NCBI GenBank assembly: GCA_012845835.1
Contig: JABAKD010000014.1
Span: forward strand, 6,855,396-6,919,395
Reading direction: 5' to 3'
DNA: 64,000 bases
Origin: Undaria pinnatifida
Taxonomy: Eukaryota; Sar; Phaeophyceae; Laminariales; Alariaceae
Position numbers and translations under genes: made by a program. Shown piece after piece: positions 1-64,000 of this stretch. Each line of letters begins with the position of its first letter. Position 1 is the first letter of the stretch. Under the pieces are notes generated by a model, which was not told the DNA's origin, made no database searches, and saw only the letters and a program-made list of their open reading frames with translations.

Positions 1-3000
1 TTCTCGGAACTATCTTTTGAACAATTCGTTACTTTGATAGGCGGAACTACCAATGTGACCGGGGCGTCTTCTACTACTTCTGCTACCCTTGACAATACAA
101 CCTGGGAGTCACCCCTTTGCGACGAGAAGGTGACAGACCGGACGATAACAGGTTCCTCCTCCTCCTCTTCTCTCTCGCTCTTCTCAGCGTTGGAACTGTT
201 GTCGTCGCAGTCTCGGCCGGGCATACCGTGGGGGAGGAAGACGTCTCGTACGCCAGCCCTGCTTTCAAGGGGAGAGAGAGGGACGGCCGAGAGGGACGGA
301 GAGGGAGGGAGGGGGCAAAGGGAACTGGGGAGACGGGGGCGGGGGAGGAGGGGGGGAGGGGAGGGAAGAGGGATTAGAAACGTTAAGCAAAACGAAAAAC
401 GAAAACGAAAGAGGGTTCCATTAAAAAACAATGCGAGAAAACTAGCAGTGACGTCGACTAGCCATGTTCGCGAACAGTTTTTGTTTTTTGGGGTGGAAGG
501 CGCAGAAAAAATAAATAAAGGTTCGCTTGAAATTGAGAATACGAGAGAACTATGTATGAAAAATTGTTCCTCCAAAGCGGAATACGAGAAACTGAAAGCG
601 ACTATTGGCTAGCCATGTTCCAAACAGAGGGGAGGGGGTCAATACAGTAACAAACAGAAAAATGGGTGGTAGCTTGCAAAAGGAAATACGGGAAAACCAA
701 AAAAATAGTTAATATCGATATCGATTATCCGTGCTTGACAAGACGTGGAGAGGGTAAAAAACAGTAATTATGTAAAAATGTAGCAGTGCCACACACACTG
801 ACGTTTTTCGATTCAACCTATTAACGTCGATCGAGCGTTTCTCATACGAAACATTTACCGCGTTGGAAGGAATGGGGGGGGGTCAGTCTCGAGCAAATCA
901 AAAGTGCAAAAGAAAAACTACAGACTAAGACGGAATATTGCTGCGGTAGTCGATTTTTGCAGTATCAAAGTATAGCATGGTATTGTCGTGCTGGCCGTCC
1001 AACAATGATTGTCATAAACAGCTATTGCACAGAAAGAACAAACCCGTCCGGCGGAACAGATAGTCTATTTGTGCGTTTTTTGTATAATATACTAGATTGA
1101 CTGTGTGTTACTTTTCATTCGCTACAGCAGCCAGGAAGGTATAACTCGATTATACGAGGTACCCCGCAAGATTTCTTCATTCGCACTTACTTTCACTTAT
1201 CACGAATACCGCATATTGGTTGTGCTAATAATGGCCACAACTCATCGCGCTGTACGTACAACGCATGAAAGACAAGAAATGCTGCATAATACTTACCCTC
1301 TCCCTGCGACCGATGCTTCAAACATTCCCATGGGGCCACGCTGCTGGTCGACGATGTCCATGTCATCAAGGTCAACATCACGGCCATCATCATCATCATC
1401 TGCTGTCACAGGACCTGAATAATAAGAATAAAGAGGGGAGGGGGAAAACAGGAAGGGGGGAGGGAGGAGAGGGGGAAGGGCAGGAATGGGGGGAGCAGAA
1501 AGGAGGGAGGGGAGGGGGGTGATGGGAGGTATCAACTTTGGAGGGAAAGCGCTGAAGTTTCTATCATATACTCAGCAATGGAACAACTGTGGAGTAAACA
1601 ATACCAGGTGCCAAGTACACGGTTGACGGTACTCGCCAAACATCAAACCCATATCGATGTCGCTTGTGGAAATACTTCATCATCTATGTGTACCGGCGGC
1701 AATGAGCATGACCTGGGACGGGTACAGGACTAAAGCTAACATTAGTTCAAGAGGTTCAAAACGAAATCCAGTGAACACAACAAAGAAAAAGACAAAACGA
1801 CACACCATACCAGGCCCCCAGAGGTAATAATTGATTGGAAAAAATGCAGGACGATGATTACACGACGAAAGGATGAATTAGTTTTGTGTAATAAAAAAGG
1901 ACGTTTTGTGGATCAATTTTACTATGGTTGTTTTTGGGATCAATATTTACTATGGTTATAAAGTAACCCCCTGAAAAACACTTTTTGGATATTTCCACTC
2001 GGCTTTAGGCTACCGCCCCTGTTCAGGGAAAAAATGATATTTATTTCACTTGATTCTAGAGTACCCCCCCGTCAAGGAAAATACATCTGCGGAGTACCAA
2101 ATTGTTTTCATGTAATGCACGCTGATGTACGCACGCAAAATCCACGTTCCGCAAAACAATTAACCTGTGTACGGCCAGACGCAACAACACTAGTTCAAAA
2201 TATCAAACTCCAAGAGCCAAATATTACGACACACACCGCGCAAACACCACCACACTTCAGCCAGCATCCCACCGATGATAAATCACTCACCCGCTCGGCA
2301 CGATGGCTTTTCGACCACCAACCCTGCACAACTGTTACGGATGCCGAAGACCATGTCCATGCCGCCGCCACCGCCACCGCCATCATCCTCCGTCACAGCG
2401 CCCGGAGTGCAGGGAACCTCGAAGGACATCTCCTCCCCCTCCTCCTCCGCGGCGGCGCTACAGATCTCGCTGGCGAGGTCGTGGGTGCGCGTGCTGAAGT
2501 CGATGCAGTATCTTGCTGATACACCGCCGCTGATGCTGACGCCGATGCTGGCGTCGTGGATGCTGATGCTGACGGTGTGGACGATGATGCTGACGGCGAT
2601 GGCGTGCTGTCAAGTTCCACGACGCCACAAGCACTCGGCGTTGGCGGCGTGCTGCCAAGGTCCTCCACGGTCTTAGCACTCCACGGCACCCTAGCCAACT
2701 CTTCGCACAGGTCCTCAATGGCGAAGTCGAGCGAGATGCACTCATCATCGAAGTCCTCCTGGTATTCCTTGCGGATCTTGGCGAGCTTAACGATGGCGGG
2801 GGCAGCCGCAGTCTGCATAATGCCTCCATCCTCGAAAGGATCGCCGCCCGCCAGATAGGACTCAATCACCACGCCGCAAATTGCTTTGGCCCCCCACTTG
2901 AACACCTTGAGGCCTACCTCAGGCTTGTTTGGCGGGCAGAGGCCTACAGCGGTCGGGAGGTGGGGAGGCATTCGGTCGGGGTAAGCTCTGGTGGAGGCCC

Positions 3001-4760
3001 GGCCGGCTCGAGTTCGACCGTGGCGGAGGAGAGGTCGACGAACTCGAAGGAAACCGCGCTGGTGTATTTTGGTTCTTCAAAATCGCTCGCGTCGTCGATT
3101 ACATGGTAGTACTCGACTTCGTCAACGTCGCTCGAGGAATCGAACTCGTTCGAGTGTCGCGTAGTCGGGTTCGTAAACGTCGCTCGAGCCATCGAAGCCG
3201 TTCGAGTTGTCGTAGTAGTCGGATTCGTAAACGTCGCTCGAGCCATCGAAGTCGCTGTCATCATCATCATCATCTCGAGAAAATCCGCAGACACCACCAT
3301 CATCACCGTCAAGAGCTTCATCATCGCCATCGTAGGAGTCGGAGGAGATGTCGGAAGCGCACTCGTCAAGATCATCATCGCCATCGTCGCAACAAGAGTC
3401 AGCGGAGATGTCAGGAGCCCCACCCTCCCAGCCCTCACCATCATCGCAAGAAGACCCAGCGGAGGTTTCAGAAGCACCACCATCGCCAAGATCATCAACG
3501 CAAAACGAGTCGTCAGAGATATCGGACGCACGCTCGCCCAACTGCTGCCATCATCGAAGGAGGCGTGGTCGGGCTCGAGATCACCATGGCCGTTGGACTC
3601 GTAGTCGCTTATGGTACACTCATGGTTGATGGAGTCGTCGCTGATGGTGGTCTCGTGTCGTCGTTGTCGCTCGAGGTGTCGGATGCGTCGCTGATGGTGC
3701 TCTCGTGGTCGTCGTTGTCGCTCGAGGTGTCGGATGCGTCCGTGTAGTGTACATCCTCAGCTTCGACAGTGCAGCACTCGTCGTCGCTGATGATGCTTTC
3801 GGCATGGTAGCCGTCGCCGATGGTGCTCTCGTTGTCGCCGTCAACACCGATGACGTTCTCGTCGTGAGAATCGTGACTGATGGTGCTCTCGTCGTCCGAG
3901 TCGTCGTTGGAGATGTCGGATACGCCCGAGTACGAGCAGCGCCTGCGGTATGGGTACGAGGGTCGCAGGTTGGAAGGGCCAAACAATTGATCAGATTCAT
4001 AGACGATGGATGCGAGGGCTCGCGCAGACTCTGCTACTAACTCGTTTGTTTGCAGCCGTCATGCTGTGGATTGCTTCCAACACTACGTGTACGTAGTACT
4101 TACAGAGAGGCATGCCACCTAGAGAACGAAAGAAGCCACGGGGGGCTGCGGCGCCAAGTGATCAGATCGTCTACCACACAGCAGTCTGGACTGAACGGCA
4201 TGCCGACGAACACAGCACCCACACATCTATTTTGCAAACTGCTCTTGAAATGCCCCAACTGCCAATGTCGCTGTCATGACAGAACACAGAACAGCACAGC
4301 AGGGCTGCCAATCGTCTTGCCTGTACTTTTGCAGGTCAGATGATGAGCCCTCGAACTCCTCTGGTGCAGTGCTGCTGATGCTGGTGCTGCTGGTGCAGCC
4401 GGCAGGGGCGAGCTCGGCTTGGGTTGCTACCGAAGTGTCGCTCTGCTGTTGTTGGGTAGTCTCGGCGGGTTGCTGCAGCCCGGCTTTGAAAACAAACAGA
4501 AAAGGTCTAGCCTCGCCGATGAAGGCAGCGCTGCTAGTTGCGGATGATGAACCCTCGGACTCCTCTGACGCTGTGCTGCTTGTGCCGGTGCTGCCGATGC
4601 AGCTGGCAGGAGCGAGCTCGGCTTGGGTCGCCTCTGAAGTGTCGCTCTGCTGGAGTTGGGTAGTCTGTTCGGGTTGCTGTATCCCGGCCTTGAAAACAAA
4701 CAGAAAAGGTCTAGCCTCGCTGATGAAGGCAGCGTTGCTAGTTGCGGATGTCGACGTCAT
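1..4760 (-). pseudogene. Copy A of the five-exon acidic-repeat gene, frameshifted
   Basis: All five exons can be placed by comparison with copy B: exon 1 at 4760-4327, exon 2 at 4270-4104, exon 3 at 4034-2291, exon 4 at 1414-1297, and exon 5 from 258 leftwards off the window. Splice sites are kept. Coding is broken by compensating +2/-2 shifts inside exon 2, a 2-base loss in exon 4, a 1-base loss in exon 5, and several shifts in exon 3, near 2465, 2970, 3155, 3540 and 3610. A 48-base piece of exon 3 is also duplicated near 3640-3740. Exon 1 is still open and holds two 68-codon repeats. The unit is therefore probably a decayed gene, although single-base errors in a gapped assembly could add false shifts. 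Confidence 0.7.
4341..4748 (-). repeat. Coding minisatellite in exon 1, two 204-base units (copy A)
   Basis: Two consecutive 68-codon units (4748-4545 and 4544-4341) each contain the hydrophobic stretch EARPFLFVFKAG, a Gln run and the block SDTS-ATQAELAPA. The first base after the array is the start of the short SDLQ end of exon 1. Confidence 0.85.
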
Positions 4761-5047
4761 TGCCGCGGCGCGAAAGGAAGAATCGCAGAACAACCGGGGG
4801 ACGTCAAGTAGTAGAGCGCGTGCGAAAATCTCTAAAGCCTTCTCCTTTGCCAGGTGGATTGGCACGGGGTATCGATCGAGTTGTGGTCACGTAGAACGCG
4901 CGAGCTGGTGCCCACGTGATCAGGACCCACATGGTTTCCACGGCCAAAACGCCAAAACGTTGGAACTCCTCGTTTCTCTCGCAGATGTTCCCGCTCACCC
5001 ATCATTTTTGCTTTTGGGCCAATCACATTGCTGGGTTTTGTAGAAAA

Positions 5048-5071
5048 TATATATAGCTTCGCGCCCATTGG
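5048..5071 (-). promoter_or_regulatory. CCAAT box and TATA element upstream of copy A
   Basis: On the minus strand a CCAAT motif (5071-5067) is followed after 11 bases by TATATATA (5055-5048). In copies B and C the same place reads TATAAATA. It lies about 290 bases upstream of the first in-frame ATG of exon 1 (4760). Confidence 0.5.
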
Positions 5072-5678
5072 TTTGTCGCAGATCGTGAATTCGACAACAT
5101 TAACATTTTTGAGAAAAAAATGCAAACAAAACAACAAAACAGCAGCAGGGGCAACGCACATATTGGCGCATACAACACACATACATCTAGACACGTGCAT
5201 GGTATATGGTAGGGAGTCATATCGTCGCTTTTCAATACTGTAACTGGTATGTTAGGAGCATTTCATGACGTTATATTGCGAAGAGTCTAACGTAAAGCCA
5301 TACTGTATTTGGTATGTTAGAGACGTATCCTGGCGCTTTATGGGTGACTTGCCTTCTCAATAGCCCCCAGTTACTTTTACCATCGAACTTCGAAGCACGA
5401 CAGACGGCACATGCATGCGCCTGGCCCATCTGATACAAGGTAGAGTGGCGTGCGTCCTCGCTAGTTAGTGCTGTGTTGCCCAGGAAGCATGAACCGCGCT
5501 AAAGGGGGAGCCCAAACTATCCCGGGGTAGTGCGCGACGCTATACTGTGTAGGACGAGGTCGTGGCAATCGATTTCCACCACACTAAACTAGGGGCAAAC
5601 GCTACTAGTAATATGGTCCTGGGGTCCTGGTAGATGGCACCGCACGCACACAGGTCACGATGTAGTGTAGTATCGTGT
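5072..5678. other. Upstream intergenic region of copy A with a MITE-like block
   Basis: No gene is seen. The right half (about 5490-5645) is a diverged copy of the GCACTAAA / CTATCCCGG / GTAGTGCG / TGTAGGACGAGGTC block that also occurs at 13610-13770. Confidence 0.6.
5490..5645. repeat. MITE-like short element, variant 1 (unit A)
   Basis: The order of motifs CGCTAAAG, CTATCCCGGGGTAGTGCG, TGTAGGACGAGGTC, CCACACTAAACTAGG matches the element at 13610-13770 with many substitutions. GTGCG and CGCAC / GCGCT edges occur in both orientations. Function is unknown. It is also present at about 20016-20160 and 41746-41890. Confidence 0.5.
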
Positions 5679-6178
5679 NNNNNNNNNNNNNNNNNNNNNN
5701 NNNNNNNNNNNNNNNNNNNNNNNNNNNNNNNNNNNNNNNNNNNNNNNNNNNNNNNNNNNNNNNNNNNNNNNNNNNNNNNNNNNNNNNNNNNNNNNNNNNN
5801 NNNNNNNNNNNNNNNNNNNNNNNNNNNNNNNNNNNNNNNNNNNNNNNNNNNNNNNNNNNNNNNNNNNNNNNNNNNNNNNNNNNNNNNNNNNNNNNNNNNN
5901 NNNNNNNNNNNNNNNNNNNNNNNNNNNNNNNNNNNNNNNNNNNNNNNNNNNNNNNNNNNNNNNNNNNNNNNNNNNNNNNNNNNNNNNNNNNNNNNNNNNN
6001 NNNNNNNNNNNNNNNNNNNNNNNNNNNNNNNNNNNNNNNNNNNNNNNNNNNNNNNNNNNNNNNNNNNNNNNNNNNNNNNNNNNNNNNNNNNNNNNNNNNN
6101 NNNNNNNNNNNNNNNNNNNNNNNNNNNNNNNNNNNNNNNNNNNNNNNNNNNNNNNNNNNNNNNNNNNNNNNNNNNNNN
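5679..6178. other. Assembly gap of exactly 500 N
   Basis: The run of N is exactly 500 long, a conventional placeholder size. Its left flank corresponds to unit B 20201 and its right flank to 27649, so about 7447 bases of unit sequence are expected here. Open reading frames made of X across it carry no information. Confidence 0.98.
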
Positions 6179-7402
6179 GGTTGCCACGTGATACATGGCC
6201 TTCTGTTAATACTGACTATTGTGATTTTACCTGGTATGCTAAACGAGGGGGGGGGGGGGGGTGAAGGAGAGGGAGAGAAAGCGAGAGGAGGAGGAGCGGG
6301 GAGAGGGAGAAAGACGGAGATGTAGGAAGGGAGGAGGCCCGTGCTATGCTAGAGGTACAGAACGTCTTGTTTCATGGCTGATGGGGCTCCTGAATTAGAC
6401 AAGCAAACTAGCCAATATCGCTGTAATACCGTTCGTGTTTTGCAACCTAGTTGGGTGTCGTTGTGTGTATAGGTATGTTGTAGTATCATGCGGTAACGCC
6501 TCTTCATCGGGTTAGGAATGCCATTTTCATTTTTTTCCCGAGTCAGGTTCTGGTGAGGTATGTAGCTCCTCTGCTGTATTGTACGTATCTGTAGTGACGC
6601 CCCTGATAAAAGGTAGGTGCACCTCTGTCGTTTCATGCCTCAGAGAGGGACAGAGACAGACAGAGACGGACAGAGACGGACAGGGCAGGAGGGAGGGAGG
6701 GGAGAGAGAAATATGGGAAAAGAGAAAGAGAGCAAGGGTGAAAGAAAGGCCAATGTAAAGACTCCTTTTATTGCCACTCGGTGTGGTTTTTCTTACCTAC
6801 TACTGATGTTTCCAAGTATATCTACAGCGGTATCGTGGGCACAGGCGATTTGGTGCCGACATGAGGTGGGACGACAAGGGCTGTGTGATGGTGTCCCATG
6901 TTGTCAGGTGTCAAACGAGCAAAAAACACAGGTGTGGTATACCTGTCCTGTTCTCCTCCTCGGTCCCCATGGCTTGGCTTTTATCGAGCGTATCGCATGC
7001 GATGACAATTGAACCAACGAGCAGTGGGTATACCGAACTCTCATGTGCGATGAACGGTTTATTGTGAAGGCAACACAAGCACGCTGCTCCAACTCGATAT
7101 TTACAGTCCCACTCGTACATACTACAAAAACTGACGGGGGCCACATTTGTTTTTTACAACGTTGAGCTTCCGTGCTTTTCGGTTTCAGAATATGCACCGC
7201 CACACCAAGGTACCATGGGATTGTATTGTTTGTTGCGCTGTGCCAACGAAATATTTGGCATGGACGCGTTTTTGAGCGAGTTATATTGATGAGAGCAAAT
7301 CGCGCGAGACGTCTATACACCATTCAAATAAAGTGAAAACGATGGCACCCCCCTTTTTTTCGTCTTTTTTTTCTTTGTTGTTTCTTGTCTTTATTGTCTC
7401 AC

Positions 7403-7690
7403 CTTTGCTTTTCAGTTTGTGGACAAGGTGTGCGTCACATTTGTCGTCACTTCTCCAACCCCCCCGGTACACGGCTTCATTTATTCTATCGCGCAGAGGC
7501 TTCAGCATTCCCACGCCGTAGCCTAGTGCACTGTTCGTTTTACGTCCGTGACGTCGTTTGGTAAAAGAAAACGGCTTATTGTCAAGACTGATGAAGACGA
7601 CACACATGCCGATCAAATAGCGCAGGGTATACACAGCGACCAAGCAGGCGAGAAGAAGTGCCCTTTTCTCGACGGCCTCGAGTAGTAGTA
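7403..7690 (-). CDS. Exon-like segment with a possible membrane helix (unrecognised)
   Basis: The minus strand is open for about 90 codons. It begins after an in-frame stop next to the trinucleotide microsatellite and contains a hydrophobic stretch (ALLLACLVAVYTLRYLIGMC), then a basic stretch, then DKCDAHLVHKLKSK. It ends at a good donor (AAAG|GTGAGA, intron from 7402). In unit B one extra base breaks the frame, but it keeps an AG before GCTACGG (CACTTAG against CACTAG), so that position may be an acceptor and the second half a separate exon. In the diverged unit D copy, 29 bases of the segment are missing. No start codon is clear. It could be a remnant or part of a spliced gene. Confidence 0.2.
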
Positions 7691-7715
7691 GTCGTTATTG
7701 TAAGTCTAGCATTAA

Positions 7716-7748
<33 letters not shown>

Positions 7749-7749
7749 A
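7683..7749. repeat. AGT/ACT trinucleotide microsatellite (unit A)
   Basis: Runs of AGT/TAG repeats are interrupted once by the segment around TTATTGTAAGTCTAG. The same locus is a few repeats shorter in unit B and longer and differently interrupted in unit D. Confidence 0.9.
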
Positions 7750-8437
7750 GTATGCGACACGTGCTACGACGGTTATAGTGCAACACTTTCTTTCTGAAGA
7801 GGCTGCTCAGGACTGATTTGATATACTACTCTTTACCTCACCCAAAAAAAACATTTGGAATTATCTAAGCTGAAAATGGAGCCCGATAACGAAACCATGG
7901 CCTAGGCGTAAAAATTATTCACAGAGTAAGAAACAAGATTGGCCCTCCACCGAATTTGAAATATGGAATCCCGTCATTCAGAAAAGAAAAAAATGCCAAA
8001 ATTGGCCACCTCCATCCTCGTCATGCTTAGCTCATGGATGCTGAAGATGATGCCGGCCCTGCGTTGAGTGTGGGATGCACCACCAATTAATCGACACGTA
8101 CGACAACACAGCGAGTGATAGTGTGAATTCGTGTTGGTTTTTTGGTCCAAAAGCGCGAGCGCGAAAACGTCTATAAACCCCTAAGTTCTAACCCGCGCCT
8201 CGATACTAGTGGGTAGCACTTTTCGGCCTACAGTCTAAACATTTTCCAAATGGCGGGGAACCTTGACTCAAAATCGTCGGAAACAAGCTGGTTGTGCTTT
8301 GTATTGGACGCATGGTACGGCAGAGGTATCAGTTTTCGTCTGAAATGAATGGTTTCTCAATGACGGGGCTCCTTATTAACACAAAATCGTCGGAAATAGG
8401 CCTTTTTTCTCATTACTCTCGTTAGTGTACCTTGGCC

Positions 8438-8644
8438 ATGGGACTTCTTCATCCGGTAGCCGTGTTATTTTACTCCAAATCAGTTTGTGGGGGAGGTTTT
8501 AAGCTAGCTCCCAAATTGAGGAATCTCAGAAGAAAAGTGGTGCACCTTTATCGTAGCACGTGTGCGTCATTGCAAGCCCACGGGGTTGTTGGTCAGATTG
8601 CACTTTCAGTTTTCGCTCACGGTTTCTTCTTCGAATGTTGTTAA
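8438..8644 (+). CDS. Small ORF of 68 codons, unit A (unrecognised)
   Basis: The ATG at 8438 lies in a CCATGG context and opens a frame starting MGLLHPVAVLFYSKSV, with a basic centre (KLRNLRRKVVHLYRS) and a hydrophobic end. The same frame is open in units B and D. Between A and B the visible change in it is silent (TGT to TGC). In D one change is silent, one replaces Tyr by Cys, and the last codons differ. No promoter, intron or known domain is seen. It may be a short gene or a chance frame in a young duplication. Confidence 0.25.
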   Translation: MGLLHPVAVLFYSKSVCGGGFKLAPKLRNLRRKVVHLYRSTCASLQAHGVVGQIALSVFAHGFFFECC

Positions 8645-11369
8645 TATTATTAGTCACACATTAAATAAGATATGAGCTCCTCTGAAGTGAATAGAGAAAA
8701 AACGTCGTGCATACGTCTACCGTATGATAGCATGTGTGTGCGTTCTGGCACGGTCAACAAGACGGCCAACCATATCACTTTTACAGCGAACAGTGCTCTC
8801 ACGCCAACACGCGTGCCGTACAACAATGCAACTTATTGGCATCACATATTAAGCCGTTAGACAAAATAATTTGGCGCTTCAGACGAAAAAATGTCGGAAG
8901 AATATGACTAGTTGTGGTTACAGCTTCGGCCACACCAAGCAGGCGGGGGCTATCGGGGTGTCCGCACAGCACTGCAAGGACCTGGGTACCATGTGCTACC
9001 TCCGATATGTGCAAAGCATGGTGATACGCGTGCTGTTGCTCGCTCTTACTACAGTAGTAGGCTCTCTGAAAAGACCGCCTTATGATTCGGTTTTGTTTTT
9101 TTTTGGGGGGGGAGTCGTTGTACGTGGGTCCCAAAAAAAAAAAGGATAAAAGGAACGATGTATAACAAAGTTGCTCGAGCTGTACCCTGTTTTGCGTCGT
9201 GCCTTCTGTGTCTCGCAATCGGTACACACGTGCGCACGACGCCACCAGCAATAGATACCGCTCCCCACTTTCCACAGCCGGCGGGGCGGGAGCGGGATGC
9301 CGCAGGGGAGGGAAAGGGTGTCTTCCCTTCTTCCGCCCGGTACATGCCTTTCCGTGTTTATACACCACATGCTAGACATATGGCGTGAATACAAGGACCG
9401 GTGGGTGGGTCGGGGTTGGGATTGGGTGGAGGCGTGGGGGGGGAGGGGTTGGTTTTGGGGGGGGGTGAGGGTTGACGCGGGCAGGGGGAGAGCCTACTAG
9501 CAACTCACAGGTTGCAGCCACATTTTGGTCATCTGTAGCTGAAAGAGCCGAGACAGACACACCGCCAAACCCTAACCCCACACACTATTGCACCTCTATC
9601 CCTAACCCCCAATCATTTCCTCAGTTAGACGGCTTCATAGGGCACAGCTGCAGATCGGTGTTGCGTTTACCGTGCACTCTGCCGTGCGTTCCTGCTTTCG
9701 TAGGCTAGCTTTGATATATACGGAGTACATACTATAGTCTATATATAGTCTATATCGCACGTCCGAGATTTCCCAATGCTTAGGAGTGGGAAAAAAAACA
9801 TGGCATTTCGTGTATGTGCGCGCCGAACGAATCTATAGGGCAATGAATCCTTCGCGCTGCGATATGTGTCATAAAAAACAAGGCGAACTCCAAGCAGAGC
9901 TAGCTGTCGAAGAGCTACGCAACACAAGAAAATCATTTCAAGCACTTCGTCATAGGACGTGCAGTAGTACCTGGTGCGGTCGAGGCTACGGCTAAGGGGA
10001 GCATTGTAAGAGAAACAGCGGTTGAACGGCAGAGCGAGAGGTCATATTATCTTGACACACTGAATTGCACCCACGTTTAAACTACTTGGAAATATTGTGG
10101 GGTCATTCTTACACTTGGTCAAGTAGTAAATGTGTAACAGAGTTGTGACAGTCAAGTCAAGCGAGGTATATTCCATGGCGGCACACCCCTCGCTTTGACC
10201 TTAGCCCCCCCTAAAAGCGTACTGCAGCCTACGTTAATTCTGGTGTTGTTTACCATTCATTGTTCCCGGACTGTAATAATGATGCGTGAAGTATCTCGGT
10301 CCACGAGCTAGTGAGTGCGTGTTGACCACGATAAAAGGGACAAAAAACGAAACAAGAAATACGGCACTAGTATAGAGAAAATTACACATTATTATATGTT
10401 AGACGCGCGCAAAGGAGGACAAAGTAAATATGTTCGAAACCCATTGAGAAGTTTTACAGTAAAAAATAGATAATACAAGCCGGTTCAAGCAAAAAAACTC
10501 GAATTCTCTCCCTCACGAATGCCGCTCGCAATATCTAGTCAAAGAGTGGATATTTGGTATCATACTGACTCCAATGACCAATGGAAGAGGGTGACATGGC
10601 CAGTTTTGTTTTTACGGCCTCGGGCTGCCTCTAGGAGCGAAACTCGTATCGACCAATCAATGCGGGCCTTCATTTTTTTTTTGATACCTGGTAATATTCA
10701 GGTTTTTCGCGAGCGGCAGGCGAGAAAAAAATCGCACCGCATTTAGCACGAACCGGTTCGAGGTACACTCCAAGGCATGTCTGTAGGGTTTTTCGCGCAC
10801 AAAATCGAAGATCTGACCTGATTGTGTTCAACATTAAGCAAAATCTAGCGAAAAAACTGGATCATACACCAAAACCAAGTAATTTGAAGGAAATAACGTG
10901 TCTTATTCATTTTTACGCACAAAAGTCCAAACGTCCACGCCGTATTTTAGAGAGATACTCTGAAGTTTGGCACACGTGTTCTACGTGCCCATTCCGAGGT
11001 CTGACCTTCGGGGTTTTTCTCTTCTTTTTTTAAGCCGAAAGTATTTGGGCTAAGGTGGTCCACATTTTTCGAAAATATTTACTAGCGAAAAATCAGGCAA
11101 CGAAAAAGACATCGGGTGAGGTCGTTACAAGGGCACAGAAGACATGGCGAAAATTCACGGCCTGAATCGAAAAAACGGCGTGGACATTCGCCAGGGAATA
11201 CATTTGGGGCTTTTAACGTGAACCAGGCTGTAGGGACTTGGCATAAAAGGGGCTAAATGATCAACTAGTTGGATTTTAAAAGACCATATACGATTAACAA
11301 TATAGCAAGGTTGTCTTCGATGGGGCATACTGACTGGTACCAAGAGTGTTTATGTGGGGCATAGCGACT

Positions 11370-11690
11370 TACCGAAGTCGGACTTTAGCAGTGCCGAACT
11401 TACCGTCGTGTTGGGTACACCGGTATTGGAGGACTTACCGAACTTGCCGATGTGTCGGGTACCGATATCGAGTTTATACCGAAGTTGCCGAAGTGTCGGG
11501 TACACGTATCGATCCCGTACCAAACAAATACCCGTACCCCCGGCATTGTGGCCGAGAGTATTCCGGTACCTGGGGTACGGGTATCGAAACCGTACCGCAA
11601 TAACCGAAAGTGACGGGTACCGGTACCTAACGAGTTCGTACCGACCTTACCGGGTGTCGGGTACCGCTATCGAGGGCGGACGGTTCCCAC
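11370..11690. repeat. Degenerate palindromic minisatellite rich in GGTACC/CGGTA (unit A)
   Basis: About ten degenerate repeats of a motif like CCGAAGTGTCGGGTACCG are arranged head to tail, and many contain the palindrome GGTACC or the reverse motif CCGTACC. The block is repeated in unit B. The open frames across it on both strands are by-products of its composition. Confidence 0.7.
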
Positions 11691-12995
11691 GATAACATCC
11701 AACTACAAACGCGAAAAAATGCATTTCGTACTATACACAAAAGGCGAAACAGGCAATTGTTAATGGAGATAATTGGCATCGATATTTGAGTTTTGACATT
11801 GTCGGCGGGTAAAATGAAACAATTATCAAAATTTCAGCTTAGTGGGGGCGAAATGGTTAAAACACAACAATTGCAACTCCAAATACGGCACGTTTCCTAT
11901 GCACAATTCATCCACCAAACTCGTGCACAGCTTCTCACAACAGTATTTATTTGAAGAAATGCAATTAGATACCACTAACCGCCCATATACCTGCCCCGTT
12001 ATGGGCTCTGCGCTTCGAACGCCCCACTGGAAAAAAAGCCTTCTATAATCTCGTATGCCAACAACAACAGCACCAACAAAAAGCATCAATACCAGTCAGT
12101 CTCCTCCTCATATCATACTGCCCCTCTTGTATCCTTGTCGTGTTTTTGATCGCGTTCAGCTCGGCCTGAGGAAGGTTAAGGATAACGAAACCCTCCCTGG
12201 CTTCTCCAACCGGGGCCACGTGGAGGCATCGATCTTTCCCGGTCACCACAACCTTTCCGATCGGAATGGAAGCGGGACAAATGCCGTCACCTCTAGAAGA
12301 CACGCGTCCGTGCCTCCGTTAGCGATGATATCCATTCGTCTCTACCTACCTACCAAACAAATTACACAATGCCCTACTTTACCCTCCACTCCCCGAAGAA
12401 AACACTCGTCCATGCTCTCTTAGGAAAAAGAAACTGCCATTCGCATTTACCCACGCACAAACACTTACCCTGCCTTAGCCCCCCCCATAAAAAACATCGC
12501 TCATTTCTACGTACGTACGAAAACCTTTCCCTACCTTACCCCCCAAGAATCTCGTTTGTATCTGTAGTACCTACGTACAAAACCATTAGACTATAGAAAA
12601 AACTTACCCGTGTATTACACCACAAGTACTAACAACCCTGATAAAACCATCCGCCATGTACATGCTACAGCAGTATAGTAGAAAGTGCAATGGTAAAAAA
12701 TATATATAGTCTATACCCTGGTATTGGATTTTGCTTTTAACCACCTACAGTAGTACACAAGTAAGTACCCTATTGCTACTTTAATAAGTAACCAAACCGG
12801 TACACTACTACTACCTATAAAACAATAATTAATGAGAGGATATTAATACATCAAAGGTTCAGATAATTATTGGTACGTATGTCAATTGGTTATACGTGAC
12901 AGGTAGCATAATACAATGTCATTTTATTTTATGTTAGGTTTGATTTATGAATCTCACTACAGGCGGGCGATCGATCTAGTGCGCAGCTTGCAAAG

Positions 12996-13079
12996 ATGAG
13001 TATCGACCCTAAAGTCGTCGAACACACAGCTGACGCCGTGTCAATATTTTTGTTAAAAGTACCTACCCACCCCCTCTAG
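12996..13079 (+). CDS. Short ORF starting MSIDPK, member of a dispersed peptide family (unit A)
   Basis: Twenty-seven codons begin MSIDPKVVEHTADAVSIFLL. The start lies in the context CAGCTTGCAAAGATG, and the same upstream string precedes two related ORFs in the window, at 22717 and 59744. The shared N-terminal pattern is M-S/I-I/F-D-(P)K-x-V/F-E/D-x-TA-D/G-V. The frame after the hydrophobic part is not conserved between units A and B because of a 1-base indel. This could be a first exon or a repeat-encoded fragment. Confidence 0.3.
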   Translation: MSIDPKVVEHTADAVSIFLLKVPTHPL

Positions 13080-13609
13080 AAAATGCTATTCGTCTCTAAC
13101 TACAAAAAATCTTACCCTACATCGTCCCGTCCCCCCAAGAAAACACGCGTCCGTGCTCTCATAGCCAATCGTATCTACCTAACCACAAACAACAAACCCT
13201 ACCTTACCCCCCCCCCCCAGCTACGGTCTACGCGCCCCCCCCCCCCCGCCCCCCGTATACATGAAGCCAAACCACAGCAACGTCTACAACCAACCGCGCT
13301 AAAATAACTCCCCAATGAGTACCCCCCCCAAAGGTTTATCGTACAGGTTCCCCACCGACCCCCGACCGACATCACTCACTGCGGAATCTCCCCCGAGTTT
13401 TTTATGCTTCAAGTCTAGAAAAAATGGGAGGGGACCGCAGCGATCGATTGTTCGAGTGATCCGTACCAATCAGATATCGACCTCGTTATAACTGTATGTG
13501 AATCATGGGGGGCCCCGCATGCACGATATAAAGCCGATTCTTCATATTTGGATACATACAGTAGTACAGTAGTCGTGGTCCCTCTATAGTGCGGTGCATT
13601 GCCAGACGA

Positions 13610-13770
13610 TAAAACACGCACTAAAGTGGGACCCCGAGCTATCCCGGTATAGTGCGGCATAGCATAGTACTCTGTAGGACGAGGTCATGCCACGCGATGT
13701 TCACCGCACTAAACTGGGACCTCGCACTAAAGGGTACAGTACCGCCACTAACGCGGGACCATGGCTGTAC
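13610..13770. repeat. MITE-like short element, variant 2 (unit A)
   Basis: The element contains GCACTAAAGTGGGACC, CTATCCCGGTATAGTGCGG, TGTAGGACGAGGTCATGCCA, then CGCACTAAACTGGGACC and CGCACTAAAGGG. The repeated CGCACTAAA...GGGACC strings and their inverted partner TAGTGCGG suggest a short non-autonomous element. An equivalent copy lies at about 35130-35280. Confidence 0.5.
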
Positions 13771-14311
13771 ATATACCAGGTACATACCATACGTAAAGCG
13801 CAGAAATCATGTGCGCTGGATCAGATAATCGGCGGAGGCCGGAAGAGGGAACCTATATGCACCAGGGGGGGAATACAGTGAGAGGATTCTACGAGATAGT
13901 GGGCGTTGCTACGGTTCGGGGCCCGTGTACACGGGGGAGGGGGGGGGTTGTATCGACCCCTACCTATAACAATGCCTATTGTATACTACGAGTGCACCCC
14001 TACCACCAATAGACAATGTACGTAAAACGCCCCCCCAAATTCCTCGTCTCACCTTGATGTCGCCCATGATGCCGTCTGTAGACAATCTTGCGCACGAAAC
14101 ACCACCACACTACTTGTATAATAGTACTATGCAAATCTACCGACTTTTATTTTTAAGTTGCATTTTTCACGTTTACACAGATAGTACCATGCAAACCGAC
14201 GGAGCCTCTCTATGCTTGGTTTCCTTCTATTTGTCTTTTTGTTTTCTTTCTTTTTTTATGTAAGTTTTTTTTCTTCACATATATACTTGAACATCTCCTT
14301 CACTAATAGAT

Positions 14312-17300
14312 CTACCCTATACCAGCTCGGAGCTCTGCTTCTCCCGCTTTCACCTTTGAGCTCTTAGCTCTGCTGACACGGGCCGTGCGGTTGGCGAAAG
14401 GCCTTCCTGGGCTGCTTCGCGTCCTCCGCGCTACGTAATCTACAACTCCCAAACAGCTCTTCTCGGAACGCATATCGGTTTTTCTCTTGGAATGTTTCTC
14501 TAAACGCGTTGTTTGTATTTTCCCTGATTTTTTTTCGGAACGCTTCTTGTATTTGTTGTCGGAAATTTTCTCGGATTTTTCTCTGGAATATTTGTCGAAA
14601 GTGGAATTTTTATCGGAATTTGTGTCGGACATTTTATCGAAACGCTTCTCCGGCTGCATCTCGCATTTTTTCTCGAGGCATTTCTCGGATTTTTCCCCGG
14701 GTTTTTTCTCCATTTTCTTCCCGCAATTCTTCTCGGAACGCTTCTCGGAACTATCTTCTGAACAATTCGTTACTTTGATAGGCGGAACTACCAATGTGAC
14801 CGGGGCGTCTTCTACTACTTCTGCTACCCTTGACAATAAAACCTGGGAGTCACCCCTTTGCGCGGAGAAGGTGACAGACCGGACGATAACAGGTTCCTCC
14901 TCCTCCTCCTCCTCTTCTCTCCCGCTCTTCTCAGCGTTGGAACTGTTATCGTCGCAGTCTTCGGCCGGGCATACCGTGGGGAGGAAGGACGTCCCGTACG
15001 CCAGCCCTGCTTTCAAGGGGAGAGAGAGGGACGGCGAGAGGGACGGAGAGGAAGGGAGGGGACAAAGGAGAGCTGGGGAGACGGGGGCGGAGGAGGAGGG
15101 GGGGGGGACAGGAAGAGGGGTTAGAAACGGTAAACAAAACGAAAAAGGGTTCCATTAAAAAACAATGCGAGAAAACTAGCAGTGACGTTGACTAGCCATG
15201 TTCGCGAACAGTTTTTGTTTTTTGGGGTGAAAGGCGCAGAAAAAATAAATAAAAGTTCGCTTGAAATTGAGAATACGAGAGAACTATGTATGAAAAATTG
15301 TTCGCCTCCAAAGCGGAATACGAGAAACTGAAAGCGACTATTGACTAGCCATGTTCCAAACAGAGGGGAGGGGGGTCAATACAGTAACAAACAGAAAAAA
15401 TGGGTGGTAGCTTGCAAAAGGAAATACGGGAAAACCAAAAAAAATACTGAGTAGTAAATATCGATATCGACTATCCGTGCTTGACAAGACGTGGAGAGGG
15501 TAAAAAACAGTGATTATGTAAAAATGTAGCAGTGCCACACACACTGACGTTTTTCGATTCAACCTATTAACGTCGATCGAGCGTTTCTCATACGAAATAT
15601 ATACCGCGTTGGAGAGGAATGGGGGGGGGTCAGTCTCGAGCAAACTAAAAGTACAAAAGAAAAACTACAGAAAAACAAGACGGAATATTGCTGCGGTAGT
15701 CGATTTTAGCAGTATCAAAGTAAAGCATGGTACTGTCGTGCTGGCCGTCCAACAATGATTGTCATAAACAGCTATTATTGCACAGAAAGAACAAACCCGT
15801 CCGGCGGAACAGATAGTCTATTTGTGCGTTTTTTGTATAATATACTAGATTGACTGTGTGTTACTTTTCATTCGCTACAGCAGCCAGGAAGGTCTAACTC
15901 GATTATACGAGGTACCCCGCAAGATTTCTTCATTCGCCCTTACTTTCACTTATCACGAATACCGCATACTGTTTGTGCTAATAATGGCCACAACTCATCG
16001 CGCTGTACGTACAACGCATGAAAGACAAGAAATACTGCATAATACTTACCCTCTCCCTGCACGACCGATGCTTCAAACATTCCCATGGGGCCACGCTGCT
16101 GGTCGACGATGTCCATGTCATCAAGGTCAACATCACCGCCATCATCATCATCATCTGCTGTCACAGGGCCTGAATAATAAGAATAAAGAGGGGAGGGGGG
16201 AGACAGGAAGGGGGGAGGGAGGAGAGGGGGAAGGGCAGGGATGGGGGGAGCAGAAAGGAGGGAGGGGAGGGGGGTGGTGGGAGGATAGATCAACTTTGGA
16301 GGGAAAGTGCTGAAGTTTCCATCATATATTCAGCAATGGAACAACTGTGGAGTAAACCATACCAGGTGCCAGGTACACGGTTGACGGTACTCGCCAAACA
16401 TCAAACCCATATCGATGTCGCTTGTGGAAATACTTCATCATCTATGTGTACCGGCGGCAATGAGCATGACCTGGGACGGGTACAGGACTAAAGCGTAACA
16501 TTAGTTCAAGAGGTTCAAAACTAAAGCCAGTGAACACAACAAAGAAAAAGACAAAACGACACACCATACCAGGCCCCCCGAGGTAATAATTGGATTGGAA
16601 AAAATGCAGGACGATGATTACACGACGAAAGGATGAATTAGTTTTGTGTAATGAAAAAAGGACGTTTTAGTGGATCAATGATTTACTATGGTTATAAAGT
16701 ACCCCCCCTGAAAAAAGCACGTTTTTGGATATTTTTCACTCGGCTTTAGGGTACCGCCCCTGTTCAGGGAAAAAAATGATATTTATTTCACTTGATTCTA
16801 GAGTACCCCCCCTGTCAAGGAATAATACATATGCGGAGTACCAAATTGTTTTTCATGTAAAGCACGCTGATTTACGCACGCAAAATTCACGTTCCGCAAA
16901 ACAATTTAACCTGTGTACAGCCAGGCGCAACAACACTAGTTCAAAATAATCAAACTCCAAGAGCCAAAATATTACGACACACACCGCGCAAACACCACCA
17001 CACTTCAGCCACAAGCATCCCACCGATGATAAATCACTCACCCGCTCGGCACGATGGCTTTTCGACCACCAACCCTGCACAGCTGTCACGGATGCCGAAG
17101 ACCATGTCCATGCCGCCGCCACCGCCACCGCCATCATCCTCCATCACAGCGCCCGGAGTGCAGGGAACCTCGAAGGACATCTCCTCCCCCTCCTCCTCCG
17201 CGGCGGCGCTACAGATGCTCGCTGGCGAGGTCGTGGGTGCGCGTGCTGAAGTCGATGCAGTATCTTGCTGATACACCGCCGCTGATGCTGACGCCGATGC

Positions 17301-19271
17301 TGGCGTCGTGGATGCTGATGCTGACGGTGTGGACGATGATGCTGACGGCGATGGCGTGCTGTCAAGTTCCACGACGCCACGAGCACTCGGCGTTGGCGGC
17401 GTGCTGCCAAGGTCCTCCACGGGCTTAGCACTCCACGGCACCCTAGCCAACTCTTCGCACAGGTCCTCAATGGCGAAGTCGAGCGAGATGCACTCATCAT
17501 CGAAGTCCTCCTGGTATTCCTTGCGGATCTTGGCGAGCTTAACGATGGCGGGGGCAGCCGCAGTCTGCATAATGCCTCCATCCTCGAAAGGATCGCCGCC
17601 CGCCAGATAGGACTCAATCACCACGCCGCAAATTGCTTTGGCCCCCCACTTGAACACCTTGAGGCCTATCTCAGGCTTGTTTGGCGGGCAGAGGCCTACA
17701 GCGGTCGGGAGGTGGGTGAGGCATTCGGTCGGGGTAAGCTCTGGTGGAGGCCCGACCGGCTCGAGCTCGACCGTGGCGGAGGAGAGGTCGACGAACTCGA
17801 AGGAAACCGCGCTGGTGTATTTTGGTTCTTCAAAATCGCTCGCGTCGTCGATTACATGGTAGTACTCGACTTCGTCAACGTCGCTCGAGGAATCGAACTC
17901 GTTCGAGTTGTCGTCGTAGTCGGGTTCGTAAACGTCGCCCGAGCCATCGAAGCCGTTCGAGTTGTCGTAGTAGTCGGATTCGTAAACGTCGCTCGAGCCA
18001 TCGAAGTTGCTGTCATCATCATCATCATCATCTCGAGAAAATCCGCAGACACCACCACCATCACCGTCAAGAGCTTCATCATCGCCATCGTAGGAGTCGG
18101 AGGAGATGTCGGAAGCGCACTCGTCAAGATTATCATCGCCATCGTCGCAACAAGAGTCAGCGGAGATGTCAGGAGCCCCACCCTCCCAGCCCTCACCATC
18201 ATCGCAAGAAGACCCAGCGGAGGTTTCAGAAGCACCACCATCGCCAAGATCATCAGCGCGAAACGAGTCGTCAGAGATATCGGACGCACGCTCGTCCCAA
18301 CTGCTGCCATCATCGAAGGAGGCGTGGTCGGGCTCGAGATCACCATGGCCGTTGGACTCGTAGTCATCGTCGCTGATGGTACACTCATGGTTGATGGAGT
18401 CGTCGCTGATGGTGGTGTCGTGGTCGTCGTTGTCGCTCGAGGTGTCGGATGCGTCCGTGTAGCGTACATCCTCAGCTTCGACAGTGCAGCACTCGTCGTC
18501 GCTGATGATGCTTTCGGCATGGTAGCCGTCGCCGATGGTGCTCTCGTTGTCGCCGTCAACACCGATGACGTTCTCGTCGTGAGAATCGTGAGTGATGGTG
18601 CTCTCGTCGTCCGAGTCGTCGTGGGAGATGTCGGATACGTCCGAGTACGAGCAGCGCCTGCGGTATGGGTACGAGGGTCGCAGGTTGGAAGGGCCAAACA
18701 ATTGATCAGATTCATAGACGACGGATGCGAGGGCTCGCGCAGACTCTGCTACTAACTCGTTTGTTTGCAGCCGTCATGCTGTGGATTGCTTCCAACACTA
18801 CGTGTTCGTAGTACTTACAGAGAGGCATGCCACCTCGAGAACGAAAGAAGCCACGCGGAGGGCTGCGGCGCCAAGTGATCAGATCGTCTACCACACAGCA
18901 GTCTGGACTGAACGGCATGCCGACGAACACAGCAAACACATCTATTTTGCAAACTGCTCTTGAAATTTCCAAACTGCCAATGTCGCTGCCATGACAGAAC
19001 ACAGAACAGCACAGCAGGGCTGCCAATCGTCTTGCCTGTACTTTTGCAGGTCGGATGACGAGCCCTCAAACTCCTCTGGTGCAGTGCTGCTGATGCTGGT
19101 GCTGCTGGTGCAGCTGGCAGGGGCGAGCTCGGCTTGGGTTGCTACCGAAGTGTCGCTCTGCTGTTGTTGGGTGGTCTGGGCGGGTTGCTGCAGCCCGGCT
19201 TTGAAAACAAACAGAAAAGGTCTAGCCTCGCTGATGAAGGCAGTGTTGCTAGTTGCGGATGTCGACGTCAT
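14312..19271 (-). CDS. Five-exon gene for a repeat-rich acidic/basic protein, copy B
   Basis: The exons are 19271-19042, 18985-18819, 18751-17042, 16169-16050 and 15006-14312, and they join to an exact 973-codon frame plus stop. Introns are 56, 67, 872 and 1043 bases, with donors GTACAG, GTAAGT, GTGAGT and GTAAGT and AG acceptors. All phases match, and unspliced reading meets stops. Residues 5-72 are one 68-residue repeat; about 150-430 are Asp/Ser-rich with 18-residue repeats (DGSSDVYESDYYDNSNG); about 490-575 form a conserved core (KVFKWGAKAICGVVIESYLA, then IRKEYQEDFDDE and LCEELARVPWSAK); about 575-690 are Pro/Ser/Ala-rich; exon 4 is Asp-rich; exon 5 has poly-Glu, then SEK-type Lys/Glu repeats and a basic end. 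I see no membrane span or known domain. The start is uncertain: 19271 is the first in-frame ATG, and ATGs at 19516/19513 just below the TATA box would need another intron. A nuclear or scaffold role is only a guess. Confidence 0.7.
15010..15122 (-). repeat. Long polypyrimidine tract before exon 5 (intron 4, copy B)
   Basis: On the minus strand a C/T-rich stretch of about 110 bases leads into TTGAAAGCAG and exon 5 (15006). The purine-rich plus strand carries runs of G. The tract is present at 262-375 and 36530-36642. Confidence 0.65.
16185..16277 (-). repeat. Long polypyrimidine tract before exon 4 (intron 3, copy B)
   Basis: Read on the minus strand, about 90 bases of almost pure C/T end in CTTATTATTCAG, directly before exon 4 at 16169. 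On the plus strand this is a G-rich purine tract with many GGG/GGGG runs. It is conserved at 1425-1522 and 37710-37805. Confidence 0.7.
16690..16830. repeat. Degenerate tandem repeat of about 65 bases in intron 3
   Basis: Three degenerate units each have GTACC(C)n CTG, an A run, TTTT and TTTCACT-(C/T)GGCTTTAG or TTTCACTTGATTCTAG. They lie within intron 3 of copy B. Equivalent repeats are at 1960-2080, 38220-38340 and 54480-54600. The unit D deletion joint falls at the edge of this block. Confidence 0.6.
17890..18010 (-). repeat. Tandem 18-codon acidic repeat inside exon 3
   Basis: Two to three repeats of a unit like FDGSSDVYESDYYDNSNG follow each other, then degrade into FDSSSDVDEVEYY. Similar blocks sit at the same place in copies A, C and D with in-frame length differences. 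The DNA is GTC/GAC-rich, so the opposite strand is also open but encodes a Val-rich string. Confidence 0.75.
19056..19259 (-). repeat. Coding minisatellite in exon 1, single 204-base unit (copy B)
   Basis: Copy B has one 68-codon unit where copies A and C have two. Its start resembles the first unit of the others and its end the second unit (ISSTAPEEFEGSS), as expected from unequal recombination between the two units. The reading frame is kept. Confidence 0.85.
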
Positions 19272-19558
19272 TGCCGCGGCGCGAAAGGAAGAATCGCAGA
19301 ACAACGGGGGGACGTCAAGTAGTAGAGCGCGTGCGAAAAACTCTAAAGCCTTCTCCTTTGCCAGGTGGATTGGCACGGGGTATCGATCGAGTTGTGGTCA
19401 CGTAGAACGCGCGCGCTGGTGCCCACGTGATCAGGACCCACATGGTTTCCACGGCCAAAACGCCAAAACGTTGGAACTCCTCGTTTCTCTCGCAGATGTT
19501 CCCGCTCGCCCATCATTTTTGCTTTTGGGCCAATCACATTGCTGGGTTTTGTAGAAAA

Positions 19559-19582
19559 TATTTATAGCTTCGCGCCCATTGG
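19559..19582 (-). promoter_or_regulatory. CCAAT box plus TATAAATA promoter of gene copy B
   Basis: On the minus strand CCAAT (19582-19578) is followed by TATAAATA (19566-19559). The first downstream ATG pair is at 19516 and 19513, only about 43 bases on, and the first ATG in frame with exon 1 is at 19271. The pair of elements is at the same place in copies A and C. A second CCAAT lies on the opposite strand at 19530. Confidence 0.6.
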
Positions 19583-21866
19583 TTTGTCGCAGATCGTGAA
19601 TTCGACAACATTAACCCTTTTTGAGAAAAAAATGCAAACAAAACAACAAAACAGCAGCAGCAGCAGGGGCAACGCACATATTGGCGCATACAACACACAT
19701 ACATCTAGATACTTGGATTGTTTATGGTAGGGAGTCCTATCGTTGACGCTTTTTAATACTGTAACTGGTATGTTAGGAGCATTTCGTGGCGTTATATTGC
19801 GAAGAGTCTAACGTAAAGCTATACTGTATTTGGTATGTTAGAGACGTATCCTGGCGCTTTATGGGTGACTTGCCTTCTCAATAGCCCCCAGTTACTTTTA
19901 CCATCGAACTTCGAAGCACGACAGACGGGACATGCATTCGCCGGGCCCATCTGATACAAGGTAGAGTGGCGTGCGTCTTTGCTAGTTAGTGTTGTGCCTT
20001 GCCAGGAAGCATGAACCGTGCTAAAGGGGGAGCCCAAACTATCCCGGGGTAGTGCGCGACGCTATACTGTGTAGGACGAGGTCGCGGCAATCGATTTCCA
20101 CCACACTAAACTAGGGGCAAACGCTACTAGTAATATGGTCCTGGGGTCCTGGTAGATGGCACCGCACGCACACAGGTCACGATTGTAGTGTAGTATCGTG
20201 TAGGCTCACAGGCACAGCATGCATGCGGTAGCGCGGGTTGGGCGTCTTTTACGTGTTCCTCTCATGGTTATGGTCATCTCTCGGGGCGTTGACGATGTGG
20301 GACGTTTCGCTCGGTCATCTGTGGTACGGCTCATCTCTGGCGAGAGGGAGGGAGGCAAAATAGGAATACCAAAAAGGAGCTTGACAAGTTGGAGAGTTGA
20401 CCCTTTCTGCGGGAGGGCACGTTTTAGAAGGTGAGAGGTTTGGACTATGGTGCTTGCTGTGGGGTGTTTGGGACGTTCGTACCCAGGTGCGTTTGGCATT
20501 GCATGGTCACATACATCTTCTTGTGATGCGTGCTGGGTATGTACAAGTATGATTATAATATAATAGTAATCACTAATTGCACCAAAGCACCCGCAACTTT
20601 GGTTTGGTACATGAATGCGTGCGCCTGGATCCCGGACCCTGCGCATATGTTGCTTTGAAAATGCATGCATGCTGCATGCGATGTGCTGTTGCTGAGGGCT
20701 TGATTGTTTCATCGCTGAATGGCGACGACACCGCGTATCATATAGGCTTAGCTGTACTGCTATACCCGTGGTGAGAGAGGGGAGAGGCTTCGTGTCCTTT
20801 GAGCTGCCCCCTAGGATTTTTTTTTTTTCCTTTCTGTTCAATGTTTCCTTTTTTGTTTGGAGATCTTGTATCTTCCGTGTTGATGAGGCCTACCTCTCTG
20901 TCTAGACTGCTGTCCCTCGTACACTTCCGTACTTGCCCTGTGTTGGCCTCCCTCGCGTGTTCCCTGAAGACACCAAGACACAACTGGTACATGAGATTGG
21001 TTTAAGATGGCTTACCTCATGGCTGACTGCTGGACACTAGCTGACAACACACTGCTGTGACCTCACGAAGTTAACGTACTCGTGGTACGGCCTACGACGT
21101 ACTAAGACACACCGTCAACTTTTTTTTTTTTTTTTTTTTATCCTCCGGCGGATGGGGAAAAATAAAGCTTTAGCTCACCACACTTCCGCGTATTTTCATC
21201 CATCTATTTTTACGCGACTATATCTACGAGTATCGCATCTGCAGAGCTATATACAGCTACCGAGCTACGACTATACACCTGCAGCACTCGTGCAAGCAGC
21301 TATTCTGCAGAACCGCAGTAGATTGTAGAGCAGTCGAGGACCGCAGAGCGCCAAGCGCAGAGTGCGGAGTGCAGAGAAATTGCGGTTCAACCACGAACGG
21401 TTCGTTTCTCCCATCGTTTTTGGTGTAGCGACGAGCGACGTTGCAACGGGTCGACGTTGCGCTTGCGGCTAGCAACACCACGACGTTGCGGCTTGGAGAC
21501 GACACCCTGCAGACACCGCGATGACTTCACACGCCCGCGAGATTTGAAGCAATTTGCTGCACGTACGCGAGTAGCATGTTTGCGTCCATGTTTACATCTT
21601 CACTCGTCGTTTTCACAACGTGTGTGTGTTGTGTGTACACGCGCATCAGGTGTACCCGCGGACCCGTTTAGCACTGCTTTCCCGACATGGGTACAAATTA
21701 CTTGAACTTTACAGCTTTAACGAAAAAGGAAAAGTACAAACTATTAATAGAGAAAGTATATTTTCTTGGGAACGACGAACCCTCGAAGGCCGTACAGTAC
21801 CGGGGACCGGGGAGGCGGAAAGTATACCAAAGCGAGACTTTTGCTGCACACCGCTATGCATGATGC
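19583..21866. other. Intergenic part of unit B upstream of the main gene
   Basis: No convincing gene is seen. It contains the MITE-like block (20016-20160), a minus-strand frame of about 210 codons at 20206-20841 that begins at TTG and has no recognisable feature, and an 81-base insertion with a T run (21120-21200). Confidence 0.5.
21120..21200 (-). mobile_element. 81-base insertion with 20-T run, absent from unit C
   Basis: Unit C reads GTCAACCATCTATTT where unit B has 81 extra bases that begin with 20 T. Read on the minus strand the extra segment ends in poly(A) and contains CTTTATTTTTCC upstream, like a short processed or truncated retro-insertion. No clear target-site duplication is seen. 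A deletion in unit C is the alternative. Confidence 0.4.
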
Positions 21867-22263
21867 ATGATGAGGCGGCCTGAAGTATTGTCCGTGCTGC
21901 TGACTGCCGCTGTCTCAGCGACGACCACTGCTGTTGAGAGCTTCCGGCTCCCTTCCACACCGACGAGTCCTGGATTCGGCAGGCACTGCAAAGCACCAAG
22001 GATGGCGACAGCTGGCCGACCAGAAGGGCTCGAGGTGAGAAACACGAATAAATGCACCAAGAATGTGTTCCCGGTGTTGAATGTGTTACCGGTGTTGTAC
22101 AGCAGTACCTGGTACCTCGTGGTACAACTCGTGTCTTCAGTCTGTTCTTGCCGCCCACCTACATCCTGCACAACCAGTACCAGTATCAGCATCCGTGCTT
22201 GTGCCTCTCCTAGAGGGACGATACTACACCACGTACATGTGCACCGTACACCACAGCAACTGA
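21867..22263 (+). CDS. Putative two-exon small secreted or plastid-targeted protein, copy B
   Basis: Exon 1 (21867-22034, 56 codons) starts [20 protein letters not shown], a hydrophobic signal-peptide-like leader, followed by AVESF and a Ser/Thr/Pro/Arg-rich stretch. It ends at a strong donor (GAG|GTGAGA). A phase-matching exon 2 (22141-22263) follows GTGTCTTCAG, encodes about 40 residues ([20 protein letters not shown]...) and ends in TGA. A signal peptide followed by Phe and a Ser/Arg-rich region is known for plastid import in algae with secondary plastids, but the mature part is unrecognised and very short. The intron joint and the coding status are inferred. The same structure is open in unit C. 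Confidence 0.35.
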
Positions 22264-22716
22264 CTATTAATATATCAGAGATGTACCATGACCACTTACT
22301 GAGGTTTGCAGTCAGCGTTGCCTGCCATGAAAAGCCAGTGGTTATGGTGCGTATGGTGTACATGTATGTACTGCTGAAATATGAGCACAATACGAAGTTC
22401 ATCTACCGCGGATGTACTCAAGCGTTGCAATCCCTTTCTTAATCAGCGCTGCCCCAAGCAGGCGAAATTATTACCTGGTATGGCTCTTCTCCCCTGGAAC
22501 TGGGAATGTGTACCATACCATGACTTCACGAGTCGAAACCCATAATTTCCATAAAGCAAGAAAAATAGGAGAGAAAGCACAATCCAGCCGGGAAGCTCTG
22601 TGGTCACACACTAAAAGACAGCTACGACAGATATTATAAAAAATGAAAATACACTCCAGATATGTACGAGTCGTAGTGGCCGTGCGCGATCGGAGTATCA
22701 CACACAGCTTGCAAAG

Positions 22717-22872
22717 ATGAGTTTCGACAAAATATTCGATCTCACGGCTGGAGTGTATTTAATTTTTATAATATGTAGTGGCCGTGCAGCGCCAAACAAA
22801 CGCAATGAGTACGAGGGCGAAACGCAAGCAAGCCAGCACACCAAACTACGCAAGGAAGAAAGAAACGAATAA
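22717..22872 (+). CDS. 51-codon single-span membrane peptide ORF, unit B
   Basis: The ATG at 22717 follows CAGCTTGCAAAG. The peptide starts MSFDKIFDLTAGVYLIFIIC, one hydrophobic span, then a charged hydrophilic tail (APNKRNEYEGETQ, then LRKEERNE). The unit C copy keeps the frame with two replacements (Gln to Pro, Lys to Asn). Its N-terminus resembles the ORFs at 12996, 34515 and 59744. No function can be assigned. It could be a first exon or a repeat-borne ORF. Confidence 0.35.
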   Translation: MSFDKIFDLTAGVYLIFIICSGRAAPNKRNEYEGETQASQHTKLRKEERNE

Positions 22873-24891
22873 AATGGAAGAAACAAAAAAGGGAAAATGG
22901 AAAAAAAGAGGGCAAAGGAACACAGGCGGGGGGGAAGAAGAGCTACGCAGGAAACAATAAAAGCGAAAAGCACGAATAAAAAATACGGTCAGTGTTGTGA
23001 TGTGTGCTCTATGCTATCAATACCACTACTTGTATTAATAGGATAATATATTATTACGTGCTGATTGTTGCTGTTCTGTTGCACGTAGAACTACCGTATA
23101 TGATGAGGTATACCACACCCCCGGTGATAATGTTTGGTGCATCCGAAAACTTCCTCCCCTGGTTTATTTTAATCCGGGGCAGGATATATAACATACCCCG
23201 GTGATAAAGTGGGTGATTGTTTTGGGATTTGATAAAGCGTACCAGCATCACCGGTGTGGTTTTCTGTATGCATGCATTCATTGCACGTATGAAAGATACC
23301 GTGGTACTGGAGGTAACTTTGCCGGTCTCAACCCCAAACCATGCCAGGTGGACAGGTGGATGATGCCTTCACCGACCTCCACCCACAAAAGTAATACGCA
23401 GGTACCATATAAAACACCGAACACATTTAACTTTGTAGACGGCGTTGGGCTGTTTTCTGTGCTCTTGTGCTTTTGTTTTACAAATCTCGAGAGGGCGTAG
23501 CTCGAGAGGGCGTTCAACCAGCCCAAATGTAGCCCTTGTTGTTGTTGTTCTCACATTAACTCGCATAATCAAGTCACTGCTCGCGCCTGGAAAAACCGAC
23601 TTACACCGCTTGCGACCCAAGAAAGACTACCACGTATATATTGCACGTAGTACCTATCACTACGCAAACGCACGACAGACGCAAGTCAATTGGAAAAAAT
23701 GAAACAAAGAAAAGATAAAAAAGCGAGAAACGAAAAAGGAAAGGGAAGAAAAGAAAAGAAAAGAAAAACAACACTAGCCCACGCTAAGGGTCGGTCCTAA
23801 CGATACGTACAGCGCTTCAGTTTTTGATGGAATTTCGGCGTTTTACCGAAATCTGCGAAAGGTAAATCTTCACGAGTACGAACCTCAATTGGTTCGCAAA
23901 ACAATCGTCCACCCGGCACAGAACTGTCACCATAGCAGCAACGCTCGCGGAAGACACCCGCGTGGTTGTCCCAGTGGAGTTGGCCTTACTCGTAGGCACG
24001 TGTCGGTGCCTTGGGGAGTGAAATCCATCCCCGACTCTTCGCACTACCACGCCGACGAGATAAAAGTTTCAGTTATTGCCGTCAGCGAGCTCGTTCGGTC
24101 GGCCGCCTCGGTGCGATCACTTTGTCAAGTCGACGACTCGAGCTCAGAAGCTCACTGCGCCTTCTGCAATCAGCCATGACCTGCCAATGACCTTGGGAAC
24201 GACCCTGCTGAGCCTCGTGCGCTCGCGAGTGGTGGCACAACTCGAGCGGTGTCGCTGCCCAATCCTCTACGCCCTTGTACCTAAATTGTAGTTTTTTCCC
24301 TTGAAAGAACTGAAAAACTTAAACGCCAGTTTTGGCGGGGGATGAAAAATGTAGGTTTTTCCCGAAATGATTTCGGGAAAATCCGAAGCTTTCGGTAAAA
24401 AACGAAATGATGGCTTCGTTAGAAACGACCCTAAGGCTCTGACTCGAGGGCAACTTCGCGGCGCGTTTTGGAAAATCCGCGAAAAATGTGCGGACCACCT
24501 CAAAACTCGAACTACTCCTGTACATCTGGTGCTTTATCTCGTATAGTATGTGGGTGGTGAACATGCTGTACATGCTACACAGAGCTCGTTCCATGCACGA
24601 CCCGACCCGACCCGCGAAAAGCCCTGATTGTCTAAAACCAGCACGAGTGTCGTACAGGTACTTGCGTTGCAGTTCGGACGCATCCCCTATCCCCTGCTAC
24701 CCATCGCAAACATTGTGGCACTCCGAACCAAGCGCTCAATGTGTTCGTGCATCGCTCGCATTCCAGTCCCCCTTCCCCTCTCCCTTCCCATCCACCCTTC
24801 TCCCCCCACGCCTTTCCTCTGCCGCTCCCCGCTCCCGCCCCGCCCCCTCCCACACGAAACCTCGTCGCTGAAGCCCTTCTACTGCGCTAAG
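22873..24891. other. Unit B stretch with no confident gene
   Basis: It holds a purine-rich A/G stretch (23690-23775) and a block (23530-23700) that recurs diverged at 58387-58740. Several open frames on both strands lack starts, splice sites or recognisable features. Confidence 0.5.
23530..23700. repeat. Dispersed repeat also found at 58387-58740 (unit B copy)
   Basis: The strings TTCTCACATTAACTC and AATAATCAAGT, then CGCGCCTG-AAAAACCGACT, AAGAAAGACTACCACGTATA and TTGCACGTAGTACCTATC, occur in the same order outside the array near 58.4-58.7 kb, where a further insertion separates the halves. An A/G-rich tail follows in both places. Confidence 0.65.
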
Positions 24892-25157
24892 GAAACCTCG
24901 GCGTGTTCGGGGCCTGGCGAAACGCCATTGAGTTCAACTCTATCCCTTCCATAAGCGACAACGTTCCTGGGGTCTACGCGAAGATGAAGCTAAGGGTGCA
25001 GCTCGTCGCTCCGGTGCCCGAGGTGCGCGAACCGTATTCGCTCGTGATCTGCGCTTTTTTTTTTGCGGTGGGCGCTGTATTACCTTTTTTAGTGTTGTTT
25101 TATATATTTGACAGAAAGCACACGGACGCCGTGCGGCAACACGATAGTCTAGGTTAA
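24892..25157 (+). CDS. Probable terminal exon of an unrecognised gene, unit B
   Basis: After a C/T-rich stretch (24770-24890) and the possible acceptor GCGCTAAG, a frame of 88 codons reads NLGVFGAWRNAIEFNSIPSI, then VYAKMKLRVQLVAP and a hydrophobic segment (AVGAVLPFLVLFYIF) before DRKHTDAV and a stop. The composition is more protein-like than its surroundings. No ATG starts it, so it would be a last exon with one membrane span. In unit C a one-base difference in the T run shifts the frame after CAFF. Upstream exons could not be fixed. Confidence 0.3.
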
Positions 25158-25383
25158 ATATGTGAATCAAGCGGATTTCGTGCAACAGCAGCAGTAGTAC
25201 AAGCATCATGATAAGTAGTGGAGGCAGCAGTAGCGGCAGTAAAGTAGACCCTTAAAATGACGAAAGCTCGAATTTCAAAGTCCAGCGGTGTGTTCTCCAT
25301 GCAAGAACCGGTGTCAATAGTTGTTCTTTGATATGTGTTCGATGGTACGGTCTCCTGAAAACAATATAGATATAAAATGACAT

Positions 25384-25570
25384 CAGGGACGTCTATAACC
25401 TGGTCCCGGTGATAACCCGTGTACCGGTTGTATCCCGAATATTATAACGGATGCCGTTTGTAACAGGGTTATAGTCGATATCGGTCATAAGCGGTTATTA
25501 TAACCGATGCCGGTTATTATAACCGACGCCGGTTATAACCGGGCTATGGCCGGTACCGAGCTCGTCGGCT
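25384..25570. repeat. Palindromic minisatellite GGTTATTATAACCG (unit B)
   Basis: Successive degenerate units such as CGGTTATTATAACCGATGC are themselves inverted repeats (GGTTA...TAACC), so the block can form small hairpins on either strand. It is repeated in unit C at 49604-49790. No gene overlaps it. Confidence 0.7.
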
Positions 25571-27169
25571 AGGGCACTCGGGCGACGGTAGTAATGTTTT
25601 CGCCTCTCGTATCCTCTGAATAAAAACGCCTCCGCATTCAACGGAACCCCTACGTTTTTACCATCACCGGTACCGAACTCGTCGGCTAGGGTATCGGGGC
25701 AACTTTGGTTACTTTTCGTCTCCCCTGTCCCCTAAATTCAAACGCCTGCGTATTCAATGGAACCCCTACAATTTGTTCAGCAGCAAAGCAGCAGAGCTCG
25801 TTATTTGACATCAACTTATTAGCGGACATAACCGCTAGATGCCGGAGAACGCTGATTTCGGGTTAAAACCCGTAAGTGCCGACCTCAGCACCAGGTTTCA
25901 GACACCCCTGGCTAGCATTTCACCTCTTCATTGCACTAATAGCAATCGGTGGTTCTACTTCTCTGTCTCGTCGTATGTCCTTATCGCGGCGCCTTTTTTT
26001 TCGCTCGCACCGCATTCAACAGGAGGGTGTGGACGTGGAGGCGATGAAGAGGTTTTTCCCGTAAGGCCAGCTGTTGCCCGTGGAGTTCCCAGCGGGAGGC
26101 ATGAGGGCGTTCAGTGGCATCGAATTACCCGAGATGGGAGGTAACGCACTTGGCTAAAGTAATAAAGGTATTCAGCCAAGTCGAGACGGGGGGTCCCTCT
26201 GTTTGTTGCCCCTGTAGCTTCGAAAGTCGCATGCGCTCGAAAGAACAGTTGCCCGCTCTTGCAGCTTCGTGTTTGTTGAAAAGTAGATGAAAGCGATGGA
26301 AGTAGTACAGTAGGATTGGGCAGTATAGACCAAGGAACCGACTTCTCCTACGAGTACACAATGAGAGTTGACTCTGGCTTTGTCCTGGCCACTCACTCAC
26401 ACGCGGGATGCTGGGGTGTTGCGTCTCTGTGATTATCAATAGTTGTATGCTGTCCGTTGGATGCCTTCTGACTTAAGTGGGGATGGAACCGTTCATTCAG
26501 GTAGGCGATACGCCTGCCAGGCAAAACGGGGACAAGAGTGCTATCATAAATTATAACGCCGCTACGGGGGAGGGGGGATACCATAGCATTTTTAGCCAGT
26601 GAACCATAGGGGCAACCTTTTCTTGGTCTGCAGCACCTTCTGTGTAATGGCTGTCACATCGCTCAATCGCCAAGCCTTAACTAACCCGTGTACGACCCAA
26701 AAATAAATATCCCACGACAATTCCAAGTATTTTGTACTCAATTTTTTTGTCGCAGTTTTTCAGGGTTAATAGCCTGCTCACTGAGCCATTGCGTTCCCTT
26801 TTTCCTTCATTTTTTGTTTTTTTCTTTGCTTCTTATGTAGGGCTGTTTTCGGTTGCGCTTTGTTTCCCCGGTAGATTGGTTTCTGTGGACGATTTTGTTG
26901 GTTAGTGTTCCGCCTCTTCGTGTTGCGCTTTGTAGGCGTTCGATTTGTGGCGGCTGCTTTCATCGCACGATCCTTCCTTCCTTCCTTCGTTCCTTCCTTC
27001 CTTCCTTCCTTTCTCCCTCCCGCCGTTGATAGAGGCTTTCCGCTTTTTCTCCGTCGATTCATCGAAGCAAACAAGCTGAAAAATTATGTGCTGCTGCAGC
27101 TGTGGTGTTTCACAAGCCATAAGCGGCCGCAGTACGCACTGGCCCGATGTTTTACCGCCCCCGGTCTCC
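25571..27169. other. Unit B stretch with no confident gene
   Basis: It contains a two-fold degenerate direct repeat (25545-25630 and 25665-25770, both with ACCGAGCTCGTCGGCTAGGG-like and GGAACCCCTACGTTTTT-like parts). No coding evidence is seen. Confidence 0.45.
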
Positions 27170-27440
27170 ACTCCCTTGCTTTCCCCTCATCCCCTTGACT
27201 CCCCTGCTCCCACCCCCCTTTGGCCCCAACCCTCCCCCACCCCTTAGAGTCATCCCTCTACCGCCCTCTTACATCCCTCCCTCCACCCCCTCTTGCATCC
27301 CCACTCACCCACCCACCCACCCCATGCAGTTCCCTTCCGCCCACCCTTACACCCCTCCCCCCATCCCCCCTTGCACCCCTTCCCCCCTTACCTCCCCTTC
27401 ACCCCTTTCTTTTCACCTCTTTCTCCCCCCCGCTTGAAAA
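27170..27440. repeat. Pyrimidine-rich low-complexity tract, unit B
   Basis: A C/T tract of about 270 bases, preceded by a CCTT tetranucleotide microsatellite (26972-27012), contains degenerate CCACCC and CCCCTTCACC repeats. Unit C has the same tract with length changes at 51400-51670. Proline-rich open frames across it are compositional. Confidence 0.85.
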
Positions 27441-29161
27441 GCGGCTATGGTATACCATACTTCGAAGTATAGCCTTAAGACTACGGCTATGCATGAAATG
27501 AGTACCCGCCCCCCCCCTCTTCCCGTACCCCCCCCCGACCCTACCCGTTGATGGCACTTACAGATGTAGGAGACGGCATGATAATCACGATTAGCTGCGT
27601 CACGGGTGGGCTACTGACCCTAACCCGGACCAAAGGAGCAGCAACATCGGTTGCCACGTGATACATGGCCTTCTGTTAATACTGACTATTGTGATTTTAC
27701 CTGGTATGCTAAACGAGGGGGGGGGGGGGGTAGAAGGAGAGGGAGAGAAAGCGAGAGGAGGAGGAGGCGGGAGAGGGAGAAAGACGGAGATGTAGGAAGG
27801 GAGGAGGCCCGTGCTATGCTAGAGGTACAGAACGTCTTGTTTCATGGCTGATGGGGCTCCTGAATTAGACAAGCAAACTAGCCAATATCGCTGTAATACC
27901 GTTCGTGTTTTGCAACCTAGTTGGGTGTCGTTGTGTGTATAGGTATGTTGTAGTATCATGCGGTAACGCCTCTTCATCGGGTTAGGAATGCCATTTTCAT
28001 TTTTTTCCCGAGTCAGGTTCTGGTGAGGTATGTAGCTCCTCTGCTGTATTGTACGTATCTGTAGTGACGCCCCTGATAAAAGGTAGGTGCACCTCTGTCG
28101 TTTCATGCCTCAGAGAGGGACAGAGACAGACAGAGACGGACAGAGACGGACAGGGCAGGAGGGGAGGGGAGGGGAGAGAGAAATATGGGAAAAGAGAAAG
28201 AGAGCAAGGGTGAAAGAAAGGCCAATGTAAAGACTCCTTTTATTGCCACTCGGTGTGGTTTTTCTTACCTACTACTGATGTTTCCAAGTATATTCTACAG
28301 CGGTATCTCGTGGGCACAGGCGATTTGGTGCCGACATGAGGTGGGACGACAAGGGGCTGTGTGATGGTGTCCCATGTTGTCAGGTGTCAAACGAGCAAAA
28401 AACACAGGTGTGGTATACCTGTCCTGTTTCTCCTCCTCGGTCCCCATGGCTTGGCTTTTATCGAGCGTATCGCATGCGATGACAATTGAACCAACGAGCA
28501 GTGGGTATACCGAACTCTCATGTGCGATGAACGGTTTATTGTGAAGGCAACACAAGCACGCTGCTCCAAACTCGACATATTTACAGTCCCACTCGTACAT
28601 ACTACAAAAACTGACGGGGGCCACATTTGTTTTTTACAACGTTGAGCTTCCGTGCTTTTCGGTTTCAGAATATGCACCGCCACACCAAGGTACCATGGGA
28701 TTGTATTGTTTGTTGCGCTGTGCCAACGAAATATTTGGCATGGACGCGTTTTTGAGCGAGTTATATTGATGAGAGCAAATCGCGCGAGACGTCTATACAC
28801 CATTCAAATAAAGTGAAAACGATGGCACCCCCCTTTTTTTCGTCTTTTTTTTCTTTGTTGTTTCTTGTCTTTATTGTCTCACCTTTGCTTTTCAGTTTGT
28901 GGACAAGGTGTGCGTCACATTTGTCGTCACTTCTCCAACCCCCCCGGTACACGGCTTCATTTATTCTATCGCGCAGAGGCTTCAGCATTCCCACGCCGTA
29001 GCCTAAGTGCACTGTTCGTTTTACGTCCGTGACGTCGTTTGGTAAAAGAAAACGGCTTATTGTCAAGACTGATGAAGACGACACACATGCCGATCAAATA
29101 GCGCAGGGTATACACAGCGACCAAGCAGGCGAGAAGAAGTGCCCTTTTCTCGACGGCCTCG

Positions 29162-29227
29162 AGTAGTAGTAGTCGTTATTGTAAGTCTAGCATTAATAGT
29201 AGTAGTAGTAGTAGTAGTAGTAGTAGA
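29162..29227. repeat. AGT/ACT trinucleotide microsatellite (unit B)
   Basis: Same locus as 7683-7749, shorter by a few bases, on the minus-strand upstream side of the exon-like segment. Confidence 0.9.
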
Positions 29228-29916
29228 GTATGCGACACGTGCTACGACGGTTATAGTGCAACACTTTCTTTCTGAAGAGGCTGCTCAGGACTGATTTGAT
29301 ATACTACTCTTTACCTCACCCAAAAAAAACATTTGGAATTATCTAAGCTGAAAATGGAGCCCGATAACGAAACCATGGCCTAGGCGTAAAAATTATTCAC
29401 AGAGTAAGAAACAAGATTGGCCCTCCACCGAATTTGAAATATGGAATCCCGTCATTCAGAAAAGAAAAAAATGCCAAAATTGGCCACCTCCATCCTCGTC
29501 ATGCTTAGCTCATGGATGCTGAAGATGATGCCGGCCCTGCGTTGAGTGTGGGATGCACCACCAATTAATCGACACGTACGACAACAACAGCGAGTGATAG
29601 TGTGAATTCGTGTTGGTTTTTTGGTCCAAAAGCGCGAGCGCGAAAACGTCTATAAACCCCTAAGTTCTAACCCGCGCCTCGATACTAGTGGGTAGCACTT
29701 TTCGGCCTACAGTCTAAACATTTTCCAAATGGCGGGGAACCTTGACTCAAAATCGTCGGAAACAAGCTGGTTGTGCTTTGTATTGGACGCATGGTACGGC
29801 AGAGGTATCAGTTTTCGTCTGAAATGAATGGTTTCTCAATGACGGGGCTCCTTATTAACACAAAATCGTCGGAAATAGGCCTTTTTTCTCATTACTCTCG
29901 TTAGTGTACCTTGGCC

Positions 29917-30123
29917 ATGGGACTTCTTCATCCGGTAGCCGTGTTATTTTACTCCAAATCAGTTTGTGGGGGAGGTTTTAAGCTAGCTCCCAAATTGAGG
30001 AATCTCAGAAGAAAAGTGGTGCACCTTTATCGTAGCACGTGCGCGTCATTGCAAGCCCACGGGGTTGTTGGTCAGATTGCACTTTCAGTTTTCGCTCACG
30101 GTTTCTTCTTCGAATGTTGTTAA
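29917..30123 (+). CDS. Small ORF of 68 codons, unit B (unrecognised)
   Basis: Equivalent of 8438-8644 with an identical predicted peptide and one silent change. See that entry for composition. There is no independent evidence that it is expressed. Confidence 0.25.
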   Translation: MGLLHPVAVLFYSKSVCGGGFKLAPKLRNLRRKVVHLYRSTCASLQAHGVVGQIALSVFAHGFFFECC

Positions 30124-31323
30124 TATTATTAGTCACACATTAAATAAGATATGAGCTCCTCTGAAGTGAATAGAGAAAAAACGTCGTGCATACGTCTACC
30201 GTATGATAGCATGTGTGTGCGTTCTGGCACGGTCAACAAGACGGCCAACCATATCACTTTTACAGCGAACAGTGCTCTCACGCCAACACGCGTGCCGTAC
30301 AACAATGCAACTTATTGGCATCACATATTAAGCCGTTAGACAAAATAATTTGGCGCTTCAGACGAAAAAATGTCGGAAGAATATGACTAGTTGTGGTTAC
30401 AGCTTCGGCCACACCAAGCAGGCGGGGGCTATCGGGGTGTCCGCACAGCACTGCAAGGACCTGGGTACCATGTGCTACCTCCGATATGTGCAAAGCATGG
30501 TGATACGCGTGCTGTTGCTCGCTCTTACTACAGTAGTAGGCTCTCTGAAAAGACCGCCTTATGATTCGGTTTTGTTTTTTTTTGGGGGGGGAGTCGTTGT
30601 ACGTGGGTCCCAAAAACAAAAAAGGATAAAAGGAACGATGTATAACAAAGTTGCTCGAGCTGTACCCTGTTTTGCGTCGTGCCTTCTGTGTCTCGCAATC
30701 GGTACACACGTGCGCACGACGCCACCAGCAATAGATACCGCTCCCCACTTTCCACAGCCGGCGGGGCGGGAGCGGGATGCCGCAGGGGAGGGAAAGGGTG
30801 TCTTCCCTTCTTCCGCCCGGTACATGCCTTTCCGTGTTTATACACCACATGCTAGACATATGGCGTGAATACGAGGACCGGTGGGTGGGTCGGGGTTGGG
30901 ATTGGGTGGAGGCGTGGGGGGGGAGGGGTTGGTTTTGGGGGGGGGTGAGGGTTGACGCGGGCAGGGGGAGAGCCTACTAGCAACTCACAGGTTGCAGCCA
31001 CATTTTGGTCATCTGTAGCTGAAAGAGCCGAGACAGACACACCGCCAAACCCTAACCCCACACACTATTGCACCTCTATCCCTAACCCCCAATCATTTCC
31101 TCAGTTAGACGGCTTCATAGGGCACAGCTGCAGATCGGTGTTGCGTTTACCGTGCACTCTGCCGTGCGTTCCTGCTTTCGTAGGCTAGCTTTGATATATA
31201 CGGAGTACATACTATAGTCTATATATAGTCTATATCGCACGTCCGAGATTTTCCCAATGCTTAGGAGTGGGAAAAAAAACATGGCATTTCGTGTATGTGC
31301 GCGCCGAACGAATCTATAGGGCA

Positions 31324-31563
31324 ATGAATCCTTCGCGCTGCGATATGTGTCATAAAAAACAAGGCGAACTCCAAGCAGAGCTAGCTGTCGAAGAGCTACG
31401 CAACACAAGAAAACATCATTTCAAGCACTTCGTCATAGGACGTGCAGTAGTACCTGGTGCGGTCGAGGCTACGGCTAAGGGGAGCATTGTAAGAGAAACA
31501 GCGGTTGAACGGCAGAGCGAGAGGTCATATTATCTTGACACACTGAATTGCACCCACGTTTAA
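31324..31563 (+). CDS. 79-codon ORF, intact in unit B only (unrecognised)
   Basis: The ATG at 31324 opens MNPSRCDMCHKKQGELQAEL with a CxxC pair, then AVEELRNTRK and a mixed hydrophilic C-terminus ending LNCTHV. TATA-like strings (TATATATAGTC) lie about 90-110 bases upstream. In unit A a 2-base loss after EELRNTRK shifts the frame and truncates it. The helical charged first half looks protein-like, but one intact copy is weak evidence. Confidence 0.25.
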   Translation: MNPSRCDMCHKKQGELQAELAVEELRNTRKHHFKHFVIGRAVVPGAVEATAKGSIVRETAVERQSERSYYLDTLNCTHV

Positions 31564-32869
31564 ACTACTTGGAAATATTGTGGGGTCATTCTTACACTTG
31601 GTCAAGTAGTAAATGTGTAACAGAGTTGTGACAGTCAAGTCAAGCGAGGTATATTCCATGGCGGCACACCCCTCGCTTTGACCTTAGCCCCCCCTAAAAA
31701 GCGTACTGCAGCCTACGTTAATTCTGGTGTTGTTTACCATTCATTGTTCCCGGACTGTAATAATGATGCGTGAAGTATCTCGGTCCACGAGCTAGTGAGT
31801 GCGTGTTGACCACGATAAAAGGGACAAAAAACGAAACAAGAAATACGGCACTAGTATATAGAGAAAATTACACATTATTATATGTTAGACGCGCGCAAAG
31901 GAGGACAAAGTAAATATGTTCGAAACCCATTGAGAAGTTTTACAGTAAAAAATAGATAATACAAGCCGGTTCAAGCAAAAAAACTCGAATTCTCTCCCTC
32001 ACGAATACCGCTCGCAATATCTAGTCAAAGAGTGGATATTTTGGTATCGTACTGACTCCAATGACCAATGGAAGAGGGTGACATGGCCAGTTTTGTTTTT
32101 ACGGCCTCGGGCTGCCTCTAGGAGCGAAACTCGTATCGACCAATCAATGGCGGGCCTTCATTTTTTTTTCTTGATACCTGGTAATAATATTCAGGTTTTT
32201 CGCGAGCGGCAGGCGAGAAAAAAATCGCACCGCATTTAGCACGATCGAACCGGTTCGAGGTACACTCCAAGGCATGTCTGTAGGGTTTTTCGCGCACAAA
32301 ATCGAAGATCTGACCTGATTGTGTTCAACATTATTAAGCAAAATCTAGCGAAAAAACTGGATCATACACCAAAACCAAGTAATTTGAAGGAAATAACGTG
32401 TCTTATTCATTTTTACGCACAAAAGTCCAAACGTCCACGCCGTATTTTAGAGAGATACTCTGAAGTTTGGCACACGTGTTCTACGTGCCCATTCCGAGGT
32501 CTGACCTTCGGGGTTTTTCTCTTCTTTTTTTTAAGCCGAAAGTATTTGGGCTAAGGTGGTCCACATTTTTCGAAAAATATTTACTAGCGAAAAATCAGGC
32601 AACGAAAAAGACATCGGGTGAGGTCGTTACAAGGGCACAGAAGACATGGCGAAAATTCACGGCCTGAATCGAAAAAACGGCGTGGACATTCGCCAGGGAA
32701 TACATTTGGGGCTTTTAACGTGAACCAGGCTGTAGGGACTTGGCATAAAAGGGGCTAAATGATCAACTAGTTGGATTTTAAAATACCATATACGATTAAC
32801 AATATGTAGCAAGGTTGTCTTCGATGGGGCATACTGACTGGTACCAAGAGTGTTTATGTGGGGCATAGC

Positions 32870-33190
32870 GAACTTACCGAAGTCGGACTTTAGCAGTGCC
32901 GAACTTACCGTCGTGTTGGGTACACACCGGTATTGGAGGACTTACCGAACTTGCCGATGTGTCGGGTACCGATATCGAGTTTATACCGAAGTTGCCGAAG
33001 TGTCGGGTACACGTATCGATCCCGTACCAAACAAATACCCGTACCCCCGGCATTGTGGCCGAGAGTATTCCGGTACCTGGGGTACGGGTATCGAAACCGT
33101 ACCGCAATAACCGAAAGTGACGGGTACCGGTACCTAACGAGTTCGTACCGACCTTACCGGGTGTCGGGTACCGCTATCGAGGGCGGACGG
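32870..33190. repeat. Degenerate palindromic minisatellite rich in GGTACC/CGGTA (unit B)
   Basis: Counterpart of 11370-11690 with small indels. Motif and palindromic character are the same. Confidence 0.7.
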
Positions 33191-34514
33191 TTCCCACGAT
33201 AACATCCAACTACAAACGCGAAAAAATGCATTTCGTACTATACACAAAAGGCGAAACAGGCAATTGTTAATGGAGAGATAATTGGCATCGATATTTGAGT
33301 TTTGACATTGTCGGCGGGTAAAATGAAACAATTATCAAAATTTCAGCTTAGTGGGGGCGAAATGGTTAAAACACAACAATTGCAACTCCAAATACGGCAC
33401 GTTTCCTATGCACAATTCATCCACCAAACTCGTGCACAGCTTCTCACAACAGTATTTATTTGAAGAAATGCAATTAGATACCACTAACCGCCCATATACC
33501 TGCCCCGTTATGGGCTCTGCGCTTCGAACGCCTCCACTGGAAAAAAGAGCCTTCTATAATCTCGTATGCCAACAACAACAACAGCACCAACAAAAAGCAT
33601 CAATATACCAGTCAGTCTCCTCCTCATATCATACTGCCCCTCTTGTATCCTTGTCGTGTTTTTGATCGCGTTCAGCTCGGCCTGAGGAAGGTTAAGGATA
33701 ACGAAACCCTCCCTGGCTTCTCCAACCGGGGCCACGTGGAGGCATCGATCTTTCCCGGTCACCACAACCTTTCCGATCGGAATGGAAGCGGGACAAATGC
33801 CGTCACCTCTAGAAGACACGCGTCCGTGCCTCCGTTAGCGATGATATCCATTCGTCTCTACCTACCTACCAAACAAATTACACAATGCCCTACTTTACCC
33901 TCCACTCCCCGAAGAAAACACTCGTCCATGCTCTCTTAGGAAAAAGAAACTGCCATTCGCATTTACCCACGCACAAACACTTACCCTGCCTTAGCCCCCC
34001 CCCATAAAAAACATCGCTCATTTCTACGTACGTACGAAAACCTTTCCCTACCTTACCCCCCAAGAATCTCGTTTGTATCTGTAGTACCTACGTACAAAAC
34101 CATTAGACTATAGAAAAAACTTACCCGTGTATTACACCACAAGTACTAACAACCCTGATAAAACCATCCGCCATGTACATGCTACAGCAGTATAGTAGAA
34201 AGTGCAATGGTAAAAATATATATAGTCTATACCTGGTATTGGATTTTGCTTTTACCACCTACAGTAGTACACAAGTAAGTACCCTATTGCTACTTTAATA
34301 AGGTAGACCAAACCGGTACACTACTACTACCTAATAAAACAATAATTAATGAGAGGATATTAATACATCAAAGTGTTCAGATAATTATTGGTACGTATGT
34401 CAATTGGTTATACGTGACAGGTAGCATAATACAATGTCATTTTATTTTATGTTAGGTTTTGATTTATGAATCTCACTACAGGCGGGCGATCGATCTAGTG
34501 CGCAGCTTGCAAAG

Positions 34515-34619
34515 ATGAGTATCGACCCTAAAGTCGTCGAACACACAGCTGACGCCGTGTCAATATTTTTGTTAAAAGTACCTACCCGACCCCCTCTAGA
34601 AAATGCTATTCGTCTCTAA
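34515..34619 (+). CDS. Short ORF starting MSIDPK, unit B
   Basis: The first 23 codons equal those at 12996. A 1-base insertion afterwards changes the end, giving 34 codons. Only the N-terminal part and its upstream CAGCTTGCAAAG are shared with the related ORFs at 22717 and 59744. Confidence 0.3.
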   Translation: MSIDPKVVEHTADAVSIFLLKVPTRPPLENAIRL

Positions 34620-35831
34620 CTACAAAAAATCTTACCCTACATCGTCCCGTCCCCCCAAGAAAACACGCGTCCGTGCTCTCATAGCCAATCGTATCTACCT
34701 AACTACAAACAAACTTACCCTACCTTACCCCCCCCCCCCCAGCTACGGTCTACGCCCCCCCCCCCCCGCCCCCCGTATACATGGAAGCCAAACCACAGCA
34801 ACGTCTACAACCAACCGCGCTAAAATAACCCCCCAATGAGTACCCCCCCCCAAAGGTTTATCGTACAGGCCCCACCGACCCCGACCGACAATCACCGCGG
34901 AATCTCCCCCGAGTTTTTTATGCTTCAAGTCTAGGAAAATGGGAGGGGACCGCAGCGATCGATTGTTCGAGTGATCCGTACCAATCAGATATCGACCTCG
35001 TTATAACTGTATGTGAATCATGGGGGGCCCCCGCATGCACGATATATAGCCGATTCTTCATATTTGGATACATACAGTAGTACAGTAGTCGTGGTCCCTC
35101 TATAGTGCGGTGCATTGCCAGACGACAAAACACGCACTAAAGTGGGACCCCGAGCTATCCCGGTATAGTGCGGCATAGCATAGTACTCTGTAGGACGAGG
35201 TCATGCCACGCGATGTTCACCGCACTAAACTGGGACCTCGCACTAAAGGGTACAGTACCGCACTAACGCGGGACCATGGCTGTACATATACCAGGTACCA
35301 TACGTAAAGCGCAGAAATCATGTGCGCTGGATCAGATAATCGGCGGAGGCCGGAAGAGGGAACCTATATGCACCAGGGGGGGAATACAATGAGAGGCTTC
35401 TACGAGGTAGTGGGCGTTGCTACGGTTCGGGGCCCGTGTCCACGGGGCGGGGGGGGGGGGGGGGTGTATCGACCCCTACCTATAACAATGCCTATTTGTA
35501 TACTACGAGTGCACCCCTACCAACCAATAGACAATGTACGTAAAACGCCCCCCCAAATTCCTTGTCTCACCTTGATGTCGCCCATGATGCCGTCTGTAGA
35601 CAATCTTGTGCACGAAACACCACCACACTACTTGTATAATAGTACTATGCAAATCTACCGACTCTCTTTCTTTTTAAGTTGCATTTTTCACGTGTACACA
35701 GATAGTACCATGCAAACCTACGGACCCTCTCTATGCTTGGTTTCCTTTTATTTGTCTTTTTGTTTTCTTTCTTTTTTATGTAAGTTTTTTTTCTTCACAT
35801 ATATACTTGAACATCTCCTTCACGAATAGAC

Positions 35832-38800
35832 CTACCCTATACCAGCTCGGAGCTCTGCTTCTCCCGCTTTCACCTTTGAGCTCTTAGCTCTGCTGACACG
35901 GGCCGTACGGTTGGCGAAAGGCCTTCCTGGGCTGCTTCGCGTCTTCCGCGCTACGTAATCTACAACTCCCAAACAGCTCTTCTCGGAACGCATATCGGTT
36001 TTTCTCTTGGAATGTTTCTCTAAACGCGTTGTTTGTATTTTCTCTGATTTTTTTTCGGAACGCTTCTTGTATTTGTTGTCGGAAAATTTCTCGGATTTTT
36101 CTTTGGGATATTTGTCGAAAGTGGAATTTTTAGCGGAATTTGTGTCGGATATTTTGTCGAAACGCTTCTCCGGATGCATCTCGCATTTTTTCTCGAGGCA
36201 TTTCTCGGATTTTTCCCCGGGTTTTTTCTCCATTTTCTTCCCGCAATTTTTCTCGGAACGCTTCTCGGAACTATCTTTTGAACAATGCGTTACTTTGATA
36301 GGCGGAACTACCAATGTGACCGGGGCGTCTTCTACTACTTCTGCTACCCTTGACAATAAAACCTGGGAGTCACCCCTTTGCGACGAGAAGGTGACAGACC
36401 GGACGATAACAGGTTCCTCCTCCTCCTCCTCCTCTTCTCTCTCGCTCTTCTCAGCGTTGGAACTGTTGTCGTCGCAGTCTTCGGCCGGGCATACCGTGGG
36501 GAGAAAGGACGTCTCGTACGCCAGCCCTGCTTTCAAGGGGAGAGAGAGGGACGGCGAGAGGGACGGAGAGGGAAGGAGGGGACAAAGGAGAGCTGGGGAG
36601 ACGGGGGCGGAGGAGGAGGGGGGGGGGAGAGGAAGAGGGGTTTGAAACGGTAAACAAAACGAAAAAGGGTTCCATTAGAAAACAATGCGAGAAAACTAGC
36701 AGTGACGTTGACTAGCCATGTTCGCGAACAGTTTTTGTTTTTTGGGGTGAAAGGCGCAGAAAAAATAAATAAAAGTTCGCTTGAAATTGAGAATACGAGA
36801 GAACTATGTATGAAAAATTGTTCGCCTCCAAAGCGGAATACGAGAAACTGAAAGCGGCTATTGACTAGCCATGTTCCAAACAGAGGGGAGGGGGGTCAAT
36901 ACAGTAACAAACAGAAAAAATGGGTGGGAGCTTGCAAAAGGAAATACGGGAAAACCAAAAAAAAAACTGAGTAGTAAATATCGATATCGACTATCCGTGC
37001 TTGACAAGACGTGGAGAGGGTAAAACACAGTGATTATGTAAAAATGTAGCAGTGCCACACACACTGACGTTTTTCGATTCAACCTATTAACGTCGATCGA
37101 GCGTTTCTCACACGAAATATATACCGCGTTGGAGAGGAATGGGGGGGGGTCAGTCTCGAGCAAATCAAAAGTACAAAAGAAAAACTACAGAAAAACAAGA
37201 CGGAATATTGCTGCGGTAGTCGATTTTAGCAGTATCAAAGTAAAGCATGGTATTGTCGTGCTGGCCGTCCAACAATGATTGTCATAAACAGCTATTATTG
37301 CACAGAAAGAACAAACCCGTCCGGCGGAACAGATAGTCTATTCGTGCGTTTTTTGTATAATATACTAGATTGACTGCGTGTTACTTTTCATTCGCTACAG
37401 CAGCCAGGAAGGTCTAACTCGATTATACGAGGTACCCCGCAAGATTTCTTCATTCGCACTAACTTTCACTTATCACGAATACCGCATACTGGTTGTGCTA
37501 AAAATGGCCACAACTCATCGCGCTGTACGTACAACGCATGAAAGACAAGAAATGCTGCATAATACTTACCCTCTCCCTGCACGACCGATGCTTCAAACAT
37601 TCCCATGGGGCCACGCTGCTGGTCGACGATGTCCATGTCGTCAAGGTCAACATCACCGCCATCATCATCATCATCATCTGCTGTCACAGGACCTGAATAA
37701 TAAGAATAAAGAGGGGAGGGGGGAGACAGGAAGGGGGGAGGGAGGAGAGGGGGAAGGGCAGGGATGGGGGGAGCAGAAAGGAGGGAGGGGAGGGGGGTGG
37801 TGGGAGGGTAGATCAACTTTGGAGGGAAACTGCTGAAGTTTCCATCATATATTCAGCAATGGAACAACTGTGGAGTAAATCATACCAGGTGCCAGGTACA
37901 CGGTTGACGGTACTCGCCAACATCAAACCCATATCGATGTCGCTTGTGGAAATACTTCATCATCTATGTGTACCGGCGGCAATGAGCATGACCTGGGACG
38001 GGTACAGGACTAAAGCGTAACATTAGTTCAAGAGGTTCAAAACTAAAGCCAGTGAACACAACAAAGAAAAAGACAAAACGACACACCATACCAGGCCCCC
38101 CGAGGTAATAATTGGATTGGAAAAAATGCAGGACGATGATTACACGACGAAAGGATGAATTAGTTTTGTGTAATGAAAAAAGGACGTTTTAGTGGATCAA
38201 TGATTTACTATGGTTATAAAGTACCCCCCCTGAAAAAAGCACGTTTTTGGATATTTTTCACTCGGCTTTAGGGTACCGCCCCTGTTCAGGGAAAAAAATG
38301 ATATTTATTTCACTTGATTCTAGAGTACCCCCCCTGTCAAGGAATAATACATATGCGGAGTACCAAATTGTTTTTCATGTAAAGCACGCTGATTTACGCA
38401 CGCAAAATTCACGTTCCGCAAAACAATTTAACCTGTGTACAGCCAGGCGCAACAACACTAGTTCAAAATAATCAAACTCCAAGAGCCAAAATATTACGAC
38501 ACACACCGCGCAAACACCACCACACTTCAGCCACAAGCATCCCACCGATGATAAATCACTCACCCGCTCGGCACGATGGCTTTTCGACCACCAACCCTGC
38601 ACAGCTGTCACGGATGCCGAAGACCATGTCCATGCCGCCGCCACCGCCACCGCCATCATCCTCCATCACAGCGCCCGGAGTGCAGGGAACCTCGAAGGAC
38701 ATCTCCTCCCCCTCCTCCTCCGCGGCGGCGCTACAGATGCTCGCTGGCGAGGTCGTGGGTGCGCGTGCTGAAGTCGATGCAGTATCTTGCTGATACACCG

Positions 38801-41000
38801 CCGCTGATGCTGACGCCGATGCTGGCGTCGTGGATGCTGATGCTGACGGTGTGGACGATGATGCTGACGGCGATGGCGTGCTGTCAAGTTCCACGACGCC
38901 ACGAGCACTCGGCGTTGGCGGCGTGCTGCCAAGGTCCTCCACGGGCTTAGCACTCCACGGCACCCTAGCCAACTCTTCGCACAGGTCCTCAATGGCGAAG
39001 TCGAGCGAGATGCACTCATCATCGAAGTCCTCCTGGTATTCCTTGCGGATCTTGGCGAGCCTAACGATGGCGGGGGCAGCCGCAGTCTGCATAATGCCTC
39101 CATCCTCGAAAGGATCGCCGCCCGCCAGATAGGACTCAATCACCACGCCGCAAATTGCTTTGGCCCCCCACTTGAACACCTTGAGGCCTATCTCAGGCTT
39201 GTTTGGCGGGCAGAGGCCTACAGCGGTCGGGAGGTGGGTGAGGCATTCGGTCGGGGTAAGCTCTGGTGGAGGCCCGGCCGGCTCGAGCTCGACCGTGGCG
39301 GAGGAGAGGTCGACGAACTCGAAGGAAACCGCGCTGGTGTATTTTGGTTCTTCAAAATCGCTCGCGTCGTCGATTACATGGTAGTATTCGACTTCGTCAA
39401 CGTCGCTCGAGGAATCGAACTCGTTCGAGTTGTCGTCGTAGTCGGGTTCGTAAACGTCGCTCGAGCCATCGAAGCCGTTCGAGTTGCCGCAGTAGTCGGA
39501 TTCGTAAACGTCGCTCGAGCCATCGAAGTTGCTGTCATCATCATCATCATCATCTCGAGAAAATCCGCAGACATCACCACCACCATCACCGTCAAGAGCT
39601 TCATCATCGCCATCGTAGGAGTCGGAGGAGATGTCGGAAGCGCACTCGTCAAGATTATCATCGCCATCGTCGCAACAAGAGTCAGCGGAGATGTCAGGAG
39701 CCCCACCCTCCCAGCCCTCACCATCATCGCAAGAAGACCCAGCGGAGGTTTCAGAAGCACCACCATCGCCAAGATCATCAGCGCGAAACGAGTCGTCAGA
39801 GATATCGGACGCACGCTCGTCCCAACTGCTGCCATCATCGAAGGAGGCGTGGTCGGGCTCGAGATCACCATGGCCGTTGGACTCGTAGTCATCGTCGCTG
39901 ATGGTACACTCATGGTTGATGGAGTCGTCGCTGATGGTGGTCTCGTGGTCGTCGTTGTCGCTCGAGGTGTCGGATGCGTCCGTGTAGCGTACATCCTCAG
40001 CTTCGACAGTGCAGCACTCGTCGTCGCTGATGATGCTTTCGGCATGGTAGCCGTCGCCGATGGTGCTCTCGTTGTCGCCGTCAACACCGATGACGTTCTC
40101 GTCGTGAGAATCGTGAGTGATGGTGCTCTCGTCGTCCGAGTCGTCGTGGGAGATGTCGGATACGTCCGAGTACGAGCAGCGCCTGCGGTATGGGTACGAG
40201 GGTCGCAGGTTGGAAGGGCCAAACAATTGATCAGATTCATAGACGACGGATGCGAGGGCTCGCGCAGACTCTGCTACTAACTCGTTTGTTTGCAGCCGTC
40301 ATGCTGTGGATTGCTTCCAACACTACGTGTTCGTAGTACTTACAGAGAGGCATGCCACCTCGAGAACGAAAGAAGCCACGCGGAGGGCTGCGGCGCCAAG
40401 TGATCAGATCGTCTACCACACAGCAGTCTGGACTGAACGGCATGCCGACGAACACAGCAAACACATCTATTTTGCAAACTGCTCTTGAAATTTCCAAACT
40501 GCCAATGTCGCTGCCATGACAGAACACAGAACAGCACAGCAGGGCTGCCAATCGTCTTGCCTGTACTTTTGCAGGTCGGATGACGAGCCCTCGAACTTCT
40601 CTGGTGCAGTGCTGCTGATGCTGGTGCTGCTGGTGCAGCTGGCAGGGGCGAGCTCGGCTTGGGTTGCTACCGAAGTGTCGCTCTGCTGTTGTTGGGTAGT
40701 CTGGGCGGGTTGCTGCAGCCCGGCTTTGAAAACAAACAGAAAAGGTCTAGCCTCGCCGATGAAGGCAGCGCTGCTAGTTGCGGATGATGAACCCTTGGAC
40801 TCCTCTGACGCTGTGCTGCTTGTGCCGGTGCTGCCGATGCAGCTGGCAGGAGCGAGCTCGGCTTGGGTTGCCTCTGAAGTGTCGCTCTGCTGTTGTTGGG
40901 TAGTCTGTTCGGGGTGCTCTATCCCGGCCTTGAAAACAAACAGAAAAGGTCTAGCCTCGCTGATGAAGGCGGCGTTGCTAGTTGCGGATGTCGACGTCAT
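35832..41000 (-). CDS. Five-exon gene for a repeat-rich acidic/basic protein, copy C
   Basis: The exons are 41000-40567, 40510-40344, 40276-38564, 37692-37570 and 36526-35832. They give an exact frame of 1043 codons plus stop. Compared with copy B there are 68 more residues in exon 1 (two repeat units), one more Asp in exon 3 (3 bases) and one more Asp in exon 4 (3 bases). All length changes are multiples of three and all splice sites are kept, as expected for a maintained gene. Domain order is as in copy B. The start is uncertain in the same way (an alternative ATG near 41245 would need an extra intron). Exon 5 differs from copy B more than exons 1-3 do. Product function is unknown. Confidence 0.7.
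40581..40988 (-). repeat. Coding minisatellite in exon 1, two 204-base units (copy C)
   Basis: Units 40988-40785 and 40784-40581 each encode 68 residues that differ mainly in the Gln region and in the last ten residues (ASEESKGSS against APEKFEGSS). Confidence 0.85.
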
Positions 41001-41287
41001 TGCCGCGGCGCGAAAGGAAGAATCGCAGAACAACGGGGGGACGTCAAGTAGTAGAGGGCGTGCGAAAATCTCTAAAGCCTTCTCCTTTGCCAGGTGGATT
41101 GGCACGGGGTATCGATCGAGTTGTGGTCACGTAGAACGCGCGAGCTGGTGCCCACGTGATCAGGACCCACATGGTTTCCACGGCCAAAACGCCAAAACGT
41201 TGGAACTCCTCGTCTCTCTCGCAGATGTTCCCGCTCGCCCATCATTTTTGCTTTTGGGCCAATCACATTGCTGGGTTTTGTAGAAAA

Positions 41288-41311
41288 TATTTATAGCTTC
41301 GCGCCCATTGG
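41288..41311 (-). promoter_or_regulatory. CCAAT box plus TATAAATA promoter of gene copy C
   Basis: CCAAT at 41311-41307 and TATAAATA at 41295-41288 on the minus strand, same spacing as in copy B. Confidence 0.6.
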
Positions 41312-43507
41312 TTTGTCGCAGATCGTGAATTCGACAACATTAACCCTTTTTGAGAAAAAAATGCAAACAAAACAACAAAACAGCAGCAGCAGCAGGGGCA
41401 ACGCACATATTGGCGCATACAACACACATACATCTAGATACTTGGATTGTTTATGGTAGGGAGTCCTATCGTTGACGCTTTTTAATACTGTAACTGGTAT
41501 GTTAGGAGCATTTCGTGGCGTTATATTGCGAAGAGTCTAACGTAAAGCTATACTGTATTTGGTATGTTAGAGACGTATCCTGGCGCTTTATGGGTGACTT
41601 GCCTTCTCAATAGCCCCCAGTTACTTTTACCATCGAACTTCGAAGCACGACAGACGGGACATGCATTCGCCGGGCCCATCTGATACAAGGTAGAGTGGCG
41701 TGCGTCTTTGCTAGTTAGTGTTGTGCCTTGCCAGGAAGCATGAACCGTGCTAAAGGGGGAGCCCAAACTATCCCGGGGTAGTGCGCGACGCTATACTGTG
41801 TAGGACGAGGTCGCGGCAATCGATTTCCACCACACTAAACTAGGGGCAAACGCTACTAGTAATATGGTCCTGGGGTCCTGGTAGATGGCACCGCACGCAC
41901 ACAGGTCACGATTGTAGTGTAGTATCGTGTAGGCTCACAGGCACAGCATGCATGCGGTAGCGCGGGTTGGGCGTCTTTTACGTGTTCCTCTCATGGTTAT
42001 GGTCATCTCTCGGGGCGTTGACGATGTGGGACGTTTCGCTCGGTCATCTGTGGTACGGCTCATCTCTGGCGAGAGGGAGGGAGGCAAAATAGGAATACCA
42101 AAAAGGAGCTTGACAAGTTGGAGAGTTGACCCTTTCTGCGGGAGGGCGCGTTTCAGAAGGTGAGAGGTTTGGACTATGGTGCTTGCTGTGGGGTGTTTGG
42201 GACGTTCGTACCCAGGTGCGTTTGGCATTGCATGGTCACATACATCTTCTTGTGATGCGTGCTGGGTATGTACAAGTATGATTATAATATAATAGTAATC
42301 ACTAATTGCACCAAAGCACCCGCAACTTTGGTTTGGTACATGAATGCGTGCGCCTGGATCCCGGACCCTGCGCATATGTTGCGTTAAAAATGCATGCATG
42401 CTGCATGCGATGTGCTGTTGCTGAGGGCTTGATTGTTTCATCGCTGAATGGCGACGACACCGCGTATCATATAGGCTTAGCTGTACTGCTATACCCGTGG
42501 TGAGAGAGGGGAGAGGCTTCGTGTCCTTTGGGCTGCCCCCTAGGAATTTTTTTTTTCCCTTTCTGTTCAATGTTTCCTTTTTTGTTTGGAGATCTTGGAT
42601 CTTCCGTGTTGATGAGGCCTACCTCTCTGTCTAGACTGCTGTCCCTCGTACACTTCCGTACTTGCCCTGTGTTGGCCTCCCTCGCGTGTTCCCTGAAGAC
42701 ACCAAGACACAACTGGTACATGAGATTGGTTTAAGATGGCTTACCTCATGGCTGACTGCTGGACACTAGCTGACAACACACTGCTGTGACCTCACGAAGT
42801 TAACGTACTCGTTGTACGGCCTACGACGTACTACGACACACCGTCAACCATCTATTTTTACGCGACTATATCTACGAGTATCGCATCTGCAGAGCTATAT
42901 ACAGCTACCGAGCTACGACTATACACCTGCAGCACTCGTGCAAGCAGCTATTCTGCAGAACCGCAGTAGATTGTAGAGCAGTCGAGGACCGCAGAGCGCC
43001 AAGCGCAGAGTGCGGAGTGCAGAGAAATTGCGGTTCAACCACGAACGCTTCGTTTCTCCCATCGTTTTTGGTGTAGCGACGAGCGACGTTGCAACGGGTC
43101 GACGTTGCGCTTGCGGCTTGCAACACCACGACGTTGCGGCTTGGAGACGACATCCTGCAGACACCGCGATGACTTCACACGCCCGCGAGATTTGAAGCAA
43201 TTTGCTGCACGTATGCGAGTAGCATGTTTGCGTCCATGTTTACATCTTTACTCGTCGTTTTCACAACGTGTGTGTGTTGTGTGTACACGCGCATCAGGTG
43301 TACCCGCGGACCCGTTTAGCACTGCACTCCCGACATGGGTACAAATTACTTGAACTTTAACGTGCAAAAAAGGAAAAGTACAAACTAGAGAAAGTATATT
43401 TTCTTGGGAATGACGAACCCTCGAAGGCCGTACAGTACCGGGGACCGGGGAGGCGGAAAGTATACCAAAGCGAGACTTTTGCTGCACACCGCTATGCATG
43501 ATGCATA
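41312..43507. other. Unit C intergenic region
   Basis: Counterpart of 19583-21866 without the 81-base insertion. The MITE-like block is at 41746-41890. No confident gene is seen. Confidence 0.5.
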
Positions 43508-43902
43508 ATGAGGCGGCCTGAAGTATTGTCCGTGCTGCTGACTGCCGCTGTCTCAGCGACGACCACTGCTGTTGAGAGCTTCCGGCTCCCTTCCACACCG
43601 ACGAGTCCTGGATTCGGCAGGCACTGCAAAGCACCAAGGATGGCGACAGCTGGCCGACCAGAAGGGCTCGAGGTGAGAAACACGAATAAATGCACCAAGA
43701 ATGTGTTCCCGTGTTGAATGTGTTACCGGTGTTGTACAGCAGTACCTGTGGTACCTCGTGGTACAACTCGTGTCTTCAGTCTGTTCTTGCCGCCCACCTA
43801 CATCCTGCACAACCAGTACCAGTATCAGCATCCGTGCTTGTGCCTCTCCTAGAGGGACGATACTACACCACGTACATGTGCACCGTACACCACAGCAACT
43901 GA
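43508..43902 (+). CDS. Putative two-exon small secreted or plastid-targeted protein, copy C
   Basis: Exon 1 is 43508-43672 (55 codons, starting MRRPEVLSV because the first ATG of copy B is ATA here) and exon 2 is 43780-43902. The one-base difference from copy B lies inside the proposed intron, which supports the intron. Donor GAG|GTGAGA and acceptor GTGTCTTCAG are the same. See copy B for interpretation. Confidence 0.35.
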
Positions 43903-44012
43903 CTATTAATATATCAGAGATGTACCATGACCACTTACTGAGGTTTGCAGTCAGCGTTGCCTGCCATGAAAAGCCAGTGGTTATGGTGCGTATGGTGTAC
44001 ATCTATGTACTA

Positions 44013-45476
44013 CCCCTGTACATGTGCTTCATCGATCTGCAGAAAGCGTACGACTCTGTCGACCGGGAACTGTTGTGGGAGGTACTCACACGCCTTGGCG
44101 TACCAACCAAGATGCTTACAGTTATCCGCAACTTCCACGAAGGCATGCGGGCTCGCGTGCGTGCGGATGACGGCGAGCACTCGGATTGGTTTAATGTCAC
44201 CCAGGGGCTGCGGCAAGGCTGCGTGCTATCACCGTTACTGTTCAACGTGTTCTTCGCTGCTGCGATACACGTCGTGCTGGTACGCTTCAGCAAAGACGAA
44301 AGCATCGTAAGGGATTTGGTTCACCTCGAAGAGGGCAGTGCAGTCGGAAAAGAGGAACCGTTGGCATGCGTGCAAAGGGCTGTGTGGGGCATGTTGTACG
44401 CAGATGACGCAGGAATTGTTTCGAAGTCGGCGGAAGGCCTTGCTAAAATGATGACAGTCATCGTGACTGTCTTCGAAGCAGCAGGCCTCACGGTATCGGA
44501 AAAGAAGACAGAGACGATGCTGCTACGAACACCGGACCAGACATCCCTCGCCCCACCGCTCGCGATCGAAGCATCAGGCCAGAGGTATAAACAGACGACC
44601 CAGTTTTTATACCTAGGCGGCATTATCCACGAAAGCGCTGACCTCTCGCTCGAAATCGAACGACGGATCCGTCTCATGCGGGCATGCCTCAAACGGTTTG
44701 GCCCGGAATTGTATGACAGGACGACCGCCCCGCTTAGTCTGAAAGTCCGCATGCTGAAGGCTGAGGTCATTGAGACCCTGCTGTACGGGTGTGTGACGTG
44801 GACCCTCAATGCGGACCACTTCGCCAAGCTCCGATCAGCCCACCACGAAGTCCTTTTGCGAGTCATTGGCTTCCAGCGCCGATTACGCACCGACCACACC
44901 ACCCTCTCGTACGCGAAGGCCCTCAGGATGACACGATGCGAGAGCATCGAAACGACCATCCGTAAACGGCGGCTCTTCTTTGCCGGGGCCCTGGTGCGAC
45001 AACACAAGGGGCGACTGCCCCGTCGGTTGATGTTCGGGACGATCGCTGGTGGGGAGAACCCGAAACCAGGCGGACAACTCAAGACTTGGCCTAGAGCCAT
45101 AGCTGAGGACCTTAGGGTGTTCAAAGCCAACGAGGGATCAACGGAACACTCCCCCTTAGTTTTTGGAGTTGGGACCGCGCTGTGGCCCACTGCAGCAAAA
45201 AAGGTGGGCTAGTGGTACCGGGGGGTCCTCGAAGCAGCTGAACGGTTCATGGGCAGGTGGCACGAGGATGAGGCAAAGCTGAGTAGACAGCGCCGCGCAT
45301 CCGCCGTGGGTGGTGTCGAAGGGAACGGGGGGAGGGGGGGCAGCAGGAGGGGTAGAAGGAACACCGCACAAGGGTATGGGGGCAGGGGGGGGGACAGGAG
45401 GAGTAGAAGGGAAACCGCGGTAGATGAAAGTAGGAAGGAGACCGCAGACAGGGTAGCAAGGTACCAGGCCGACTAG
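44013..45476 (+). pseudogene. Reverse transcriptase ORF fragment with one in-frame stop
   Basis: The frame opens directly with motif A (FIDLQKAYD, catalytic Asp codon 44034-44036), followed by motif B ([10 protein letters not shown], about 44205-44234) and motif C (YADDA, Asp codons 44103-44108 relative to 44000, that is 44403-44408). A thumb and C-terminal region of the LINE type ([18 protein letters not shown]) follows. The fingers, any endonuclease and any first ORF are missing. After 399 codons a TAG (45210-45212) interrupts. The same frame then continues for 88 codons with WYRGVLEAAERFMGRWH and ends at 45476. Upstream of 44011 the open frame is host unit sequence. The copy cannot be autonomous. 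Confidence 0.85.
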
Positions 45477-45477
45477 T
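45321..45477 (+). repeat. Direct repeat in the retrotransposon 3' part, first copy
   Basis: A G-rich block with ACAGGAGGAGTAGAAGG, ACCGCGGT and GACAGGGTAGCAAGGTACC, ending GGCCGACTAG, codes for the C-terminal ETADRVARYQAD end of the ORF. It recurs at 45907-46057. Confidence 0.8.
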
Positions 45478-45906
45478 AGGTGGAACCTTTCTATCTATGC
45501 CACTCGTACCGCCAACTGCTGCAGCTGCTCGGAATGTGATGTCTTGGTACTTTGATTTTTCCGTGAATTTCTTTTTTCTTTCTTTCTTTCTTTTTTTTTT
45601 TTTTTTTTTTTTTTTTTCTTTCCCCTCCTTATCCTTATGAAGGGAGTCTTGCATGGTGGGTAGGTGACGAGCCTGTTTTATTTGGCCCTCCCAGTCTTCC
45701 TTCTTTTACTTGTTTCTTTTTTCCGGGGTATTTTTTCCCTTTCTTTCCCCCTTGCATGTCCATTTTGGCTCATGCTCGGGGTATGTTTCTATCTCCCGTG
45801 CTTTGGCTCCCCTTTTTATTTATTTATTTATTTATTTATTTTGTCTTGGTTTCTTTCGTTGTTTCTCTCTTTTACAAGGTATTTTGGTTTAATGAGAAGA
45901 ACACAA

Positions 45907-46057
45907 AGGGGGGAGGGGGGGAAACAGGAGGAGTAGAAGGAAAGCCGTCCAAGGGAATGGGGGCAGGGGGGGCAACAGGAGGAATAGAAGGGAGACCGCG
46001 GTGGACGAAGGCAGGAAGGAGATGGCAGACAGGGTAGCAAGGTACCAGGCCGACTAG
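45907..46057 (+). repeat. Direct repeat in the retrotransposon 3' part, second copy
   Basis: Matches 45321-45477 with substitutions and still ends GGCCGACTAG. The following T-rich parts (from about 45710 and from about 46078, with GGGGTATTTTTTCCC and TTGGCTC) also correspond, so a module of about 0.6 kb has been duplicated. Confidence 0.75.
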
Positions 46058-46933
46058 AAGGTACATAGCACTCTTCGTCTTTTTCTGGGGTATTTTTTTC
46101 CCCTTTGTTCCCTCCTTGCGTGTCCAGTTTTTTGGCTCGTGTTCGGATTATCTTATTTTGGTTTTACTTTACTTTATTTTATTTCATTTTATTATGTTTC
46201 TTTTCCGAGCTTTGGCTCTCCTTTCCGGTTGGGTTGTTTCTTCGATTTCCCCTTCATTTTGTTTGTTTCATTTTTTGTTTTATTTTTATCTTTGTTTTTA
46301 TTTGTTTTCTTATTTTGTTTTTGTTTTTTTTTTTGTTTTTGTTTTTGTTTATTTCGTATTGCTCTCTTCCAATGTATTTCTGTTGCTGAGGTATGTATGT
46401 TGTGCCTGTCGTACCCAGTACCAGGGCATGACATTGCGTTGTCGAATGCATTACGATGCATTATCTCTGTGTCGTGGCTTGTGACCACAGAGCTGATCTT
46501 TCTAGGGTGAAGAATCAGTACGGACACTGGGTGTGCTGGATGTCGACGAGTAGAAGAACGGTTTAATGTGAAGAACACACACACACACTGCTGAAATATG
46601 AGCACAATCCGAAGTTCATCTACCGCGGATGTACTCAAGCGTTGCAATCCCTTTCTTAATCAGCGCTGCCCCAAGCAGGCGAAATTATTACCTGGTATGG
46701 CTCTTCTCCCCTGGAACTGGGAATGTGTACCATACCATGACTTCACGAGTCGAAACCCATAATTTCCATAAAGCAAGAAAAATAGGAGAGAAAGCACAAT
46801 CCAGCCGGGAAGCTCTGTGGTCACACACTAAAAGACAGCTACGACAGATATTATAAAAAATGAAAATACACTCCAGATATGTACGAGTCGTAGTGGCCGT
46901 GCGCGATCGGAGTATCACACACAGCTTGCAAAG

Positions 46934-47089
46934 ATGAGTTTCGACAAAATATTCGATCTCACAGCTGGAGTGTATTTAATTTTTATAATATGTAGTGGCC
47001 GTGCAGCGCCAAACAAACGCAATGAGTACGAGGGCGAAACGCCAGCAAGCCAGCACACCAAACTACGCAACGAAGAAAGAAACGAATAA
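46934..47089 (+). CDS. 51-codon single-span membrane peptide ORF, unit C
   Basis: Counterpart of 22717-22872 with the same frame length and two amino-acid replacements in the hydrophilic tail. The hydrophobic span is unchanged. Confidence 0.35.
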   Translation: MSFDKIFDLTAGVYLIFIICSGRAAPNKRNEYEGETPASQHTKLRNEERNE

Positions 47090-49111
47090 AATGGAAGAAA
47101 CAAAAAAGGGAAAATGGAAAAAAAGAGGGCAAAGGAACAGAGGCGGGGGGGAAGAAGAGCTACGCAGGAAAGAATAAAAGCGAAAAGCACGAATAAAAAA
47201 TACGGTCAGTGTTGTGATGTGTGCTCTATGCTATCAATACCACTACTTGTATTAATAGGATAATATATTATTACGTGCTGATTGTTGCTGTTCTGTTGCA
47301 CGTAGAACTACCGTAAATGATGAGGTATACCACACCCCCGGTGATAATGTTTGGTGCATCCGAAAACTTCCTCCCCTGGTTTATTTTAATCCGGGGCAGG
47401 ATATATAACATACCCCGGTGATAAAGTGGGTGATTGTTTTGGGATTTGATAAAGCGTACCATCATCACCGGTGTGGTTTTCTGTATGCATGCATTCATTG
47501 CACGTATGAAAGATACCGTGGTACTGGAGGTACCTTTGCCGGTCTCAACCCCAAACCATGCCAGGTGGACAGGTGGATGATGCCTTCACCGACCTCCACC
47601 CACAAAAGTAATACGCAGGTACCAGATAAAACACCGAACACATTTAACTTTGTAGACGGCGTTGGGCTGTTTTCTGTGCTCTTGTGCTTTTGTTTTACAA
47701 ATCTCGAGAGGGCGTAGCTCGAGAGGGCGTTCAACCAGCCCAAATGTAGCCCTTGTTGTTGTTGTTGTTCTCACATTAACTCGCATAATCAAGTCACTGC
47801 TCGCGCCTGGAAAAACCGACTTACACCGCTTGCGACCCAAGAAAGACTACCACGTATATATTGCACGTAGTACCTATCACTACGCAAACGCACGACAGAC
47901 GCAAGTCAATTGGAAAAAATGAAACAAAGAAGAGATAAAGAAAGCGAGAAACGAAAAAGGAAAGGGAAGAAAAGAAAAGAAAAGAAAAACAACACTAGCC
48001 CACGCTAAGGGTCGGTCCTAACGATACGTACAGCGCTTCAGTTTTTGATGGAATTTCGGCGTTTTACCGAAATCTGCGAAAGGTAAATCTTCACGAGTAC
48101 GAACCTCAATTGGTTCGCAAAACAATCGTCCACCCGGCACAGAACTGTCACCATAGCAGCAACGCTCGCGGAAGACACCCGCGTGGTTGTCCCAGTGAGT
48201 TGGCCTTACTCGTAGGCACGTGTCGGTGCCTTGGGGAGTGAAATCCATCCCCAACTCTTCGCACTACCACGCCGACGAGATAAAAGTTTCAGTTATTGCC
48301 GTCAGCGAGCTCGTTCGGTTGGCCGCCTCGGTGCGATCACTTTGTCAAGTCGACGACGCGAGCTCAGAAGCTCACTGCGCCTTCTGCAATCAGCCATGAC
48401 CTGCCAATGACCTTGGGAACGACCCTGCTGAGTCTCGTGCGCTCGCGAGTGGTGGCACAACCCGAGCGGTGTCGCTGCCCAATCCTCTACGCCCTTGTAC
48501 CTAAATTGTAGTTTTTTCCCTTGAAAGAACTGAAAAACTTAAACGCCAGTTTTGGCGGGGGATGAAAAATGTAGGTTTTTCCCGAAATTATTTCGTGAAA
48601 ATCCGAAGCTTTCGGTAAAAAACGAAATGATGGCTTCGTTAGAAACGACCCTAAGGCTCTGACTCGAGGGCAACTTCGCGGCGCGTTTTGGAAAATCCGC
48701 GAAAAATGTGCGGACCACCTCAAAACTCGAACTACTCCTGTACATCTGGTGCTTTATCTCGTATAGTATGTGGGTGGAGAACATGCTGTACATGCTACAC
48801 AGAGCTCGTTCCATGCACGACCCGACCCGACCCGCGAAAAGCCCTGATTGTCTAAAAACAGCACGAGTGTCGTACAGGTACTTGCGTTGCAGTTCGGACG
48901 CATCCCCTATCCCCTGCTACCCATCGCAAACATTGTGGCACTCCGAACCAAGCCCTCAATGTGTTCGTGCATCGCTCGCATTCCAGTCCCCCTTCCCCTC
49001 TCCCTTCCCATCCACCCTTCTCCCCCCACGCCTTTCCTCTGCCGCTCCCCGCTCCCGCCCCGCCCCCTCCCACACGAAACCTCGTCGCTGAAGCCCTTCT
49101 ACTGCGCTAAG
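47090..49111. other. Unit C stretch with no confident gene
   Basis: Counterpart of 22873-24891, including the dispersed repeat at 47750-47920. Nothing further is supported. Confidence 0.5.
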
Positions 49112-49311
49112 GGAACCTCGGCGTGTTCGGGGCCTGGCGAAACGCCATTGAGTTCAACTCTATCCCTTCCATAAGCGACAACGTTCCTGGGGTCTACGCG
49201 AAGATGAAGCTAAGGGTGCAGCTCGTCGCTCCGGTGCCCGAGGTGCGCGAACCGTATTCGCTCGTGATCTGTGCATTTTTTTTGCGGTGGGCGCTGTATT
49301 ACCTTTTTTAG
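49112..49311 (+). pseudogene. Frameshifted counterpart of the 24892-25157 exon
   Basis: The frame NLGVFGAWRN...EPYSLVIC is kept, but the homopolymer region reads GCA plus 8 T where unit B has GC plus 10 T. A net loss of one base leads to an early stop at 49311. Either copy could carry the sequencing error. Confidence 0.3.
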
Positions 49312-49603
49312 TGTTGTTTTATATATTTGACAGAAAGCACACGGACGCCGTGCAGCAACACGATAGTCTAGGTTAAATATGTGAATCAAGCGGATTTCGT
49401 GCAACAGCAGCAGTAGTACAAGCATCATGATAAGTAGTAGAGGCAGCAGTAGCGGCAGTAAAGTAGACCCTTGAAATGGCAAAAGCTCGAATTTCAAAGT
49501 CCAGCGGTGTGTTCTCCATGCAAGAACCGGTGTCAATAGTTGTTCTTTGATATGTGTTCGATGGTACGGTCTCCTGAAAACAATATAGATATAAGCTGAC
49601 ATC

Positions 49604-49790
49604 AGGGACGTCTATAACCTGGTCCCGGTGATAACCCGTGTACCGGTTGTATCCCGAATATTATAACGGATGCCGTTTGTAACAGGGTTATAGTCGATAT
49701 CGGTCATAAGCGGTTATTATAACCGATGCCGGTTATTATAACCGACGCCGGTTATAACCGGGCTATGGCCGGTACCGAGCTCGTCGGCTA
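49604..49790. repeat. Palindromic minisatellite GGTTATTATAACCG (unit C)
   Basis: Counterpart of 25384-25570, almost unchanged. Confidence 0.7.
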
Positions 49791-51399
49791 GGGCACTCGG
49801 GCGACGGTAGTAATGTTTTCGCCTCTCTTATCCTCTGAATAAAAACGCCTCCGCATTCAACGGAACCCCTACGTTTTTACCATCACCGGTACCGAACTCG
49901 TCGGCTAGGGTATCGGGGCAACTTTGGTTACTTTTCGTCTCCCCTGTCCCCTAAATTCAAACGCCTGCGTATTCAATGGAACCCCTACATTTTGTTCAGC
50001 AGCAAAGCAGCAGAGCTCGTTATTTGACATCAACTTATTGGCGGACATAACCGCTAGATGCCGGAGAACGCTGATTTCGGGTTAAAACCCGTAAGTGCCG
50101 ACCTCAGCACCAGTTTTCAGACACCCCTGGCTAGCATTTCACCTCTTCATTGCACTAATAGCAATCGGTGGTTCTACTTCTCTGTCTCGTCGTATGTCCT
50201 TATCGCGGCGCCCTTCTTTTCGCTCGCACCGCATTCAACAGGAGGGTGTGGACGTGGAGGCGATGAAGAGATTTTTCCCGTAAGGCCAGCTGTTGCCCGT
50301 GGAGTTCCAAGCGGGAGGCATGAGGGCGTTCAGTGGCATCGAATTACCCGAGATGGGAGGTAACGCACTTGGCTAAAGTAATAAAGGTATTCAGCCAAGT
50401 CGAGACGGGGGGTCCCTCTGTTTGTTGCCCCTGTAGCTTCGAAAGTCGCATGCGCTCGAAAGAACAGTTGCCCGCTCTTGCAGCTTCGTGTTTGTTGAAA
50501 AGTAGATGAAAGCGATGGAATTAGTACAGTAGGATTGGGCAGTATAGACCAATGAACCGACTTCTCCTACGAGTACACAATGAGAGTTGACTCTGGCTTT
50601 GTACTGGTCACTCACTCACACGCGGGATGCTGGGGTGTTGCGTCTCTGTGATTATCAATAGTTGTATCCTGTCCGTTGGTTGCCTTCTGACTTAAGTGGG
50701 GATGGAACCGTTCATTCAGGTAGGCGATACGCCTGCCAGGCAAAACGGGGACAAGAGTGCTATGATAAATCAAAACGCCGCTACGGGGGAGGGGGGATAC
50801 CATAGCATTTTTAGCCAGTGAACCATAGGGGCAACCTTTTCTTGGTCTGCAGCACCTTCTGTGTAATGGCTGTCACATCGCTCAATCGCCAAACCTTAAT
50901 TAACCCGTGTACGACCCAAAAATAAATATCCCACGACAATTCCAAGTATTTTGTACTCCATTTTTTTGTCGCAGTTTTTCAGGGTTATTAGCCTGCTCAC
51001 TGAGCCATTGCGTTCCCTTTTTCCTTCATTTTTTGTTTTTTTCTTTGCTTCTCATGTAGGGCTGTTTTCGGTTGCGCTTTGTTTCCCCGGTAGATTGGTT
51101 TCTGTGGACGATTTTGTTGGTTAGTGTTCCGCCTCTTCGTGTTGCGCTTTGTAGGCGTTCGATTTGTGGCGGCTGCTTTCATCGCACGATCCATCCATCC
51201 TTCCTTCCTTCCTTCGTTCCTTCCTTCCTTCCTTCCTTCCTCCCTCCCGCCGTTGATAGAGGCTTTCCGCTTTTTCTCCGTCGATTCATCGAAGCAAACA
51301 AGCTGAAAAATTATGTGCTGCTGCATCTGTGGTGTTTCACAAGCCATAAGCAGCCGCAGTACGCACTGGCCCGATGTTTTACCGCCCCCGGTCTCCACT
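49791..51399. other. Unit C stretch with no confident gene
   Basis: Counterpart of 25571-27169, with the CCTT microsatellite at about 51190-51240. No coding evidence is seen. Confidence 0.45.
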
Positions 51400-51670
51400 C
51401 CCTTGCTTTCCCCTCATCCCCTTGACTCCCCTGCTCCCACCCCCCTTTGACCCCAACCCTCCCCCACCCCTTAGAGTCATCCCTCTACCGCCCTCTTATA
51501 TCCCTCCCTCCACCCCCTCTTGCATCCCCACTCACCCACCCACCCCATGCAGTTCCCTTCCGCCCACCCTTACACCCCTCCCCCCTTCCCCCCTTGCACC
51601 CCTTCCCCCCTTACCTCCCCTTCACCCCTCTCTTTTCACCTCTTTCTCCCCCCCGCCGCCCCGTACCCCC
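51400..51670. repeat. Pyrimidine-rich low-complexity tract, unit C
   Basis: Counterpart of 27170-27440 with length variation in the CCACCC and CCCC parts. Confidence 0.85.
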
Positions 51671-53388
51671 CCCCCGCTTGAAAAGCGGCTATGGTATACC
51701 ATACTTCGAAGTATAGCCTTAAGACTACGGCTATGCATGAAATGAGTACCCCCCCCTCCCTCTTCCCGTACCCCCCTCCCCCCCCTACCCATTGATGGCG
51801 CTTGCAGATGTAGGAGACGACATGATAATCGCGATTAGCTGCGTCACGGGTGGGCTACTGACCCTAACCCGGACCAAAGGAGCAGCAACATCGGTTGCCA
51901 CGTGATACATGGCCTTCTGTTAATACTGACTATTGTGATTTTACCTGGTATGCTAAACGAGGGGGGGGGGGGGGGGGTAGAAGGAGAGAGAGAGAAAGCG
52001 AGAGGAGGGGGAGGGGGGAGAGGGAGAAAGACGGAGATGTAGGAAGGGAGGAGGCCCGTGCTATGCTAGAGGTACAGTACGTCTTGTTTCATGGCTGATG
52101 GGGTTCCTGAATTAGACGAGCAAACTAGCCAACATCGCTGTAATACCATTCGTGTTGTGCAACCTAGTTGGGTGTCGTTGTGTGTATAGGTATGTTGTAG
52201 TATCATGCGGTAACGCCTCTTCATCGGGTTAGGGATGCCATTTTCATTTTTTTCCCGAGTCAGGTTCTGGTGAGGTATGTAGCTCCTCTGCTGTATTGTA
52301 TGTATCTGTGGTGACGCCTCTCATAAAGGGTAGGTGCACCTCTGTCGTTTCATTCCTCAGAGAGGGACAGAGAGGGACAGAGGCGGACAGAGACGGACAG
52401 GGCAGGAGGGAAGGGGAGGGGAGGGAGAAATATGGGAAAGGAGAAGGAGAGCAAGGGTGAAAGAAAGGCCAATGTAAAGACTCCTTTTATTGCCACTCGG
52501 TGTGGTTTTTCTTACCTACTACTGATGTTTCCAAGTATATTCTACAGCGGTATCTCGTGGACACAGGCGATTTGGTGCCGACATGAGGTGGGACGACAAG
52601 GGGCTGTGTGATGGTGTCCGATGTTGCCAGGAAGGTGTCAAACGAGCAAAAAAACACAAGTGTGGTATACCTGTCCTGTTTCTCCTCCTCGGTCCCCATG
52701 GCTTGGCTTTTATCGAGCGTATCGCATGCGATGACAATTGAACTAACGAGCAGTGGGTATACCGAACTCTCACGTGCGATGAACGGTTCATTGCGAAGGC
52801 AACACAAGCACGCTGCTCCATACTCGATATATTTACAGTCCCACTCGTACATACTACAAAAACTGACGGGGGCCACATTTGTTTTTTACAACGTTGAGCT
52901 TCCGTGCTTTTCGGTTTCAGAATATGCACCGCCACACCAAGGTACCATTGGATTGTATTGTTTGTTGCGCTGTGCCAACGAAATATTTGGCATGGACGCG
53001 TTTTTGAGCGAGTTATATTGAAGAGAGCAAATCGCGCGAGAGGTCTATACACCATTCAAATAAAGTGAAAACGATGGCACCCCCCTTTTTTTCGTCCTTT
53101 TTTTTTGCCGTTTTTCGTCTTTATTATCTCACCTTCACTTTTCAATTTGTGGACAAGGTGTGGCCCCCGGTACACGGCTTCATTATTTTATCGCGCAGAG
53201 GCTTCAGCATTCCCACGCCGTAGCCTGAGTGCACTGTTCGTTTTACGTCCGTGACATCGTTTGGTGAAAAGAAAATGGCTTGTTGTCAAGACTGATGAAG
53301 ACGACACACATACATGCCAATCAAATAGCGCAGGGTATACACAGCGATCAAGCAGGCGAGAAGAAGTGCCCTTTTCTCGACGGCCTCG

Positions 53389-53391
53389 AGC

Positions 53392-53452
<61 letters not shown>

Positions 53453-53455
53453 TTA
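53389..53455. repeat. AGT/ACT trinucleotide microsatellite (unit C/D)
   Basis: Same locus as 7683-7749, but with a different internal structure (GTGGTAGAAGTAG interruption). Confidence 0.9.
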
Positions 53456-54190
53456 ATAGCAATATAGCAACATAGTCATAGTAGTATTAGTAGTAGAGTA
53501 TGCGACACGTGCTACGACGGTTATAGTGCAACAATTTCTTTCTGAAGAGGCTGCTCAGGACTGACTTGATATACTACTCTTTACCTCACACAAAGAAAAA
53601 ATATTTGGAATTATTTAAGCTGAAAATGGAGCCCGATGACGAAAGCCCATGGCCTAGGCGTAAAAATTATTCACAGAGTAAGAAACAAGATTGGCCCTCC
53701 ACCGAATTTGAAATATGGAATCCCGTCATTCAGAAAAGAAAAAAATGCCAAAATTGGCCACCTCCATCCTCGTCATGCTTAGCTCATGGATGCTGAAGAT
53801 GATGCCGGCCCTGCGTTGAGTGTGGGATGCACCACCAATTAATCGACACGTACGACAACAACAGCGAGTGATAGTGTGAATTCGTGTTGGTTTTTTGGTC
53901 CAAAAGCGCGAGCGCGAAAACGTCTATAAACCCCTAAGTTCTAACCCGCGCCTCGATACTAGTGGGTAGCACTTTTCGGCCTACAGTCTAAACATTTTCC
54001 AAATGGCGGGGAACCTTGACTCAAAATCGTCGGAAACAAGCTGGTTGTGCTTTGTATTGGACGCATGGTACGGCAGAGGTATCAGTTTTCGTCTGAAATG
54101 AATGGTTTCTCAATGACGGGGCTCCTTATTAACACAAAATCGTCGGAAATAGGCCTTTTTTCTCATTACTCTCGTTAGTGTACCTTGGCC

Positions 54191-54403
54191 ATGGGACTTC
54201 TTCATCCGGTAGCAGTGTTATTTTGCTCCAAATCAGTTTGTGGGGGAGGTTTTAAGCTAGCTCCCAAATTGAGGAATCTCAGAAGAAAAGTGGTGCACCT
54301 TTATCGTAGCACGTGCGCGTCATTGCAAGCCCACGGGGTTGTTGGTCAGATTGCACTTTCAGTTTTTGCTCACGGTTTCTTCTTCGAGTGTTATCAATAT
54401 TAG
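54191..54403 (+). CDS. Small ORF of 70 codons, unit C/D (unrecognised)
   Basis: Diverged counterpart of 8438-8644. The frame stays open with one silent change, one Tyr-to-Cys change and a different last few codons (ECYQY). It lies about 70 bases left of the 8-kb deletion joint. Confidence 0.25.
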   Translation: MGLLHPVAVLFCSKSVCGGGFKLAPKLRNLRRKVVHLYRSTCASLQAHGVVGQIALSVFAHGFFFECYQY

Positions 54404-54847
54404 TAGACTAGTCACACATTAAATAAGATATAAGTAAGAAAAATGTTGTTTTATCAATATTTTCATGTTCGTGTTAGAGTACCCAGTGCGGGGGAAAACA
54501 TTTTTTTTGGGCCATTTTCCCACTTGATTTAGACTACCCCCCTTGTCTAGGAAAAAATGGGTCGTCACTTTTCACTTGATTCTAAAGTACCTCCTCCGTC
54601 TAAAATATACGTATCTGCGGAGTATCAACTTGTTTTTTGTGGACAGCACTCTGATTTTTTCACGCAATATTCCAAGTAAGTGCAATATTCACATTCGAAA
54701 AATCTATTTTACGTATGTACAGCTAGGCACAACAACACTAATTCAAAATATTCAAACTCCAGAGCCAAACATATTAAAACACACGCCGCGCATACACCAC
54801 CACACTAGTCTACAGCCAGAAGCCCCCCACCGGCATCAACCACTCAC

Positions 54848-56608
54848 CCGCTCGGAACGATGGCTTGTCGATCACCAACCCTGCACAGCTGTCACGCATG
54901 CCAAAGACCATGTCCATGCCGGTACCACCACCACCACCATCCTCCGTCACAGCGCCCGAATTGCAGGGAACCTTAAAGGACACCTCCTCCGCGACGACGC
55001 TGCAGCTGTTCACCTGTGAGACCGGGGGTGGACGCGACGAAGGGGAAAAACTGCAGATAATTTGAAAAGACGCCCCTCCCCCGTCCGCGGCGACGCTGCA
55101 GCTATTCACGGGTGAGGTCGGGGATGAACGCGATAAGGGCAAAGAACTGTAGGGAACTTCGAACACCACCTCCCCCACCTTGGCGGAGGCGCTGCAGCTG
55201 CTCACTGGCGACGTCGTGGGTGCACGTGCTGAAGTCGATGCAGTGTCTTGCTGATACACCGCCGCTGATGCTGACGCCGACGCTGGCGGCATGGATGCTG
55301 GTGCTGACGGTGTGGACGATGATGCTGACGGCGATGGCGTGCTGTCAAGGTCCACGACGTCACAAGCACTCGGTGTTGGCGGCGTACTGCCAAGGTCCTC
55401 CACGGTCTTAGCACTCCACGGCACCCTAGCCAGCTCTTCGCACAGGTGCTCAATGACGAGGTCGAGCGAGATGCACTCATCATCGAAGTCCTCGAGGTAC
55501 TCCTTGCGGATCTTGGCGAGCTTACCGATGGAGGGGGCAGCCGCAGTCCGCATAATGCCTCCATCCTCGAAAGGATCGCCGCCCGCCAGATAGGACTCAA
55601 TCACCACGCCGCAAATTGCTTTGGCCCCCCACTTGAACACCTTGAGGCCTATCTCACGCTTGTTTGGCGGGCAGAGGCCTACAGCGGTCGGGAGGTGGGT
55701 GAGGCATTCGGTCGGGGTAAGCTCCGGTGGAGGCCCGGCCGGCTCGAGTTCGATCGTAGCGGAGGAGAGGTCGACGAGCTCGAAGGATACTGCGCTGGCG
55801 TCTTTTGGCGCTTCAAAATCTCTCGCGTCGTCGGTTACATAGTAGCACTCGACTTCGTCAACGTCGCTCGAGGAATCGAACTCGTTCGAGTAGTCGTCGT
55901 AGTCGGATTCGTAAACGTCGCTCGAGCCATCGAAGCCGTTTGAGTTGTCGTAGAAGTCGGATTCGTAAACGTCGCTAGAGCCATCGAAGTCGCTGTCATC
56001 ATCATTTCGAGAAAATTCGTAGATACCATCATCATTATCACCGTCAAGCACTTCATCATCGCCATCGTAGGAGTCGTAGGAGATGTCGGAAGCGCACTCA
56101 TCAAGATCATCATCGCCATCGTCGAAACAAGAGTCGGCGGAGATGTCAGGAGCCCCACCCTCCCAACCCTCACCATGATCGCAAGAAGACCCAGCGGAGG
56201 TTTCAGAAGCACCACCATCACCAAGATCATCCATGCAAAACGAGTCGCCAGAGATATCGGACGCACGCTCGTCCCAACTACTGCCATCATCGAAGGAGGC
56301 GTGGTCGGGCTCGAGATCATCATGGCCGTTGGACTCGTAGTCATCGTCGCTGATGGTATACTCATGGTTGATGGAGTCGTCGGTGATGGTGCTCTCGTGG
56401 TCGTCGTTGTCGCTCGAGGTGTCGGATGCGTCCGTGTAGCGTACATCCTCAGCTTCGACAGTGTAGCACTCGTCGTCGCTGACGATGCTCTCGGCATGGT
56501 AGCCATCGCTGATGGTGCACTCGTTGTCGCCGTCAACACCGATGATGTTCTCGTCATGAGAGTCGTTGCTGATCGTGCTCTCGTCGTCCGAGTCGTCGTT
56601 GGAGATGT
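54848..56608 (-). pseudogene. Copy D: open, diverged exon 3 without the other exons
   Basis: The minus strand is open from the array edge at 56608 to the exon 3 donor (exon ends 54848, then GTGAGT). The acidic region, the 18-residue repeats and the core (KVFKWGAKAICGVVIESYLA...) are all present, with more substitutions than between copies B and C. The Pro/Ser region is longer: a unit of about 30-37 residues (SCS-A...VxFEVP...SP) occurs three times instead of once. The TGA that follows the donor in copies B and C reads TGG here, which fits intron sequence. Exons 1, 2, 4 and 5 and the promoter are absent, so it is a remnant unless joined to new flanking exons. Confidence 0.65.
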
Positions 56609-56704
56609 CGGTATCTCTGTCTCTCTTCTACAGTGAGTACTATTAGCAGTGTTTCTCGTATCATATAATATTATAGGCCGGCTATTCGTGGTATCAAAGC
56701 CTGC

Positions 56705-57382
56705 ATGGGGCATGTCGTCTGCACGTTCCCCTTTACGAACGGCGTGTCTCTCAGAACAACCATTACTGTGTTAGACGCTGTTGTTCTCGTTTGTTTCGTG
56801 ACACAACTCATTTATTTTTTTGTTGATTCTTGCTATGTCAAGAGCGCATATAGCTGGGGAGCAGTACCCAACGGCGAGGACGGTAGAAGCAATAAGATTG
56901 AAGACAGATTTCTGTATATCCGAGGATCTAAGGTGAGGCTCGGACATACTTCAGAGAATGTTTGACTGAGACTACTGGCTGCTGTTTGGTCTGAAGTTTT
57001 CCGACTACGGCTCGCCATCACCATCATGATGAGCAGCAGCAGCAGCAGCAGCACACCTCACAACCTTGATTGGTACTGACCAGTACATACCATGCGTGCA
57101 TATACTATGCACCTGGGAGTCGGGTCCCGCTGGGCCTTTAGCAAAGTCTTTGCGTGTCAAGTGCTTCACACAAATGTTAACAATAACCAGAGTCGATACC
57201 ACGTATACGACGAGGAGACAGCTGCTTGCCACGTTGTCTCATCTTCGAGCCGATCGTCGATTACTTTCATTGAGCGCCGATTGCTTGTTCTTCGTCGGGG
57301 GCATTACCCGACGTGGCACTCATGCGCGCGATGGGTACGTACTGCTGCCAGCAGCCAGAGCAGAGAGGTATGCGAATCATGA
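56705..57382 (+). CDS. Putative small membrane protein gene outside the array
   Basis: Exon 1 (56705-56932, 76 codons) starts MGHVVCTFPFTNGVSLRTTI, has one long hydrophobic segment (TVLDAVVLVCFVTQLIYFFV), then a polar part, and ends at a good donor (AAG|GTGAGG). A phase-matching segment after AACAATAACCAG (from 57191) encodes SRYHVYDEETAACHVVSSSS and continues to a stop at 57382, or to a second donor AGAG|GTATGC at 57368. A CAG-type repeat near 57030-57049 lies in the proposed 258-base intron. No family is recognised. Exon 1 is the better-supported part. Confidence 0.3.
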
Positions 57383-59095
57383 ACGAACGCACAGTATTGC
57401 CCATACAAACCTAATAGGTGGTGGCTGTGATCCTGATGGTATGACGCCTGGAGGCGTATGCAGCACCCCGTGGCAACGAGAAAGTGAAGGCACCGACTTC
57501 AGAATCAGACAACCGTTCCTCCGAGAGATTCCGTCATACTTCGAAGTGTGAATAGTATAACACGCAAGATAGCACACACTTCCTCGGTCGATTTCCCAAC
57601 TTGATTTTTTTCTCGTCAACGGGGAGGGTGCAGCGGCCGAGCGGTGCGCGTACGCAAAAATATCTCAACGGGATCTTTCCAGAGCCTCCTTCTTCGTCGT
57701 GGGCGCTCTCCTAGGTTACGGACCGGAGTCGCCCTTGGTAAAATTGGCCCGTTGACCCTGGCATTATCCAAGGGGGTCATTGACTTATACCTTCGAAGAG
57801 GAACACATCTGTAAAAACGCGCGGTCGGGGTATCAAGCAGCCTGCAATGATGAGGGGGTACAGGCCGACATGCCGACCGAAGAAATTGATCATGAACGGT
57901 CGAGCATCCGATCCACGAAAAATCTTGCAAAATTCAGTTGACCCACAGGTCCGCGTGTTGTCGTCTTTCGCGTCAAAACATTCTTCCTACCCATAATCGA
58001 CATCCAGCACACCCACATACCGTCCTGCTTTTTCTTTCTCTAGACAGATACGCGCTCTGTAGGCACAGCAGTCATGAACAACGTGAACGAGCAAAGCAAC
58101 GACCTGATCAAAGGGTATCTCCTTCTTTTTGGTATATTCTTTGGACCTCTGATTGTTGTCGTTGTTGTCTCACGTTAACTCACTTGTCAAACATGTAGAG
58201 TCCTTGGTCACACAAAGGTGCTGGAGCCCTAGGAAGATCCGAAAAACCAAATGAAATCAAAATTCGTCCGGGAAATACTACGCTTTTCTGCCTAAAAACG
58301 CACGATACGAAGAAGGCGTACGAGTTAAATGGTCCAATGTGCAAACTGAATTCACTTGGCCGCGGGTATCCACTCAACTATGGTATGATGTTGTTGCTGT
58401 TGTCGTTGTTCTCACATTAACTCAAATAATCAAGTCCGTGGTCACAGGACAGGCTCCAGTCACTGGAGCTGAGGAATACATCAGGGAAAAAACACAAGCC
58501 GAAGGTGGTAGACGCATATATCACAGCTGACGCAATTCATGCCTCCACCAGAAACATATGAAAGTGAAGTCGGGAGTCAGCCTACGATGGTCAATACTGG
58601 TGCATACGTCTCACAACTCGCGCCTGCAAAAACCGACTATACCGCTTGCCATCCAAGAAAGACTACCACGTATATATTGCACGTAGTACCTATCTCTACG
58701 CATACGCACGACAGACACAAGTCAATTGGAAAAACAAAACAAAGAAAAGAACTGAAGCTAAAGGAACGGAATGAAAAAGACAAGAAAGCAAAGAAACGGA
58801 AAAGGACAGGAAAGAAAAGAAAAAACAGGAAAATCAAGAGAAGACAAGACAAGAAGAGGAAGCAAGGAAAGGAAAAGAGACAAAATGTCATACTAGCAGA
58901 CCCTAGGAACTGTCTAAAGACGGCATTGGGCTCATAGAGGGTACATCAAGTGCATCATCAATGGCACTGGGGAGAGAACGCAACATGACGAAGAAGTCAG
59001 GGCGGTCTTACACTATCTTGTGACGGCCATTGGAAGGCCCACAAATTTCAAGACAATGATGGCCAGACCCAGACTTCAGTCTCTTGGGCATGACG
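57383..59095. other. Single-copy flank with dispersed repeats
   Basis: No confident gene is seen. 57965-58045 resembles, on the minus strand, the 3' end of the retrotransposon in unit C (shared TGGGTGTGCTGGATGTCGA). 58150-58185 and 58387-58440 share the TGTTGTTCTCACATTAACTC motif with unit positions 23530-23570, and 58615-58740 matches 23580-23695. The Lys-rich frame at 58740-58937 is purine-tract coding by chance. Confidence 0.5.
58387..58740. repeat. Dispersed repeat related to 23530-23700, split by extra sequence
   Basis: The two halves of the unit-borne block are found at 58395-58445 and 58615-58740, with about 170 unrelated bases between them. The halves are adjacent within the array. 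Confidence 0.6.
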
Positions 59096-59253
59096 CCCCC
59101 CCTCTCCCCCCCCCCCCCTCCTCCCTTTCCCCCTCCCCCCCCCCCCCCCCTTCCCCCCTCCCCCCTCCCCCCCCCCCCTTCCCCCTCCTCTCCTTCCCCC
59201 TTCCCTCCTTCCCCCTCCCCCCCTTCCTCTTCCCCCCCTTCCCCCTCCCCCCG
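59096..59253. repeat. C-rich tract, G-quadruplex-prone on the minus strand
   Basis: About 155 bases are almost only C with some T, including C runs of 10-14. The Gly-rich and Pro-rich open frames across it are compositional. Confidence 0.9.
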
Positions 59254-59743
59254 GCCGCTTAAAGATGCCGACGGTGGATGGCGCTGCCGCAGCCTTTGCG
59301 CGTCGCTCTGCAGCTTTGCGTCTCTCCGTTTCATGCCAATTCCGCATGAACAACTCGGCTCCCTCCTCTTCTCGTCGAAACCATCTGCCGGCCTTCTGAG
59401 CAGCCTTTCGCCTCCCTTAGAATTTTATTCCAAAAACCGACATATCCTCGTTCAGATGAGCCATCCAGTCCTTCTCTTGCCCCCCTGAGTAGCCCTTACC
59501 CCCAACAAGCTCCCCAAACATCACCCTCTGTGGCAGACGCTCCTCCCCCATACGTGCTGCGAATTCCGCAAACAATAGACGTCCTTAATTTTTTTTTTTA
59601 TAAAATACCAACACCAACCATTATAGTGGAGAAAAACAAAAAAATATAGACTATACATATATATATGCTTTAAACAAAAGAATAGGACCCCTAAAAATCA
59701 CCCACAATGTATATTACAAGTACCACCAACGCAGCTTGCAAAT

Positions 59744-59905
59744 ATGATTATTGACCCGAAATTCGTCGAACTCACGGCTGACGTCCTCAAAATACATATA
59801 TATATATATAAAATCATTCTTTGTTTCAGGGATTCGGTCAGGAGTATTTTTTCGTCTCGGCCTATAAGTATGCGATTCGCGGAACTGGAATTCTCGGTCA
59901 AATAG
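59744..59905 (+). CDS. 53-codon ORF starting MIIDPK, family member outside the array
   Basis: The start lies in CAGCTTGCAAATATG and the N-terminus reads MIIDPKFVELTADVLKI, close to the unit ORFs at 12996, 34515 and 22717. A TA repeat then encodes HIYIYK, followed by a mixed tail to a TAG. A CTTTGTTTCAG acceptor-like string (59820-59829) lies within it, so the true product may be spliced. Similarity to the other members stops after about 17 residues. Confidence 0.3.
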   Translation: MIIDPKFVELTADVLKIHIYIYKIILCFRDSVRSIFSSRPISMRFAELEFSVK

Positions 59906-59929
59906 CTTCGTTCGAGCGCCGGTTTCGGG

Positions 59930-60235
59930 GGGGCAGCTCCAACGCCCCTCGCCCTGCCGTGTCCGTTCCGCACATCGACGTGAACGCGGACGGATGCCCA
60001 GCGAGACAAGCGAGATGTTGCAAAAACACCGCATGTCAAGGAGGAATTCCGGAGATTTTGGTTGTATCTTAATGTCTGCAGCGCCTGGATGATTTACAAA
60101 ATTGGCATCATTCCCAAACGGTAGTTAGTTGCTATTGTAATGTTTTTAATTTTGCGGTGGCATACTCTCCAGCGTTTGTTTTGCTTGACGTCTGCAGGGC
60201 TTGAGCGTCTGTTTGTTTTGCATGACGTCTGCAGG
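59930..60235. repeat. Tandem duplication of about 0.35 kb, first copy
   Basis: Begins GGGGGGCAGCTCCAACGCCCC and includes CGACGTGAACGCGGA, AGCGAGACAAG, TTGGTTGTATCTTAA, AAAATTGGCATCAT and TTTGCTTGACGTCTGCAGGG. All recur in the second copy. Confidence 0.8.
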
Positions 60236-60289
60236 GCTTGAACAAATGAAACACGTAAAAGTCTTCGGGGGGCGGTTCCAACGGGAAAA

Positions 60290-60575
60290 AGTCTTCGGGG
60301 GGCGGCTCCAATGCCCCTCGTCCTTCCTTATCCGTTGGGCACCTCGACGTGAACGCGGATGGATGCTGAGCGAGACAAGAGAGAAGTTGTCAAAATATTG
60401 TATTTTGATGAGGTAATCTTGCGACTTCGGTTGTATCTTAACGTCTTCAGCGTCTGGATAAATTTCCAAAATTGGCATCATTTCCAAACGTTAGGTAGTT
60501 GCTAAAGTTTTGAATTTTGCGGTGGTATTCTCTCGAGCGTTGGGTTTGCTTGACGTCTGCAGGGCTTGACCGCGT
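60290..60575. repeat. Tandem duplication of about 0.35 kb, second copy
   Basis: Same order of strings as 59930-60235 with substitutions. A short direct repeat AAAAGTCTTCGGGGGGCGG (60258 and 60287) marks the joint. On the minus strand both copies keep a related frame (SLVSLSIHPRSRRGAQRIR against SLVSLGIRPRSRRCAERTR), so the duplicated unit may derive from coding DNA. Confidence 0.75.
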
Positions 60576-60969
60576 ATTATAATACCAGTTACACTGATCG
60601 TCAATTTTTCATCGAGTGTTGCTTACTTACGCTCTCACGCTATCCGCAAGTCAATTCGTGCACAACAAAACAAAAAATTGTACGAGTACGTGTATTAGAT
60701 ATGCTACTTGTCAGTAACCATCAAGTCGTAACTTGATAACACTTAAAAGTCATCTAGTATACGTTGCGAGTTGTTCGTACAACAGACAGTCAGAATAAGT
60801 CTGTTAGTTGTCGTTTATCGATGCAGTACGTAGCATGCACAAGTCTCAGCAGCAATATCTTGGATACATGATGCACAGCCGTTTACTGGTTAATCATATC
60901 CAAAAGCTGGTACATGTAGTACGTGCGAGCAATGCGGTGTTACCAAATAAATGCGGCGGATTGACGTAC

Positions 60970-61214
60970 CTGGTCTGGTACGTATAGCAACGTTCATGGA
61001 ACATGATTTTAGGTTGACTGTCGGGACGTTGACGTAGCTAAGCTCCAAGAAGCAAATCTTAGAACATTGCCATAGGAACGGTAGACCACGAGCAAGCCTC
61101 AGGAAAGGTTGCCGTAGGTAGATCAGACGACCACCCGTAGAGTACATCTGTCCGTAGATTAAGGCATTGAGCGTCTCGATCAGGTGATGATCAGGCCCAC
61201 CTCGATTACTCCTC
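60970..61214 (-). CDS. Exon-like segment, unrecognised
   Basis: The minus strand reads GGPDHHLIETLNALIYGQMY, then STGGRLIYLRQPFLRLARGL and FLELSYVNVPTVNLKSC, and ends at a good donor (CCAG|GTACGT, intron from 60969). Upstream, another frame after a TTTGCTCAG acceptor-like site reads ADDEQRGVIEVGLIIT, so a one-base frameshift may separate two parts of one decayed exon. The composition is more protein-like than the surroundings, but the family is not recognised. Confidence 0.2.
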
Positions 61215-62317
61215 TTTGCTCATCATCGGCTCTTATCTGCTGAGCAAATAAATCATCAATCAACATATCGGCCTGGGGCCGCCGAACAACATCTTCTCTG
61301 CTAGAGCTCTCTGCTCTTACAGGCTCAATTAACCGTGGCCTTCGTTTGCCTCAAACCACATATAGTCTAGTCTATAAGCTTTGTCTTCATCGGGTTATCC
61401 GAAAGCGAGCCTACGAGCGTACACCAGCTAAGAGCTGATACACGCCACATGCCACCTCAGGATTAATAGTACGCACTCGGGGGGGTTCGAACTCACGAAG
61501 CTGATTTATACGTACCTGTACCAGGCGCGAGGATATAACCTGATACGCCACCGGAGCAGTGAGTGATATAGAGCCGTTCGCCCCGATGGTCTAGGGGCGT
61601 TACATTCGAATATTACTACTATTAATAATAGCGTTGGTCCTTGAGTTATATAACCACCGTTGTGAGCTTTGTTGGCTTCATTTATTTGCAGAAATAAAAG
61701 GGGAAAAAAAGATCAACTAACAACTAACTGCTGAAGCGCACGCATGACTAAACGAGGAGGAGATAATGGTGATTACGATTACTGCACCGCCAGGAAAAGC
61801 CACGCAGCAAGCAGCATCGCGAGTAGCTGCGTCCCCGGGGCCTCGAGGGTTGTATTATACAAGTTCCTCCTGTTGTTAAGCTGCGCCACTCGAAGGTGGT
61901 GGTAACTAGGCAGTAGAATGGCGTGCTTTGTTGTTGCTGTGGTCCCTGACTCCGTTGCTGTGGTCGTTTGCCGGTCAACTGCAAGCGGTCGTGAGTTGGT
62001 ACGTAACTGACAAATAAGTTTGTGTTGCTTCGTACTTGTCGTGCTCCTTATTTTTGCTTATTGCTGATTGATCACATCTTCTACGTAGTGGTATTTTTTT
62101 TTTGACACACTTCTACTTGTCAGCTTCTGGACATACATGTCGTGGTCACAGGTGTCGTCCTTCCCGCCCCCCCCCCGGTTATTGCCTTCATTTTTTTTTG
62201 GCGCATAGGGTTCAGCACCCACTCATCGTCGATTTTTCATCGAGTGTTGTTAACTCACGCTCTCGCGCTTTCCGCAAGTCAATTAGAGCACAAGACGACA
62301 AATTATACGAGTACGCA

Positions 62318-62388
62318 CTCCGGGGCATTCGAACTCACGAAGCTGACCTATACTAGGCTCGAGGATAGAACCTGATACGCCACCGGGG
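62318..62388 (-). mobile_element. tRNA-derived SINE-like module (A and B boxes)
   Basis: On the minus strand CCCCGGTGGCGTATCAGG contains a polymerase III A box (TGGCGTATCAGG), and about 45 bases later GAGTTCGAATGCC matches a B box. The acceptor arms do not pair, so it is not a functional tRNA. Related modules are at 61475-61555 and 63299-63367. The last has the best B box (GAGTTCGAATCCC). Confidence 0.45.
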
Positions 62389-62409
62389 CAGTGAGAGTGA
62401 TATAGAGCC

Positions 62410-62700
62410 GGTCGCCCCGGTGGTCTAGTGGGTTACACTCGAATACTACTGCTATTAATACTAGCATTGGTCCTTGAGTTATATAACCACCAGTTGTGAG
62501 CTTTGTTGGCTTTATTTATTTGCAGAAATAAATGGGAACTGGGGCAGTGAGTGATATAGTCTAGAGCCGGTCGCCCCGGTGGTCTAGTGGGGTTACACTC
62601 GAATACTACTGCTATTAATACTAGCATTGGTCCTTGCGTTAAATAACCACCGTTGTGAGCTTTGTTGGCTTCATTTATTTGCCGAAATAAATGGGGGGAA
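62410..62700 (+). repeat. Two tandem copies of a 140-170-base module beginning GCCCCGGTGGTCTAGTGG
   Basis: Copies at 62413-62539 and 62573-62700 start with a string resembling the 5' third of eukaryotic tRNA-Glu or tRNA-Asp genes (GGTGGTCTAGTGG). They continue TTACACTCGAATACTACTGC and end GTTGTGAGCTTTGTTGGCTT then TTATTTGC-GAAATAAATGG. Single copies are at 61578-61700 and 63391-63515. Each sits head to head with the minus-strand module, joined by inverted CCACCGGGGC / GCCCCGGTGG. Confidence 0.55.
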
Positions 62701-63540
62701 AAAAAATCAACTAACTGCTGAAGCGCACGCATGGCTAAACGAGAAGGAGGTAGTAATGATTACGATTACTGCGCCAGGAAAGGCCACACAGCAAGCAGCA
62801 TTCATTGCGAGTGGCTGCGTCCCCGGGGCCTCGAGGGTTGTATCATCCAAGTTCCTTCTGTTGTTAAGCTGCGCCACTCGAAGGTGGTGGTAACTAGGCA
62901 GTAGAATGGCGTGCTTTGTTGTTGCTGTGGTCCCTGACTCCGTTGCTGTGGTCGTTTGCCGGTCAAGCGCAGGCGGTCGTGAGTTGGTACGTAATTGACA
63001 AATAAGTTTGTGTTGCTTCGTACTTGACGTGCTCCTTATTGCTGCTTATTGCTGATTGATCATCTCTTCTAGTTTTTTTTTTGGCACACTTTTACTTTTC
63101 AGCTTCTGGACATACAAGTCGTGGTCACAGGTGTCGTCCTTCCCGCCCCCCCCCCGGTTATTGCCTTCATTTTTTTTGGCGCATAGGTTTCAGCACCCAC
63201 TCATCGTCGATTTTTCATCGAGTGTTGTTAACTCACGCTCTCGCGCTTTCCGCAAGTCAATTAGTGCACAAGACGACAAATTATACGCGTACGCATCATT
63301 CGGGGGGATTCGAACTCACAAAGCCGGCCAATACCAGGCTCGAGGATAGAACCTGATACGCCACCGGGGCAGTGAGTGATATAGGGCCGGTCGCCCCGGT
63401 GGCCTAGTGAGGTTGCACTCGAATACTACTACTACTATTAATACTAGCGGTGGTCCTAGAATTAAATAACCACCAGTTGTGAGCTTTGTTGGCTTTATGA
63501 TTTTGAAATAAATCGAAAAAAAAAGGATCAACTAACTGCT

Positions 63541-64000
63541 GAAATCCCCTAGCAGCGTGGGTAGGTACAAATCGACGCGAATCGACGAGGGAAGTAAACG
63601 CTGAATTCTTCTCGCAATAAAACTTAGGGCAGGTACCCTAGTGGGGATGGGGAAGGGGAGCCCGCTATATGACCCCGGATCAAAGTTTTACCACTGGGAG
63701 GGCGAAAGTAATGCGAGAATCACTCTAAGTGGGATGGGAAAAAGAAAAGAAGTGAAGTGTATTACTGCTGCTGGAATAATACAATACCCAAGCAAGTTGC
63801 ACCGATCGACTCGATCTGGACTGACTGCTGTTGTATTATGCAATTGGTACATGTACAACTTCTCTAATCACACGCAGCGGACATGGTCAGTCACCTTACT
63901 GGCCCCGGATGCTTGCTTCAGTAAAACTAGAATAAAAAACACACTGGGCACGTTTCGTCGCCAGACTAAAGGGTCAGTCGGCGTGTGCTCGGATTTATCC
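63541..64000. other. Right end of window, nothing recognised
   Basis: No open frame, repeat or RNA signal that I can support is seen in these 460 bases. Confidence 0.5.

What the first reader, a model, noticed from the sequence alone, without database searches (positions are those of the whole stretch)
14312..41000. Undescribed five-exon gene family with exact splice-phase agreement
Independent donors and acceptors on the minus strand join five segments into 973- and 1043-codon frames in two copies. Every length difference between the copies is a multiple of three, and the acidic exon stays open in the diverged copy D. I recognise no known domain. The core LKVFKWGAK...VPWSAK is the part to search with.
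Basis: partly seen in the sequence, partly recalled or inferred. Interest (0 to 1): 0.75.

Follow-up and report, generated by a model that had tools for sequence, protein, structure and literature searches.

The report
Tandem five-exon gene family
The predicted spliced gene looks real: it is a tandemly repeated gene for a largely disordered protein of unknown function in a 511-megabase eukaryotic genome, probably the kelp Undaria, and its copies keep an open reading frame although their amino-acid sequence is hardly constrained.

Summary
In copies B and C five minus-strand segments join into open frames of 973 and 1043 codons with GT-AG introns. A search not told the model gives 897 and 899 codons on the minus strand, 326 and 327 on the plus. 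In B it recovers introns 2 and 3 and the intron-4 donor; exon 1, with donor GTACAG, is the weakest part. The window's genome (511 Mb, probably Undaria pinnatifida by size) holds at least 14 five-exon copies, 13 on one contig, plus fragment D; 5 of 14 are fully open.

Across the 14 copies, exonic indels are multiples of three in 29 of 69 events against 21 of 145 in introns and flanks (23/32 against 13/102 without the three gappiest copies). Nonsense changes are 2 against 14.3 expected. Yet nonsynonymous to synonymous change is 0.96 of neutral.

No Pfam, NCBIfam, PHROGs or PDB relative was found. Function is inferred only: a disordered protein with an acidic array and a lysine-rich tail. Eukaryotic relatives and transcripts could not be searched, so 'undescribed' is untested.

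The parts
19042..19271 (-). Copy B exon 1 (start codon at 19271); one 204-nt unit, hybrid of the two units seen in C
   Evidence: of 27 sites that differ between the C units, B matches unit 1 at 3 (two at the 5' end, one at the 3' end) and unit 2 at 24. Donor GTACAG is non-consensus.
18819..18985 (-). Copy B exon 2; donor GTAAGT
   Evidence: Length differs by a non-multiple of three in 4 of 14 copies.
17042..18751 (-). Copy B exon 3: acidic Asp/Ser array (residues about 166-455), core (about 456-585), Ser/Ala/Thr/Pro linker; donor GTGAGT
   Evidence: stop-free in its own phase in 9 of 14 copies
16050..16169 (-). Copy B exon 4; donor GTAAGT
   Evidence: stop-free in 13 of 14 copies
14312..15006 (-). 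Copy B exon 5: poly-Glu stretch, then a Lys/Arg-rich tail with SEK-type repeats; stop codon at 14312-14314
   Evidence: no premature stop in its own phase in 11 of 14 copies
40567..41000 (-). Copy C exon 1, two 204-nt (68-codon) units
40344..40510 (-). Copy C exon 2
38564..40276 (-). Copy C exon 3
37570..37692 (-). Copy C exon 4
35832..36526 (-). Copy C exon 5
4327..4760 (-). Copy A exon 1 (two 204-nt units)
4104..4270 (-). Copy A exon 2
2291..4036 (-). Copy A exon 3, frame-broken as assembled
1297..1414 (-). Copy A exon 4
1..258 (-). Copy A exon 5, cut by the window edge; the rest lies on contig C20 just left of the window
54848..56627 (-). Copy D: exon-3-like fragment with the GTGAGT donor, without exons 1, 2, 4, 5
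   Evidence: stop-to-stop frame 54813-56627, 605 codons
44012..46586 (+). Insertion of about 2.6 kb present in the C unit and absent from the B unit, holding the reverse-transcriptase part of ORF 43701-45212; not part of the gene
   Evidence: matches 21196-22372 / 42844-44011 and 22370-30155 / 46587-54434; PF00078, E 1.3e-22

Best explanation
This is a real, spliced, protein-coding gene family spread by local segmental duplication: at least 14 copies, 13 of them in three clusters on one contig with neighbours about 15-32 kb apart, in a 511-Mb eukaryotic genome that is probably the kelp Undaria pinnatifida (inferred from size). Shown here: gene structure from sequence, strand, minimum copy number, avoidance of stops and of frame-breaking indels, and very weak constraint on amino-acid identity. 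Inferred: unequal crossing-over and gene conversion keep reshaping the array. Inferred with much lower confidence (about 0.3): the product is a mostly disordered intracellular, perhaps nuclear, protein whose acidic Asp/Ser-rich array and lysine-rich tail bind partners (histones, other basic proteins, nucleic acid) through charge and composition, around one more slowly changing core.
For: Structure: model verified; three of three GTRAGT sites in B are model donors; splice search not told the model recovers introns 2 and 3 and the intron-4 donor; no in-frame Met between residues 130 and 527, so the acidic exon needs coding sequence upstream. Copies: the intron 1 - exon 2 - intron 2 stretch matches 14 places and exon 5 protein the same 14 loci, in 19 rows; the five exons are found in all 14; splice dinucleotides are kept except the exon-2 donor in c7312 and the exon-1 donor in c7343. 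Frame: internal repeat offsets are multiples of three in 29 of 29 exon pairs against 38 of 114 in seven control stretches; exonic indels 29/69 against 21/145 (P 2e-5), or 23/32 against 13/102 (P 5e-10) without A, C2 and c6564; nonsense changes 2 against 14.3 expected; sense exon 5 has 0 against 6.1 and its antisense 6 against 6.25, while 38 overlapping non-coding stop-free stretches have 86 against 98. Rate: 0.162 changes per site in exon 3 and 0.125 in exon 4, against 0.316 and 0.451 in introns 3 and 4; the core is slowest, 0.096. Recombination: B exon 1 is a hybrid of the two C units; B-C divergence in the gene is patchy, 0 to 3.4% per 500 nt. Composition: residues 166-455 net charge -94, residues 831-973 net +23, both on the disordered side of the charge-hydropathy line.
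Against: Nonsynonymous/synonymous is 0.96 of neutral and the codon phases of 610 changes are flat (202, 192, 216); B against D also flat (37, 37, 41). B-C exons are no more conserved than introns. Exons 1, 2 and 5 (0.267, 0.265, 0.296 changes per site) are as fast as introns 1 and 2 and close to intron 3 and flanks. Nine of 14 copies have a frame break as assembled, and in exon 2 only 2 of 5 indels are multiples of three (three copies left out). Synonymous sites of exon 3 are slow as well, which protein selection alone does not explain (B-D pS 0.10 against 27% in aligned intron 3). For the acidic stretch stop avoidance is not significant (1 against 2.8, P 0.22) and no better than antisense. 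For the inferred role: CK2-type sites are not enriched (22 against 19.6); the largest 19-residue hydropathy mean in residues 1-165 is 1.64, borderline for a membrane segment (cut-off of about 1.6 recalled), so a membrane or secreted protein is not excluded; the core model is unusable (pLDDT 40.8). No transcript evidence.
Confidence: 0.85

Rival explanations
1. A decaying family (overlaps with the best explanation, since the gene is real in both): the gene was functional until recently and most or all copies now drift, the frame signals being a legacy of past selection.
For: Nonsynonymous/synonymous near neutral; only 5 of 14 copies fully open; B-C exons and introns diverge equally.
Against: Nonsense changes among the present copies are avoided, 2 against 14.3, and exonic indels are enriched for multiples of three. 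The most diverged copy, c7343, has an exon 5 without premature stop at 15.3% nucleotide difference from B, though its exons 2 and 3 do have stops. Part of the frame breakage is in copies with many one-base gaps: exonic one-base events fall from 26 to 4 when A, C2 and c6564 are left out.
Confidence: 0.25
2. The plus strand is the coding strand and the minus frame is its shadow.
For: Long antisense ORFs exist (17712-18755, 347 aa; 14487-15158, 223 aa). The antisense of the acidic exon also has few nonsense changes, 1 against 3.4 (P 0.15), and in B-D its stop count is unchanged, 7 and 7.
Against: The antisense frame has 7 stops in B over the exon-3 stretch aligned to D, where sense has none. Antisense exon 5 shows no stop avoidance (6 against 6.25), sense does (0 against 6.1). 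Strict-donor splicing gives 326 codons on plus, 897 on minus; GTRAGT sites within gene B are 1 on plus and 3 on minus.
Confidence: 0.04
3. The gene is cargo or a reading frame of a mobile element or integrated virus that made the array.
For: A partial reverse transcriptase lies in unit C; the unit is repeated many times.
Against: That insertion is in unit C and not in unit B. An inverted-repeat search of 13000-43000 gave two weak pairs, none bounding the unit. Of 45 further ORF queries (about 41 distinct, only part of the ORFs of 100 aa or more, none shorter) none reached a Pfam cut-off, the best chance-level match being E 0.0025. No relative of the core in viral contigs. The gene has introns and 13 of 14 copies are on one contig.
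Confidence: 0.05
4. The slowness of exon 3 reflects gene conversion between copies (or lower mutation) rather than selection on the protein. This concerns only the rate and can hold together with the best explanation.
For: Low divergence also at synonymous sites and flat codon phase; in B-D the divergence rises inside exon 3, at about 17225, not at the exon end; patchy identity.
Against: Does not explain avoidance of stops and of frame-breaking indels; exon 4 is also slow, though on only 96 sites.
Confidence: 0.5

Closest known systems
Nopp140 / treacle type nucleolar proteins (features recalled; papers seen as a listing only)
   Same: Acidic serine-rich stretch, Ser/Ala/Pro-rich linker and lysine-rich stretch in a mostly disordered protein
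   Different: No Pfam hit at E <= 1 for the 973-aa protein, so no SRP40_C or LisH hit; CK2-type sites not enriched over composition
Acidic histone chaperones and nucleolin (recalled)
   Same: Long acidic disordered region and a basic segment in one protein
   Different: No nucleoplasmin, NAP or RRM hit
Locally amplified gene families evolving by unequal crossing-over and gene conversion (general knowledge)
   Same: Clusters, patchy identity, change of unit number inside exon 1, no domain match
   Different: Absence from other lineages is not shown; frame kept with near-neutral amino-acid change

Membership tests
Nopp140/treacle | SRP40_C or LisH domain (recalled) | tested here: not met
   0 Pfam families at E <= 1 for the spliced B protein
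Nopp140/treacle | CK2 sites concentrated in acidic stretches (recalled) | tested here: not met
   22 [ST]xx[DE] sites against 19.6 in 1000 shuffles, P 0.255
Nucleolin and histone chaperones | RRM, nucleoplasmin or NAP domain (recalled) | tested here: not met
Spliced protein-coding gene | Frame-keeping indels and stop avoidance across copies | tested here: met
Spliced protein-coding gene | Excess of synonymous over nonsynonymous change | tested here: not met
   0.96 of neutral overall; core 0.71, P 0.16
Spliced protein-coding gene | Spliced transcript | not testable with these tools
   No RNA data on hand
Orphan (lineage-restricted) gene family | No homologue outside the lineage | not testable with these tools
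   Only prokaryotic, viral, PDB and profile collections could be searched
Mobile element gene | Element domain in the unit outside the reverse-transcriptase insertion | tested here: inconclusive
   45 ORF queries without a hit above cut-off, but shorter ORFs and part of the longer ones were not tested
Mobile element gene | Terminal inverted repeats around the unit | tested here: not met
   region 13000-43000, minimum 24 nt

The most novel reading that the evidence does not exclude
A tandem gene family in which selection keeps the reading frame, the composition and a short core, but not the amino-acid sequence: a natural set of at least 14 paralogs of a disordered, oppositely charged protein, probably in a kelp, that changes at nearly the neutral rate while stops and frame shifts are removed.
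Probability: 0.3. Interest if true: 0.5.

Novelty: new member of a known kind. Interest (0 to 1): 0.33.

Why it matters
It adds a multi-copy gene without recognisable domain, well supported by sequence tests, to what is probably a brown-algal genome. It also offers a set of paralogs in which constraint on frame, on composition and on sequence can be separated, which existing kelp RNA-seq and population data could test. A dN/dS test alone would have called this family neutral, although the stop and indel tests say otherwise.

Tried and rejected
Frame agreement between B and C as proof of selection: rejected, the copies are too similar. The open frame in D as proof: weak, 9.75% of neutral simulations. 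Codon-usage scoring trained on the reverse transcriptase: inconclusive; the model frame was best in exons 4 and 5, not in exons 1-3. Simulated stop gain in diverged internal repeats: weak, P of no stop 0.13, 0.16 and 0.43 for three repeat blocks and 0.027 for exon 5. CK2 enrichment: not found. AlphaFold on the core (alignment of 3): pLDDT 40.8, so no fold search was made. Relatives of the core: none confirmed in viral contigs or genome contigs. Relatives of the reverse transcriptase: none in phages or viral contigs. Papers: no paper holds any of four peptide words; listings only for Nopp140 terms (2 papers), orphan genes + tandem duplication + brown algae (3), Undaria genome (12 hold the terms, 6 listed), Undaria + orphan genes + tandem (1); none for brown algae + lineage-specific genes + intrinsically disordered. 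Only PMC7058681 was opened (passages). Rfam and tRNA scans of the window: nothing. A first stop-avoidance count used copies chosen for being open and was circular; it was replaced by the count on all 14 copies (columns with more than 3 gaps skipped).
Full report
WHAT WAS CHECKED. The B model translates without a break to 973 aa, with GT-AG introns of 56, 67, 872 and 1043 nt (from the coordinates); C gives 1043 aa. The window is a local array: self-comparison shows the gene region at 1-4760 (A), 14312-19271 (B) and 35832-41000 (C), with an exon-3-like fragment D at about 54848-56627. Gene starts are 14.5 kb (A to B) and 21.7 kb (B to C) apart. An insertion of about 2.6 kb with part of a reverse transcriptase (PF00078, E 1.3e-22) is in the C unit and not in the B unit.

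IS IT A GENE. B and C are too alike for their agreement to mean much: exons differ at 33 of 2922 sites, introns at 23 of 2037. So I used other tests. First, a search told nothing of the model, using only GTRAGT donors and CAG/TAG acceptors, finds 897 codons for B and 899 for C on the minus strand, 326 and 327 on the plus strand, 119-212 on ten strands of five other 5-kb segments, 471 and 324 on one that overlaps gene C, and 91-358 in 20 block shuffles. The search starts at ATG 18918 in exon 2, so exon 1 rests on the frame, the in-frame 204-nt unit and the conserved sites. Within gene B the minus strand has three GTRAGT sites, all model donors. Second, inside the exons every internal repeat pair found is offset by a multiple of three: 29 of 29 (exon 1 of C 1, exon 2 of B 0, exon 3 of B 11, exon 5 of B 7, exon 3 of D 10), against 38 of 114 in seven control stretches; low-complexity pairs were skipped, and B and D pairs are related, so they are not independent. 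Third, no in-frame methionine occurs between residues 130 and 527, so the acidic exon must be joined to coding sequence upstream or start at another codon.

THE WHOLE GENOME. The window lies at 6,855,396-6,919,395 of contig C20 in a genome of 511,146,479 bases in 68 contigs. The Undaria pinnatifida assembly is reported as 511,280,173 bases in 114 scaffolds, GC 50.14%, PacBio (PMC7058681; passages seen). The size match suggests that species, but the contig count differs and no name was given, so this is inference. The intron 1 - exon 2 - intron 2 stretch of B matches 14 places: 13 on C20 (seven at 6.43-6.57 Mb, three at 6.86-6.90 Mb, three at 7.29-7.34 Mb) and one on C2. Exon 5 protein finds the same 14 loci, in 19 rows; the tool calls such counts lower bounds. 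All 14 were fetched and all show the five exons. Splice dinucleotides are kept except the exon-2 donor of c7312 and the exon-1 donor of c7343, which is GC. Five of 14 (B, C, c6450, c6472, c6493) are open from start to stop; nine are not. Read exon by exon in the model phase, exon 1 is stop-free in 12, exon 2 in 12, exon 3 in 9, exon 4 in 13 and exon 5 in 11 of 14.

SELECTION. In the window, pN/pS over all exons is 0.89 for A-B, 0.94 for A-C and 0.58 for B-C, and for exon 3 0.62 and 0.61 for B and C against D; with the observed spectrum the B-D synonymous count is not unusual (32 against 27, P 0.17). On all 14 copies 610 changes were inferred in coding columns. Nonsense changes were 2 (both on the c7343 branch) against 14.3 expected from the same mutation spectrum placed at random; none of 1000 trials was as low. 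Nonsynonymous changes were 432 against 428 and synonymous 176 against 167.5, a ratio 0.96 of neutral, with flat codon phases 202, 192, 216. By region the ratio is 0.71 in the core (37 changes, P 0.16), 0.84 in the linker, 0.76 in exon 4, 0.98 in exon 1, 1.05 in the acidic array, 1.07 in exon 2, 1.13 in the first part of exon 5 and 0.86 in the basic tail. Controls: 38 overlapping stop-free non-coding stretches of 40 codons or more show 86 nonsense changes against 98 expected; sense exon 5 shows 0 against 6.1 and its antisense ORF 6 against 6.25; for the acidic stretch sense (1 against 2.8) and antisense (1 against 3.4) do not differ, so the strand there rests on splicing and the other exons. 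Distinct indel events are multiples of three in 29 of 69 exonic against 21 of 145 non-coding cases for all 14 copies (P 2e-5), and 23 of 32 against 13 of 102 without A, C2 and c6564 (P 5e-10). I left those three out because of their one-base gaps (exonic one-base events fall from 26 to 4), which favours the hypothesis, so the all-copy figure is the safer one. Exon 2 is an exception, 2 of 5 with the three copies left out. Rates per site are 0.162 and 0.125 in exons 3 and 4, 0.267, 0.265 and 0.296 in exons 1, 2 and 5, 0.232 and 0.224 in introns 1 and 2, 0.316 and 0.451 in introns 3 and 4. Together: the frame is kept, the sequence hardly. Gene conversion between copies breaks the tree assumption and probably inflates the number of changes, but should not remove nonsense ones selectively (inference).

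ASSEMBLY NOISE. The A unit between about 6.5 and 13 kb matches the B unit with 0-4 mismatches per 500 nt but many deletions of 1-4 nt, while the B and C genes differ by mismatches and only four indels. Of 44 gaps in the A unit in that alignment (6179-14311) only 14 lie in homopolymers of three or more, so uncorrected long-read error is likely but not proven. Frame breaks of A should not be read as biology without better data.

D. Exon 3 of D differs from B by 7.3%, its adjoining intron, where aligned, by 27%, but the rise begins inside the exon near 17225, codon phases are flat, and 9.75% of neutral simulations keep it stop-free. It lacks exons 1, 2, 4 and 5 and is best called a fragment.

HOW IT MAY WORK. 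The protein has an N-terminal Ser/Thr/Gln-rich segment that can be doubled (B carries a hybrid single unit, pointing to unequal crossing-over), an acidic array (26% Asp, 16% Ser, net -94), a core of about 130 residues, a Ser/Ala/Thr/Pro linker and a basic tail (20% Lys, net +23). Charge-hydropathy places array and tail on the disordered side and residues 1-165 and 456-580 on the folded side. The largest 19-residue hydropathy mean in residues 1-165 is 1.64, borderline for a membrane segment, and no signal-peptide tool was run, so location is open. I infer an intracellular, perhaps nuclear, protein acting through charge; confidence about 0.3. The core was predicted with too low confidence to compare (pLDDT 40.8).

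COMPARISON AND NOVELTY. No Pfam match for the spliced protein or D, none in NCBIfam, none of note in PHROGs (best E 0.083) or PDB sequences (best E 0.027, to an entry named sc-apCC-6-SLLA). Four peptide words are in no paper of the library. Whether other brown algae have it could not be asked here. I file it as a new member of a known kind: a locally amplified gene family without recognised domain. The unusual point is selection for an open frame with near-neutral amino-acid change.

Noticed in passing
window 1-14300 (A unit): Few mismatches but many 1-4-nt deletions against the B unit, suggesting uncorrected long-read errors in this part of the assembly.
   Followed up: partly
window 44012-46586: Insertion with a partial reverse transcriptase (PF00078) and two related 158-nt stretches (45324-45481, 45905-46062), in the C unit and not in the B unit.
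   Followed up: partly
window 61470-63540: Two tandem copies of about 1 kb and part of a third, with tRNA-like A-box and B-box motifs seen by eye, possibly tRNA-derived SINEs; ARAGORN and Rfam report nothing.
   Followed up: no
window 22715-22739, about 46932-46956, and 36145-36169: A 25-nt AT-rich sequence found in the B and C units between genes, with an 88% inverted match inside exon 5 of C; by eye its flanks look like a small inverted-repeat element.
   Followed up: no
L032 (G000:C2:13035800-13042300): The only copy found off C20: no mismatch to B in introns 1-3 and the 500 nt upstream, but frame-breaking gaps in exons; recent conversion or a misplaced, poorly corrected contig.
   Followed up: partly
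L025 and L026 (c6564 and A): Closest relatives in the non-coding tree although about 295 kb apart and in opposite orientation, each about 15 kb from its neighbour: looks like an inverted duplication of a cluster end.
   Followed up: no
whole window: GTRAGT is commoner on the minus than on the plus strand (45 against 20 in 64 kb), only partly because of the gene copies; no further spliced gene was identified.
   Followed up: partly
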